NCBI GenBank assembly: GCA_016647705.1
Contig: CM028330.1
Location: forward strand, 53,618,897-53,682,896
Direction of reading: 5' to 3'
Length of the DNA stretch: 64,000 nucleotides
DNA from: Eucommia ulmoides
Taxonomy: Eukaryota > Streptophyta > Magnoliopsida > Garryales > Eucommiaceae
This document shows, in pieces, positions 1-64,000 of this stretch. The position numbers were made by a program, and so were the translations under genes. The notes beneath the pieces are model-generated. The model saw only the letters and a program-made list of their open reading frames with translations. It did no database searches and was not told the origin of the DNA. Each line of letters begins with the position of its first letter. Within the stretch, counting starts at the first letter, position 1.

Positions 1-315
1 GGCAGTAAAATAAAACTCGGACAAATTACAGGAAATAAAACACTATTTACTCTAAAATTATTTACAAGTTGGCTGAAAACATTTTTTAGATTTACAGTAA
101 ATTCAAGTTTGAAAAATGTCTACTTCAATCAAATTGACTAGTAGGTTTTCCTTATTACTACGTGGAAATTATTACTTAATTCTGTCGTGTCATTTTCATA
201 GACCAAGTCTTAGCATCAGTTTAAGAGGTTTTTGCACATTGGACATCTAAAGTTTAGGAAAAAGTTTCACTTTGGCCCCTATCTTTTCAATTTAAGTACA
301 TTAAATTTTGAAGTT
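1..315. repeat. End of a broken upstream repeat unit (unit 0): flank that precedes Copia in other units
   Basis: This stretch matches the flank in front of the Copia element of the complete units (about 8555-8883, 23085-23370, 38612-38930), including the run about a Mg-rich-looking AT tract, the phrase GACTAGTGGGTTTTCC-like and the AAGTCTTAGCATCA motif. It then stops matching at about 313-318, where the sequence jumps to the region that normally lies downstream of the small gene. No coding potential was seen. It is the visible end of a fourth tandem unit whose Copia and gene are missing. Confidence 0.75.
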
Positions 316-1180
316 CAAGTAATGTGAGATTCAACACGCCCTCTCACACGCTGGGTAGACTTTACCAAACTACTGCGAACAAATATCAATGGGCCCAAAA
401 TCGATGCGGAAATCTACATGCCCCCTCACGCTCAGGGTAAATTTTGTTAAATCACTGCGACCAGATATCAAGGGGCCTAACATTGATGTGGTATTAAACA
501 CAGCCTTTGACGCTCAAAATGGACTCTAATAAACCATTGCAAATGGATCTCAAGGTCCCAACATTGATGTGGGATTCAACACATCTAACATTAGACAGAA
601 AAAATCTGACTCTAATACCATGTAAGAATTCAATGAAGCCTTACTCTTAAAAGTCGCTAGAAAGATGAGGATTGCCCTAAACTTTAGATATAACTCAAGA
701 TCAGGTAACTAATTTTTTGGATCAATCTACGTTTATATTTTGTGTCTTAATTTTTCTCATAATATTTAGTAATATTTTAGATTTATATTTAAAATATTAA
801 AATTAATTGTTCTTTTAAAATAATTAAGGTTTAATGATCAAATACCTTTCCCTCCTTCCAAATTAGTTTCCTAGAAAACAAAGTGAAAGAGTCAACTTGA
901 CAAGTGATGCTTATCAACTTATAGAGCCACAGGAACAAAAGCATTAAATTTGGAAATAAAATCAATGACCCACCACCACCACCATCTTTCTCAGTATTAA
1001 ATGGTTTACTTGGTCAAGTAATCAATTACCTTCTCTTTCTTTTTTATTTTATTTTTTTCCTTTTTTTTTTGGGGGGGGGGGGGAGGGGGGTGGGGGGGAT
1101 TTTACAATAAATTGTATATGTGTCAACGTACGGGCACCTCAACTGATCACCTTCCCGGGTGATCTTAAAGACACACTCCC
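316..1180. repeat. Gene-downstream block of unit 0 with diverged ~82-bp tandem repeats
   Basis: This matches 16708-17620 and 32138-33060. From 326 to about 605 it contains three to four diverged copies of a unit of roughly 75-85 bp, each with the pattern AACATTGATGTGGGATTCAACAC, then CCTCACGCTCAGG, then AAACCACTGCGAAC. The rest (605-1180) is AT-rich and includes a T/G homopolymer run. No ORF of interest. The same block closes units 1 and 2, but unit 3 ends before it. Confidence 0.7.
1059..1099. repeat. Poly-T / poly-G tract (G-quadruplex-prone)
   Basis: A run of T is followed by about 29 nearly pure G bases broken by single A and T. The homologous tract is long in the next-but-one copy (about 32926-32964) but only a GGGGGAGG remnant in the middle copy (about 17515-17523), so its length is unstable between units. 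Confidence 0.85.
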
Positions 1181-3121
1181 TGTTGATCCTAAGATTTTGA
1201 TGAACAATTAAGTATTGATATTTTGATGGAACTAATGTTTTAATTGAGTGTTTCAGTGATTTAAAATTCCAGTGATGAAGATGACAAATTAAATGGATGT
1301 TAAATGATAAAGTTGAAGATATTGAAGAATTAAGAGTTTGAAGAAATTAGGGAAAACAACCTAGGTAAATTTCAACTCTTAATATCCCATTTAGGAACAC
1401 ACACGGCACAAATTTTTTTATTAATTATATGTGTTTTGATTAAGTGAAATTAGTTACTTCTATGTGATTTGAAAAAAAATAATTTTAAATGACTAAAATG
1501 GAATAAAAGAATATTAGTGGAGCTAATTTAGAAGAGAAAATAGTTTAAGAGGCAATAACATAAAAAGAATAAGCTAAAAAACGAGTTCAGAACAGAGATC
1601 CAGAAAATGGTAATTGACTGATGAGTCGACCGGACAAAGTAGTTGAAAGATCTTGTATCTCTAAGTCGACCGACAGGTCAACCGACCAAGAAAGTTGAAC
1701 TCTCTGAAACTACAAGTCGACCGATAGGTCGACTGGTGAAGGAAAAGCAAACTCTTTGAATCTACAGGTTGATAGACAGGTCGACCGATGCACGCAGCAG
1801 TGATAGCTTGGCTATAACCTAAATTGGGCAGTTGACCGAACGCATTGTTTCATGATATTGTTTTATCCGAGATTATATCCAAAAGTAGCCATTTTTTGTT
1901 AGGATTTGAGAGAGATTTCAGGAAAATTTTCTATATTTAAAATATGGTTCATATATTAATTAAATTCTATTAATATGGTTCATTAAATATTAATGTTTCT
2001 TAATTTAGTACTTGAAATAGATTCTATTCTTATTAATTGAGATTGAGAAATACTTTGAGGGTTTAATTGAGAGATTTGAAAGTTATTATTAAGTGAATTG
2101 AACCTAAATGAAGTCATTATGATATAAGAGGTCTATATGTGCTATTTATTGTCATGACACATATAAACTAGTCGTTAGAAGACTGATTTTATACTTCTTT
2201 AAATAGACCTGCAAATTTCATATATCATTAAGCAATAAACAAGAAAGAAATCATATCATATCATTGTGAGCTTTTATAAGAGTTATCCTTCTGAAATATT
2301 TTGAGTCTTTCTAAGAGACGATCTTAAAGATCAACTACTGTTAATTTTTGCTGCTACCGGATTTAAAGTTATATCGTTTTAATCATTCTTTCTTTGGATT
2401 CCGGGTGAGATCTTTCTAATTATATTCTTTCATTGCATTATTTGATCATTGTTTGGAAATTGATCTTAGAAATTGTTTCTGATTTTTTATGAAAATATTT
2501 TTACAAACAATTTCTTGAATCTGATTACGTGCTCAAATTTGCTATCCATATCTTATTAAAATCAGATTTTTCAATCTCACATTTTTCTATCACTAGACTT
2601 AGGATATTAATTGAATTATTATTTATCTGGGGTGGTAGAAGCTCCGAGTGAGATTTTCCTACTTATCATTTTATATTGGTGAGTAATGTGACGGATTAAA
2701 TATTGTTGGGGGTATTTAATCAAGGATAGTTGGGTTTCAGTCTCTTCCTGTAAAGAGATTGAGGTAGTGATTCTTCTTGGATAGAATTGCGTTGAGAGTG
2801 ATTTTGTAAAGATTCCATCCTTATCTGGGAAAAGGATAGTTGGAGTGTTTTGTGAGATTTTGATTCTTGAGCCTAATGTATAAAAAAAATTAAGTTAGTC
2901 TTTAGCTTGGTGAACCAGGATATATCTTGGTGTGTTGTATTATTAATTTGTTTATTTTTGCTGTTTGTGTGTGCACCTAGTTGATTAATTTATTCCGCTG
3001 TGATATAAAGATAATAATTAATTTAGGATTAAAATTAATTATTTGATTTATTGAATTTTATTTTGATAATTTTTAATTACTCAATTCACTCTCCCTTCTT
3101 GGGTATTCCACTAGGCCAACA
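1181..3121. mobile_element. Solo LTR, about 1.94 kb, present only before unit 1
   Basis: The homologous sites before units 2 and 3 (about 17605 and 33046) run straight through this point. Here 1941 bp are inserted, starting TGTTGATCC and ending GGCCAACA, which gives the TGTTG...CAACA ends of an LTR. No pol-like ORF lies inside, so a solo LTR is the simplest reading. At 1620-1795 it carries three or four spaced copies of a GTCGACCGA-type motif (period about 55-60 bp). The right end read from the minus strand (TGTTGGCCTAGTGGAATACC) is a type common at plant Copia LTR ends. I could not find a convincing target-site duplication. Confidence 0.65.
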
Positions 3122-3137
3122 CCACATTGACCTCGTG

Positions 3138-3376
3138 TGATATGTTTGAGATAGGGAAAACACTCTTCGAGCGAGATTCGGCTCCAATTATAGAGCAGAG
3201 AAGAAGAATCAAGAGAAGAAATTGGAGGAAGAAGAAGAAATGGAGAGAAAAGTTTCAGTGATTACCTTTCTTTCTTCATGATATAGAGAGCTATATATAT
3301 AGCTTCAGATAACAACCATACCAACAAACAAATAGATACCAACCAACAAAATAACAAATCAAAACCAAACCCAACA
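3138..3376 (-). repeat. Gypsy 3' LTR, unit 1
   Basis: This is a direct repeat of 6843-7086. On the minus strand it begins TGTTGGGTTTGG and ends CTCAAACATATCA. It contains a palindromic TATA element (GCTATATATATAGC) and a GA-rich stretch. The 5' edge on the element's strand is uncertain by about 25 bp, because the repeat continues into pol tail on both sides and no polypurine tract abuts the TG. Confidence 0.65.
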
Positions 3377-3408
3377 GAAAAATAATCAAAGCTTCTATTG
3401 TCCCTTCC

Positions 3409-5200
3409 TCACGCAGTGTAATCCTTCAGCCAAGTAGGGGGCTTCCTGATTCGCATTGGATTCTTCGTAGCCTCAGCTGATTTTGCTTCTTCTTCTGGTT
3501 CTTCCAAGGATTGCTCCAAAGGGATAGGCAATGATATATCATGCCCCCGGTCTTGAAAAACCACATTCCCTTCAAGGTACAGATCATGATAAATCTTGCA
3601 AAACTCCACGAAATCTTCCCATATAGCATTTTAAGGAGCACTGTCCGTCCACCGCACCAGAATTTGATGAACTTTTTTTCCCTGACGAAGAATTATCTGA
3701 ACGGCACAAACTACACCTAGTAAAGACAAAGGTCGATTTATCATGCTTTCCTGAGGTAGTGGGTGAGCTCCATCGGGAACTGGTCCACGAAATGGTATGA
3801 GGGCAGAGATGTGAAAACCAAATGGATCTTGTACCCGCTAGGCAGAGCTAAACGATAAGCGACGACACTAATTCGTTTAAGCACCTGGAAAGGCCCATAA
3901 TATCGCTTTGCCAACTTTGAAAATGGTCGATGAGCGACGGGTGACGGTGATCTATCAATACGGCTGAAGACGAACGAGAATTATATATCCAACTGCGAGT
4001 TGTAGGTCACGACGATGCACATTAGCCTTTTGCGACATGCGATATTGAGTTTGGCGCAAATTCTCCTTTAGGGATCGAAGCAAAGCATCTTGCTCCAAAA
4101 GTGACTCGTCGAGTGCTTGGATTGAAGTAGAGCCTTGAGTATAAGCTGGAATGGTCGGTGGAAAACGCCCGAATAATGCTTGAAAATGAGACATTTTAAG
4201 TCCACTGTGATAACTAGAATTATAACAAAATTCAGCCCATCCCAAAAAGGAGAACCAAGAGTGTGGCTTCTCATGAGTAAAAGCACGTAAGTATTGCTCC
4301 AATCCGCAGTTCACGACTTCCGACTGACCATCCGTTTGAGGATGGTATGCAGTACTATGACGTAAAGACGTCCTACTGAGGTGAAAGAGTGCTTTCCAAA
4401 AATTACTCATAAAAATGGGATCACGATCCGAAATAATCGAACTAGGAAAACCATGGAGCTTGACCATAATGTCCACGAAAACCTCTACAGATTTGGTGGC
4501 TGTAAACTTTGTTGGCAAACACCGAAATGCGCCGATTTAGTGAGACAATCAACTACCACCATGATGACCATAAAACTCCGAGAGGGCGAAAGACCGATAA
4601 TGAAATCCATGGTAACTTCATCCCAAACCAATGATGGAATAAGAAGAAGTTGGAGTAACCCGGCTGGCGCTTGGGTTGAATACTTAATTTGTCGACAAAT
4701 TAAGCATGCTGACACAGAGTTTTCCACATCTGTCCGCATTTTAGGCCAATAGAAAACGAATGCCAATTGGACCAAGGTGCATTAAACTCCTCCATGACCT
4801 GCCAATGGTATAGCATGGAATTCGTGCAACAGTAGGGGTTTCAAAGAGAAGTTAGGACTGATGTAATAACGGTGTTGAAAAAACAACAAACCATCATGAA
4901 AGACAAAATCCGAAGAGAGTGAACCCGCCCGAAATTGTTGAAGAAGTACAACCAAGTCAGGAAGTGTAGAATTTTCCTGACGAAGAGTGTCCAAACAATC
5001 CAAGGAAATGTGGTTGGAAAATTGAAGGCACAACGGTGTGAAAAACGTCGGTTGTTCCATTTCCTCTTCATGAATCTGAAACAAGGCATTCACAGCTTTA
5101 TTAGTACATCCCGACTTGTATTCAATCTGAAAATAGTAGCCCAAAAGCTTACAAATATAGACCTGTTGGTCTGGAGTGTGCACCACCTGCTGCAATAAGT
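3409..5200 (-). pseudogene. Gypsy pol remnant: RNase H C-part, integrase, chromodomain-like tail (unit 1)
   Basis: In reading order: RNase H end (HTPDQQVYICKLLGYYF at about 5160), the HHCC zinc region (HEFHAIPLAGHGG, then CLICRQIK), the integrase core with TMDFIIGL, IISDRDPIF and STAYHPQTDGQSEVVN carrying the D, D and E positions, and the GLKMSHFQALFGR region. A tail follows with a WTDSAP...WEDFVEFCKIYPD chromodomain-like stretch and an acidic PLEQSLEEPEEEAKSAEATK end. The frame shifts near 4485-4518 inside the integrase, and several stops lie between 3610 and 3954. One TAA in the tail (about 3632) is shared with units 2 and 3. In life it would integrate element cDNA; this copy cannot encode it. 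Confidence 0.85.
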
Positions 5201-5367
5201 CTTTGATGCTTTTGTGATCCGTGCAGATAACAAAAAAATCGGCCTAACAAGTATTGGCGCCATTTGTGTACAGTCTCGGCGATGGCGTGAAGTTCCTTGA
5301 GATACGTCGACGAAACCTGTAAACGTGGCCCTAACTTCTTGCTGAAGTAAGAAATGGGATGACCAGC

Positions 5368-6654
5368 CTACATAAGTATGACGCCGATACCCACATTAGG
5401 TACGTCGGTTTTAATCATGAAGGTCTCATTAAAATCGGGTATTTGCAAAACCGGAGCCTCGACCATTGCACGTTTCAAAGTATCAAAAGCCTCGACAGAC
5501 GCCGTCGTCCACGTAAATGCATCTTTGCGTAATAAATCTATGAGTAGTGTCGCAATCGTAGCAAAGCCCCGAATGAAGTGCCGATAATAATCGATGAGGC
5601 CAAGAAAACCATGGAGTTGCTTCAAAGTGCACGGGATCGGCCATTTCACCATGGCATAGAGTTTTTGAGGGTTTTCACGTTTTTCCCATAGCTCAACTGA
5701 AGTGAGGCATCGAATGGGAAAAGTTCGGGTAGGAACCGTGGGTGGTGGTTGATGTGGTACCACTGCTGTGGAAGGTAGGGTCAGAGTTGGAGCCCCTTTT
5801 GGATATGGTGCTGTAGGGGAAGCAGTCCCCGTGATCGGTTTAGTCAATCCCGTAGACGAAGGGCTAAGGGTAGGGGACTGATTCTATTTATGCCAAGGTC
5901 GAGCATTTTGCTTAGCCTCTTCATATCAAGCTTCATGAGTGCGTGCTAAGGCAAACGCCTCCATCATCGTGGATGGGCGTGAAAAAAACAGCTTACAATG
6001 AATATCCGATTTTAGACCCGTAATAAAAAAACTAATTAACAATGGCTCAGAAATTCCAGTTACTTTATTCATCAAATTCTCAAACGCTTATTAAAATTAT
6101 GCCACAATAGAAGTTTGAGTGAGCTTAGATAGATTACCTTGGTGGTCTTCATAAGTTGAAGCCCCAAAGCGATGCTTGAGACTGACCAGGAATTCCTTCC
6201 AAGAAGACGACAAAGTATTTGCCTTTATCCATTGATACCAAGCAGTTGCCCGGTTTTCCATATGAAACGAAACAATCTGCAAATGAAGCGGCTCTGGTGT
6301 GCCATGCAAATTAAAGAATTCCTCGATGCGAAAAACCCAACAGTTTGGATTCGAACCATCAAACTTCGGAACCTCCATTTTCATGGAGCATAGAACAGTG
6401 CAGAGCTCGGTACCTCCAGCAAATACATCCGTAGATTGAGACGCTGCTGGTGGTGGACCCAAAAGACTTGTCGACGGACCCGAAGAGCCACGAAATTGTG
6501 ATCGTATCTCCTCCAAGCAAGCATTAACAAGGGACATATACTGCTGCAGCGTTTGGTGAAGCATAATTGATTGCTTCTCAAACTAATACTGGTGCGAGAG
6601 TTTATGTTCCACGAATTGAGATTGGAACAGTACAATGACATCGAAATCAGCCAT
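5368..6654 (-). pseudogene. Gypsy gag fused by deletion to the RT/RNase H connection (unit 1)
   Basis: The gag start is chosen at 6654 (MADFDVIVLFQSQF), conserved in all three units. The gag core follows with MKMEVPKFDGSNPNCWVFRI, the WYQWIK stretch and LKHRFGASTYEDHQG. After a proline-rich linker (PHQPPPTVPTRTFPIRCLTS) the reading goes directly from EKRE to NPQKLYAMVKWPIP and GFLGLIDYYRHFIRGF, which is the end of RT. The zinc knuckle, the aspartic protease and the RT YxDD core are absent. The junction is near 5672. The same junction occurs in units 2 and 3, so the element was defective before the array formed. Stops lie at about 5850-6096 and 6565-6600. Confidence 0.85.
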
Positions 6655-6842
6655 GGATAGAAGCAATGAAAGCAGATAGTCTCCCGAACTAGACAATGGA
6701 TAAAGAACCTCAACCAAGATTGTGTCACTAATCAGTTGAAAGTATCGCTACTCCAAATTGCAGCGAAACAGAGAAACAAACGGAAATTAGGGCTTACGAA
6801 ATTGCAGAATCAAAGAAAAAAAGAGTTAATGAAAGCACCAAT

Positions 6843-7086
6843 TGATACGTTTGAGATAGGGAAAACACTATTCAAGCGAGTGTCAACTCCAATTATAGAG
6901 AAGATAAGAGAAGAAGAATCGAGAGAAGAAATTAAAGGAAGAAGAAGAATTGGAGAGAAAAGTTTCACTGATCGCCTTCCTTTCTTTATGATATAGAGAG
7001 CCATATATATAGCTTCAGATAACAACCATACCAACAAACAAACAAATACCAACCAACAAAATAACAAATAAAAAACAAACCCAACA
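6843..7086 (-). repeat. Gypsy 5' LTR, unit 1
   Basis: This is the partner of 3138-3376, with the same TATA palindrome and GAGAAGAAATT-rich block. Directly inside it on the minus strand is ATTGGTGCTTTCATT, positioned like a primer binding site; I did not identify the tRNA. Confidence 0.65.
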
Positions 7087-7505
7087 AAAAAAAGAATCGA
7101 AGCTTTTACTGCCCCTTACTCACATAGTGTAATCTTTCAGCCAAGTGGGGGGCTTCTCGATTTGCTTTAGATTCTTCGTAGCCTCAGCTGATTTTGCTTC
7201 TTCTTCTGGTTCTTCCAAGGCTTGCTCCGAGTGGATAGACAATGATGTATCATTCCCCCGATCTTAAAAAACCACATTGTCCTCAAGGCGCAGATCAGGA
7301 TAAATCTTGCAAAACTTCACGAAATCTTCCCACGTAGCATTTTCAAGAGCACTATCCGTCCACTGCACCAGAATTTGAAGAACTTCTTTTCCTTGACGAA
7401 GAATTGTCTAAACAGCACAAACTATAGCTGGTAAAGACAAATGTCAGTTTATCATACTCTCCTAAGGTAGTGGGTGGGCTCCATCGGGAACTTGTCCTCG
7501 AAATG
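7087..7505 (-). pseudogene. Stray Gypsy chromodomain-tail fragment outside the 5' LTR (unit 1)
   Basis: This is a second copy of the pol 3' end (compare 3377-3794). It encodes a decayed chromodomain-like region and the acidic SAEATKN tail, lying upstream of the 5' LTR. Unlike the inner copy it keeps a Glu codon where 3409-3830 has TAA. It ends abruptly at CGAAATG (7499-7505), where AT-rich DNA begins; units 2 and 3 break at the same base. Confidence 0.75.
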
Positions 7506-8131
7506 ATTTATTTTTTTAATAAATAAAATAATAATTATAATTATTTTATAAAATTAAAATATTTAAAAAAATATATATAATTAATATAGTAATTGAAAAA
7601 AATGAGATTTTTTTATTTAACGCAATTTAATAAAAATGTTTTGAAATTAAAAAAAAAAAAAAAAAAGTATTGGGTCAGTTTGAAGGGTCCACCAAATTTT
7701 ATGGCCCTAAGCAACCGCTTTCGTGGTCCTGCCCAAGGTCAATATCTATACATCATCTCCTTTTAGTTATTACTAGAGAAAAAAACACATTTCATTTCTC
7801 TTCAAATTTTTTTGCACTTCCGAAATTTTGAAAAAAATTCTCTATGCTTTAAAACTCTGAAATATCCAAATTATATCAACATAATCTAAATCGGTAACTT
7901 CCTCCGTCATTAGTTACGTGCCAAATATGAAATCGCCATCCATGTGGATAAATTCCGTTATAAAAAAAAAAAAAAAAAAAAAAAGCCTAAAAGATTGACT
8001 TGATACGATTTCAATAGTTTAGAAATTAATGTGTTCAAATTGAAAGGACACAGTAAAATTTTTCTGATTAAAAGTGCAAAGTGAAAAAACCCATTTAATG
8101 AAAAATTAATTGTTGCACTTTTTGCAAAATC
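7506..8131. other. AT-rich spacer
   Basis: No gene is seen. The stretch starts with alternating A/T tracts and poly-A runs (7645-7667, 7963-7984), followed by moderately complex non-coding sequence with CACGTG-like and CATGTGGATAAA motifs. It is conserved in the other units (21989-22605, 37366-38006). In unit 3 its beginning has expanded into an (AT)n microsatellite. Confidence 0.7.
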
Positions 8132-8552
8132 TGTTGGGATTTTATTCCCTATAGATTTAAATCTATAACACCTTAATCAACATGTCAAATCACTCAAAGT
8201 TTTAATGTACACGTAAATTACGTAGTTAGATTTATTACGATCAATTGACTTCTGATGCGGAGTCCTGTGACAATCGATCACGAGAAGAACACGGATCGAA
8301 CAGGTACGTGGTCTTCCTCAACCAAATCTCCGAAATTTCTCAATGGGATTTGTGATTCACTTCTAAAAAAGGAGAAGTGAACCGTCAAGACGATTTAGTA
8401 TTATTGGGGACCATAACCCTAGCATTACCAATTTATATGGTGTGATTAGAGTTTCTATAATTTTTTAATTTTAACCTATTAAATTTAAATAGTAAATATA
8501 ATTGTGTTAATAATATGTTGTCCAAAAGTAAATTAAGAAATATCACAGGCTG
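8132..8552. mobile_element. Solo LTR (Copia-like), truncated copy in unit 1
   Basis: It begins TGTTGGGATTTTATTCC, like the complete version at 38007-38580 in unit 3. This copy lacks an internal piece around 8455 (the ATCACTCCAACAG to CCCAAATTAATT section) and its right end is deleted, so only the left TG end is intact. Confidence 0.6.
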
Positions 8553-9264
8553 TAAAATAAAACTCAAATTATAAGAAATAAAAACCTATTTACTATAAAA
8601 TTATTTACAAGTCGGCGGAAAACATTTTTTAGAAATTTGAAAAAATGTTTACTTCAATCACATTGACTAGTGGGTTATCCTTATCACTACGTGGAAATTA
8701 TTTGCTATCAAAGCCAAAAAATAAAAATAAAAACGTGTCTGGTTTACTTAATTAAGTCGTGTCATTTTCATAGACCAAGTCTTAGCATCAATTTAAGAGG
8801 TTTTTGCACATTGGAAATCTGAAGATTAGGAGAAAATCCCACTTTAGTCTTTATCCTTTCAATTTCAATACATTAAATTTTAAAATATCTAAATTGTATC
8901 AAATAAATTCAAATTGTTAACACCATTATTATTTTTAACAAAAAAACTCTCACGTGAGCACGTATTCACGTGCATAATTAAAAATAGATGAACTAAAGTG
9001 ATAATTAAATAAAATATAAGAAGTAAAAGACAATTTACCCTTAGATATATACATAATTAACCTTAGATCAAAGATATAGTAGCATTTGGTTAGTGATTAT
9101 GTTTATACTTTCAAAATACTGAGATGTGATGGAATAAAATGAGAATTCTATTTTTGTTTTAAAATATTCCAAAAATATAAACATGTTCAGTAATTTTCAT
9201 GAAATTATTTCTTTTAATTTATGAGAACAGAAACAAAAAATACATTTGATTGCAACATTTATTC
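8553..9264. other. Pre-Copia flank and left arm of a MITE-like element
   Basis: No gene is seen. The left part matches window positions 1-315. From about 9085 (TTTGGTTAGTGATTATG) to 9264 the sequence resembles the left arm of the MITE-like element found behind each gene (15251, 30627, 45605): the GAATTCTATTTTTGT, AATTTATGAGAACA and GGTTGCAACATTT-type blocks come in the same order. The Copia then interrupts it at TATTC. Confidence 0.6.
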
Positions 9265-9424
9265 TGTTAAGATAATTGAAAAGTGAGAAACATGAACGAT
9301 ATATTGAATAATATGAGAAAAGATATAAAAAATATAACGTTATACATAAATATTTATAGGGGAAGTGGGGGTTAGGGTTTTGCCATAATGAGCCAAATGG
9401 GTAAAGCTCATTATTACATTAATA
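9265..9424 (-). repeat. Copia 3' LTR, unit 1
   Basis: 160 bp, ends TGTTAAG...TTAATA on the plus strand (the last bases are mutated from TTAACA). It contains the motif TATTTATAGG, probably the TATA region on the element's other strand, and is paired with 13660-13819. Confidence 0.9.
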
Positions 9425-9437
9425 TCCCCCCTCAAAC

Positions 9438-11349
9438 TCAAGGCGGTAAGTGGGAGGTGAACTTGAATTTGAAAACCAGAGCGTAAAAGCATCCGAGTGG
9501 ATAAACCTTAGTGAAAATGTCTGTTGTTTGATCGACTGAATTAACGAATTGGAGACGAACCATATTATAGAGAATGTGATAACGGATGAAGTGACAATCA
9601 GTCTTGATGTGTTTTGTAAGTTCATGGAATAACTCATTGTGAGCAATCTGAATAGCACTCATGTTGTCACAGAGCAAGGTAGTGACAGCAGGAAAATGAA
9701 TGCTCATGTCAGCGAGTAGCCATCGAAACCAGAGAAATTTTTGAGTTGCATTAGCCATGGCACGATATTTAGCTTCAGTATTAAAGCGAGCAACCACAAT
9801 TTGTTTCTTACTACGCCAGGAAATAAGATAATTAGCCAAAAAGAAACAGTAACCAGTGGTTGAACGTCTGTCGGTGGGGTCTCCGGCCCAATCGGCATCA
9901 GAATAAGTTTGTAAGACAAGAGCAAATTGAGCTGAGAAATGAAGCTCATGAAATAAAGTACCTTTGATATACCAAAGAATGCGAAGAACAACCAAGTAAT
10001 GGGTGATCCGGGGAGCGGACAAGAACTGATTGACCTAATGAACGACATAGGCAATATCAAGGCGAGTGACAGTAAGATATACAAGACTTCTAACCAATTG
10101 GCGATATAGAATGACATCCTAAAGAGGTGAACCATCGAGTGAGGTTAGTCTGACGTTCGGCTAGAGAAGAATAGTGGCAGTGGTTGAGTCAATGATCCTA
10201 GTCTTGAAAAAGAGATTTGAAGCAATACTTGGCCTAAGCGATAAAATATCCATCAGAACCAGATGAGACTTCAAAGCCAAGAAAATAGGTGAGCACGCCA
10301 AGATCTTTCATCTCGGATTGGCCACTGAGGAACTTTTTGAGTTCAGAAATACCACAAAGATCATCTCCAGTAATAACCATATCATCCACATACAGTAAAA
10401 GAAGGATAATACCGTTGGCAGTATGATGAATAAACAGAACTGAATCATGAGCACTAGATGTGAACCCAAACTGATGAATAGTAGTACTGAATTTGGCAAA
10501 CCAGGCACATGAAGCTTGTTTCAAACCATATAGAGCACGACGAAGACGACAAATTTTATTTCGAATGGCAGCCAGTTCGGGAGGGGTATGCATATATACT
10601 CCCTTAAAAAGATCGCCATTAAGAAATGCATTTTTTACATCCATTTAAAAGAGAGTCCATTTTTCAATGGCGGGGACGACAAGAAGTGTACGGACAGATG
10701 TTAGTCTCGCCACTAGAGCAAATGTCTATTCATAGTCAATATCATATTCCTGAGCAAATTCCTTGGCAACAAGTCGGGTTTTATATCGTTCAACAGAATC
10801 ATCAAAAAGTGTCTTGATCTCAAACATCCATTTGCACCCAATAGGAGTTTTTTCTAGGAGGCAGTCAACAATATCCCAAGTATGAGTTTTGGCGAGGGCC
10901 TGAAGTTCTTCATCCATTACTTTCTGCAAAAGAGAATTAATACTAGCCTCCTTATAGGATTGAGGCTCATGCAGGTGAAGTATAGTGGAAAAATAATGAA
11001 AATCAGAAAGGTAATGTGGAGGATGAGTTACCCTGGTAGAACGATGGGGGTGATTTGGGGCGTGGGTCTCAAAGGAAGGCAATACAGGATCGTCGACCAC
11101 AGGAAAAGTCTTAGGCATAGTCACTAGAGTTGGAAGGGTGAGATCAGTTGGTGGTTTTGGAGTAGGTTCAGCTAGTGGTTCTAGGGTGGACTCAGCATAA
11201 GAGGCAGGACTGGGCTCAACTAGTGGTGCTGGAGTGGACTCAATAGTACTTGGAACTGTATCCTCTGGAAATAACTCAATTGATAGATCAGTAAAGAATT
11301 TGGAGTTAGTGAGGGTTGACATGTCAAATGACCGTAAGGAAGAAAACAT
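9438..11349 (-). pseudogene. Copia RT and RNase H remnant, unit 1
   Basis: Reading order: a Pro/Ser/Thr-rich linker, EELQALAKTHTWDIV, KWMFEIKTLFDDSVERYKTR, MDVKNAFLNGDL, YGLKQASCAWFAKF, the RT catalytic LLYVDDMVITGDD, then RNase H with [20 protein letters not shown] and the LLCDNMSAIQIAHN end. The YVDD motif and the RNase H Asp are kept. Frames break near 10022-10234 and 10644-10726 with several stops, so no full RT is encoded. It would have copied element RNA into cDNA. Confidence 0.9.
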
Positions 11350-11392
11350 TTGATGTTCCCAAAAAACGACATGTCGCGAGATACGAAGGGTT

Positions 11393-12838
11393 TTAAAAAT
11401 GGGATCCCAAGACCAATACCCTTTTTATGTTCGATACCATATCGAATAAAACAAGACAGACGAGCTCTTGGTTCCAGTTTGTTGTGTTCATGTAGTTTGA
11501 AAATAACAAAACAAGCGCAGCCAAAGACTCTAAGTTCAGAGTAATCGGGAGGTTTACCGAAAAGGCGCTCAAATGGAGACTGGTTTTGGATTGTAGCAGA
11601 AGGGACACCATTTATTGTATAGATGGCTGTGAAGACAGCATCACCCCAAAAATGCCCAGGACCTGATGAAGAAATGAGGAGAGCATGAACTGTGTCAAGA
11701 ATATGTCTATATTTGCGTTCGGCTCATCCATTTTGTTGGGATGTCCTAGGACACGAGCGATAGGGGAGCGTGTCATTTTTACGAAGCAAGTTAAGAAAAA
11801 CACAATTCTTGAATTCTATTGCATCATCTAAGCGAAAAACTTTAATATTTCTAGAAAATTGTGTTTGAACCATAGAGGAAAACTCAGAATATATTTGGAA
11901 TAATTTGAATCGATGTTTCATAAGAAACAACCATGTATATCGAGAGTAGTCGTCCATGAAGATATCAAAGTAACGACAACCACCTATCGAGGCATGAGGA
12001 GAAAGCCCCCAAATATTATAATAAATTAGATCAAATGGTGTAAGGGAAATAGACTGACTTTCTTTGAAAAGTAGGGCTGGTTGTTTTGTAAGTTGACAAT
12101 GGATACATTTGAAGGACTCATGTTGAACTGAACCTAACTGACCGCTAGAGATAAGCGATTTGAGTCGGCTAGATGAAGTGTGGCCCAAACGAGCATGTCA
12201 AATTTGGGATAGTGAGAGAAACGCTGGTGGTTGTCGAAATAAGGATAAGGATGAGGATACTGGCAGTGGTGATAAGGTGCACAGGTTGATGAAGGGACAT
12301 GTGGTGGTGATGGAGTTGGAGATGGAAGGTGTAAACTGGTAAGTTTAATTAGGCACCCAACCTTACGACCAGTCCCAAGCGTTTCTCCAATCCGAGGATT
12401 TTGCACACGATAACCATTATTAGAAAATATGATTTCAAATCCCAATTCACAAAGTTGTCCAACAAACAATAGATTTAAAGTGAGTTTCGAAATCAAATAC
12501 GTGTCAAGAACAGAAAGATAAGAAGTAGAAACCTGACCGGTATAAGTAATACGCATTTGAGAACCATCAGCAATATGTTCATAGTGGAGAGTTTGATTGA
12601 AAAAGTATTGGGATCAAATGTCACGTAAGAGAGCAGGGAAAAGATTTGTACCATTATCATTTTTGGAGAAAATATGAAGGATGAGTGAGGTCAAATCTGC
12701 AATACACATGGTAACACTAGAAGAAGTAGGATCTGAACCCTTTCTAGTATTGATAATGAGCGAAGAACCCACAGACATCGCTGTTGAATCTGGAGAAACT
12801 GTTGTCACGGATAGATTCAGAAGGCCAAAATTGTCCAT
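11393..12838 (-). pseudogene. Copia integrase, GAG-pre-integrase and protease remnant, unit 1
   Basis: Reading order: MDNFGLLNLSVTTVS, then a small deletion that removes the protease active-site region seen in units 2 and 3. The pre-integrase region follows (YLISKLTLNLLFVGQLCELG, MGHTSSSRLKSLISSGQ, FKCIHCQLTKQ), then the integrase core (FDLIYYNIWGLSP, YFDIFMDDYSRYTWLF, FRLDDAIEF, RTSQQNG). In most plant Copia integrases the stretch before WG reads SDVWG; here it reads YNIWG, so the first catalytic Asp is Asn. Stops and frame changes occur at about 11611-11724 and 12134-12188. Confidence 0.85.
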
Positions 12839-13659
12839 GAATCGGTCTTAAATCTCCAAGAACCGGGCGATAAACGGATGAACCGATATAGAAATCACAC
12901 GAATATAAAGGAAAGTATATTCTGTGAGTCTCAAACCACAAAACAGAGGTCGAAAATAGAATCAGAACGTCGAAAAACCCCAAAAATCGGTCCAACTTGG
13001 CAGAAAATCACTAAAAAGATGCATAAACCAGTCCGAAGAAGATTTATTCAAAGAATCGATGACGTGATGCTGATGTAGACAGAGGTGGAAGTCAGCATTA
13101 ACGTGGTGGCGTTCAATGATGACGTGCCCAAGCAACTAGGGATGACTGGGTACTGGGTGTTGACAGGGCAGTGACTTGGCAGCTAATGTAACCGGGGAAA
13201 AAAAAACCCAACAAGAGGCGTGTGAGATCCAAGCGCGATAAACTGACACCTCTTAGCCGCGCGTGAGGGCGCATAGAGGCTCAAAATTAACTGTGGCTGG
13301 TTTCTTTTGACTCGTCTCGTCAAGACGGTTCTGATTATATGGTCGTAGATGAATTTAGAACACCGGTTGAGGCGATGGAGCCTAAAATCTGAGACAGCGA
13401 GGTTGGATGGTACTGCAGGCTCTTGGTGGCATGTGACAGCGTATGAATGATTCGATGGCGGTGATTTTGGCGGTGTTTTGTTTGCCTCTGAAAGACAAAG
13501 ACAACGATGTGGTATTTGTTGATACCGGAGTGGTGATGAGGCCTTTAGCTGACGAAATCCACGAGAGAAAATGGAAGCGGCAGCGGCAACAACAGAAGCT
13601 TTTGGGTTGCGAAATACTTTAGGGAGAATAGGTCCAGAAAATACTTGCTCTTGATACCA
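12839..13659 (-). other. Copia leader without recognisable gag (unit 1)
   Basis: About 820 bp lie between the 5' LTR and the first pol-like ORF. A Copia gag (with its usual WK.Q..FLPF-type features) should lie here, but none is visible in any frame. The stretch is less AT-rich than its surroundings, and in units 2 and 3 a plus-strand ORF (28922-29152, 44288-44509) lies antisense in it. In this copy that ORF is broken. The primer site occupies 13647-13659. Confidence 0.55.
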
Positions 13660-13819
13660 TGTTAATTTAATTGAGAAGTGAGAAACATTAACAATATATT
13701 GAATAATATGAGAAAAGATACAAAAAATACAACGCTACACACAAATATTTATAGGGGAAATAGAGGTTAAGGTTTTGTCTTAATGGGCCAAATGGGTCAG
13801 GCCCATTATTAAATTAACA
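13660..13819 (-). repeat. Copia 5' LTR, unit 1
   Basis: 160 bp, plus-strand ends TGTTAATTTAATTGAG and AAATTAACA, followed by the right TATTC duplication at 13820-13824. Confidence 0.9.
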
Positions 13820-14232
13820 TATTCTTTTCTTTTATTTAAATGTATGGTGCCTAGCGGAGTGGTGATAGCCGGCACATTGGTAATAGTTGGGGGCAGTGAT
13901 GACCTAATATTTTTTTGTTTCTCAGGATATAGTCTTAAATTATTTTTAAAATTTTAGGAACAAAAATGTAATATGTTTATGTTTCTATACGTCAATCTCA
14001 CCAAACCAGTCGCACCAAACGGCAGAAATCGCCATCTTTGGGCTATACAAATATTTTCAAAAATAAGAATAAGTGACTAAATGGTACTTTTTTGAACTTT
14101 TCTTTTCTTTTCTTTTGGTCTAGTCCACCAAAAAAGGAGTACAAAGAATACTTTCATGACCAAGACTCCGTCCAGCTTAAGCTTTAAGGTGTCCCCAAAA
14201 TTTACTCCACCATACAGTCCATGACAACACCC
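13820..14232. other. Right arm of the Copia-split MITE-like element and upstream region of gene copy 1
   Basis: The first part (AAATGTATGGTGCCTAGCGG to about 14030) continues the MITE-like sequence interrupted by Copia; compare 30830-30990 in the intact element of unit 2. From about 14090 the sequence is conserved upstream of all three genes. It includes a pyrimidine-rich run, CTAGTCCACC, and a block containing CAGCTTAAGCTTTAAGGTG that unit 3 has lost. Confidence 0.6.
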
Positions 14233-14240
14233 CTATATAT
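14233..14240 (+). promoter_or_regulatory. TATA box of gene copy 1
   Basis: CTATATATG in the context ACACCCCTATATATGC, conserved exactly at 29746 and 45016. It lies 527 bp before the ATG here, against 384 and 134 bp in copies 2 and 3. Confidence 0.7.
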
Positions 14241-14289
14241 GCATACCCATTCATGCCCAATGTTTCTTCAAAACAACACACAAATTATT

Positions 14290-14759
14290 CACCACCACCA
14301 CCGGCAGCTCTCTCTCTCTCCCTAAAAAACACTCGACTAGTATATTGACCATCACCACCACCACCACCCTCTCTCTCTAAACCAGTGGTATTTGCCCCTC
14401 CCTCTCACTCTCTCTACCAATAGATTCACCAAAGTTCTGTCTCTCTAAATCAATACAATATATTCTCAACTCTCTCTCTAAACCAACATATTCATCTCTC
14501 TTCCTAAACCAACATATTCACCTCTCTCTCTCTCTCTCTCTCTCTGCCAGCGAATTCGCCTCTCTCTCTCTCTCTAAACCAATATATTCATCAAAGTTCT
14601 CTCTAGATCATTATATTCACAACTCTCTCCCTCTCTCTCTCTAAGCCAATGAATTCGCCTCTCTCTCTCTCTCTCTAAACCAATATATTCATCAAAGCTC
14701 TCTCTCACTAGATCAGTATATTCACAACTCTCTCCCTCTCTCTCTCTCTCTCTAAAAAA
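14290..14759 (+). repeat. CT-rich 5' leader with ~40-60-bp minisatellite, gene copy 1
   Basis: Repeated blocks of CTCTCTCTAAACCAATATATTCA and AGATCAGTATATTCACAA alternate with (CT)n runs right up to the start codon. CT-rich leaders are common in plant genes. This is the longest of the three versions. No upstream ATG in frame was chosen over 14760. Confidence 0.8.
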
Positions 14760-15116
14760 ATGATGAAAATCGTCGATTCTCTCTCCAAAGAACTACTCAC
14801 CTTAACCAGAAGAACAAAACCCGGGAAATCGAACGCTCCGCGCCCTGTATACAGAGACGAGCTGGACAAGAAGCCACGGGAGACCAACACCGAATACAAA
14901 CCATTGCTTCCAAAAGATGGAATTAAAGTGAAGATCTTGATAACAAAGGCAGAAGCAGCTCAACTACTGTCAAGGTGTAAAGACGGCGGTGTTCTTGAAT
15001 TTAAGGATGTTGCTAAGCAGCTTGTCCAAATCCCTACCAATCGTGTTAACGTTGTTTCTATTACCGCAAGCATTGAACGTCAGCTCAAAACAATCACTGA
15101 AGAAGAAGAATTCTAG
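14760..15116 (+). CDS. Small plant-specific protein of unknown function, copy 1 (118 aa)
   Basis: An intact intronless ORF starting ATGATG and ending TAG. The N-terminus (1-24) is basic with KIVDSLSKELLTLTRR, followed by a Pro/Arg/Lys-rich stretch, PLLPKDGIKVKILITK (about 49-63), the helix-like AEAAQLLSRCKDGG, and FKDVAKQLVQIPTNRVNVVS (81-100), then an acidic end EEEEF. There is no signal peptide or membrane segment. The 57-100 core resembles a small plant family I believe is catalogued as DUF7890; that name is from memory. The function is unknown. It differs from copy 2 at 11 nucleotides by eye, 10 of them changing the residue. It is the only intact gene type in the array; all neighbours are dead elements. 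An AATAAA lies at 15297-15302. Confidence 0.85.
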   Translation: MMKIVDSLSKELLTLTRRTKPGKSNAPRPVYRDELDKKPRETNTEYKPLLPKDGIKVKILITKAEAAQLLSRCKDGGVLEFKDVAKQLVQIPTNRVNVVSITASIERQLKTITEEEEF

Positions 15117-15250
15117 GTAGTATTTTTTAATTTTTTTTTTCAAGAGAATTAGTTAAAAAAAAAATAGCATTAAAATAGTAATTTGTTGCCTTATATGGCA
15201 AAAAAAAAAATCGGGAACAAACGGTTGGGAAGGGGTTTTTGAACACTAGC

Positions 15251-15612
15251 TAGCGTAACGTTTGGTTAGTGTTTTTGTTTTTCTGTTTCTACTTCCAATA
15301 AACTAGGATGTGTTGGAATCAGAATTCTATTTTTGTCCTAAGTATAGCGGAAAAAAAAAAACATGTCTAGTAACGACCATTGTCCTGAATGTATTATTTT
15401 AATTTATGAGAACAAAAATAAGAACGAATAATTTTATAGGAACGAATAAGAATAAACATTTTTTTTTCTTTCTCGAATTCTCAAGGAATTAATAAAATAG
15501 TCTCAATTTACTCCCAAAATTTTGGGGACATAAACATGTTTACCAAACGCGTTTCTTTACATAAATTCCAAAATTTTGGAAGCGGGAACAAAAACAGCAA
15601 CTAAACAAGGCA
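15251..15612. mobile_element. MITE-like element behind gene copy 1 (internally deleted)
   Basis: It begins TAGCGTAACGTTTGGTTAGTG and ends near AACAAAAACAGCAACTAAAC, an imperfect terminal inverted repeat built on GTTTGGTTAGTGTTTTTGTT. It is shorter than the unit 2 and 3 versions because the middle (the ATGTATGGTGGCCGGCCGG part) is missing. It has no ORF, and no target duplication was confirmed. Confidence 0.5.
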
Positions 15613-17621
15613 TGCACCTCTTACTAGAGAAGCACACTAAATAACCGTTAGATTACAAGCCTTGGGTTCCTTTTGATGAGGAATGGTGATTGAATTTGGA
15701 TTGAGTTTCTTTTTATATAATTATATTAATAAAAATTACAAAAAAAATAAGGGTCAATTTGAAAGGGTCCTCAAAATTTGGAGATGGTAGATGGACCGGG
15801 TTGGTGGTTTTTCCTGCACAAAGTTCAAGTGATAAATTGATATAAACTTTTAATATTTGATGAGTTGTTCAATTCTTCAAAACTCCTTAAACTATTCAAG
15901 AGTTGTTAGTCCGATTAGCAAAGAAGGTGTATATTTTCTTTGCCAATTAGGGTTCAGCTCTTTTGAAAAATATTTCACGAATTAAATCTTGAGTTTAATT
16001 TTAAATGTATCAGGTCGATGTGAGGGAGTGCGCCCTTAAGATCGCCTTGAAAGATGATTAATCAAAATACATATAAATTGTCCCGTACACACCTTACCTT
16101 AAAATCAAAATGAAAAATCATACTAAATTTACTTTTTAAAGTGTTAAAAGGCCGTTTGGTTGACTAAATTATCTCATTATATGATTTATTTATTTATTTT
16201 TCATGAATTGGTTTTGCTATGATTTATTCAAAATTATATATTGTTTGTTTGAACACAGAAATATAAATTATATTAGTTTAATAAAATTTTAAGTTATATT
16301 TTACTCCAATTACATGACGACATAACTGTAGAACTAACATGATTAGGTAGTTAATTCAATTGTTATTAATTCTAACAACCAAACAATTCATAAATTGACC
16401 AATGGAAGAAAAAAAAAGTACAATTTGTGCATTGAAGAACAACAAAATCTACCCTTGACCTAGAGGAGATTCCAACATAAAATCACATGACAATAAGTGA
16501 AGTAACCCTTTTCATATATAAACTAGTTTGAGAAGTCTCAAAAGTAGATGTGGAATTCAACACTTTCCTCATGTGCAAACCTGCCTTTGTCAAAGGCTTT
16601 CCTTTTTTGGGTAGAACAAGAAGTACAATAAAACTACCGGCCTTTGTCAAAGGCTTTAGAGAGAAGAATTGTCCTAAACTTTATATATAGCTCAGGTTCA
16701 GGTAACACAAGTAATTTGGGATTCAACACGCCCTCTCACACGCAATGTAGACTTTGTCAAATTATCGTGAATGAATATTAAGGAGCCCAATATCAATGTA
16801 GGATTCCACATGTCCCCTCACGCTCATGGTGAATTTTGTTAAACCATTGCGAACATATATCATGGAACCCAACATTGATGTGGTATTAAACACGCCACTT
16901 AACGCTCAGGATAAACTCAAATAAATCACTGCAAACCAATATCGAGGTCCCAACAGTGATGTGGGATTCAATACACCCAATATTAGACAAAAAAATCTGA
17001 CTCTAATATCATGTAAGAACTCAATGAAGCCTTACTCTTAAAAGACGCTTGAAAGAGGCGGATTGCCCTAAACTTTAGATATAACTCAAGATCAGGTAAC
17101 TAATTTTTTAGATATTTTGTGTCTCAATTTTTCTCATATTATTTAGTAATATTTTAGATTTATATTTAAAATATTAAAATTAATTGTTTTTTTAAAATAA
17201 AAAATAAGGTTTAATGATCATATACCTTTCCCTCCTTCCAAATTAGCTTCCTAGAAAACAAAGTGAAAGAGTCAATTTGACAAGCGATGCTTATCAACTT
17301 ATAGAGCCACAGGAACAAAAGCATTAAATTTGGAAATAAAATCAATGACCCGCCACCACCATCTTTCTCAGGATTAAATGGTTTACTTGGTCAAGTAATC
17401 AATTACCTTCTACAAAGCTAAATCTGATGTAGATTGCAAGAATTATTCAAAGTTTCGTTTGGTTATGAAATTTTAAAACTATTTTTGGCATAATTTATTT
17501 ATTTATTTATTTTTTGGGGGAGGATTTTACAACAAATTGTATCCGTGCCGACATACACACACCTCAACTGATCACCTTCCCGGGTGATCTTAAAGGCACA
17601 CTCTCCCACATTAACCTGGTG
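15613..17621. repeat. Gene-downstream block, unit 1
   Basis: No gene is seen. AT-rich single-copy-looking sequence (15613-16550) is followed by a motif block around GGAATTCAACACTTTCCTCATG and a doubled CCTTTGTCAAAGGCTTT palindrome (about 16587 and 16639). Three to four diverged ~82-bp tandem repeats follow (about 16722-17000), then AT-rich sequence with a short G tract (about 17515). It is almost identical to 31049-33062 by eye. Confidence 0.7.
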
Positions 17622-17860
17622 TGATACGTTTGAGATAGGAAAAACATTTTTAGAGCGAGTGCCAACTCCAATTATAAAGAAGAGAAGAAGAATCGAGAGA
17701 AGAAACTGGAGGAAGAAGAAGAATTGGAGAGAAAAGTTTCATTGATTCTTTTTCTTTCTTTATGATATAGAGAGCTATATATATAGCTTCAAATAACAAC
17801 CCTACCAACAAACAAATAGATATCAACCAACAAAAAAACAAATCAAAACCAAACCCAACC
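17622..17860 (-). repeat. Gypsy 3' LTR, unit 2
   Basis: Plus-strand ends TGATACGTTTGAG and AAACCCAACC (last base mutated from CA). It carries the GCTATATATATAGC palindrome. Confidence 0.6.
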
Positions 17861-17892
17861 GAAAAAGAATCGAAACTTCTATTGTCCCTTCC

Positions 17893-19739
17893 TCACGTAA
17901 TGTAATCCTTCAGCCAAGTAGGGGGCTTCCTGATTCGCTTTGGATTCTTTGTAGCCTCAGCTGATTTTGCTTCTTCTTCTGGTTCTTCCAAGGATTGCTC
18001 CAAAGGGATAGGCAATGATGTATCATTTCCCTGGTCTTGAAAAACCACCTTGTCTTCAAGGTGCATATCAGGATAAATCTTGCAAAACTCCACGAGATCT
18101 TCCCATGTAGCATTTTAAGAAGCACTGTCCGTCCACCGCACCAGAATTTGACGAACATTTTTTCCCTGACGAAGAACTGCCTGAACAGCACAAACTGCAC
18201 CTGGTAAAGACAAAGGTTGATTTATCATGCTCTCCTGAGGTAGTGGGTGGGCTCCATCGGGAATTGGTCCATGAAATGGTATGAGGGCAGAGATGTGAAA
18301 ATCGGGTGGATCTTGCACCTGCTAGGCAGAGCTAAACGATAAGCGACCACACCAATTCATTCAAGCACCTGGAAAGGCCCATAATATCGCTTTGCCAACT
18401 TCGAAAATGGTTGATGAGCAACAGTGGTCTGTCGATACAACTGAAGGCGAACGAGAATTATATCTCTAACTGCGAGTTGCAGGTCGCGACGATATGCATT
18501 AGCCTTTTGCGACATCCGATGCTGAGCTTGGCGCAAATTCTCCTTCAGGGATAGAAGCAAAGCATCCTGCTCCAAAAGTGTCTCGTTAAGTGCTTGGATT
18601 GAAGTAGAGCCTTGAGTGTAAGCTGGAATGGTTGGTGGAAGACGCCTGAGTAATGCTTGAAAATGAGACATTTTAAGTCCACTACGATAACTAGAATTAT
18701 AACAAAATTCAGCCCATCCCAAAAAGGAAAACCAAGAGTGTGACTTCTCCTGAGTAAAAGCACGTAAGTATTGCTACAATCTGCGGTTCACAACTTCCGA
18801 CTGACCATCCGTTTGGGGATAGTATGCAGTACTATGACGTAAAGACGTCCCACTGAGGTGAAAGAGTGTTTTCCAAAAATTACTCATAAAGATGGGATCA
18901 CAATCCGAAATAATCGAACTAGGAAAACCATGGAGCTTCACCATAATGTCCACGAAAACCTCCACGAATTTGGTGGCCGTAAACTTTGTTGGCAAAGCAC
19001 CGAAATGCGCCAACTTAGTGAGACGATCAACTACCACCATGATGACCGTAAAACTGCGAGAGGGCGAAAGGCCGATAATGAAATCCATGGTGACTTCATC
19101 CCAAACCAACGATGGAACAAGAAGAAATTGGAGTAACCCGGCTGGCGCTTGGGTTGAATACTTAATTTGCCGACAAACTAAGCATGATAACACATAATTT
19201 TCCTCATCTGTTCGCATTTTAGGCCAATAGAAAATGGACGCCAATTGGACCAAGGTGCATTTAACTCCTCCACGACCTGCCAATGGTATAGCATGGAATT
19301 CGTGCAACAGTAGGGGTTTCAAAGAGGAGTTAGGACTGATGTAATAATGGTGTTGAAAAAAACAACAAACCATCGTGAAAGGCGAAATCCGAAGAGAGTG
19401 AATCCGCCCGAAATTGTTGAAGAAGTGCGACCAAGTCAAGAAGGGTAGAATTTTCTGGACGAAGAGTGTCCCAAAAATCCAAGGAAATGTGGCTGAAAAA
19501 TTGAAGGCACGACGGTCTGAAGAATGTCGGCTGTATTTCCTCTTCATGAATCCGAAACAAGGCATTCGCAACTTTATTAGCACATCCCAACTTATATTCA
19601 ATCTAAAAAAGGTAGCCCAAAAGCTTACGAATATAGACCTGTTGGTCTGGAGTGTGCACCACCTACTGAAATAAATCTTTGTTGCTTTTGTGATCCGTGC
19701 GGATAATAAAAAAATCAGCCTAACAATTATTGGCACCAT
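17893..19739 (-). pseudogene. Gypsy RNase H, integrase and chromodomain-like remnant, unit 2
   Basis: One frame runs from the zinc region (HEFHAIPLAGRGG, CLVCRQIK) through the integrase core TMDFIIGL, IISDCDPIF and TDGQSEVVN, so all three acidic positions are present, although Arg in SDRD is Cys. The RNase H part upstream is in another frame (compare 19330-19590, DLVALLQQFRADSLSSDFAF). The C-terminal part (18357-18722, GLKMSHFQALLRRLPP) is separated by stops. The tail (17893-18093) has the TAA shared with the other units. Confidence 0.85.
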
Positions 19740-19843
19740 TTGTGTACAATCTCGGCGATGGCGTGAAGTTCCTTGAGATACGTCAACGAAACCTGTAAAC
19801 GTGGCCCAAACTTCTTGCTGAAGTAAGAAATGGGATAACCAAC

Positions 19844-21131
19844 CTACATGAGTATGAAACCGATACCCATATTAGATACGTAGGTTTCAATCATGAAGGT
19901 CTCATTAAAATCGGGTAATCGCAAAACCGGAGCCTCGACCATTGCACGTTTCAAAGCATCAAAAGCCTCGGCAGCCACCGTCGTCCACGTAAATGCATCT
20001 TTGCGTAATAAATCTATGAGTAGTGCCGCAATCGTTGCAAAGCCTCGAATGAAGCACCGATAATAACCGATGAGGCCAAGAAAACCACGAAGTTGCTTCA
20101 AAGTACACGGGATCGGCCATTTCACCATGGCATAAAGTTTTTGAGGGTTTTCACGCTTTTCCTGTCGCTCAACCGAAGTGAGGCATAAAATGGGAAAAGT
20201 TGGGGTAGGAACCGTGGGTGGTGGTTGATGTGGTACCACTGTTGTGGAAGGTAGGGTCAAAGTTGGAACCCCCTTTGGATATGGTGTTGTAGGGGAAACA
20301 GTCCTCGTGATCGGTTTAGTGAATCCCGTAGACGAAGGGCTAAGGGTAGGGGACTGATTTAATTTATGCCAAGGCCAAGCACTTTGCTTAGCCTCTTCAC
20401 ATCGAGCTTCATGAGTGCGTGCTAAGGCAAACGTCGCCATCAACGTGGATGGGCGTGAAAAAAGTAGCTCACGACGAATATCCAATTTTAGACCCGTAAA
20501 AAGAAAAACTAATTAACAATGGCTTAGAAATTCCAGTTACTTTATTCATCAAATTCTCAAAAGCTTATTGACATTCTGCCACAGTAGAAGTTTGAGTGAG
20601 CTTAGATAGATTACCTTGGTGGTCTTTATACGTTGAAGCCCTAAAGCAATGCTTGACACTGATCAGGAATTCCTTCTAAGAAGACAACAAATTATTTGCC
20701 TTCATCCATTGATACCAAGCAGCTGCCCGGCTTTCGATATGAAACGAAACAATTAGCAAACGAAGTGGCCCTATTGTGCCATGCAAATCGAAGAATTCCC
20801 CGATGCGAAAAACCCAATCGTTTGGATCCGAACCATCAAACTTTGGAACCTCCATTTTCATGGAGCATAGAACAATGGAGAGCTCAGTAACTCCAGCAAA
20901 TACATCCGTAGATTGAGACACTGCTGCTGGTGGACCCAAAAGACTTGTCGACGGACCCGAAGAGCCACGAAGTTGTGATCGCATCTCCTCCAAGCGAGAA
21001 TTAACAAGGGACATATATTGTTGCAGCGTCTAGTAAAGCATAATTGATTGCTCCTCGTACTAAGACTGGTGCGAGGGTTTATGTTCTGCGAATTGAGATT
21101 AGAACAGTGCAATGACATTGAAATCAGCCAT
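19844..21131 (-). pseudogene. Gypsy gag-RT-end deletion fusion, unit 2
   Basis: The gag start is at 21131. It holds MKMEVPKFDGSDPNDWVFRI and the WYQWMKANNLLSS stretch, a proline-rich linker, then the EKREN to PQKLYAMVKWPIP junction (about 20145) and GFLGLIGYYRCFIRGF. Zinc knuckle, protease and RT core are missing exactly as in unit 1. There is a break between 20485 and 20676. Confidence 0.85.
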
Positions 21132-21332
21132 GGATAGAAGCAATGAAAGCAGACAGTCTCCCAAAGCAGACAGTGGATAAAGAACCTCAACCAAGATTGC
21201 GTCGCTGATCAATTGAAGGTATCGCTACTCCAAAATTGCAACGAAACAGAGAAACAAACGGACATTAGGGCTTACAAAATTGCAGAATCAAAGAGAGAAA
21301 GAGAAAGGGAAAGAGTCAATGAAAGCACCAAT

Positions 21333-21571
21333 TGGTACGTTTGAGATAGGGAAAATGCTCTTCGAGCGAGTGTCAACTCCAATTATAGAGAAAAGAAGAA
21401 GAATTGAGCGAAGAAATTGAAAGAAGAAGAAGAATTGGAGAGAAAAATTTCACTAATCGCCTTTCTTTCTTCATGATATAAGGAGCTATATATATAGCTT
21501 CAAATAACAACCATACCAACAAACAAACAAATATCAACCAACAAAATAACAAATCAAAAACAAACCCAACA
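21333..21571 (-). repeat. Gypsy 5' LTR, unit 2
   Basis: Partner of 17622-17860; the inner edge reads TGGTACGTTTGAG on the plus strand, next to GAAAGCACCAAT (complement of the primer-site-like sequence). Confidence 0.6.
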
Positions 21572-21988
21572 GAAAAAGAATTGAAGTTTCTAATGCCCAT
21601 TCCTCCGTAGTGTAATCCTTCAGCCAAGTGGGGGGCTTCCCGATTCGCTTTGGATTCTTCGTAGCCTCAGCTGATTTTGCTTCTTCTTCTGGTTCTTCCA
21701 AGGCTTGCTCTAAATGGATAGGCAATGATGTATCATTCCCCCGATCATAAAAAACCACCTTGTCCTCAAGGGGCAAATCAGGATAAATATTGCAAAACTT
21801 CACGAAATCTTCTCACGTAGCATTTTCAGGAGCACTGTCCGTCCACTACACCAGAATTTGACGAACTTTTTTTCCCTGACGAAGAACTGTCTGAACAGCA
21901 CAAATTGCCGCTGGTAAAGACAAAGGTCAATTTATCATACCCTCCTGAGGTAGTGGATAGGCCCCATCGGGAACTGGTCCTCGAAATG
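21572..21988 (-). pseudogene. Stray Gypsy chromodomain-tail fragment, unit 2
   Basis: Encodes an acidic ALEEPEEEAKSAEATKN tail and part of the chromodomain-like region outside the 5' LTR. It ends at CGAAATG (21982-21988), the same break as in unit 1. Confidence 0.75.
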
Positions 21989-22605
21989 ATTTATTTTTTT
22001 AATAAATAAAATAATAATTATAATTATTTTATAAAATTAAAATATTTAAAATTTATATATAATTAATATAGTAATTGAAAAATATGAGATTTTTTTTTAT
22101 TTAACGTAATTTAATAAAAATGTTTTGAAATTAAAAAAAAAAAAAAGTATTGGGTCAATTTGAAGGGTCCACCAAATTTTATGACCCTAAGCAACCGCTT
22201 TCATGGTCCTGCCCAAGGTTAATATTTATACATCATCTCCCTTTAGTTATTACTAGAGAAAAAAAAAAACATTTCATTTCACTTCAAATTTTTTTGAACT
22301 TCCGAAATTTTAAAAAAAATCCACTTTAGTCTCCATACTTTCAAACTCTGAAATATCCAAATCATATCAATTTAATCTATATCGATAATTTCGTCGTGAG
22401 TCACGTGCCAAATACGAAATCACCATCTACGTGGATAAATTCCGCCATAAAACAAAAAGACTAAAAGATTAACTTGACATGATTTGAATAGTTTAAAAAT
22501 TAATGTGTTCAAATTGAAAGAACACAGTAACATTTCTCCGATGAAAGGTGCAAAGTGAAAAAACTCATTTAATGAAAAATCAACTGTTGCACTTTTTGCA
22601 AAATC
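21989..22605. other. AT-rich spacer, unit 2
   Basis: Counterpart of 7506-8131. A/T runs at the start, poly-A at about 22132-22146; no gene is seen. Confidence 0.7.
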
Positions 22606-23090
22606 TGTTGGGATTTTATTCGCTATAGATCTAAATCTATGTCAAATCACTAAAAGTTCTAATGTACACATAAATTACGTACCTGAATCTATTACGATCA
22701 ATTGACTTCTAATGCAGAATCATGTGACAATCGATCATTAAAAGAATACGGATCGAGCTGGTACGTGATCTTCCTTAACCAAATCTCCGAAGTTCTTTAA
22801 TGGGATTCGCGATTCACTTCCAGATGGGGAAAAATGAGCTGTCAAGACGATTTGGTATTATTGGAAACCATAATCCTAGCATTATTTATTTATATGGTGT
22901 GATTAGAGTTCCCACAATCCTCTAATCACCCCAACAGTTTTCGATATCTATTCATTTAACCCACATTCTTTTGAGTAGTCTATGGGCTTACCCAAATTAA
23001 TTAAATTACTTAATTTTAACCCATTAAATTTAAATAGCAAATATAATTGTGTTAATAATATGTCGTCCAAAATTAAATAAGAAATAAAAT
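22606..23090. mobile_element. Solo LTR (Copia-like), right end lost, unit 2
   Basis: Begins TGTTGGGATTTTATTCGC after the left AAATC. It keeps the middle that unit 1 lost (ATCACCCCAACAG, TGGGCTTACCCAAATTAATT), but its right terminus is deleted near AAATAAAATAC. Confidence 0.6.
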
Positions 23091-23761
23091 ACAATTTACT
23101 ATAAAATTAATTACGAGTTGGCGGAAAACATTTTTTAGAAATTTGAAAAAAAGTTTACTTCAATAACATTGACTAGTGGGTTTTCCTTATCACTACGTGG
23201 AAATTAATTGCTATCAAAGCCAAAAAAAAAACGCGTCTGGTTTACTTAATTAAGTCGTGTCATTTTCATAGACCAAGTCTTAGCATCAATTTAAGAGGTT
23301 TTTGCAGATTGGAAACCTGAAGTTTAGGAGAAAATCCCGCTTGAGTCTTTACCCTTTCAATTTCAATATATCGAATTTTGAAATATCCAAAACATATAAA
23401 GTGAGTCCAAATTGTTAACACCATTATTATTTTTAACAAAAAACTCCCACGTGAACACGTGTTCACGTGCACAATTAAAAAAAGATGAGCTAAAGTGATA
23501 ATTAAATAAAGTATAAGAGGTAAAAGAAAATTTACCCTTGGATATATACAAAATTAACCTTAGATCAAATATATAATTGCATTTGGTTAATGATTATGTT
23601 TATACTTTCAAGAAACTGAAATGTGATGGAATAGAATGATAATTCTATTTCTGTTCTAAAATATTCCAAAAATATAAACATGTTCAGTAATTGTCATAAA
23701 ATTATTTCTTTTAATTTATGAGAATAGAAATAAGAAACACATTTGGTTGCAACATTTATTC
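23091..23761. other. Pre-Copia flank and MITE-like left arm, unit 2
   Basis: Counterpart of 8553-9264; the MITE-like part runs from about 23580 to the Copia insertion point TATTC (23757-23761). No gene is seen. A near-palindrome CACGTGAACACGTGTTCACGTG lies at about 23448-23469. Confidence 0.6.
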
Positions 23762-23921
23762 TGTTAAGATAATTGAGAAGTGAAAAATATGAACGATATA
23801 TTGAATAATATGAGAAAAGATATAAAGAATACAACGTTATATATAAGTATTTATAGGAAAAATGGGGGTTAGAGTTTTGCCCTAATGAGCCAAATAGGCC
23901 AAGCTCATTATTACATTAACA
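23762..23921 (-). repeat. Copia 3' LTR, unit 2
   Basis: 160 bp with intact TGTTAAG...ATTAACA ends. Confidence 0.9.
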
Positions 23922-23934
23922 TCCCTCTTCAAAC

Positions 23935-25848
23935 TCAAGGCGGTAAGTGGGAGGTGAACTTGAGTTTGGAAACCATAGAGTGAAAGCGTCTGGGTGGATG
24001 AACTTTAGTGAAAATGTCTGCTGTCTGATCGGCTAAACTGACGGATTGTAGACGAACTGTATTTTGGAGAATATGATAACAGATGAAGTGGCAATCAATC
24101 TCGATGTACTTTGTAAGTTCGTGGAATACATCATTGTGAGCGATCTGAATAGTACTCATGCTGTCACAGTGTAGGATAGTGGCAGCAGGAGAATGAATGC
24201 CCATGTCAGCGAATAGTCATCGAAGCCAGAGAAGTTCTTGAGTTGCATCAGCCATAGCACAATATTCAGCTTCAGTACTGGAGCGAGCAACCACAATTTG
24301 TTTATTACTACGCTAGGAAATAAGAGAATTGCCCAAAAAGAAACAGTAACCAATGGTTGAACGTCTGTCGGTGGGGTCTTCGGCTCAATCGGTATCAAAT
24401 AAACTTGTAAGACGGAAGCAGACTGAGCTGAGAAATGAAACCCATGAAATAAAGTATCATTGACATATCGAAGAATGCGAAGAACAACCGAGTAATAGGT
24501 GGTCCAAGGAGTGGACAAGAACTGGCTGACCTGATGAACGGCATAGGCAATGTCAAGGTAAGTAATAGTAAGATATACAAGACTTCTAACCAATTGGCGA
24601 TATAGAGTGGCATCCTAAAGAGGTGAACCATCGAGTGGGTTAAGTCTGACGCTCGGCTCGAGAGGAGTAGTGGCAGTGGTTGAATCAATTATCCCAGCCT
24701 TGGAAAGGAGATCTGAGGCATACTTGGCCTGAGAGAGAAAATATACATCAGAACCAGATGAGACTTCGACACCAAAAATATAGGTGAGTACGCCAAGATC
24801 TTTAATCTTAGATTGGCCACTGAAGAACTTTTTGAATTCAGAAATACCACGAAAATCATCCCCGGTAATAACCATATCATCCACATACAGTAAAAGAAGG
24901 ATAATACCGTTGACAGTATGGAGAATAAACAGAGTCGAATCATGAGCACTAGGTGTGAACCCAAACTGATTAATAGTAGTGTTGAATTTGGTAAACCAGG
25001 CAGGTGGAGCTTGTTTCAAACCATATAGAGCATGGCAAAGGCGACAAACATTATTTCGAGGTGCAGCCAGGCCGGAAGGGGTATGCATATATACTTCCTC
25101 AAGAAGATCACCATTAAGAAATGCATTTTTGACATCCATTTGAAAGAGAGTTCATTTTCCAATGGCGGCGACGACAAGAAGTATACGGACAAATGTTAGC
25201 CTCGTCACCGGAGCAAACGTCTCTTCATAGTCAATGTCATATTCCTGAGCAAATCCCTTGGCAACAAGTCAGGTTTTATATCGTTCAACAAAGCCATCAG
25301 AAAGCGTCTTGATCTTAAACACCCATTTGCACCCAATAAGAGTTTTTCCAAGAGCCAATCAACAATATCCTAAGTATGAGTTTTGGCGAGTGCCTGAAGT
25401 TCTTCGTCCATTGCTTTCTGCCAAAAATGATTAGTACTGACCTTCTTATAGGATTGAGGCTTATGCAGGTGAAGTATAGTGAAAAAATAATGAAAATCAA
25501 AAAGGTAATGTGGATGATGAGTGGTGAACGGCGGGGGTGATCTGGGGCGTGGGTCTCAAAGGAAGGCGATACAGGATCGTCGGCCACAGGAGAAGTCTCA
25601 GGCATAGTCATTGAAATTGGAAGGGTAAGATCAGTTGGTGGTTTTGGAGTGGGTTCAGCTGGTGTTTCTGGGGTAAACTCAGCATAAAAGGCAAGGTTGG
25701 GCTCAACTAGTGGTACTGAAGTGGACTTAACAGTACCTCGTACTGTATCCTCTGTAAATAACTCAATTGATGGATCAGTAAAGAATCTGGAGTTGGTGAG
25801 GGTTGACATGTCAAATGACCGTAAGGAAAAAAACATTTGATGTTCCAA
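23935..25848 (-). pseudogene. Copia RT and RNase H remnant, unit 2
   Basis: Contains MDVKNAFLNGDLLEEVYM, YGLKQAPPAWFTKF and LLYVDDMVITGDD, then LTYIFGVEVSSGSD, the RNase H junction region DIAYAVHQVSQFLSTPW and the C-terminal HCDSMSTIQIAHNDVFHELT. The 24615-25139 piece is the longest uninterrupted RT stretch of the three units. Frame breaks fall near 24593-24615 and 25139-25315. Confidence 0.9.
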
Positions 25849-28306
25849 AAAACGACATGTCGCGAGATACGAAGGGTTTTAAAAATGCGATCCCAGTACC
25901 AATACCGTTTATGTTCTATGCCAGATCCAATAAAACAACACAGACAAGCCCTTGGTTCCAGTTTGTTGTCTTCATGTAGTTTAAGAAGAACAAAACAAGC
26001 ATAACCAAAAACTCTAAGTTCAGAGTAATCGGGAGGTTACCCGTAAAGGCGCTCAAATGAAGTCTGATTTTGGATTGTAGCAGAAGGGACACAATTTACT
26101 GTATAAACGGCTGTGAAGGCAGCATCACCCCCAAAATCGCTCAGGACATGATGAAGAAATTAGGAGAGCACGAATTGTGTCAAGAATATGTCTGTGTTTG
26201 CGTTCGACTCATCCATTTTGTTGGGATGTACTAGGACACGAGCGATTAGGGGTGGTCATGGGCTCTAGCCGGGCTTAGACTAAGGTGTTACAAAAAAAAT
26301 ATTAGGTCTGAGCCCTCTGGTTGGGCCTTAATTCCATACCCAAGCCTGGCCCTATAAAAAATACCTAAGCCCAAAGCCCGGCCCCAGGGCCCCAGGCCCC
26401 AAGCCCGGCCCTATCCCTATAAGAACATAACAAAATGAACAAAACGAACAGATCAAATTACCTGAAATCCGTAGCGACGGCGGCGTTCAACGACAAGTCA
26501 AAAACGAAGGTCAGATCTCTCTCTATCTTTCCAGCGGCGGCAGTGAATGGAGAAAACAAAGGTTAGATTTACTGATTTAGGGTTAGGGTTTTGTTCAGCG
26601 GCGGTGGCAGCGGGAAGGTCGGATTTCTCTCTCTCTCTCTCCAGCGCTGAGGGGAATGGAGGAAACGAAGATCGGATTTATTGATTTAGGGTTAGGGTTG
26701 TGTCCATCGGCGGCAGTAGCAGGGAAATAAAGGTCGAATTTCTCTCTCTCTCTCTCTCCAGCGGCAGCGGAGAATGGAGGAAACGAAGGACGATTTACTG
26801 ATTTAGGGTTAAGAAGTAGGAACTCTCTCTCACTTCTCACTTCTCTCTCCAGCGGGGCGATTTGTATTAGGGAACTACGGTTGTGGACTTGTGATTGTCT
26901 TGGGTCAATGCACTGGGTGTATAATGTGTGTGTGTGTGTGTGTGTGTGTATTTATTTATTTTTATTTTAATTATCCTTCGTGGACTGGCCCTAAAATTTT
27001 TTGGCCTTACCCAAGCCCGGCCCTAAATTTGATCGGGCCCTAATATCTAGGCCCAAACCCTGCCCATGGATTCAAACCCTAAGCCCAAGCCCTAAAAAAA
27101 TAGGGTTGGGCTGTTCGGGCTGGGGGGGCCCCGGGCCCATGACTATCCCTACGAGCGATAGGGGAGCGTGCCATTTTTGTGAAACAAGTTAAGAAAAACA
27201 TGATTCTTGAATTATATTGTATTATCTGAGCGGAAAATTTCGATATTTCTAGAAAATTGTGTTTGAACCATTGAGGAAAACTCAGAATATATTTAGAATA
27301 GTTCGAATCAATGTTTCATAAGAAACAACCATGTATATCGAGAGTAGTTGTCCACATAGAAAACAAAGTAACGACAACCACCCATCGAGGCATGAGGCGA
27401 AGGCCCTCAAATATTATAATGAATTAGATCAAATGGTGCAAGGGAAATAGACTGACTTTCTTTAAAAGGTAGGGCTAGTAGTTTCGCAAGTTGACAATGG
27501 ATATATTTGAAGGATTCATGCTGAACTGAACCTAACTGACCGCTAGAGATAAGCGATTTGAGTCGGCTAGATGAAGTGTGGCCCAAACGAGCATGTCAAA
27601 TTTGGGATAGTGAGAGAAAAGCTGGTGGTTGCGGAAATAAGGATGAGGATGAGGATGAGGATACTGACGGTGGTGATAAGGTTGCACAGGTTGATGAAAG
27701 GACATGTGGTGGTGATGGAGTTGGAGATAGAAGAGGCAAACTGGTAAGTTTAAATAGGCGTCCAACCTTACGACCAATCCCAAGAGTTTCTCATATCCGA
27801 GGATCCTGCACACGACAACGACTATTAGAAAATATGACTTCAAATTCCAATTCACAAAGTTGTCCAACAAACAATAGATTTAAAGTGAGTTTCGAAATAA
27901 AATACGTGTCAGGAACAGAAAGATAAGAAGTAGAAATCTAACCGGTATGAATAACACGCATTTGAGAACCATCAGCAATATGAATACCAGGAATATTCAT
28001 AACGGAGAGTTTGATTGAAAAAGTATTTGGATCAAATGTCATATAATTACAACTGGCAAAATCAAAGAACCAAGAAAAATTACCTGTAGTAAGTAAGAGA
28101 GCAGGGGAAATGTTTGTACCATTATGATTTTTGAAGAAGATATGAAGGAGAAGTGAGGCCAAATCTGCAATAGACATGGTGACATTAGTGGAGGTAGGAT
28201 CTGAACCTCCTTTGGCATTGATAATGAGCGAAGAACCCACAGACATCACTGTTGAACCTGAAGAAACCGTTATCACGGATAGATTCAGATGGCGAAAATT
28301 GTCCAT
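25849..28306 (-). pseudogene. Copia integrase, pre-integrase and protease remnant, unit 2 (split by hAT)
   Basis: The hAT element (26247-27151) splits the integrase next to the CPxTSQQNG region. Upstream in reading order are MDNFRHLNLSVITVSS, a protease site reading WFFDFASCNYMTFDPN (the usual DSGA is DFAS), IADGSQMRVIHTG and the pre-integrase part, which is broken. The integrase site reads HYNI followed by TGA where Trp is expected (about 27416). Confidence 0.85.
26247..27151. mobile_element. hAT-type non-autonomous transposon, 905 bp, 8-bp TSD CGAGCGAT (unit 2)
   Basis: It is flanked by CGAGCGAT at 26239-26246 and 27152-27159, while unit 1 has a single CGAGCGAT (11754-11761). The terminal inverted repeats read TAGGGGTGGTCATGGGC and TAGGGATAGTCATGGGC, fitting the YARNG start and 8-bp duplication of hAT elements. 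Subterminal regions are dense in GCCCGGCCC/GGGCCGGGC words. The middle holds three ~110-bp tandem repeats (about 26546-26815) with (CT)n and GATTTAGGGTTAGGG, and a (GT)n run lies near 26925-26949. There is no transposase ORF. Confidence 0.9.
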
Positions 28307-29146
28307 GAACCGGTATTAAATCTCCAAGAACCGAGCGAGAAACGGATGAACCGACATAGAAACCACACGAATATAAAGGAAAGTATATTATGTAAGTCTC
28401 AAACTACAAAACAGAGGCCAAAAATATAATCAGAACGTCGAAAAACTCCAGGAACCGGTCCCACTTGGCAGAAAATCGGTAAAAAAATTCCTGAACCGAT
28501 TCAAGGAAGATTTATGCAAAGAACCGGTGACGTGGCGCTGATGTGGATAGAGATGGAAGTCAACATTGACGTGGCGACGGTCAATGATGACGTGCCCAAA
28601 CAACTAGAGTTGACTGGGTGCTGGCTGCTGACAGGGCAGTGACTTGGCAACTAACGTGGCGAAAAAAAAAACACAGCAGGAGGCGCGTGAGATCCACGCG
28701 TGGTAAATTGATGTCTCTTAGCCGCGCATGAGGGCACGTGAAGGCTCGAAATTGACCGTGGTTGGTTTCTTTTGACTTGTCTCATCGAGACAATTTTGAT
28801 TATATGGCCCGTAGATGAATTTAGAGCACCGGTTGAGGCGGTAGAGCCCAAAATCCGAGACGGCGAGGTTGGGTGGTACTACAGGCTCTTGGTGGAGCGT
28901 GACAGTGCGTGAAATGATCTAGTGGCGGTGATTTTGGTGACGTGTTGTTCGTCTCTGAAAGACGAAAACAGTGGTGTAGTGGTTGTTGATACCAGAGTGG
29001 TGATGAGACCTTTAGCAGTGACGAAATCCACGAGAGAAAAGAGAAGTGGCAGCGGCAGTGGCAGCGACAGCGGCCGCGACAGAAGCTTTTGGATTGCGAA
29101 ATATTTTAGGGAGAACAGGTTCAGGAAAGATTTACTCTTGATACCA
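28307..29146 (-). other. Copia leader without recognisable gag; antisense ORF (unit 2)
   Basis: No gag-like reading was seen. The plus-strand ORF 28922-29152 (76 aa) contains CSSLKDENSGVVVVDT, VMRPLAVTKSTREK, a Gly-Ser repeat and FWIAKYFRENRFRKDLLL. The same reading is open in unit 3 (44288-44509) with a few substitutions and shortening of the Ser-Gly part. It may be chance or a captured fragment. The primer site ends the region. Confidence 0.5.
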
Positions 29147-29305
29147 TGTTAAGATAATTGAGAAGTGAGAAACATGAACGATATATTGAATGATATGAGA
29201 AAAGATACAAAAAATACAATAAAATACACAAATATTTATAGAGAAAGTGGGAATAAGAGTTCACCCTAATGAGTCAAATAGGTCAGGCCCACTATTACAT
29301 TAACA
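29147..29305 (-). repeat. Copia 5' LTR, unit 2
   Basis: 159 bp, TGTTAAGATAATTGAG...CATTAACA, followed by TATTC. Confidence 0.9.
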
Positions 29306-29745
29306 TATTCTTTTACTTTTCTTTAAATGTATAGTGCTTGGCGGAGTGGTGGTAACCGGCACATTGGTAATGGCCGGGGGCAGTGATAGCCTAATATTTT
29401 TTTTGTTTCTCATGTTATTAAGAAATTCGGGATGTAGTCTCAAAATATTTTTTAAATTTTAGAAAAAAAGAAGAAGTATTTAGCAAATATGTTTATGTAC
29501 ATCAATCTTACCGAAGGGCGGAAATCCTCATTTTTGGGCTATACAAAATATTTTCAAAATATGAATAGGTGACTAAATGGTACTTTTTTGAACTTTTGTT
29601 TTTTCTTTCCTTGTGGTCTAGTCTACCCATTATAGTTGACATAAAAAGGAGTGCTAAGAATATTTTCAAGACCAAGACTCCCTCCAGCTTAAGCTTTAAG
29701 GTGTACCCAAAATTTACTCCACCACACAGTCCATGACAACACCCC
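29306..29745. other. MITE-like right arm and upstream region of gene copy 2
   Basis: Counterpart of 13820-14232. It includes CCATTATAGTTGACAT (also in unit 3, absent in unit 1) and the CAGCTTAAGCTTTAAGGTG block about 60 bp before the TATA box. Confidence 0.6.
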
Positions 29746-29753
29746 TATATATG
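29746..29753 (+). promoter_or_regulatory. TATA box of gene copy 2
   Basis: TATATATG in ACACCCCTATATATGC, 384 bp before the ATG. Confidence 0.7.
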
Positions 29754-29755
29754 CA

Positions 29756-30129
29756 ACACCTCTCTAAGCCAGTGTATTCGCCCTTCCCTCTCTCTAAACC
29801 AATATAAGTTCTCTCTCTCTAGATCAGTATATTCACAACTCCCTCTCTCTCTCTCTAAACCAACACATTCGCCTCTCTCTCTCTCTCTACCAATAGATTC
29901 ACCAAATTTCTGTCTCTCTAAATCGATACAATATATTCACAACTCTCTCTCTAAACCAACATATTCATCTCTCTTCCTAAACCAACATATTCACCTCTCT
30001 CTCTCTCTCTCTCTCTCTAAGCCAGTGAATTCGCCTATCTCTCTCTCTCTAAACCAATATATTCATCAAAGTTCTCGCTCTCTAGATCAGTATATTCACA
30101 ACTCTCTCCCTCTCTCTATATATATAAAA
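29756..30129 (+). repeat. CT-rich 5' leader minisatellite, gene copy 2
   Basis: Same repeat blocks as copy 1 but fewer. It ends with TCTCTATATATATAAAA directly before the ATG, a feature shared with copy 3 and not copy 1. Confidence 0.8.
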
Positions 30130-30486
30130 ATGATGAAAATCGTCGATTCTCTCTCCAAAGACCTACTCACCTTAACCAGAAGAGCAAAACCCGGGAAATT
30201 GAACGCTCCGCGCCCTGTATACAGAGACGAGCTGGACAAGAGGCCACGGGAGACCAACACCGAATACAAACCATTGCTTCCAAAAGATGGACTTAAAGTG
30301 AAGATCTTGATGACAAAGGCAGAAGCAGCTCAACTACTGTCAAGGTGTAAAGACGGCGGCGTTCTTGAATTTAAGGATGTTGCTAATCAGCTTGTCCAAA
30401 TCCCTACCAATCGTGTTAACGTTGTTTCTATTACCACAAGCAATCAACGTCAGCTCAAAACAATCACTGAAGAAGAAGAATTCTAG
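30130..30486 (+). CDS. Small plant-specific protein of unknown function, copy 2 (118 aa)
   Basis: An intact ORF. The start at 30130 is the ATGATG conserved in all copies; an apparent in-frame extension to 30025 would need a GTG start and lies in the repeat leader, so it was refused. The core reads KVKILMTKAEAAQLLSRC and VANQLVQIPTNRVNVV, with the acidic end EEEEF. By eye it differs from copy 3 at only three nucleotides, each changing the residue (Lys10/Asn, Arg38/Lys, Leu55/Val), and from copy 1 at eleven. Family assignment (DUF7890-like) is from memory and unverified; function unknown. Confidence 0.85.
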   Translation: MMKIVDSLSKDLLTLTRRAKPGKLNAPRPVYRDELDKRPRETNTEYKPLLPKDGLKVKILMTKAEAAQLLSRCKDGGVLEFKDVANQLVQIPTNRVNVVSITTSNQRQLKTITEEEEF

Positions 30487-30626
30487 GTAGTATTTTTAAA
30501 TTATTTTTTTTCAAGAGAATTAGTTAAAAAAAAAAAAAAATAGCATTAAAATTGTAATTTGTTGCCTTATATGGCAAAAAAAATATTCGGGTACAAACGG
30601 TTGGGAAGGGGTTTTTGAACACTAGC

Positions 30627-31048
30627 TAGCGTAACGTTTGGTTAGTGTTTTTGTTTTTTTGTTTCTACTTCCAATAAACTAGGATGTGTTGGAATCAGAA
30701 TTCTATTTTTGTCCTAAGTATAGCGGAAATAGAAACTTGTTTAGTAACAACCAATGTCCTGAATGTATTATTTTTAATTTATGAGAACAAAAACAAGAAA
30801 CATTTGGTTGCAATATTTGGGGGGTTTTTTAATGTATGGTGGCCGGCCGGATAGCGATGGAAATAGTTTTGTGAGAGTGAATAAGAATCAACATTTTTTT
30901 TTTGTTTCTCGAATTCTCAAGGAATTAAGAAAATAGTCTCAATTTACTCTCAAAATTTTGGGGACATAAACATGTTTACCAAACGCGTTTCTTTACATAA
31001 ATTCTAAAATTTTGGAAGCGGGAACAAAAACAGCAACTAAACAAGGCA
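30627..31048. mobile_element. MITE-like element behind gene copy 2
   Basis: This is the most complete version next to units 1 and 3. The left end is TAGCGTAACGTTTGGTTAGTG and the right end runs through AACAAAAACAGCAACTAAAC. The middle has ATGTATGGTGGCCGGCCGG, which also occurs on the far side of the Copia insertion (13840, 29325, 44685). This shows that the Copia sits in a related element. Confidence 0.55.
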
Positions 31049-33062
31049 TGCACCTCCTACTAGAGAAGCACACTAAATAACCGTTAGATTACAAGCCTTG
31101 GGTTCCTTTTGATGAGGAATGGTGATTGAATTTGGATTGAGTTTCTTTTTATATAATTATATTAATAAAAATTACAAAAAAAATAAGGGTCAATTTGAAA
31201 GGGTCCTCAAAATTTGGAGATCGTAGATGGACCGGGTTGGTGGTTTTTCCTGCACAAAGTTCATGTGATAAATTGATATAAACTTTTAATATTTGATGAG
31301 TTGTTCAATTCTTCAAAACTCCTTAAACTATTCAAGAGGTGTTAGTCCGGTTGGCAAAGAAAGTGTATATTTTCTTTGCCAATTAGAGTTTAACTCTTTT
31401 GAAAAATATTTCACGAATTAAATCTTGAGTTTAATTTTAAATGTATCAGGTCGATGTGAGAGAGTGCGCCCTTAAGATCGCCTTGAAAGATAATTAATCG
31501 AAATACGTATAAATTGTCCCATACACACCTTATCTTAAAATCAAAATAAAAAATCATACTAAATTTACTTTTTAAAGTGTTAAAAGGCCGTTTGGTTGAC
31601 TAAATTATCTCATTGTATGATTTATTTATTTATTTTTCATGAATTGGTTTTGCTATGATTTATTCAAAATTATATATTATTTGTTTGAACAAAGAAATAT
31701 AAGTTATATTAGTTTAATAAAATTTTAAGTTATATTTTACTCCAATTACATGATGACATAACTGTAGAACTAACATGATTAGGTAGTTAATTCAATTGTT
31801 ATTAATTCTAACAACCAAACAATTCATAAATTGACCAATGGAAAAAAAGAGTACAATTTGTGCATTGAAGAACAACAAAACCTACCCTTGACCCAGAGGA
31901 GATTCCAACATAAAATCACATGACAATAAGTGAAGTAACCCTTTTTATATATAAACTAGTTTGAGAAGTCTCAAAACTAGATGTGGAATTCAACACTTTC
32001 CTCATGTGCAAACCTGCCTTTGTTAAAGGCTTTCCTTTTTTGGGTAGAACAAGAAGTACAATAAATCTATCGGCCTTTGTCAAAGGCTTTAGAGAGAAGA
32101 ATTGTCCTAGACTTTATATATAGCTCATGTTCAGGTAACACAAGTAATTTGGGATTCAACACGCCTTCTCACACGCAATGTAGACTTTGTCAAACTACCG
32201 TGAATGAATATCAAGGGGCCCAACATCGATGTAGGATTCCACATGTCCCCTTACGCTCAGGATGAATTTTGTTAAACCATTGCGAACATATATCATGGAA
32301 CCCAACATTGATGTGGTATTAAACACACCACTTAACGCTCAGGATGGACTCAAATAAACCACTGCAAACCGATATCGAGGTCCCAACATTGATGTGGGAT
32401 TCAACACACCCAACATTAGACAAAAAAATATGACTCTAATATCATGTAAGAACTCAATGAAATCTTACTCTTAAAAGACACTTGAAAGAGGCGGATTGCC
32501 CTAAACTTTAGATATAACTCAAGATCAGGTAACTAATTTTTTAGATTGTCTCAATTTTTCTCATATTATTTAGTAATATTTTAGATTTATATTTAAAATA
32601 TTAAAATTAATTGTTATTTTAAAATAAAAAAATAAGGTTTAATGATCATATACCTTTCCCTCCTTCCAAATTAGCTTCCTAGAAAACAAAGTGAAAGAGT
32701 CAATTTGACAAGCGATGCTTATCAACTTATAGAGCCACAGGAACAAAAGCATTAAATTTGGAAATAAAATCAATGACCCACCACCACCATCTTTCTCAGT
32801 ATTAAATGGTTTACTTGGTCAAGTAATCAATTACCTTCTACAAAGCAAAATCCGATGTAGATTGCAAGAATTATTCAAAGGTTCGTTTGGTTAAGAAATT
32901 TTAAACCTGTTTTTGGCTGTTTTTCTTTTTTTTTTTTTTTGGGGGTTGGGGGGGGGGGGGGGGGATTTTACAACAAATTGTATCCGTGCTAATATAGGCG
33001 CATCTCGACTGATTACCTTCTTGAGTGATCTTAAAGGTACACTCTCCCACATTAAACTGGTG
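31049..33062. repeat. Gene-downstream block, unit 2
   Basis: Nearly identical to 15613-17621, with ~82-bp tandem repeats at about 32152-32425 and a long T/G tract at about 32926-32964. No gene; the ORF at 32077-32265 runs across the tandem repeats and is not supported. Confidence 0.7.
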
Positions 33063-33299
33063 TGATACGTTTAAGATAGGGAAAACACTTTTAGAGCGAG
33101 TGTCAGCTCCAACTATAGAGGAGAAGAAGAATCGAGAGAAGAAATTGGAGGAAGAAGAAGAATCGGAGAGAAAAGTTTCATTGATTGTCTTTCTTTCTTC
33201 ATGATATAGAGAGCTATATATATAGCTTCAAATAACAACTCTGCCAACAAACAAATAGATACCAACCAACATAATAACAAATCAAAATCAAACCCAACA
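33063..33299 (-). repeat. Gypsy 3' LTR, unit 3
   Basis: Plus-strand ends TGATACGTTTAAG and AAACCCAACA; TATA palindrome present. Confidence 0.6.
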
Positions 33300-33340
33300 G
33301 AAAAATAATCGAAGCTTCTACTGTCCCTTCCTCACGCAGT

Positions 33341-35179
33341 GTAATCCTTCAGCCAAGTAGGGGGCTTCCTGATTCACTTTGGATTCTTCGTAGCCTCAGC
33401 TGATTTTGCTTATTCTTCTGGTTCTTCCAAGGATTGCTCCAAAGGGATAGGCAATGATGTATCATTTCCCTGGTCTTGAAAAATCACCTTGTCAACAAGG
33501 TGCAGATCAAGATAACTCTTGCAAAACTCCACGAAATCTTCCCCCATAGCATTTTAAGGTGCATTGTCCGTCCACCGCACCAAAATTTGACGAACTTTTT
33601 TTCCCTGACAAAGAACTGTCCGAACAGCACAAACTGCACCTGGTAAAAACAAAGGTCAATTTATCATGCTCTCCTGAGGTAGTGGGTGGGCTCCATCGGG
33701 AACTGGTCCACGAAATGGTATGAGGCAGAGATGTGAAAACCAGGTGGATCTTGCACCCGCTAGGCAAAGCTAAACGATAAGCGACAACACCAATTCATTC
33801 AAGCACCTGAAAAGGCCCATAATATCGCTTTGCCAACTTCAAAAATGGTCGATGAGCGACGGTGGTCTGTCGATACGGCTGAAGGCGAACGAGAATTATA
33901 TCTCCAATTGCGAGTTGCAGATCGCGACGATGCGCATTAACCTTTTGCGACATCCGATGCTGAGCTTGGCGCAAATTCTCCTTCAGGGATCGAAGCAAAG
34001 CATCTCGTTCCAAAAGTGCCTCGTCGAGTACTTGGATTGAATTAGAGCCTTGAGTGTAAGCTGGAATGGTTGGTGGAAGACGCCCGAATAATGCTTGAAA
34101 ATGAGACATTTTATGTCCACTGTGATAACTAGAATTATAACAAAATTCAGCCCATCCTAAAAAGGAAAACCAAGAGTGTGGCTTCTCCTGAGTAAAAGCA
34201 CGTAAGTATTGCTACAATCCGTGGTTCACAACTTCTGACTGACCATTTGTTTGGAGATGGTATGCAGTACTATGACGTAAAGACGTCCCGCTAAGGTGAA
34301 AGAGTGCTTTCCAAAAATTACTCATAAAGATGGGATCACGATCCGAAATAATTAAACTAGGAAAACCATGGAGCTTCACCACAATGTCCACGAAAACCTC
34401 TACGGATTTAGTGGTTGTAAACTTTGTTGGCAAAGCACCGAAATGCGCCGATTTAGTGAGACGATCAACTATCATCATGATGACCGTAAAACACCGAGAG
34501 GGAGGAAGGCCGGTAATGAAATACATGGTAACTTCATCCCAAACCAACAATGGAACAAGAAAAAGTTAGAATAACCCGGTTGGCGCTTGGATTGAATACT
34601 TAATTTGCCGACAAACTAAGCATGATGACACAGAGTTTTCCACATCTATCCGCATTTTAGGCCAAGAGAAAACGGACGCCAATTGGACCAAGGTGCATTT
34701 AACTTCTCCATGATTTGCCAATAGTATAGCATGGAATTCGTGCAACAGTAGGAGTTTCAAAGAGGAGTTAGGACTGATGTAATAACGGTGTTTAAAAAAC
34801 AACAAACCATCGTGAAAGGCAAAATTCGAAGAAAGTGAACACGCCCAAAATTGTTGAAGAAGTGCAACCAAGTCAGGAAGTGTACAATTTTCCTGACAAA
34901 GAGTGTCCCAAAAATCCAAGGAAATGTGGCTGGAAAATAGAAGGCACGACGATGTGAAAAATGTCGATTGTTCCATTTTCTCTTCATGAATCTGAAACAA
35001 GGCATTCGCAGCTTTATTAGTACATCCCGGCCTGTATTCAATATGAAAATGGTAGCCCAAAAGCTTATGAATATAGACTTGTTGGTCTGGAGTGTGCACC
35101 ACCTACTGCAATAAGTCTTTGATGCTTTTGTAATCCATGCGGATAATAAAAAAACCAGCCTAACAAGTATTGGCGCCAT
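33341..35179 (-). pseudogene. Gypsy RNase H, integrase and chromodomain-like remnant, unit 3
   Basis: RNase H end and zinc region in one frame (34566-35102: HTPDQQVYIHKLLGYHF, HEFHAILLANHGE, CLVCRQIK). The integrase core (34212-34550) starts TMYFITGLPP where units 1 and 2 have TMDFI, so the first catalytic Asp is Tyr. IISDRDPIF is kept and TNGQSEVVN retains Glu. The later part (33795-34109) has MSHFQALFGRLPPTIPAYT. The tail has the shared TAA (about 33557). Confidence 0.85.
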
Positions 35180-35283
35180 TTGTCTACAGTCTCGGTGATG
35201 GCGTGAAGTTCCTTAAGATACGTCGACAAAACCTGTAAACTTGGCCCTAACTTCTTGCTGAAGTAAAAAATGGGATGACCAGC

Positions 35284-36520
35284 CTACATGAGTACGGCGC
35301 CGATACCCACATTAGATACATCGGTTTCAATCATGAAGGTCTCATTAAAATTAGGTAATCGCAAAATCGGAGCCTCGACCATTGCCCATTTCAAAGCATC
35401 AAAAGCCTCGGCAGCCGTCGTCGTCCACGTAAATGCATCTTTGCGTAATAAATCTATAAGTAGTGCCGCAATTGTTGCAAAGCCTCGAATGAAGCACCGA
35501 TAATAACCAGTGAGGCCAAGAAAATCACGGAGTTGCTTCAAAGTGCACAGGATCGGCCATTTCACCATGGCATATAGTTTATGAGGATTTTCACATTTTT
35601 CCCGTAGCTCAACCGAAGTGAGGCATCAAATGGGAAAAGGTGGGGTAGGAACCGTGGGTGGTGGTTGATGTGGTACCACTGCTATGGAAGGTAGGGTCAG
35701 AGTTGGAACCCCCTTTGGATATGTTGTTGTAGGGGAAGCAATCCCCGTGATCGCTTTAGTGAATCCCGTAGATGAAGGGCTAAGGGTAGGGGATTGATTC
35801 TATTTATGCCAAGGCCAAGCACTTTGCTTAGCCTCTTCACATCGAGTTTCATGAGTGCGTGCTAAGGCAAACGCCTCCATCAACGTGGATGGGTGTGAAA
35901 AAAGCAGCTCACGACGAATATCCGATTTTAGACCCGTAAAAAAAACTAATTAACAATGGCTCAGAAATTCCAGTTACTTTATTCATCAAATTCTCAAAAG
36001 CTTATTGAAATTCTGCCACAGTAGAAGTTTTAGTGAGCTTAGATAGATTACCTTCGTGGTCTTCATACGTTGAAGTCCCAAAGCGATGCTTGAGACTGAC
36101 CAGGAATCCTTTCCAAGAAGACAACAAATTATTTGCCTTCATCCATTGATACCAAGCAGTTGCCCGGCTTTCCATATGAAACGAAACAATCCGCAAACAA
36201 AGCGGCTATGGTGAGCCGTGCAAATCAAAGAATTCCCTGATGCGAAAAACCCAATCGTTCGAATCCGAACCATCAAACTTCAGAACCTCTATTTTCATGG
36301 AGCGTAGAACAATGGAGAGCTCGGTACCTCCAGCAAATACATCCGTAGATTGAGACGCTAGTGGTGGTAGTCCCAAAAGACTTGTCGACGGACCCGAAGA
36401 GCCACGAAGTTGTGATCGCATCTCTTCCAAGCGAGAATTAACAAGGGACATATACTGGTGCAAGAGTTTATGTTCCGCGAATTGAGATTGGAACAATGCA
36501 ATGACATCGAAATCAGCCAT
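35284..36520 (-). pseudogene. Gypsy gag-RT-end deletion fusion, unit 3
   Basis: The gag start is at 36520. A further small deletion relative to unit 1 removes the QSIMLHQTLQ segment (near 36455). Downstream come FDGSDSNDWVFRI and LKHRFGTSTYEDHEG, then the same joint to LYAMVKWPILCTLKQLRDF (about 35570-35590). Confidence 0.85.
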
Positions 36521-36708
36521 GGATAGAAGCAATGAAAGCAGACAGTCTCCCAAACCAGACAGTGGATAAAGAACCTCAACCAAGATTGCGTCGCTGATCA
36601 ATTGAAGGTATCTCTACTCCAAATTGCAGTGAGACAGAGAAACAAACAGAAATTAGGGCCTACGAAATTGCAGAATCAAAGAGAGAGAAAGTAAATAATA
36701 GCACCAAT

Positions 36709-36946
36709 TGATACGTTTGAGATAGGGAAAACACTCTTCGAGCGAGTGCTAACTTCAATTATAGAGAAGAGAAGAAGAATCGAGAGAAGAAATTGAAGGA
36801 AAAAGAAAAATTGGAGAGAAAAGTTTCACTGATCGCCTTCATTTCTTCAAGATATAAAGAGTTATATATATTGCTTCAGATAACAACCATACTAATAAAC
36901 AAACAAATATCAACCAACAAAATAAAAAATCAAAAACAAACCCAAC
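36709..36946 (-). repeat. Gypsy 5' LTR, unit 3
   Basis: Partner of 33063-33299; next to AATAGCACCAAT inside. The TATA palindrome is partly lost (GTTATATATATTGC). Confidence 0.6.
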
Positions 36947-37365
36947 AGAAAAAGAATTGAAGCTTCTAATGCCCCTTCCTCACGTAGTGTAATCCTTCAG
37001 CCAAGCGGGGGGCATCCCGATTCACTTTGGATTCTTCGTAGCCTCAGCTGATTTTGCTTCTTCTTCTGGTTATTGCAAGGCTTGCTCCAAATGGATGGAC
37101 AATAATGTATCATTCCCCCGATCTTAAAAAATCACCTTGTCCTCAAGGTACAGATCAGGATAAATCTTGCAAAACTTTATGAAATCTTCCCACGTAGCAT
37201 TTTCAGGAGCACTGTCCGTCCACTGCACCAGAATTTGACGAACTTCTTTTCCCTGACGAAGAACTATCTGAACGGCACAAACTGCAGCTGGTAAAGACAA
37301 AGGTCCGTTTATCATACTCTCCTGAGGTTGTGGGTAGGCCCCATCGGGAATTGGTCCTCGAAATG
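36947..37365 (-). pseudogene. Stray Gypsy chromodomain-tail fragment, unit 3
   Basis: Its chromodomain-like region is the clearest of the tail fragments: VRQILVQWTDSAPENATWED, then FCKIYPDLYLEDKV (37124-37315). It retains the Glu-Asn-Ala codons where the inner tail has TAA. Confidence 0.75.
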
Positions 37366-37409
37366 ATTTATTTTTTTAATAAATAAAATAATAATTATAA
37401 TTATTTTAT

Positions 37410-37474
<65 letters not shown>

Positions 37475-38006
37475 TATAGTAATTGAAAAAAAAATGAGAT
37501 TTTTTTTATTTAACATAATTTAATAAAAATGTTTTGAAATTTAAAAAAAAAAAAAAAAGTATTGGGTCAATTTGAAGGGTCCACCAAATTTTGACCCTAA
37601 GCAATCGCTTTCATGGTCCTGCCCAAGGTTAATATCTATACATCATCTACTTTTAGTTATTACTAGAGAAAAAAACACATTTCATTTCTCTTCAAATTTT
37701 TTTGCACAAATTTTGAAAAAAATCCACTTTATTCCCCATACTTTCAAACTCTGAAATATCCAAATCATATCAATTTAATCTAAATCGATAACTTCATCGT
37801 TAGTCACGTGCCAAATACAAAATCACCATCCACGTGGATAAACTCCGTCATAAAAAAAAGACTAAAAGATTGACTTGACACGATTTGAATAGTTTAGAAA
37901 TTAATGTGTTCAAATTGAAAGGAAACAGTAAAATTTCTCTGATTAAAGGTGCATAGTGAAAAAACTCATTTAATGAAAAATTAACTATTGCACTTTTTGC
38001 AAAATC
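37366..38006. other. AT-rich spacer with (AT)n microsatellite, unit 3
   Basis: A pure (AT)n run of about 50 bp occupies roughly 37420-37468, where the other units have only short A/T tracts. The rest matches 7506-8131. No gene. Confidence 0.75.
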
Positions 38007-38580
38007 TGTTGGGATTTTATTCCCTATAGATCTAAATCTATAACATCTTAATCAACATGTCAGATCACTAAGAGTTCTAATGTACACGTAAATTACGTAT
38101 CTGAATCTATTACGATCAATTGACTTTTGATGCGAAATCCTATGACAATCGATCACAAAAAGAACACGGATCGAACGGGTACATAGTCTTCCTCAACCAA
38201 ATCTCTGAAGTTCTTCAATGGGATTCGCGATTCACTTCCAGATGGGGAAAAGTGAACCGTCAAGACGATTTGGTATTATTGGGGAACATAACCCTAGCAT
38301 TACCTATTTATATAGTGTGATTAGAGTTCTCACAATCTCCTAATCACTCCAACAGATTTCGGTATCTACTCATTTAGCACACATTCTTTTGAGTAGTCTA
38401 TGGATTTACCCAAATTAATTAGATTACTAACTCATTTAACACACATTCTTTTGAGTAGTCTATGGATTTACCCAAATTAATTAGATCACTTAATTTTAAC
38501 CCATTAAAATTAAATAGCAAATATAATTGCATTAATAATATGTTCTCCGAAATTAAATTAGGAAATAAAATTTTCTAACA
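38007..38580. mobile_element. Solo LTR, 574 bp, with AAATC target duplication (unit 3)
   Basis: This is the complete version: begins TGTTGGGATTTTATTCCC, ends AAAATTTTCTAACA, flanked by AAATC at 38002-38006 and 38581-38585. No internal region is present. It contains a private ~66-bp tandem duplication (about 38355-38485) with CACACATTCTTTTGAGTAG. Confidence 0.85.
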
Positions 38581-39297
38581 AAATCACAAAGTGACAAAAT
38601 GTAACTGAAATACCAATAAAACTCAGACAAATTATAAGAAATAAAAAACTATTTACTATAAAATTAATTACAAGTTGGCGGAAAACATTTTTTAGAAATT
38701 TGAAAAAATGTTTACTTCAATCACATTGACTAGTGGGTTTTCCTTATCACTACGTGGAAATTAATTGCTATGAAAGCCAAAAAAAAAACGCGTCTGGTTT
38801 ACTTAATTAAGTCGTGTAATTTTCATAGACCAAGTCTTAGCATCAATTTAAGAGGTTTTTGCACATTGGAAACCTGAAGTTTAGGAGAAAATCTCGCTTT
38901 CAATTTCAATACATCCAACTTTGAAATATTCAAAACGTATCAATTGAGTTTAAATTGTTAACACCATTATTATTTTTAACAAAAAAACTCCCACGTGAAC
39001 ACGTGCATAATTAAAAATAGATGAGGTAAAATGATAATTAAATAAAGTATAAGAGGTAAAAGACAATTTATCCTTGGATATATACAAAATTAACCTTAGA
39101 TCAAAGATATAGTTGCATTTGGTTAGTGATTATGTTTATACTTTAAAAAAATTGAGATGTGATGGAATAGAATAAGAATTCTAATTTTGTTCTAAAATAT
39201 TCCAAAAATATAAACATGTTCAATAATTGTCATGAAATTATTTCTTTTAATTTATGAGAACAAAAACAAGAAACACATTTGGTTACAACATTTATTC
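38581..39297. other. Pre-Copia flank and MITE-like left arm, unit 3
   Basis: Counterpart of 8553-9264. It ends at TATTC (39293-39297). No gene is seen. Confidence 0.6.
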
Positions 39298-39457
39298 TGT
39301 TAAGATAATTGAGAAGTGGGAAACAAAAACGATATATTGAATAATATGATAAAAGATATAAAGAATATAATGCTATACATAAGTATTTATAGGAGAAGTG
39401 GGGATTAGAATTTTGCCCTAATGAGCCAAATAGGCTAAGCTCATTATTACATTAACA
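39298..39457 (-). repeat. Copia 3' LTR, unit 3
   Basis: 160 bp, TGTTAAGATAATTGAG...ATTAACA; polypurine complement TCCCCCCTCAAACTC follows. Confidence 0.9.
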
Positions 39458-39470
39458 TCCCCCCTCAAAC

Positions 39471-40960
39471 TCAAGGCGGTAAGTGGGAGGTGAACTTGAG
39501 TTTGGAAACCAAAGAGTGAAAGCGTCCTGGTGGATGAGACTTAGTGAAAATGTCTGTTGTCTGATCGGTTGAACTGACAGATTGTAGACGAACTGTATTT
39601 TGGAGAATGTGATAACAGATGAAGTGGCAATCAGTCTCGATGTGCTTTGTAAGTTCATGGAATACATCATTGTGAGCAATCTGAATAACACTTCTGTTGT
39701 CACAGTGCAGGGTAGTGGCTACAGGAGAAGGAATGCCCATATCAGCGAGTAGCCATCGAAGCTAGAGAAGTTCTTCAGTTGCATCAGCCATGGCACGATA
39801 TTCAGCTTCAGTACTGGAGCGAGCAACCACAATTTGTTTCTTATTACGCCAGGAAATAAGAGAATTGCCCAAAAAGAAACAGTAACCAGTGGTTAAACGT
39901 CTGTCGGTGGGGTCTCCGGCCCAATCAGCATGAGAATAAGCTTGTAAGACGGAAGCAAACTGAGCTTAGAAATGAAGCCCATGAAATAAAGTACCATTGA
40001 CGTATCGAAGAATACAAAAAACAGCCGAGTAATGGGTGGTCCAAAGAGTGGACAAGAACTGGCTGACCTGATGAACGACATAGGCAATGTCAAGGCGAGT
40101 GACAGTAAGATATACAAGACTTCTAACCAATTGGCGATATAGAGTGGCATCCTAAAAAGATGAACCATCTAGTGGGGTAAGTCTGACGTTCGGCTCGAGA
40201 GGAATAGTAGCAGTGGTTGAGTCAGTGATCCCAGCCTTAGAAATGAGATCCGAGGCATACTTGGCCTGAGAAAGAAAATATACATCAAAACCAGTTGAGA
40301 CTTCGAGGCCAAAAAATAGGTGAGCACAAGATTTTTCCTCTCGGATTGGCCACTGAGGAACTTTTTGAATTCAAAAATACCACGAAGATCATCCCCAGTA
40401 ATAACCATATCATCCACATACAGTAAAAAAAGGATAATACCGTTGACAATATGGCGAATAAACAGAGTCGAATCATAAGCACTAGGTGTTAACCCAAACT
40501 GGTGAATAGTAGTATTGAATTTGGCAAACCAGACATGTAGAGCTTGTTTCAAACTATATAGAGCACGGCAAAAGCGATAAACTTTACTTCGAGGGGCAGC
40601 CAGGCCGGGAGGAGTATACATATATACTTCCTCAAGAAGATCACCATTAAGAAATGCATTTTTGACATCCATTTGAAAGATAATCCATTTTCCAATGGCA
40701 GCGACGACAAGAAGTGTACGGACAGATGTTAACCTCGCCACCGAAGCAAACGTCTCTTCATAGTCAATGTCATATTCCTGACCAAATCCCTTGGCATAAA
40801 GGGCAAGGCTGGGCTCAACTAGTGATGCTGAAGTGGACTTTACAGTACCTAGAACTGTATCATCTGAAAATAACTCAATTGATGGATCAGTAAAAAATCT
40901 GAAGTTGGTGAAGGTTGACATGTCAAATGACCGTAAGGAAGAAATTATTTGATTTTCCAA
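39471..40960 (-). pseudogene. Copia RT and RNase H remnant with in-frame deletion, unit 3
   Basis: In 40169-40960 a leader ending SLALYA is joined in frame to [20 protein letters not shown], skipping the linker and the KWMFEIK region kept in unit 1. MDVKNAFLNGDLLEEVYM and FLLYVDDMVITGDDL follow without a stop, so this is the longest continuous RT reading in the window. The RNase H end (39471-39740) is in another frame. Confidence 0.9.
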
Positions 40961-40999
40961 AAAACGACATGTCGCGAGATACGAAGAGTTTTAAAAATG

Positions 41000-43659
41000 G
41001 GGTCCCAGCACCAATATCGCTTATGTTCGATGCCATATCCAATAAAACAACACATATAAGCCCTTTGTTCCAGTTTGTTAATTTAAGAAGAACAAAACAA
41101 GCGCAACCAAAGACTCTAAGTTCAGAGTAATCGAGAGGTTAACCGAAAAGACGCTCAAATGGAGACTGATTTTGAATTGTAGCAGAAGGGACACAGTTTA
41201 TTGTATAGACGGCTGTGAAGGCAACATCACCCCAAAAACGCTCAAGACATGATGAAGAAATGAGGAAAGCACGAACTGTGTCAAGAATATGTCTATGTTT
41301 ACATTCGACTCGTCCATTTTGTTGGGATGTACTAGGACACGAGCGATTCGGGGTGGTCATGGGTCGGGCCGGGCTCGGGCAGGGCTGGGCCGGGCTTAGA
41401 CTAAGGTATTACAAAAAAATATTAGGCCCGAACCCTATGGTCGGGCCTTAATTCCATACCCAAGTCCGGCCTTATAAAAAATACTTAAACCCAAAGCCCA
41501 GCCCTAGGGCCCCAGGCCTAATAAAAAAGCCTAGGGCCCTAGGCCCGACCCTAGCCCTATAAGAACATAACAAAATGAACAAAATGAATAAATCAAATCT
41601 GATCTGAAGTAACAAGAACATAAACAAACACAAAACGAACACAACAATATGCATCACTTGAAAATGTTATTTCTCAGTACAAATGTGAAAAAAAATACAT
41701 CATCACTAACACAGTAATTACAGGAAAAAATTTGAAGTTCAATTTCGGATTAGAAAAGGCAAAAACAATATATCACAAGCATAAATCAATTACCTAAAAT
41801 CCATAACGGCAGCGACGGCGGTGACGTTCAACGACATGTTGGAAACGAAGGTCGGATCTCTCTTTATCTCTCCAACGGCGGCGGCGAATGGAGAAAACAA
41901 AGGTTGGATTTACTGATTTAGGGTTAGGGTTGTGTTCAGCGGTGGTGGCAGCGGGAAGGTCGGATTTCTCTCTCTCTCTCTCTCTCTCTCTCCAGCGGCG
42001 GAGGGGAATGGAGGAAACGAAAGTCGGATTTATTGATTTAGGGTTAGGGTTGTGTCTATCGGCGGCGGTAGCGGGGAAATAAAGGTCGAATTTCTCTCTC
42101 TCTCTCCAACAGCAGCGGGGAATGGAGGAAACAAATGGCGATTTACTGATTTAGGGTGAAGAAGTAGGAACTCTCTCTCACATCTCACTTCTTTCTCCAG
42201 CGGCGCGATTTGTATTAGGGAACTAGGGTTGTGAACTTGTGATTGTCTTGGGTCAATGCACTGGGTGTATAATGTATGTGTGTGAGTGTGTGTATATATA
42301 TATATTTATTTTAATTATCCTTCGGGCCGGGCGGAGTCGGCCCTAAAAAATTTTGACCTTGCCCAAGTCCGGCCCTAAATTTGATCGGGCCCTAATATCT
42401 AGACCCAAGCCATGCCCATGGGCTCAAACCCTAAGCCCAAACTCTAAAAAAACAAGGATGGGCCGTTCGGGCTAGGCAGGCCCCCGGGCCCATGACCACC
42501 CCTACGAGCGATAGGGGAATGTACTATTTTTACAAAGCAAGTTAAGAAAAGCACGATCCTTGAATTCTGTTGCATTATCTGAGCGGAAAACTTTGATATT
42601 TCTAGAAAATTGTGTTTGAACCATAGAAGAAAACTTAGAATATATTTGGAATAGTTCGAATTAATGTTTCATTAGAAACAACTATGTATATCGAGAGTAG
42701 TCGTCCACAAAGATAACAAAGTAATGACAACCACCAATCGAGACATGAAGAGAAGGCCCCCAAATATTATAATGAATTAGATCAAATGATGCAAGAGAAA
42801 TAGACTAACTTTCTTTGAAAGGTAGGGCTGGTCGTTTTGCCAGTTGACAATGGATACATCTAAAGGACTCGTGCTGAATTGAACCTAATTGACCGCTAGA
42901 GATAAGAGATTTGAGTCGGCTAGATAAAGTGTGGCCCAAACAAGTATGTCAAATTTGGGATAGTAAGAGAAACGCTGCTGGTTGTGGAAATAAGGATAAG
43001 GATGAGGAAGAGGATACTGGCGGTAGTGATAAGGCTGCACAGGTTGATGAAGAGACATGTGGTGATGATGGAGTTAGAGATGGAAGGTGCAAACTGGTAA
43101 GTTTAAATAGGCGTCCAATCTTACGACCAGTTCCAAGAGTTTCTCTTGTCCGAGAATCTTGCACACAACAACGACTATTAGAAAATATGATTTCAAATTC
43201 TAATTCACAAAGTTGTCCAACAAACAATAGATTTAAAATGAGTTTCGAAATCAAATACGTGTCAAAAACAGAAAGATAAGAAGTAAAAACCAGACCGGTA
43301 TGAGTAACACGCATTTGAGAACCATCAACAATATGAATATTAGGAATATTCATAGCGGAGAATTTGATTGAAAAAGTATTAGGATCAAATATCATGTGAT
43401 TACAACAGGCAAAATCAAAGAACCAAGAAGAGTTACTTGTAGTAAGTGAAAGAGCAGATGAAAGGTTTGTACCATTATTATTTTTGAAGAAAATATGAAG
43501 GAAGAGTGAGGTCAAATGTGTAATAGATATGTTGACACTAATGTAGGTAGGATCTGAACCCTCTTTGGCATTGATAATGAGCAAAGAACCCACAGACATC
43601 ACTGTTAAACATGGAGAAACTGTAGTCACGGATAGATTCAGATGGCCAAAATTGTCCAT
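41000..43659 (-). pseudogene. Copia integrase, pre-integrase and protease remnant, unit 3 (split by hAT)
   Basis: The longest N-terminal part of the three (42949-43659) has MDNFGHLNLSVTTVS, WFFDFACCNHMIFDPNTF (protease DSGA replaced by DFAC), IVDGSQMRVTHTG, YLISKLILNLLFVGQLCELE and TGRKIGRLFKLTSLHLPS. The integrase end (41139-41360, CPSTSQQNGRVECKHRHIL) lies on the other side of the hAT element. Confidence 0.85.
41348..42504. mobile_element. hAT-type non-autonomous transposon, 1157 bp, same insertion as in unit 2
   Basis: Flanked by CGAGCGAT at 41340-41347 and 42505-42512, the same octamer as unit 2. The ends are GGGGTGGTCATGGG and CCCATGACCACCCCTA; the first base or two of the left end are mutated (TCGGGG for TAGGGG). 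It contains about 190 bp (about 41600-41790) missing from the unit 2 copy, plus the same ~110-bp internal repeats (about 41885-42125). Confidence 0.9.
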
Positions 43660-44503
43660 GAACCGGTATTAAATCTCGAAGAACCGGGCGAGAAACGGAT
43701 GAACCCGCATAGAAACCACGCGAATATAAAGGAAAGTATATTCCGTGAGTCTCAAACCACAAAATAAAGGCCAAAAATAGAATTAAAATGTCGAAAAATC
43801 CCAGGAACCGATCCAACTTGGCAGAAAATCGGTAAAAAAAAATGCCTGAACCGATTCAAAGAAGATTTATTCAAAGAACCGGTGACATGGCGCCGATGTG
43901 GACAGAGGTGAAAGTCGGCATTGACGTGGCGACGATCAATGATGACGTGGCTAATGACGTGCCCAAGCAACTAGGACTGATTGGGTGCTGTCTGCTGACA
44001 GGGCAGTGACTTGGTAGCTGACGTGGCGGAAAAAAAAAACCGCAGGAGGCGTGTGAGATCAACATGTGGTAAATTAACACCTCTTAGCTGTGCGTGAGGG
44101 CGCATGGAGGCTCGAAATTAACCATGGCTGGTTTCTTTTGACTTATCTCGCCGAGACGGTTCTGATTATATGGCCCGTAGATGAATTTAGAGCACCGGTT
44201 GAGGCGATGGAGCCCAAAATCCGAGACGTCAAGGTTGGGTGGTACTGGAGGCTCTTGGTGGCACGTGACAGTGCATGAAATGATCCGGTGGTAGTGATTT
44301 TTGTGGCGTTTTGTTCGTCTCTGAAAGACGAAGGCAATGGTGTGGTGATTGTTGATACCGAAGTAGTAATGAGACCTTTAGCAGTGACAAAATCCACAAG
44401 AGAAAAGGGAATCGGCAACAACGATAACGGCAGCAGCGGAAGCTTTTGGGTTGCGAAATATTTTAGAGAGAACAGGTTTAAGAAAGACTTGCTCTTGATA
44501 TCA
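43660..44503 (-). other. Copia leader without recognisable gag; antisense ORF (unit 3)
   Basis: Counterpart of 12839-13659. The plus-strand ORF 44288-44509 (73 aa) has CSSLKDEGNGVVIVDTEV, MRPLAVTKSTREKG and FWVAKYFRENRFKKDLLL. On the element's own strand 44143-44421 is open but shows no gag motif. Confidence 0.5.
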
Positions 44504-44663
44504 TGTTAAAATAATTGAGAAGTGGAAAACATGAACGATATATTGAATAATATGAGAAAAGATACAAAGAATACAATGATATACACAATTATTTATAGGA
44601 GAAATGGGAGTTAGAGTTTTGTCTTAATGGGCCAAGTGGATTAGACCGATTATTACATTAACA
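44504..44663 (-). repeat. Copia 5' LTR, unit 3
   Basis: 160 bp, TGTTAAAATAATTGAG...CATTAACA, then TATTC. Confidence 0.9.
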
Positions 44664-45015
44664 TATTCTTTTTCTTTTCTTTAAATGTATGGTGCCTAGC
44701 GAAGTGGTGGTAGCCAGGACATTGGTAAAGGCAGGAGGCAGTGATGCCCTAATATTTTTTTGTTTCTGATGTTATTGAGGAATTCAGGAAAAAAAATTGA
44801 ATTTGGCAAATATGTTCCTGCAGTCAATCTTACCAAACGGTGGAAATCGTCATTTTTGGGCTATACAAAATATTTTCAAAATAAGAATAGGTGACTAAAT
44901 GATACTTTTTTTAACCTTTTTTTTTTTTTTTCCTAATGGTCTAGTCTACCCATTATAGTTGACATAAAGAGGAGTGCAAAGAATTTACTCCACGACCAGT
45001 CCATGACAACACCCC
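44664..45015. other. MITE-like right arm and shortened upstream region of gene copy 3
   Basis: Matches 29306-29745 but lacks about 53 bp at 44982-44985, which removes the CAGCTTAAGCTTTAAGGTG block conserved in copies 1 and 2. Confidence 0.6.
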
Positions 45016-45023
45016 TATATATG
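45016..45023 (+). promoter_or_regulatory. TATA box of gene copy 3
   Basis: TATATATG in ACACCCCTATATATGC; only 134 bp before the ATG, so this copy has the shortest leader. Confidence 0.7.
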
Positions 45024-45149
45024 CAACACCTCTCTAAGCCAGTGTATTCACCTCTCTCTCTCTCTCTCTAAACCAATATATTTCATCAAAGTTCTCTCTG
45101 TCTAGATCAGTATATTCACAACTCTCTCCCTCTCTCTATATATATAAAA

Positions 45150-45506
45150 ATGATGAAAATCGTCGATTCTCTCTCCAATGACCTACTCACCTTAACCAGA
45201 AGAGCAAAACCCGGGAAATTGAACGCTCCGCGCCCTGTATACAGAGACGAGCTGGACAAGAAGCCACGGGAGACCAACACCGAATACAAACCATTGCTTC
45301 CAAAAGATGGAGTTAAAGTGAAGATCTTGATGACAAAGGCAGAAGCAGCTCAACTACTGTCAAGGTGTAAAGACGGCGGCGTTCTTGAATTTAAGGATGT
45401 TGCTAATCAGCTTGTCCAAATCCCTACCAATCGTGTTAACGTTGTTTCTATTACCACAAGCAATCAACGTCAGCTCAAAACAATCACTGAAGAAGAAGAA
45501 TTCTAG
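45150..45506 (+). CDS. Small plant-specific protein of unknown function, copy 3 (118 aa)
   Basis: An intact ORF with the same length and ends as copies 1 and 2. It carries Asn10, Lys38 and Val55; position 55 is Ile, Leu and Val in copies 1, 2 and 3. The stretch GGVLEFKDVANQLVQIPTNR is identical to copy 2. The leader is short (45024-45149) and ends in the same TATATATATAAAA as copy 2. The upstream region lacks a conserved block, so its expression may differ. Function unknown; family (DUF7890-like) from memory. Confidence 0.85.
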   Translation: MMKIVDSLSNDLLTLTRRAKPGKLNAPRPVYRDELDKKPRETNTEYKPLLPKDGVKVKILMTKAEAAQLLSRCKDGGVLEFKDVANQLVQIPTNRVNVVSITTSNQRQLKTITEEEEF

Positions 45507-45604
45507 GTAGTATTTTTTAAATTTTTTTTTTCAAGAGAATTAGTTAAAAAAAAAAAAATAGCATTCGGGCACAAACGGTTGGGAAGGGGTTTTTGAACAC
45601 TAGC

Positions 45605-46039
45605 TAGGTGACGTTTGGTTAGTGTTTTTGTTTTTCTGTTTCTACTTCCAATAAACTAAGATGTGTTGGGATCAGAATTCTATTTTTGTCCTAAGTATAG
45701 CGGAAATAGAAACTTGTTTAGTAACGACCAATGTCCTGAATGTATTATTTTTAATTTATGAGAACAAAACAAGAAACATTTGGTTGCAATATTTGATTTT
45801 TTTTTTAATATATAGTGGCCGGCCGGATAGCGAAAGAAATAGTTTTGTGAGAGTGAATAAGAATCAACATTTTTTTTTGTTTCTCGGGTTCTCAAAGAAT
45901 TAAGAAAATAGTCTCAATTTACTCCCAAAATTTTGGGGACATAAACATATTTACCAAACACATTTCTTTACATAAATTCCAAAATTTTGGAAGTGAGAAC
46001 AAAAATCAGAGAACAAAAACAATAACCAAACGATGCCTA
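45605..46039. mobile_element. MITE-like element behind gene copy 3 (clearest inverted ends)
   Basis: The left end is TAGGTGACGTTTGGTTAGTG; the right end read in reverse is TAGGCATCGTTTGGTTATTG, and the inverted similarity continues through TGTTTTTGTT. Such TAGG-type ends fit hAT-like MITEs, but the flanking octamers (ACACTAGC and AATCTTAC) do not match. 435 bp, no convincing ORF. Confidence 0.55.
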
Positions 46040-47075
46040 AATCTTACATAAGGGAGGCACACTAAATAACCGCTAGGATAGAAGACTAGGGTTCCTTTGA
46101 TGAGTTTTTTTATTTAGAATAGTGATTGAATTATGATTGAGTTTTTTTTATATATTATTATATTAAAATAAAAGACATAACAGTCAATTTGAAGGGGTCT
46201 CCAAAATTTGGAGATCGTAGACAACCGGATTGGTGGCTTTCCTTGCACGAAGTTCCAAGTAATAAAATGATATAAACTTTTAATATTCAAAGAGATGTTC
46301 AATTTTTCAAAACTCCTTAAACTGATATAAACTTTTAATATTCAAAGGAGATGTTCAATTTTTCAAAACTCCTTAAACTAATCAATAGGTGTTAATTCGG
46401 TTGGTAAGGGAGAATGTCATTTCCTTGTCAACTAAAATTTGACTCTTTTGAGAAATATTCTAAAAATTAAATCTTAAATTTAATTTTGACCAAGTCAATA
46501 TAAAAGAGTGCATCTTTAAGATCAACCAGATAAATGATTTTCAGGTGCGCGTAAGGTAGTGCGAAAATCTTACCGTAAAAAAAAAATCCTTAAACTAAAT
46601 TTACTTTTTTTAAAGTGTTAAAGGCCCGTTTGGTTGGCTAATTATCCTACTGTATGATTTATTTTACTTTTTCATGAATTGATTTGTATATTTACCCATT
46701 TACTATGATTTAATTAAATTTATATATTGTTTGTTTGAACAAAGAAATATACAATTATTTTAGCTTAGCTTAGTTAAATTTTAAGTTATATTTTACTCCA
46801 ATTACACGAGGACATAACAGTAGAACTAAATTGATTAGCTAGTTAATTCAAGTGTTTTTAATTCTTACAACCAAATAATTCATCAATTGACTAATTGAAA
46901 AAAATAGTACAATTTGTGAATTGAAGAACAACAAGACCAACCATTAGGAGATACTAACCTAAAATCGTATAGTTTTAAGTGAAATAACTCTTTTCATGTA
47001 TAAACTAGTTTGGGACGTCACAATAAGGGAAGCGGAATTCAACATTTTTCCTCACGCACAACCTTGACTTGCACG
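46040..47075. repeat. Gene-downstream block, unit 3 (diverged, ends the array)
   Basis: Recognisable counterpart of 15613-16600 but more diverged than units 1 and 2 are from each other. A private tandem duplication of about 57 bp lies at 46266-46379 (TTTTCAAAACTCCTTAAACT ends each copy). No gene. Confidence 0.7.
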
Positions 47076-47960
47076 TGGCGTAATTAACATGCATTAGAAG
47101 ATAAGAAAGAAGCCAAATAAATTGGGAACAAAACAATCGAGAATTCTCAAGCTCATCTCCGATAACATGTTAGGAGAATCTAGCATAGCTCCTTTCTATA
47201 TAGACTAGTTCGAGAAACCTCACAAATGCGATGCGGTATTCAACACATATCCTCATGTGTATGTGATCCGATTAATAAATATCAAAAAACATATGAGAGA
47301 AGCCAAACAATTCGGATACAAACAACTAAAAGACTTCTCAAACCTAACTCCGATACCATACTAGAAAGTTCCAACATTAAACAATATGACAATAAATGAA
47401 AAACTCCTTTCATATATAAACTAATTTGAAAAATCTCAAAAAAAATGAAGTAGATTTCAATACTCACCCTCACATTGAATCCCATTTTGCGTAAGGCATG
47501 TTTAGCAAATATCAGAAATTAAACAAATTGTGAAACAAACAACAAAAACTTCCCAAATCTAAATCTGATATCATGTTAAGAGGTTTTAACCTAAAATAAT
47601 ATGACAGTAGGTAAATGTCGGGTTCATCCCACATCGGATATTGAAGGGACTAGCAGTCAAGTTATAAATGTAAGGGAAAAACTCATCTCATGAGATAAAT
47701 TTGAGGGTTGAGAGAGACCCAAGACCACCCTACACTAGTGGCCTCAGAGCCCAGGTTATAACAACTCTGACCCAATAGCCACAGAGAGAGGGACTAGTCG
47801 AGGGTTAGCCGACCAAAAACTTAATGTGTGAAGAAAAGATTGTTGGATTTATCCCAAGACCACCCTACAATAGAGTAGCTCCTTTCATATGTCTATATTG
47901 AGAAAGAGTAGTATGAGAAACCTGACAAGTAAAATGTTGAATTCAACATAAAGAACTTGT
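47010..47960. repeat. Degenerate ~190-bp repeats with a TCCCACATCGG block
   Basis: The order (CTCCGATAACATGTTA), (CTCCTTTCATATATAAACTAG), (GAATTCAACAC...CCTCA) recurs about three times between 47,010 and 47,600 and again near 47,880, and also occurs once inside units 1 and 2 (about 16480-16600). Inside lies a block starting TGTCGGGTTCATCCCACATCGG (47616-47870). The paired starts TGTCGGGTTCATCCC and TGTTGGATTTATCCC at its two ends suggest a short repeat element. No gene. Confidence 0.45.
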
Positions 47961-48453
47961 TGAACATAGAATTATTAATGCGACTAGAATTTGCAATTTT
48001 GAAATTCTAGAAACCAAATTTGTCTCATTGAAGGTTACTTGTTGAACTGGTAACCCTAAATGATCCTTTCATTTACAAAATGCTGTCTCAATAGAAACAA
48101 CTCACCAAGTTGAAAAGAAATGTACATGAAGCAATACGAAACTCAGTTAATCATGACTGAACCATGGCTGAATTGCTAGAAATCATAGAAAATTGTCGTT
48201 AAAATCTTCGAAATCATATAATAATCACCAAATCGGAATAGAAACAAAACCTAAGAACTCGTAATGGATTATAAACTGAAGTAATAATAGTAGATGCAGG
48301 AACAGGTCGAAAATTCAAATTAATACCATGAATGAAACAGTTCTTAAGCACATAATCGACTGAATTTCAAATCAATATATCATAATTCACCAGAGATGCT
48401 AATCACGGATCTAAAAACGAACATACCGGAGAAGTCAGGGAGGTGAGAGGAAC
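47961..48453. other. Intergenic, nothing recognised
   Basis: AT-rich DNA without a convincing ORF, repeat or RNA structure. Confidence 0.5.
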
Positions 48454-48600
48454 CTAATCATCCAATCGGAAAATGGAGGATCTCCGGCGTCGCGACAAAA
48501 AAGAGTCACCAGCGAAATCATTGTTTCCGCCAACAAGATCAACAGAAGATCGATGAGCAGTAGCGTAACAGTTAGTATCACTTTTTCGGATCTGTTTCAT
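48454..48600 (-). CDS. Doubtful short ORF (48 aa) downstream of an E2F-like site
   Basis: It opens with ATGAAACAGATCCG at 48600 and ends TAG at 48454, encoding MKQIRKSDTNCYATAHRSSV and later GDSFLSRRRRSSIFRLDD. Upstream on the same strand are a TTTGGCGCGAAAA E2F-type site (48698-48711) and a TATTTAAA box (about 48803-48810), a promoter-like order. The length is that of a first exon, but the TAG comes before the nearest good donor (CCGGTATGT, about 48428). It could be a captured promoter and first exon or chance. Confidence 0.25.
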   Translation of the reverse strand: MKQIRKSDTNCYATAHRSSVDLVGGNNDFAGDSFLSRRRRSSIFRLDD

Positions 48601-48697
48601 CTGTTTGCTCCTCAATTTCGCTCAACAAAACTTTGCTCCAGAAATTGCTCAATTTCAAAATTGCTTGATTTTAAACACTAGATTGATCTGCAATCCG

Positions 48698-48711
48698 ATT
48701 TTCGCGCCAAA
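48698..48711 (-). promoter_or_regulatory. E2F-like site
   Basis: TTTGGCGCGAAAAT on the minus strand fits the plant E2F consensus TTTSGCGC on both strands. No confirmed gene is attached. Confidence 0.35.
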
Positions 48712-49028
48712 TATTTGGTGTAAGCGGGAAATACACGAACCGGTGCGCGGGGAAGGGGGAAACAGAGGTGAAATTGAAAGCCTGAATTCGTTTATTAAAC
48801 TTTAAATAGGCCCAAAATAGCTAAGTATACAAAATTCAAAGAGAACAAAATATAATTAAATTCAACCGATTTATAAGACCAAAAATTATGTTTGTCTAAT
48901 TAGTATTTCATTAGAGCAACTCTAACAGTTCAACTATCCTCTGTTTCATCCCAAATTTTAGGAGTTGTTTATGTAATAAATATTATTTTTAAAAAATTAC
49001 TTAAAAAACTAGTATTTTAACTTATTTC

Positions 49029-49385
49029 CCAGATGTGAGAATCCCGGCGTTGGAAACACCGGGATCATTTTGGTTTTGTTTTTATTTAAACTGATCCCCG
49101 CGTTCACAACGCCGGGATTAAAAAAAAATACATATTTTCTTTTTAAACTAAATGGTCATGGCGTTGTGAGCGCCGGGACCATTAAATATATATTTATTTT
49201 TTTATTTTCAAATGGTCCCGATGTTCACAACACCGGGACTGTAACGGCACATCGTTGTTTCACAAACAGCGATGTGCCGTTTGGTTTGACCGGCCAAAGG
49301 CTGCCTGTTTTTTGCAGGCAGCCTTTTGCAACTACAAATTTGACCATCGGTTTTTGGTCCCGATTTTCACAACACCAAGACCAAA
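49029..49385. repeat. Array of ~60-bp imperfect palindromes ending in two strong hairpins
   Basis: Five imperfect palindromes of the type TCCCGGCGTT...AACGCCGGGA occur at about 49033, 49092, 49152, 49211 and 49356, the first four spaced 59-60 bp. Between the fourth and fifth lie two sharp inverted repeats. One is AACGGCACATCG/CGATGTGCCGTT (49243-49254 with 49270-49281), extending inward to a 3-nt loop with one G:T pair. The other is AAAGGCTGCCTG/CAGGCAGCCTTT (49296-49307 with 49315-49326). The ORF spanning the array is not credible as protein. A CT-rich stretch and a donor-like CAGGTAAAA (about 49484) follow. Confidence 0.8.
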
Positions 49386-50148
49386 AGCCTATTTTACCCC
49401 ACCTCTCTCATTTTTCCTCATTCATTCAGACTTCTCATTTTTTTGCTCTTCCTCCTCCATTCGCACTTCTCTTCCTCCATTCACAGGTAAAAAAAATTTA
49501 ATTTATTTATTAGTTTAGTTAGCATATTTTTTAGTTGTTATTTGTTAGTTTGATTAATTTACTTATTTGTTAGTTTGATTGATTACTTATTTCTTACACA
49601 TTATAATATATTGTTTAAAAAAATAATTAGTTAGTTAATTAATTAGTTTAGTTGTTAATTTAGTTTTTAAAAACATAAATTAAAAAAAATATTAGAGGAT
49701 AGTTTAATTTAATTTGTTATTTATTTAATTTATTAGTTAGTTTGTTTGTTTTGTTAGTTAATTTAATTTATTGGTTTAGTTGTTTAATTTGTTAGATAGT
49801 TAGTTAGTTTAATTTGTTAATTTAGTTGTTAAATTAAAAATTATACTTTGACCCCTTTCACATGTGTAGGAAAATATAAATTAATATATTATTTAAAAAA
49901 AAATTAGTTAGTTAATTTAATTTTTTAATTTAGCTATTTAATTAAAAATATGCACTTTGGGCCCTGAAAGTTTGACAATTAGAAAAATATAAATTTTTAA
50001 TATATTATCTTAAAATAAAATGTTAGTTTCATTTTTGAATTCAATTATTTAATTTAAAATATATTTTTTTAATTTGTTAATTTAATTGTTAAATTAAAAG
50101 TTACATTTTGACCCCTTTCACATGTGTAGGAAAATATAAATTAATATA

Positions 50149-51585
50149 GGGTTTATACCAAAGACCTCCCTCGTCTTTTGCCCTTATACCAGAGACCTCT
50201 CCTGTCATTTGATAAATACCAATTACCCCCTTATAGTTTTAAAATTAAAACCACTTACCTCCCTACTAGTGAATAATTGCTGACACAATATTATTATTGA
50301 CGAAAATACCCTAAAACTCATTTAACTTTTATAAAATGTCATAAATGCCCTTTCTTAATCTTATTTATTGGACAAATATACCCTTGTGTCTCACCCTCCT
50401 CCTCCCTGTAATTTTTCTATGGATTCGAAATGATTGTCACTCTGATAAGTCGTCGTTATGTTTGAACCCTACACCATCTCCGATTAATTTATTTTTTTGG
50501 GGGGAAACATAAAAACGACCTTTGATGATGTTTATGTCCCCCAAAAAACCTGAAATTGATTCGATCGATTCACATCACCATTATCATACATCGTGGTCCC
50601 AGAAATTGATTTGATCGGTTCACTTTCTTCTTCATTCTCATCATCTTCATTATGTTCATAGGGTTCCTCCTCGCCAGTAGCAAATCCAGGCTTGTTCCTC
50701 CCTGATTCCTCTTCCATCTCTGATTATGCGACCCAAATCCAGGCTTGTTCTAGATGAAATATCAAATCCACAAATCAATTAACAGATTTAGAAATCAAAA
50801 CATGCAAAACCACCAAGATTAATTTCAAAATCTCCTTTGACGATCGATTTCGAGAAGAAAAAAAACACAGATAGGCCAAAAAAATCAGTAGATCAATTTC
50901 GGAATCTCCTTTGATGATCGATTTCGAAAAAAAAAAAAAAAAACAGATCGGAGAAAAAATAATCAACAAACAAATTGACAATCGATTTCGAATTTTCGGC
51001 ATATGGGAACAATAGATCGGAGATTGGAGAAATAAAAAACAAACATTTACTTGCCATAACAACTGATTTCGGATTTCACGATCGAATTTGAAGTTCTCTG
51101 AATCGACAATTGTTAGTCCTTCCTTCTTCTTCGATGACGACGAACCGTCGACAACCTTCAACCTCCATGTCTCTCTTCGCCTCACTCTCGACGAATCGAC
51201 GACCGTTAGTCCTTCCTTCTTCTTCGACGACCACGAACAGCCGACAACCTTCAGCCTCCAGGTCTCTCTTCGTCTCACTCTCTCACGACGAATCAATGAT
51301 CGTTAGTCCTTTTTCCTTCTTCTTCGACGACGAACCGTTGGCCTGCCTTCGTCTTACTCTCTCTCTAATGCAATGAACAAGGTTTAGAGTAAATGAAAAA
51401 CAAAGGGCTAAATCAGTAATTCATCTGGAATTTTTTAATTAAATAATTATCTGATAAAAACAAAGGGGTAAAATTGTATTTTCACATAAAATTATTGGTC
51501 AATGGAGTTGACTGATATTTGTAAAATGACAAGAGAGGTCTCTGGTATAAGAACAAAAGACAGGAAAGGTCTTTGGTATAAACCT
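50149..51585. mobile_element. Non-autonomous Mutator-like element with 9-bp TSD ATTAATATA
   Basis: 1437 bp flanked by ATTAATATA (50140-50148 and 51586-51594). Terminal inverted repeats of about 80 bp begin GGGTTTATACCAAAGACCT and, from the right, AGGTTTATACCAAAGACCT. Both contain CTTATACCAGAGACCTCTC. Long inverted ends plus a 9-bp duplication fit Mutator-like elements. The inside has three ~95-bp tandem repeats starting GTTAGTCCTT (51111, 51205, 51302), which create a repetitive minus-strand ORF (50775-51296) with VRRRETWRLKVV twice; I do not think it is a real gene. No transposase. Confidence 0.85.
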
Positions 51586-51723
51586 ATTAATATATTATTT
51601 GAAAAAATTGTTAGTTAGTTTAATTTTTTAATTTAGCTATTTAATTAAAAATATACACTTTGGATCCTGAAAGTTTGACAATTTAAAAAATATAAATTTT
51701 TAATATATTATTTTAAAATAAAT

Positions 51724-52522
51724 TGTATTGGTGCATAAAACTGATACACACCTCGAGTATGGTTCAGTCGGATGACAGGTGGGTCCTCCTGCTGAGGTGG
51801 AGTCGTCGATTGAAAAGTCATCACGTGAGCTATGTTAGGTCCTGGGAAGACTGATCTGTTGTGCTCAGAGTCCTGCTCCTCAAATAATGTACCTGCAGAA
51901 GGCTCAGACCGGGGTTTATCCCGGTGAAGCCCCTCCGGCGTGGTAATCAGCGCTCAGAGAGAAAAGGTACAGAATATAGCAAGTAAACAAATGAACTCGC
52001 GCGTAATCTAAATCATTAAAGCGTACATCGGGCTTACATAGCCCTCGATATATATAGGCGTTGGAGACTATTAGTTGGGCCTAAACACGATCAATTAGTC
52101 GAAACCCTGTGTTTAGCCGATAATTCGGTGCATTTAGGAGATAATCGTTGGGCTTAGGCTTATGGGCCCATTTAGCGAAGCCCGCGGGCTTTTGTCAGGC
52201 CTGCGGCGGTGAGCCGATGGAAGAGCGCGGAGATTCGTGGAGTCTTGGAGAAGAAACAAGGTGAAAAGGGGAGTCGGTCGAGGTGAATGGCTGAGTCCCT
52301 GAAACTGATCGTCGAGGGCATAGCATAGAGCTCAGAGCGACATGTCCTTGCGGGGCTCCTAACTCCTCTCTGGGTGTAAATAAGATTCCAGGGAGGATCT
52401 GTAGTCGGTGTATGCTCCAGCGTAGAGTTGTGGATTCCAAAATACGTCCCTGTTATTGCGAGGGTTGACACGTGGCTGGGTCTCAAGTGCTGACTTAAAG
52501 GTGCCCAAAAATACCCTCATCA
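51724..52522 (-). mobile_element. Solo LTR, about 800 bp
   Basis: On the minus strand it starts TGATGAGGGTATTTTTGGGC, has CCTATATATATCGAGG as a TATA region, GGGGCTTCACCGGGATAAAC downstream, and ends CACCAATACA. The satellite continues on both sides (AAATAAATTG, then AATTGGTAG). AAATT flanks the insertion if the terminal T and A are shared, otherwise only AAT. GC content is far above the surroundings. Its ORFs (52172-52541) are incidental. Confidence 0.7.
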
Positions 52523-53670
52523 AATTGGTAGTTAGTTTCATTTTTTAATTTAGTTATTTAATTAAAATATATTTGTTTAGTTTGTTAATTTAGTTGTCAA
52601 ATTAAAAATTACACTTTGACCCCTTTCACATGTGTAGTAAAATATAAATTAATATATTATTTGAAAAAATTGATTGTTAGTTAGTTTAATGTTTTAATTT
52701 AGCTATTTAATTAAAAAAATATGCACTTTGACCTCTGAAAGTTTGACAATTAGAAAAATATAAATTTTTAATATATTGTTTTAAAATAAATTGTTAGTTA
52801 GTTTAATTTATGAATTTTGTTATTTAATTAAAAAAACTTATTTTTTTAATTTGTTAATTTAGTTGTTAAATTAAAAATTATACTTTGGCCCCTTTCACAT
52901 GTACAGGAAAATATAAATTAATATATATTATTTGAAAAAATTGTTAGTTAGTTAGTTTAATTTTTTAATTTAGTTATTTAATTAAAAATATGCACTTTCG
53001 ACCCTGAAAGTTTGACAATTAGAAAAATATTAAATTTTAATATATTATTTTAAAATAAATTGTTAGTTAGATTAATTTTTAAATTTAGTTAAAATTGTTA
53101 ATTAGTTAGTTTAATTTATTAATTTTGTTATTTAATTCAAAAACATGTTTCTTTAATTTGTTAATTTAATTGTTAAATTAAAAATTATACTTTGACCCCT
53201 TTCACGTGTATAGGAAAATATAAATTAATATATTATTTTAAAAAAATTGTTAGTTAATTAGTTTAATTTTTTAATTTAACTATTTAATTAAAAATATGCA
53301 CTTTAGGCCCTGAAAATTTGACAATTAGAAAAATATAATTTTTTAATATATTGTTTTAAAATAAATTGTTAGTTAGTTTAATTTTTTTAATATAGTTAAA
53401 ATTGTTAATTAGTTAGTTTAATTTATGAATTTTGCTATTTAATTAAAAAAATATGTTTCTATAATTTGTTAATTTACTTGTTAAATTAAAAATTACACTT
53501 TGACCCCTTTTACATGCGTAAGAAAACAACTAAATTAAACTCAAATTAACAAACAATTCATTTTAAAACAATATCAAAATATAAATTTAATTTGTCAAGT
53601 ATATATAGCGAGTTTAATTTGTTACAAATACATTTTTCAACTTCATCAATAATTGAATTTTATTTATCAA

Positions 53671-53756
53671 AATCAGGTTTGGAAATATCTTCTTTTTCAT
53701 CTACAACAATATATTAATTGTTACAAACGAGAAAGAAGATATTTTTAAACCTGATT
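53671..53756. repeat. 28-bp inverted repeat (hairpin) at the edge of the satellite
   Basis: Arms 53671-53698 (AATCAGGTTTGGAAATATCT...) and 53729-53756 pair over 28 positions with one mismatch and two G:T pairs. The 30-nt loop itself contains AACAAT/ATTGTT. It could be a MITE remnant, a hairpin RNA source or an element edge. Confidence 0.65.
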
Positions 53757-53869
53757 CTGAAAAAATAAAGTCGATTATTTTTTAATTAAACAATTAAATT
53801 AAAAAAATGGCAATTTAATATGGGCCCCAAAGCCCACTATTATATTAGTCATATACCCATTCAACATTT

Positions 53870-55761
53870 TTTTTATTAAAAACCCCAACCAAAGCCGTGA
53901 GTTTCACCCACGAAGGAGAGGCGCATGAAAGGTGAAGCTATATGGTAAGTGTTCTTTCTCAAAATTCCATATTCGAACCTTCCATCCTCTGATTCATGCT
54001 CAGAATCTTGGTATAGAAAGTTGATATTCACCTTCTTCCCCAAAAAAATCGCAAACCCCAATTCCCTCCCCACTCATTCGCCACTTGTCTGCAGTTATCA
54101 CGGCGGAGTGTGTGTGTCACACACCAGATTTATCCATCGCCGCCTACCGTAGCCGTCGCTATCGCCGTTAACGTCGCCGACACGTTGGTAGTGCATCGTC
54201 GCCGCAACAGTAGCTCGATCTCGCCTCACCGTCTCCGTTCAAGCGTCGCCGCCTTTCAAATACAGCCGTCGTCGCCGTCAATTTGAAGTCATCGGTTTCC
54301 ATTTCTGTAAGTTTCATCTCAATTAAAGTTGTTTGATTGTCTAGGGTTTGGGTGATGCGAACACTGATTATTCCAAATCTGGTTTGGTTTTGAGATGTTG
54401 AATGCACAGTAACAATTATATATTGTTTGTTGTGTTCTTGAATTTGGGTTGTTAGGAATGTTAATGCATAGCAAAAATTCATCTCCCCTCTGCATTGTTC
54501 ATATTTCGGCCATCTCAATACCAACAATTTGATTCTTGCTTGCTTGTTGATTGGAGTTTAATTCAAAATTAGGGTTAGGAATGTGGAGAAACCAGAATCA
54601 GAATTTTTGGTGTTGCGATGGTAAATGCACATTAATAATCATATATTGATTGTTGTGTTATTGCCTTTGGATTGTCATGTGCAGTAAAAAATATATGTTG
54701 TTGTTGTGTTCTTAAATATTGAGTTCTTCTGAATGTTAATGTAAAGCAAAAAATCTATCTCCTATTGCATTGTTGATATTTTGGATGTTGGTGCTTGAGT
54801 TCTTGAAATATTTACTGTTCGGGTTGTTAAATTGTTGATGCGTAGCAAAATTACGTGTGTGCAGTTGTGTTCTTGAAGTTCGCTTTTGGTTTCATCACAA
54901 ATAAATGGCCATTGTTCTTGTTATCAATTTCTGTTTCTAATGACAAATTGTTTAAATAGTTAATGTGTAGCCACCAATCTTGAGGTAGTTTACTGTGCAG
55001 CAAAAATCACAAATTAAAAGACTTGGTTGATATTAGTGAACCTTAGAAAGCCAATTTACTATAGGATAGTGAGGAGTTCATTTAATTTCCAAACTTTAAA
55101 AACACCTAAAATGGTTTTTGGAAGCGTGGAATTAAAGTCTAGGAAATGAAATTGGAAATGAACCGATAAAAATTTCAAGATTTGTACATGGTTCAGCTCC
55201 AATTCCAATTCTGGCACTTCAATTCACACAACCAGAAACAACCTAAACTGAAAGATAAAATATGGAGACTCCAAAATGAGGAGAATAAGAGGCTATGCAG
55301 AATAACTATAGCTACAAATGAAATATATTGTGATGCAGCCAATTCATCGAGAAATCAATGAATTTTTGAGTCTTTTCAAGTATATAGCCGAAAATTGTTA
55401 GATCTTCGAGTCAAACACTAGAGACTGTTTGATATTTAATTGGTGTATATCGAAAAAAAATATGTTCGATTTATATAGATTATTAATGTGTAGCAAAAAA
55501 CATGAAGTGAAGACTTGTTTTAGATACACAATTTGAGACTTTTTCGCCGTTGATTTATGGTGTTGATCAAGCGTTACTGTGGTTTAAAAATTAATGTGTA
55601 TTTAATGTGTAGCAAAAATTGATATTCGGTTAATAGAGATTGAAATTGTGAAGCAAAATTCAACAATTTAAAACTTGTTTTTGAATTATACCGTTCATCC
55701 TCTACATTGTTAATGTTTACATGTTGAATTTTCGTCCGACAACGGGATTGTTTCTCAGGTA
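53870..55761 (+). other. Upstream region, probable untranslated exon and long first intron of the Ulp1-like gene
   Basis: A GC-richer stretch with CGTCGCCG words (about 54130-54300) ends at TTTCTGTAAGTTT, a good donor (54307). The next good acceptor is TTTCTCAG (55751-55758), three bases before the chosen ATG. The implied intron of about 1.45 kb is full of the GTGTAGCAAAAAT / GTGCATTAAT motif. No coding exon was seen here. Confidence 0.45.
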
Positions 55762-58700
55762 ATGGCGGGTGCATCCGACAGCGATCCAATATCCCATAAT
55801 CAATCTAGGGGTAAGCAGTATCGATGTAATTTGCGTAGCTTCTGGGATTTAATGGGAAAAAAATCGAAGGAAGTTTCGTCCTGCCCATATTGATGTGATG
55901 TCGTCCACTCTCCTTTGGCCTTTCTTTAAGGCATTCGTTGACGGCAATGTCGTGGTCCAACAATGCACTAAAAGTGACCAAGACATCTTTGCACTGTTGA
56001 AGTATTATAATCGGTAAAAATTGTTACTTATTATATCGATAAATTATGTTGCAATGATATTTACTGTCTAACTATAATTTTTTGAATATTTTTTTAATGT
56101 CTTGCGTATTGGGCAGAGGCAGGAAAGCTTTTATGTTTGGCGGCAAGAGTATTTCTTTGAGTTCGAGAGATATATCCTTATTCTTTGGAATAAAAAATGG
56201 AACCAAAGTAGTTGAACACACGTATGCGAAGAAGATTATGAGTCCATTTGTTCAACGACGTTTTGCTGGAGTGGACCAAGTCTCAACGAGAGTGATATTA
56301 CAGACGATCGACACGATTATTGAGCGGAATGAGTATGATGACGTTGAGGATGTTGTAAGATTGATGTGTTTGTACGCTTTTGTGACTTGCTTTTTTGCAA
56401 CTACTGGTACAAATATAAGATGGTCTTTTGTGCAAATGGTAGAGGACTTGCATGCAATGTCTGAATATGCATGGGCTGATGCTATTGCCAGGGGGGTAAA
56501 TGACTCTATCCTTAATAACATTGACAAACCATACGTGATTCGTGGATGCATCATCGCTATATTGGTAAGTTGTTTATAGGTGCAATGACAAATGTTGTAT
56601 ATATTCTTGTTTGTTGATGTAATAATTTTTTATAATTTCTATATGTTATTACTCGTAGTATATGTTTTGTGAGCGTTCAACCTTGTTAGATCCAGACTAC
56701 AATCACCAAGCTATGTCAGTGGGCGGTGATGTCAATTGGATTGGCATTCCTCGATTCACCCGTTGGAATTTGTCTTCTTTAAAGAGCGTGTTGCATGGGG
56801 TGAATAAACTCAGTGAAGATCAAGTTAGTGCCAATTGTATTTTTGAAATATTATATGTATGTCATTAATTGGGTGGTTGTATAATTTATAAGAATTTTAC
56901 TGCGTAGCAAAAGTTAAGTGTGTTGTGTCATTTGTAAGAATGTTACTGCATATTGACTATTAATGTTATTCCACCATGAGCTTGATCATGTTTTGTAGGG
57001 GTGTTTATATGACTGAATAACTACGGTTTTGTTAACCCCCTCTTTTCAAAATTGAACTTCCATTACCAAATCTTAAAAAAAAAAACAGAAAAATAAGTTT
57101 AAAGCTTGAAAAAACAAGAGCAAAAAAAATGGTTGCTTATTATGTGTATCATTTATAAGTAAGAAATGTTACTGCACAAAGACATTTAATGTGCATCGAT
57201 AATAACATGGTTTCTTTTAAAATAGCACAGTTTTTTTTAAAAGTGCATCAATAATTACGTGTTTTATAAGATTGTTAATTTAAGTTGCGTGTTCTACTGT
57301 TTCAGATAATCTCTGACGATCTGGTGCCATCAGCTATGGAAGAGTTGTATGTATTTGGGGCCCAACCAACGGCAACATCAGCTGGCTTCCCTCCTCCCGA
57401 GCAACAACCCCCCGATGAGGTCACTGAAATCAAGAAGTAATTGGAGTGTTCGTTGAATCAAAATAGTGAGTTGGTTGCGGAGAATGTCCATCTTCGATCT
57501 GAGCTGAAAACTCGTGACGAGTTGATAACATCGTTGATGAAATAATTAGATGATTTGGCGGAACAGACGACCATCATCGATGCGGAACAATTACGCGAAA
57601 AAAAATCCGTTGCCGAAATAGCTACATCTCCAAGTATTAAAACTCTTGAACATGCCGAACTGCAAACTTCTATGGTAAGGGAGATTAAATGGCAAAAAAG
57701 AAAACCCGTATGAAAGTCAGATTTCGTGTATGAGAGGGTTAAAAAGCGAAGTAAGAAGGGGTGTGTTCAGGTAGTGATTGATGTGAATGAGATCCCGTTG
57801 ATACATCGAATGACTAAAAGGAAACCCGAAAAACTTCCAAGCAAAAAAAGATGCGCGGTGGCCAAATTACTAGACGAAAGTGATTGGGATAAAATAAAAT
57901 CCATACATGAAACACATAATGATGCGTATGTATTCGTTATATTTACTTGGAATCAATTTGTACTTTTTCTTAAATTCCCTATTCACTTTTTTTATTTAAT
58001 TTTTCGTCCTGTAGTGACTTATCATGGATTGGATTGGATGGCTTCCTTGGCGTCCGTTTTGGCGACATTATCGATCTCCTAAAAGGAGAACAATTATCTA
58101 GTAGGGTAAGAAAATATATTGGATGTCATGTATTTTAATGAACACATAAACTTGATTTTTTTTTGCCTCGTTCTTTTGTAGGTGATAGATACGTTTGCCG
58201 AGATAATACACCATCGCCAAATAGAAATTTTTAATGGCAGTTCAAATGTTGATGCTCCCCACAGAGTGTTTGTTATGCCTAGTCTTTCTTGGGTAACTTC
58301 CTTTGACACGGTGTTTGAACTTTTAATATTTTGGCGCATTTGTAATTCTAGTCTTTGAGTGTATATTAAATTTTGTGCTGATTTTGATGATAAACTTACA
58401 TCAAAAAGAATAAAGAGGCAATCATTCGGGGCCAAATGGACAAACAATTCAATATAGGTGTTGCTAGAAAATACGAGACGATAATGTTCCCAATAAACAC
58501 TCCTGGTAGGAGATCTACACCATCGCATTGGACATTACTTGCTTTCGAGATGGAGCATGGGACATTAAATCACTACAACTCGTTGTATAGTCTGAATTCA
58601 CATGATCCGCATTTAGAGAGCGCCAAACTTATAGTATGATTTTAGATATGTTACGAATTAATTGCCTATGAGTTTACAATAATAATCGTACATGACAATT

Positions 58701-59147
58701 GCACTCGCTTACATTAATTTACTGTTATTATTTGTTTCATTTTAACTGGTGATTTAATTGTTTGCTAAATATAGGTAGACTATGTCAACAAATACTTTAC
58801 TCGGTATGCGACTTCGTCAAGCGCTTCTACACAAGACCGATTGATCACTTTGGAACCTGTTTATGACACGCCTCAGCAAAGGGTTGATCGGTAAGTTTGG
58901 ATTTTGATTTGTATTAGGTTTGTAAGAATATACGATATCATACTAGAAATTTGTAAAAACATTTTTTGGCAGACCTGACTGTGGAGTAATTGTTACGTAT
59001 ATAATGAGGCAATTCGTCCTTGGGCAACGAGAAAACGTCAATCGTGAATGCAAATTCAGAATAGCAACGATGGAAAAAGCGGATCTTATCAAGGACATTA
59101 TAAATGACAAACATGGCTGTTGGGCTTTTGATTCATTTTATGCATAG
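55762..59147 (+). pseudogene. Ulp1-like (C48) cysteine protease with N-terminal plant-mobile-type domain, MULE-borne
   Basis: Exons with GT-AG borders that keep phase: 55762-56013, 56117-56564, 56659-56823, 57306-57925, 58015-58105, 58182 to about 58290, about 58430-58633, 58775-58890, 58973-59147 (the two near 58290-58430 are uncertain). The first three resemble DUF1985/plant-mobile domains (HIDVMSSTLLWPFFKAF, LSSRDISLFFGI, DVVRLMCLYAFVTCFF). A charged, coiled-coil-like exon follows. The Ulp1 end has HWTLLAFEM (His, 58526), HYNSL where Asp is usual, and PDCGVIVTYIM (Cys, 58980). Such proteases cut SUMO from proteins. Breaks: one extra A in a run at 55857-55863, and in-frame stops at 57438, 57543 and 57711. 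It converges with mudrA on the right. Confidence 0.75.
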
Positions 59148-60250
59148 AACAGTTGAGCGGGGTGGGTTCGTGGACAAAATGTTTAATTAGTTTTTTATAT
59201 TATTTTGATTAAACGATTTACTTGTTTCTAAACTTTTTGACATTTTATGATGGATGTGGTTCATGACTAATCTCGATGTGTGGGTGTATTTCTTGTTACG
59301 TAATCAAGTTCGTGCATAAAATGTCTAAGTCGAATAATGTCATCGGACACACTTATTTGTTCTATTAAATTATTGTACATTAATGTTCCCAGTGTAGTAA
59401 AAATTACTGTGAATTAATATTCACAGTAATTGTTGTGAGCCGATATTATTTTGCATCTTCATATGTATATATATATATATCATTTAACACTGGTTAAATG
59501 ATGTAGAAACATTTACTTTTTTTTTGGGTTGGGTTGTCTGATATTTTTAACAGGTCGATATGGATACACATCTATCTATGGGGATCTTCCTGAGTTCGAG
59601 TTGAATAAATAATTACTGTTACTGTGCATTAATTATTCCGATACAGTGAATCTTACTGTGCAATTATCGTCATTTATTATGAATGAGCAGGTATTCTTTT
59701 GAGTTGATTTCCAATTTGTTGGTTAAATGGTTTTCTCCAAGTGTAGCTACTAAAATTGATGGTCTGTTTGGATTTTGGATGTTGTTTAGGGATCTTATTT
59801 GTTTTTTAATGATTAAGTTGATTGATTTGTGTATTTTTTCTTTCTTTCTCTGTTTTTTAAGATACTGAGGTTGAAGTCTATAGATGGGTTTGATACATGT
59901 ATTTTTTTCAAAGGAGTTAGTGGAGAAATATCCTAATTTCACCGGATATGGATGCACATCTATGTATGGGGGTCTTCTGGAATTCGAGTTGAATAACAAA
60001 TTACTGTGTATTAATTATTTCGCGACAATAAACATTACTGTGAAATAATATTCATCTATTACTTCATGTTTGATTTACTTAAAGAATATAACCAAAACAT
60101 TAACTTAACATAACAAACTAGAAAAAATGAATCCTATTGATAAAACGATTCTAGTCATGAAAACATCCACAAAAAATATTGAATTTTTCAAAAATAAATA
60201 GAAATTGTTGCTCCAAAAAATATAATGAAAGTCTAATAAATGATGTCATC
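59148..60250. other. Spacer between convergent genes with a ~115-bp direct repeat
   Basis: Two similar blocks (59553-59680 and 59942-60060), each GATATGGAT.CACATCTAT, then TTCGAGTTGAATAA, then an ACTGTG.ATTAATTATT end, lie 390 bp apart. The spacer is rich in the ACTGTGCATTAAT motif and has a TATATATATAT run near 59466. ORFs here look incidental. Confidence 0.55.
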
Positions 60251-62559
60251 TCAAATGGGTTCTTTGCATGTTTTCCTGTTGTGTCCTTTCCCACCGCAGC
60301 GAGTACACTTCAATGTTCCTTTCTTGAACTCGCCCTTTGATGGGATCCTCGTTTTCTTCGGTTGTCCTCTAGGTCGTTTAGTAACTGGTGGTAGTATTAC
60401 AATGTCTTATTGTTTCGTCTCTTTTTTTCCTGCAGTTGGCACAGCAAAAATTCCATCCTCGTAACTTAGACGATAAAATGACATGTGGAAGTAATCCTCT
60501 ACATATGAGTTCAAATCTTCACTGGTCTTTGTAATAGCAGCGCAAGCGTGTGAACACAGTATCCCATTGTCCCTCCAATCGAAACAAGAACATGTTCGGT
60601 TTTTTAAGTCTACAAGTACAAAAGGGTCCGATTAAACTTCAAAGACTCCATTCACGGATTTGCACACCACCCATGCCCTGCACTCTTCCAATCTTTTTAG
60701 CATTTGTCTCTCGATTGTCTCACAAAGAATATTCTTCACCCTTGACGCTATGTTTCGTCGTTTTGTCCGTTGTTCCATTAGGTCAACACGGATTCGATCA
60801 ACAACTTTGTGAATTGGCAGGTGCCTGGCTTCCGCAATCCATCCATTGAATGTATCTGCAGCGTTGGATGTCAATTCACCATATCTTCGACCTTTGAAGA
60901 ACGCGTTTGTCCAATTCTCTCGCGGCAAATCATCCACCCAATCAGAAATATACTTGGATCCCTCAGTTTTTATTTCTGCCAATAATGCATTAAAGTCAAA
61001 CTCTGTTTTTGCTTTGTAACACTCACGGGACAACCAAATCAACTGTTGTTTTACCACTGGTGACCGAGCTCCAATTTTTTCCTTCAAATTCATTGTTAAG
61101 TGGTTCACGCAAAATGAATGGAATGCATCTGAGAATACCTTTTTCACAGCTTTTATTAATCCAGCATGTCGATCAGATATGAATGTCATGACTCGTTCCG
61201 GTGGGATAACGTTAACTAGTTGATTTAGAAACCATTCCCAGTGGACTTCCGTTTCAGAGTCAACGATTCCAAAAGCTAACGGATATATACCTATCAGAAA
61301 ATGACAAAACTTTAATCATTCAGATTGCGTTATTTACTGTACATTGGAAAATATGATTACAAAAAACAGTAATAATTAAAGTTGTCGTTGTACATTAAAA
61401 ATTACGTTAGATAGAACACAAAAATAATTTATTAACACGTCAAAAAATTACTAGAATTTTTACCCAACTTACCGTTATTACCATCTTTGCTGGTTGCCCC
61501 AAGCAGGGTGCCTTTATATTTTGCTTTCAGAAACGTTCCGTCAAGAAATAGCAAAGGTCGTACATATTTAAAATCAGCTATGCTAGCCCCAAATGAAACA
61601 AACAGTCGGTTAAAACAACCAATACTCATATCATATGCAATTTCGAAACGTGTTCTGGGGTTTGTCTGAATGCATGCTTCCTTGTACCATCTCAACTCGT
61701 CATAACCACTACGATAATCCCCATAAACATCTTCTCTCGCCTTTTCAACCCCCCACCATGCATGGTGATAACTTATGTCCAATCCATAGTTATTTTTAAA
61801 TTCTTTGACGACGTCAATAGGACGTTTTAGTGGTTGAACTTTTAAAGTGTTTTTTATACAACTCGACACAACTTGGGAATTAAGCCTACTATTTTTTTTG
61901 GTACGGAATGCAGCACCGCATGTGTGAATATTGTTTATTTTCTTGATGTAAAAATATCCATTCTTACTATCAATGCTCGCACGTACTAACCATTCACATC
62001 CCCGCTCACCTTTATATGCGCAGTATGCAACAACGCGAGATGGTTCGTTCTTATGGTAATCAAATTTAAAACCAATTTCAATGGAATATTTTACCAAGCA
62101 ATCTCTAAAATCATTAACCCCACCTTTAAAAACTTGCCCTACATCACGAATTAAATACCTCCAATCAGCAGACATTGTTGTCGACTTGTTTGGGCAATAT
62201 GGTACCAACACACTTTCATCTTCGTCGCTCCCTGGGTTTTCGCTGTAATATTCAGTGCTAGATCCTACTGCATCTCCGCTACTTTGTCCAACTTGCATCA
62301 ACTGTATACATTAGTCATTACATTCCAATTTAAGACTTTTTGAAATCTTTCAAAGATTACATAATAACTCTATATCTCCTAAATAACAATTAGGGTGGTT
62401 GGGGATTGAATAAGACAACTTGAAATTCCTCATGCGCAACCCCGAATACTTATCACACACGCGGTTAAATAGATCCTCAATGGTTGAAGTGTCATCAATA
62501 TCAAAAACGTGTGTAGTCCCCATGTGTTTAGCCACAAGTATGGTCGTCCAATTTTTCAT
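60251..62559 (-). pseudogene. mudrA-type MULE transposase
   Basis: Exons on the minus strand: 62559-62361 (MKNWTTILVAKHMG..., a PB1/ubiquitin-like start), 62301-61473 and 61290-60251. Exon 2 has a MuDR-type DNA-binding part (GQVFKGGVNDFRDCLVKYSI), the region ending GWCEW-like GCEWLVRASI, and FLDGTFLKAKYKGTLLGATS with the first catalytic Asp. Exon 3 has FGIVDSETEVHWEWFL, FISDRHAGLIKAV with the second Asp, FCVNHL, then a SWIM finger (TCSCFDWRDNGILCSHAC) and at the C-end a basic RPRGQPKK stretch and a CTRCGGKGHNRKTC knuckle. It would cut and move the element. Stops at 60632 (TAA) and 60407 (TAA) break it; the exon 1-2 joint is out of phase as drawn. Confidence 0.85.
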
Positions 62560-63240
62560 TTCCTGATTAAGATAAGAAAATATTCAACAATTATAAATGT
62601 ATATCGAAACAATTAACCAATTATAAGTTGTATATCAATTATTCAACTGATTGTAATTGTGCAGTAAATATTCATTCATATAGCCCCCATTTAAAGTAAC
62701 AAAAAACCCCACCAAAAAAAAAAAGTAAAAAGGCCAAAAACAAATACCCAATCGTAAGTTGCACAACAACTATACAACTGATTAAAACTGCACATCAATT
62801 TTCAATTCATGAAATATGTGCAGTAAAAATAACTCAATTATAAATGTTCAATAAATATTCAAGCAATTATAACTGTACAACAACATTGAACCAATTCGTC
62901 AATTATAACTGTACAGCAACATTCCCAATCAGTCAATGTATTCAACAAAAAATTCAATCAATTATAACTATACAACCACATTGAATCAATTCGTCAATTA
63001 TAACTGTACAACAGCATTCCCAATCAATCAATTATTCAACAAAAAATTCAAACAATTATAACTGTACAACAACATTGAACCAATTCGTCAATTATAACTG
63101 TACAGCAACATTCTCAATCAGTCAATTATACAACAAAAAATTCAAACAATTATAATTGAACAGTAAAAATTCAGTGAATTATAACTATATAGCAATATTG
63201 AACCAAATTATAAACTGTACATTAATATGTTCACGTGCGA
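62560..63240. repeat. Upstream region of mudrA with three ~93-bp tandem repeats
   Basis: From about 62864 to 63150 a unit of about 92-94 bp repeats three times, each with AATTATAACTGTACAACAAC, ATTGAACCAATTCGTC, a second AATTATAACTGTACAGCAAC, and CAACAAAAAATTCAA. Diverged single copies of the motif lie on both sides. An acceptor-like CAG lies just before the mudrA ATG, so part of this is probably a leader intron. Confidence 0.65.
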
Positions 63241-63553
63241 GCGCGTTTGGGCTATGCTACGGATAGCTATATCTTGGCCGAATAACTTAGTTAAATATTC
63301 TAATAATCAAGCTCCACAAACTAACAAAAAATTGCAACTAAATTAATCTCAATGATTCTAGTGATTTATTCTAAAAACAGGGGAAACCAAAATAAACACT
63401 GTCAATATCTATATAGACTAATAATGAAGAAGATGGTGTTCATGATTTCAAAAAAATAATCCAACCAGTAGCAAAAGCAAAAATCGAGAAAATGGTCTTT
63501 GTTTTATGTTCCTAATTTTTCAAAATTCGAAACAGGTTTGAACAGTAAAGTGA

Positions 63554-63952
63554 TTACAGATAAAAACCTGTATGTCTTGCATTACTACTCAACCAGGCTG
63601 TTCGATCTGTTGCCGTCGCCACTGAAATCGCTGCCATCGCCGCCGAAATCGCTGTCGTCGTCGAAGTAGCTGCAGTCGTCCCCGAAGTTGCTCCCGTCGC
63701 TGAAGTTTCTGTCGTCGCCACCCAAATCGCTGCCGTCGCCACCGAAAACGCTGTCGCCGTCGAAGTTGCTGCCTTCGTCGCCGAATTTGCTCCCATCACT
63801 GAAGTTGTTGTCGTCGCCGTCGTTATCGTCGGCCGACGTGGGAAGGGGTTTCGCGATTTAGGGATTTTTCTATCACCGTCCTCACCTTCGCCCTCATCTC
63901 CGTTGCGATTTATGGCATGGAATATGGTAATAGCAGTTTCGAAATCTTCCAT
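63554..63952 (-). CDS. Doubtful acidic-start ORF over an 18-bp tandem repeat (possible 5' exon of the MULE)
   Basis: Starts MEDFETAITIFHAINRNGDE at 63952 with an acidic GEGEDGDR, then runs into a 250-bp repeat (63590-63840) of period about 18 bp that reads as Ala/Thr-rich in this frame. One frame over, the same repeat reads as DGSNFGD-type hexapeptides (SDGSNFGDDCSYF), a more protein-like composition that continues the acidic start. This suggests a 1-base frameshift. No known domain. Confidence 0.35.
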   Translation of the reverse strand: MEDFETAITIFHAINRNGDEGEGEDGDRKIPKSRNPFPRRPTITTATTTTSVMGANSATKAATSTATAFSVATAAIWVATTETSATGATSGTTAATSTTTAISAAMAAISVATATDRTAWLSSNARHTGFYL

Positions 63953-64000
63953 TTTTATAGCTTCAAAGGTTTGATTGCTTGGATTTGCCTTATTTAGCTT

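Follow-up and report, generated by a model that had tools for sequence, protein, structure and literature searches.

A tandem DUF7890 gene array in Eucommia ulmoides probably formed by duplication, retroelement insertion and unequal exchange, with the gene escaping element-type mutation

Introduction

In the wheat VRN2 region, transposable elements are reported to carry an excess of CG, CHG and CHH transitions compared with genic non-coding DNA, and their rate is about three times as high (PMC2996936). Our literature search for loci comparable to the one described here found none. The locus lies in a 64,000-nucleotide stretch of the E. ulmoides genome (the window), where a small gene and two families of retroelements occur together in repeated units, and a related gene copy without the elements is found nearby.

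Results

Positions 1-47070 of the window hold three units, all in direct orientation and about 15-16 kb long, each with a Gypsy element, a Copia element and a 118-aa open reading frame, which bears out the initial annotation of a tandem array in which a small gene was amplified along with dead retroelements. By self-comparison, and with approximate limits for all three, unit 1 (316-16587, + strand) runs in the order left flank (316-1033), private insertion (~1034-3122), Gypsy, the 7507-9263 segment, Copia, gene and tail A; unit 2 (16654-32020, + strand) is a mosaic with a promoter and gene like those of unit 3 and a tail like that of unit 1; and unit 3 (32087-47070, + strand) has a divergent tail B that runs on to ~48960 as old downstream flank. 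Neighbouring units are offset by 14484-16392, and inter-unit HSPs longer than 2 kb show 81-91% identity, with a shorter tail piece at 75%. Gypsy and Copia together make up 55-65% of each unit (8,940/16,392 in unit 1, 9,928/15,433 in unit 2 and 9,686/14,929 in unit 3), and the units are thus not made "almost entirely" of retroelements, as had been thought. A scan of the window found no Rfam family at the gathering score and no tRNA.

The gene copies lie on the + strand at 14760-15116, 30130-30486 and 45150-45506, and the intact 118-codon frame previously noted was confirmed in all three units. All three proteins score above the curated cut-off of Pfam PF25418 (90.6-94.9 bits against a cut-off of 26; E-values 4.7e-26 to 2.1e-27), that is DUF7890, a domain of unknown function. 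Residues 54-99 align to positions 2-47 of the 47 in the model with no departure from the family itself, and residues 1-53 lie outside the domain. A fourth copy (hereafter c0; C6:53593425-53593778) is located outside the window, 40 kb upstream of the unit 1 copy; its frame is intact as well, and there are no indels in the CDS of any of the four. These are the only DUF7890 loci over the cut-off in the 947-Mb genome, and two further loci fall below it. Among the four copies 12 CDS columns vary, of which 11 are non-synonymous, and no pair of copies has more than one synonymous difference; unit 1 differs from c0 at eight CDS positions, all of them non-synonymous. The copy-specific residues initially proposed (10, 38 and 55) do differ, and with c0 included eight more residues vary (11, 19, 24, 61, 86, 103, 105 and 106). 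The structure predicted from the three window copies has a mean pLDDT of 43, no solved-structure relative was found at E up to 1, and a literature search found no paper containing "DUF7890".

Upstream of the gene, the element CCCTATATATGCA (14231-14243, + strand), 529 bp from the ATG in unit 1, recurs at 29743, 45013 and c0 -25884 with a sequence identical in all four copies, and by this sequence it is probably the TATA box. The CT-rich 5' leader (14456-14747, + strand) is a tandem repeat with a 99-bp period whose length varies between copies and which in unit 3 is cut down to ~125 bp after the TATA-like box; where it adjoins the ATG, transversions are not low (9/116 between c0 and unit 2).

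The Gypsy elements occupy 3122-7505 (LTRs at ~3138-3794 and 6843-7505), 17606-21988 and 33047-37365, and the Copia elements 9265-13820, 23762-29306 and 39298-44664, all on the - strand. The element ORFs of unit 1 alone were scanned against Pfam: two of the four Gypsy ORFs gave RT_RNaseH_2 and Retrotrans_gag, both gypsy-associated domains, and one of the three Copia ORFs gave RVT_2, the copia-type reverse transcriptase, while another matched gag_pre-integrs and rve below the cut-off. With the ~660-bp Gypsy LTR pairs, and with the paired 161-bp LTRs and 5-bp target duplication (TATTC) of Copia, the domains of this unit support the Ty3/gypsy and Ty1/copia labels given at the outset, although no clear target duplication was seen at the Gypsy edges. 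The Copia insertion site and its TATTC duplication are common to all three units and c0 is continuous across the empty site. The Gypsy site is likewise common to the units and c0 has no element there, but that site is not clean, ~170 bp of c0 being missing from the units. The two LTRs of a Gypsy are further apart (K2P 0.146-0.161) than the same LTR is between units (0.081-0.104); for Copia the corresponding raw values are 13.7-15.6% and 10.7-12.7%, a small margin. Given these Gypsy distances and the shared Copia site and duplication, the elements were already old before the amplification. Transversions between the two Gypsy LTRs (4.0-5.1%) nearly match those that separate c0 from the units in the left flank (3.6-3.9%), and the Gypsy insertion and the split between c0 and the array are therefore of nearly the same age.

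The segment at 8537-9263, earlier called a solo LTR, is also present in c0. With 40 of 2362 candidates scored, 41 matches were found. Only those in the three units and in c0 reach full or almost full length; of the 36 matches elsewhere, 35 cover just the last ~190 bp, the only part dispersed in the genome, and the solo LTR label is rejected since none of these candidates contains a full-length relative present as an LTR elsewhere. Window positions 1-312 are a 73% fragment of the same repeat. Tail A (15561-16587 in unit 1, with a unit 2 counterpart up to 32020) differs by 2.7% between units 1 and 2 and by ~19-20% from tail B of unit 3; it holds short dispersed repeats, and on the question of a MITE two pieces of the tail proved dispersed among 40 of 2674 candidates scored. 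The broken fourth unit of the initial annotation is discarded, as the window holds no such unit: pieces of the sequence that follows unit 3 (46765-48960) are homologous to a stretch downstream of c0 (window coordinates -11664 to -4341), and this sequence represents the old downstream flank.

The four copies were aligned with FFT-NS-i, which gives faulty alignments in the CT-rich leader and, against c0, in some stretches; five segments were realigned with a slower method for the distance profiles at the topology switches, and 55 of 153 sites were left out of the informative-site counts. Left of and through the gene, 60 sites group units 2 and 3, nine units 1 and 3, and four units 1 and 2; in the tail (15561-16587) all 18 group units 1 and 2. 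Sites at 7507-8130 fail to resolve the tree (5, 4 and 1) and those at 15117-15560 are mixed (4 and 3). The topology thus switches in unit 1 at ~0.75 kb before the gene, where, on the way from Copia to the TATA-like box, the distance from c0 falls from 23% to 3% over three 120-column windows. It switches in unit 2 at ~0.5 kb past the gene, where beyond ~15545 this unit goes from 4% off unit 3 to 0-2.5% off unit 1. Transversions between units 1 and 2 are also rarer in the tail (5/1024) than in Gypsy (87/4367, p=2.5e-4). Direct adjacent units that include such recombinant copies are the mark of unequal crossing-over, although conversion leaves the same trace. The CDS and 3'UTR of units 2 and 3 are nearer to c0 (transversions 0-2.2%) than are the left flank (3.9%), the promoter (c0-unit 2, up to 8%) and tail B (7%), which makes conversion of the gene, or constraint, likely as well and an account by two exchanges alone an oversimplification.

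Transitions at C/G affect 3/156 sites in the CDS compared with 328/1915 in Gypsy (p=5e-9); by context the counts are 1/31 (CG), 0/28 (CHG) and 2/97 (CHH) in the CDS, and 91/334, 82/281 and 155/1300 in Gypsy. Singleton transversions (u1-u3) are equally frequent in the gene island (14567-15424, + strand; 19/693) and in Gypsy (121/4306, p=1), and are not significantly lower in the CDS alone (5/356, p=0.13). The substitutions thus place the contrast between gene and elements mainly in C/G transitions, in what resembles a methylation footprint that the island lacks. A/T transitions are also lower in the island (8/438 vs 94/2391, p=0.026; CDS 3/200, p=0.12), which goes beyond what cytosine methylation alone predicts. 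Had the CDS changed at the Gypsy rate, it should hold ~12.4 synonymous transitions; one synonymous difference was observed, and synonymous changes are not removed by protein-level selection. The gene looks better preserved largely through escape from the fast mutation of the retroelements.

Discussion

We favour, with a probability of roughly 0.78, an account that combines duplication, insertion, unequal exchange and a gene island escaping element-type mutation. A local duplication of the DUF7890 gene block would have left the parental c0 and a second copy, 5' of which Gypsy and Copia would have entered, and misaligned copies would then have undergone two or more unequal exchanges, probably by crossing-over rather than as conversion tracts, from which the ~15-kb units arose. 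In unit 1 the element-laden left part would have been joined upstream of the gene to a c0-type promoter, gene and tail, and unit 2 would combine the left part of unit 3, gene included, with the tail of unit 1, the junction lying past the gene. The already-old elements would have gone on decaying fast via cytosine transitions, the way methylated DNA decays, methylation being the probable cause, and the gene island, presumably with an active gene, would have been spared that mutation and so be intact by comparison.

The survival of the gene had been read in the initial annotation as a hint of selection, and the intact frames on which that reading was built are real, but the step from them to selection does not hold, as 11 of the 12 variable columns are non-synonymous and the contrast lies mainly in C/G transitions. 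Without selection, four stop-free, in-frame ORFs would arise with a chance of ~0.21 at the gene's own rate (a rough estimate). Under an element-like load of 60 substitutions only 6% of the simulations would keep four stop-free frames, which speaks for selection. A simple site count among copies rejects omega below ~0.58 at 5%; dN/dS between copies is not well below 1, and purifying selection is rejected as the chief cause of the low divergence. Only the c0/stem line shows a sign of constraint: it has no private change in the 357 bp of CDS, compared with 5/339 in the two UTRs together (p=0.027; 3/267 in the 3'UTR alone, p=0.078), and whose transversions are 0/357 in the CDS and 44/2744 in non-coding sequence (p=0.0075). 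This line, together with the four indel-free frames and the invariant TATA-like box, would suit selection for copy number or dosage that preserves the array copies while the elements decay, and private changes are fewer in the CDS than in the UTRs in unit 2 (1/357 vs 5/339, p=0.11) and unit 3 (1/357 vs 4/339, p=0.21), though not significantly. In unit 1, however, the CDS evolves as fast as its UTRs (7/357 vs 8/339, p=0.80), the analysis turned up no result that speaks to copy number itself, and with the excess of non-synonymous columns and the chance survival estimated above at the gene's own rate we regard such selection as quite improbable.

Repeated gene conversion that homogenised the gene segment among copies could by itself mimic conservation, and the switches on both sides of the gene, the near lack of synonymous differences and the closeness of the unit 2 and 3 genes to c0 all agree with it. 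The equal singleton transversions in island and Gypsy imply, however, that the island, taken as a whole, is no younger than Gypsy in the comparison of units, and although the CDS alone is less clear on this point, we consider conversion possible but on the unlikely side. That the units are an assembly artefact (a haplotig or misjoin) looks unlikely from their sequences and is in our view hardly credible: the element bodies are 7-15% apart between units, with private insertions and deletions, which would be unlike duplicated haplotypes, and the 144-kb region around the array contains no N bases. The array is real, and the locus is a well-resolved, ordinary tandem duplication.

On the account of duplication, exchange and mutational escape, the locus illustrates how a gene can outlast the elements around it through a difference in mutation process and not through selection. 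Insertion, amplification and exchange can be ordered from a single genome because an element-free copy persists next door, and copy-specific sites are now available for the sole DUF7890 genes detected in this genome. A further and fairly improbable reading is that each copy would be an unmethylated island that maintains itself within heterochromatin and serves as an exchange initiation site, hence self-amplifying; unequal exchange would start in the gene because no other stretch of the decaying units is still so well matched, and unit 1, given its eight amino acid changes and no synonymous one relative to c0, would be diverging in function.

Local tandem segmental duplications by unequal crossing-over, a known kind, share with this array the unit order, the insertions that predate duplication and the mosaic switches; here, by contrast, two older retroelements take up more than half of each unit, and the switches bracket the gene. 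Both this array and the wheat VRN2 region (PMC2996936) have an excess of methylation-linked-type transitions in transposable elements, and in both methylation is read from sequence comparison, whereas in E. ulmoides the low-transition island sits at the gene within one tandem array.

Structure of the array and its upstream copy

The tandem array proposed in the initial annotation was right, since self-comparison of the window recovers three direct units (u1, u2 and u3; ~316-16587, ~16654-32020 and ~32087-47070) sharing the order left flank, Gypsy, 1.7-kb segment, Copia, gene and tail, with ~2 kb between left flank and Gypsy (1034-3122) private to unit 1. Translation of the 118-aa ORFs starting at 14760, 30130 and 45150 gave a DUF7890 domain (Pfam PF25418) in each. 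A protein search of the whole 947-Mb genome returned four matches, stop-free and all on C6 inside 71 kb, and a Pfam profile search placed the same four loci above the cut-off, with two further weak matches beneath it; both searches were six-frame and intron-blind.

We extended the sequence by 70 kb on the upstream side and by 10 kb on the other, and compared the resulting 144-kb region with itself. The fourth copy (c0; CDS at -25471 to -25115, negative positions lying upstream of the window) holds the left flank, the 8537-9263 segment, the gene and the tail, and in this comparison lacks both Gypsy and Copia. Its sequence runs uninterrupted across the Copia site, where u1, u2 and u3 carry the element with an identical TATTC duplication; c0 has ~170 bp of other sequence at the Gypsy site, so that this empty site is not clean. 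A 12.5-kb LTR element (-24184 to -11674, C6:53594712-53607222; LTR K2P 0.116) splits the c0 tail, which resumes beyond it in pieces homologous to 46765-48960, after unit 3. This sequence, also found downstream of c0, is what follows unit 3 in place of the broken fourth unit proposed in the initial annotation; the solo LTR assigned to each unit was not borne out either.

The TATA-like box (14231-14243 in u1) is identical in all four copies. The 5′ leader (14456-14747, 29760-30111) is a CT-rich tandem array varying in length between copies, its start being absent from u2 and u3 and most of it from u3.

Elsewhere in the window, 49700-53538 is a separate repeat area with copy offsets of ~266-574 bp and others of ~2.8-3.3 kb. 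A DUF1985-like ORF at 56082-56579 scores below the cut-off, and fragments of Mutator-type transposase occupy 60632-62301 (over the cut-off for DBD_Tnp_Mut and Transposase_mut, below it for MULE); ORF and fragments are perhaps parts of one gene-carrying Mutator element (56082-62301).

Order of insertions and mosaic units

Gypsy and Copia inserted before the units multiplied, because LTR-LTR divergence within the Gypsy copies (K2P 0.152, 0.146 and 0.161 in u1, u2 and u3) exceeds that of the same LTR between units (0.081-0.104). For Copia, LTR-LTR K2P is 0.154-0.183 (22/161, 25/160 and 25/161 differences) and the raw between-unit difference 10.7-12.7%. These LTRs are short and the margin is small; here the argument rests on the common insertion site and target duplication. 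At the wheat TE rate of 1.67e-8 quoted in PMC2996936, the Gypsy LTRs place unit divergence at ~2.4-3.1 and insertion at ~4.4-4.8 million years, a rough scale only given the borrowed rate.

The units are mosaic. Among u1-u3, with c0 as outgroup, 60 of 73 informative sites in the gene or to its left pair u2 with u3 (alternatives 9 and 4), all 18 in the tail (15561-16587 in u1) pair u1 with u2, and 15117-15560 is mixed (u1+u2 4 vs u2+u3 3). The full set of 153 sites gives u2+u3 92, u1+u2 36 and u1+u3 25; these segment counts leave out 55 (29, 10 and 16, respectively), namely 17 in the leader past the TATA-like box, all supporting u2+u3, and 38 in 1034-7506, 8131-8595 and 9264-13821, where c0 is element-free or poorly aligned. 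Transversions between u1 and u2 are fewer in the tail (5/1024) than in Gypsy (87/4367; p=2.5e-4). From Copia to the TATA-like box, in successive windows of ~120 columns, u1-c0 distance runs 23, 11, 3 and 6% and u1-u2 distance 16, 22, 13 and 7%; downstream of the gene, u2-u3 distance is 4%, followed by a u2-u1 distance of 0-2.5%. The simplest history would be two unequal exchanges, one on either side of the gene. Gene conversion in their place would leave an identical trace, and the u2 and u3 CDS and 3′UTR lie nearer to c0 than their flanks do, which suggests some conversion or constraint in addition to the exchanges.

Selection and mutation spectrum

The initial annotation took survival of the ORF as a hint of selection; all four ORFs are indeed stop-free, and the inference drawn from this is weak. 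In star-tree simulations, the four ORFs all escape stop codons in 56% of runs with 12 random substitutions (35, 22 and 6% with 20, 30 and 60), and at the Gypsy indel rate roughly one frameshift is expected over the four-copy tree; the 12-substitution figure and this rate give a rough joint chance of ~0.21. Unbroken ORFs thus carry little evidential weight at the rate of change seen in the gene itself, and would carry more only under element-like mutation of the gene. Of 12 variable CDS columns among the four copies, 11 are protein-changing, one of them with three states; in a simple site count (one change per column, transition bias ignored), at least 11 has a chance of 0.003 at omega 0.3 and 0.20 at omega 1. 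On the c0/stem line, private changes number 0/357 in the CDS vs 5/339 in both UTRs (p=0.027) or 3/267 in the 3′UTR alone (p=0.078), and transversions 0/357 vs 44/2744 in non-coding segments (p=0.0075; doubtful leader included, tail excluded), these p values being uncorrected for several comparisons. In u1 the CDS has 7/357 private changes and the UTRs 8/339 (p=0.80); the corresponding counts are 1 and 5 in u2 (p=0.11), and 1 and 4 in u3 (p=0.21).

In Gypsy, singleton C/G transitions, directed by the majority of the three units, affect 27, 29 and 12% of CG, CHG and CHH positions, respectively; the figures are 30, 30 and 23% in Copia, and 1/31, 0/28 and 2/97 in the CDS. Judged from base changes, the pattern is that of deaminating methylated cytosine, and such transitions served as a methylation proxy in PMC2996936. 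The footprint reaches beyond the elements, as non-coding 316-1033 and 7507-9263 also carry it. For transversions, the gene island (14567-15424 in u1; 19/693) equals Gypsy (121/4306; p=1), and the CDS alone has 5/356 (p=0.13). The island has somewhat fewer A/T transitions (8/438 vs 94/2391, p=0.026), a deficit that methylation alone does not explain; in the CDS the reduction is not significant (3/200, p=0.12). The putative low-methylation island would point, indirectly, to the copies being treated as genes. The locus as a whole is a tandem segmental duplication, an event of a known kind whose history is here well resolved.
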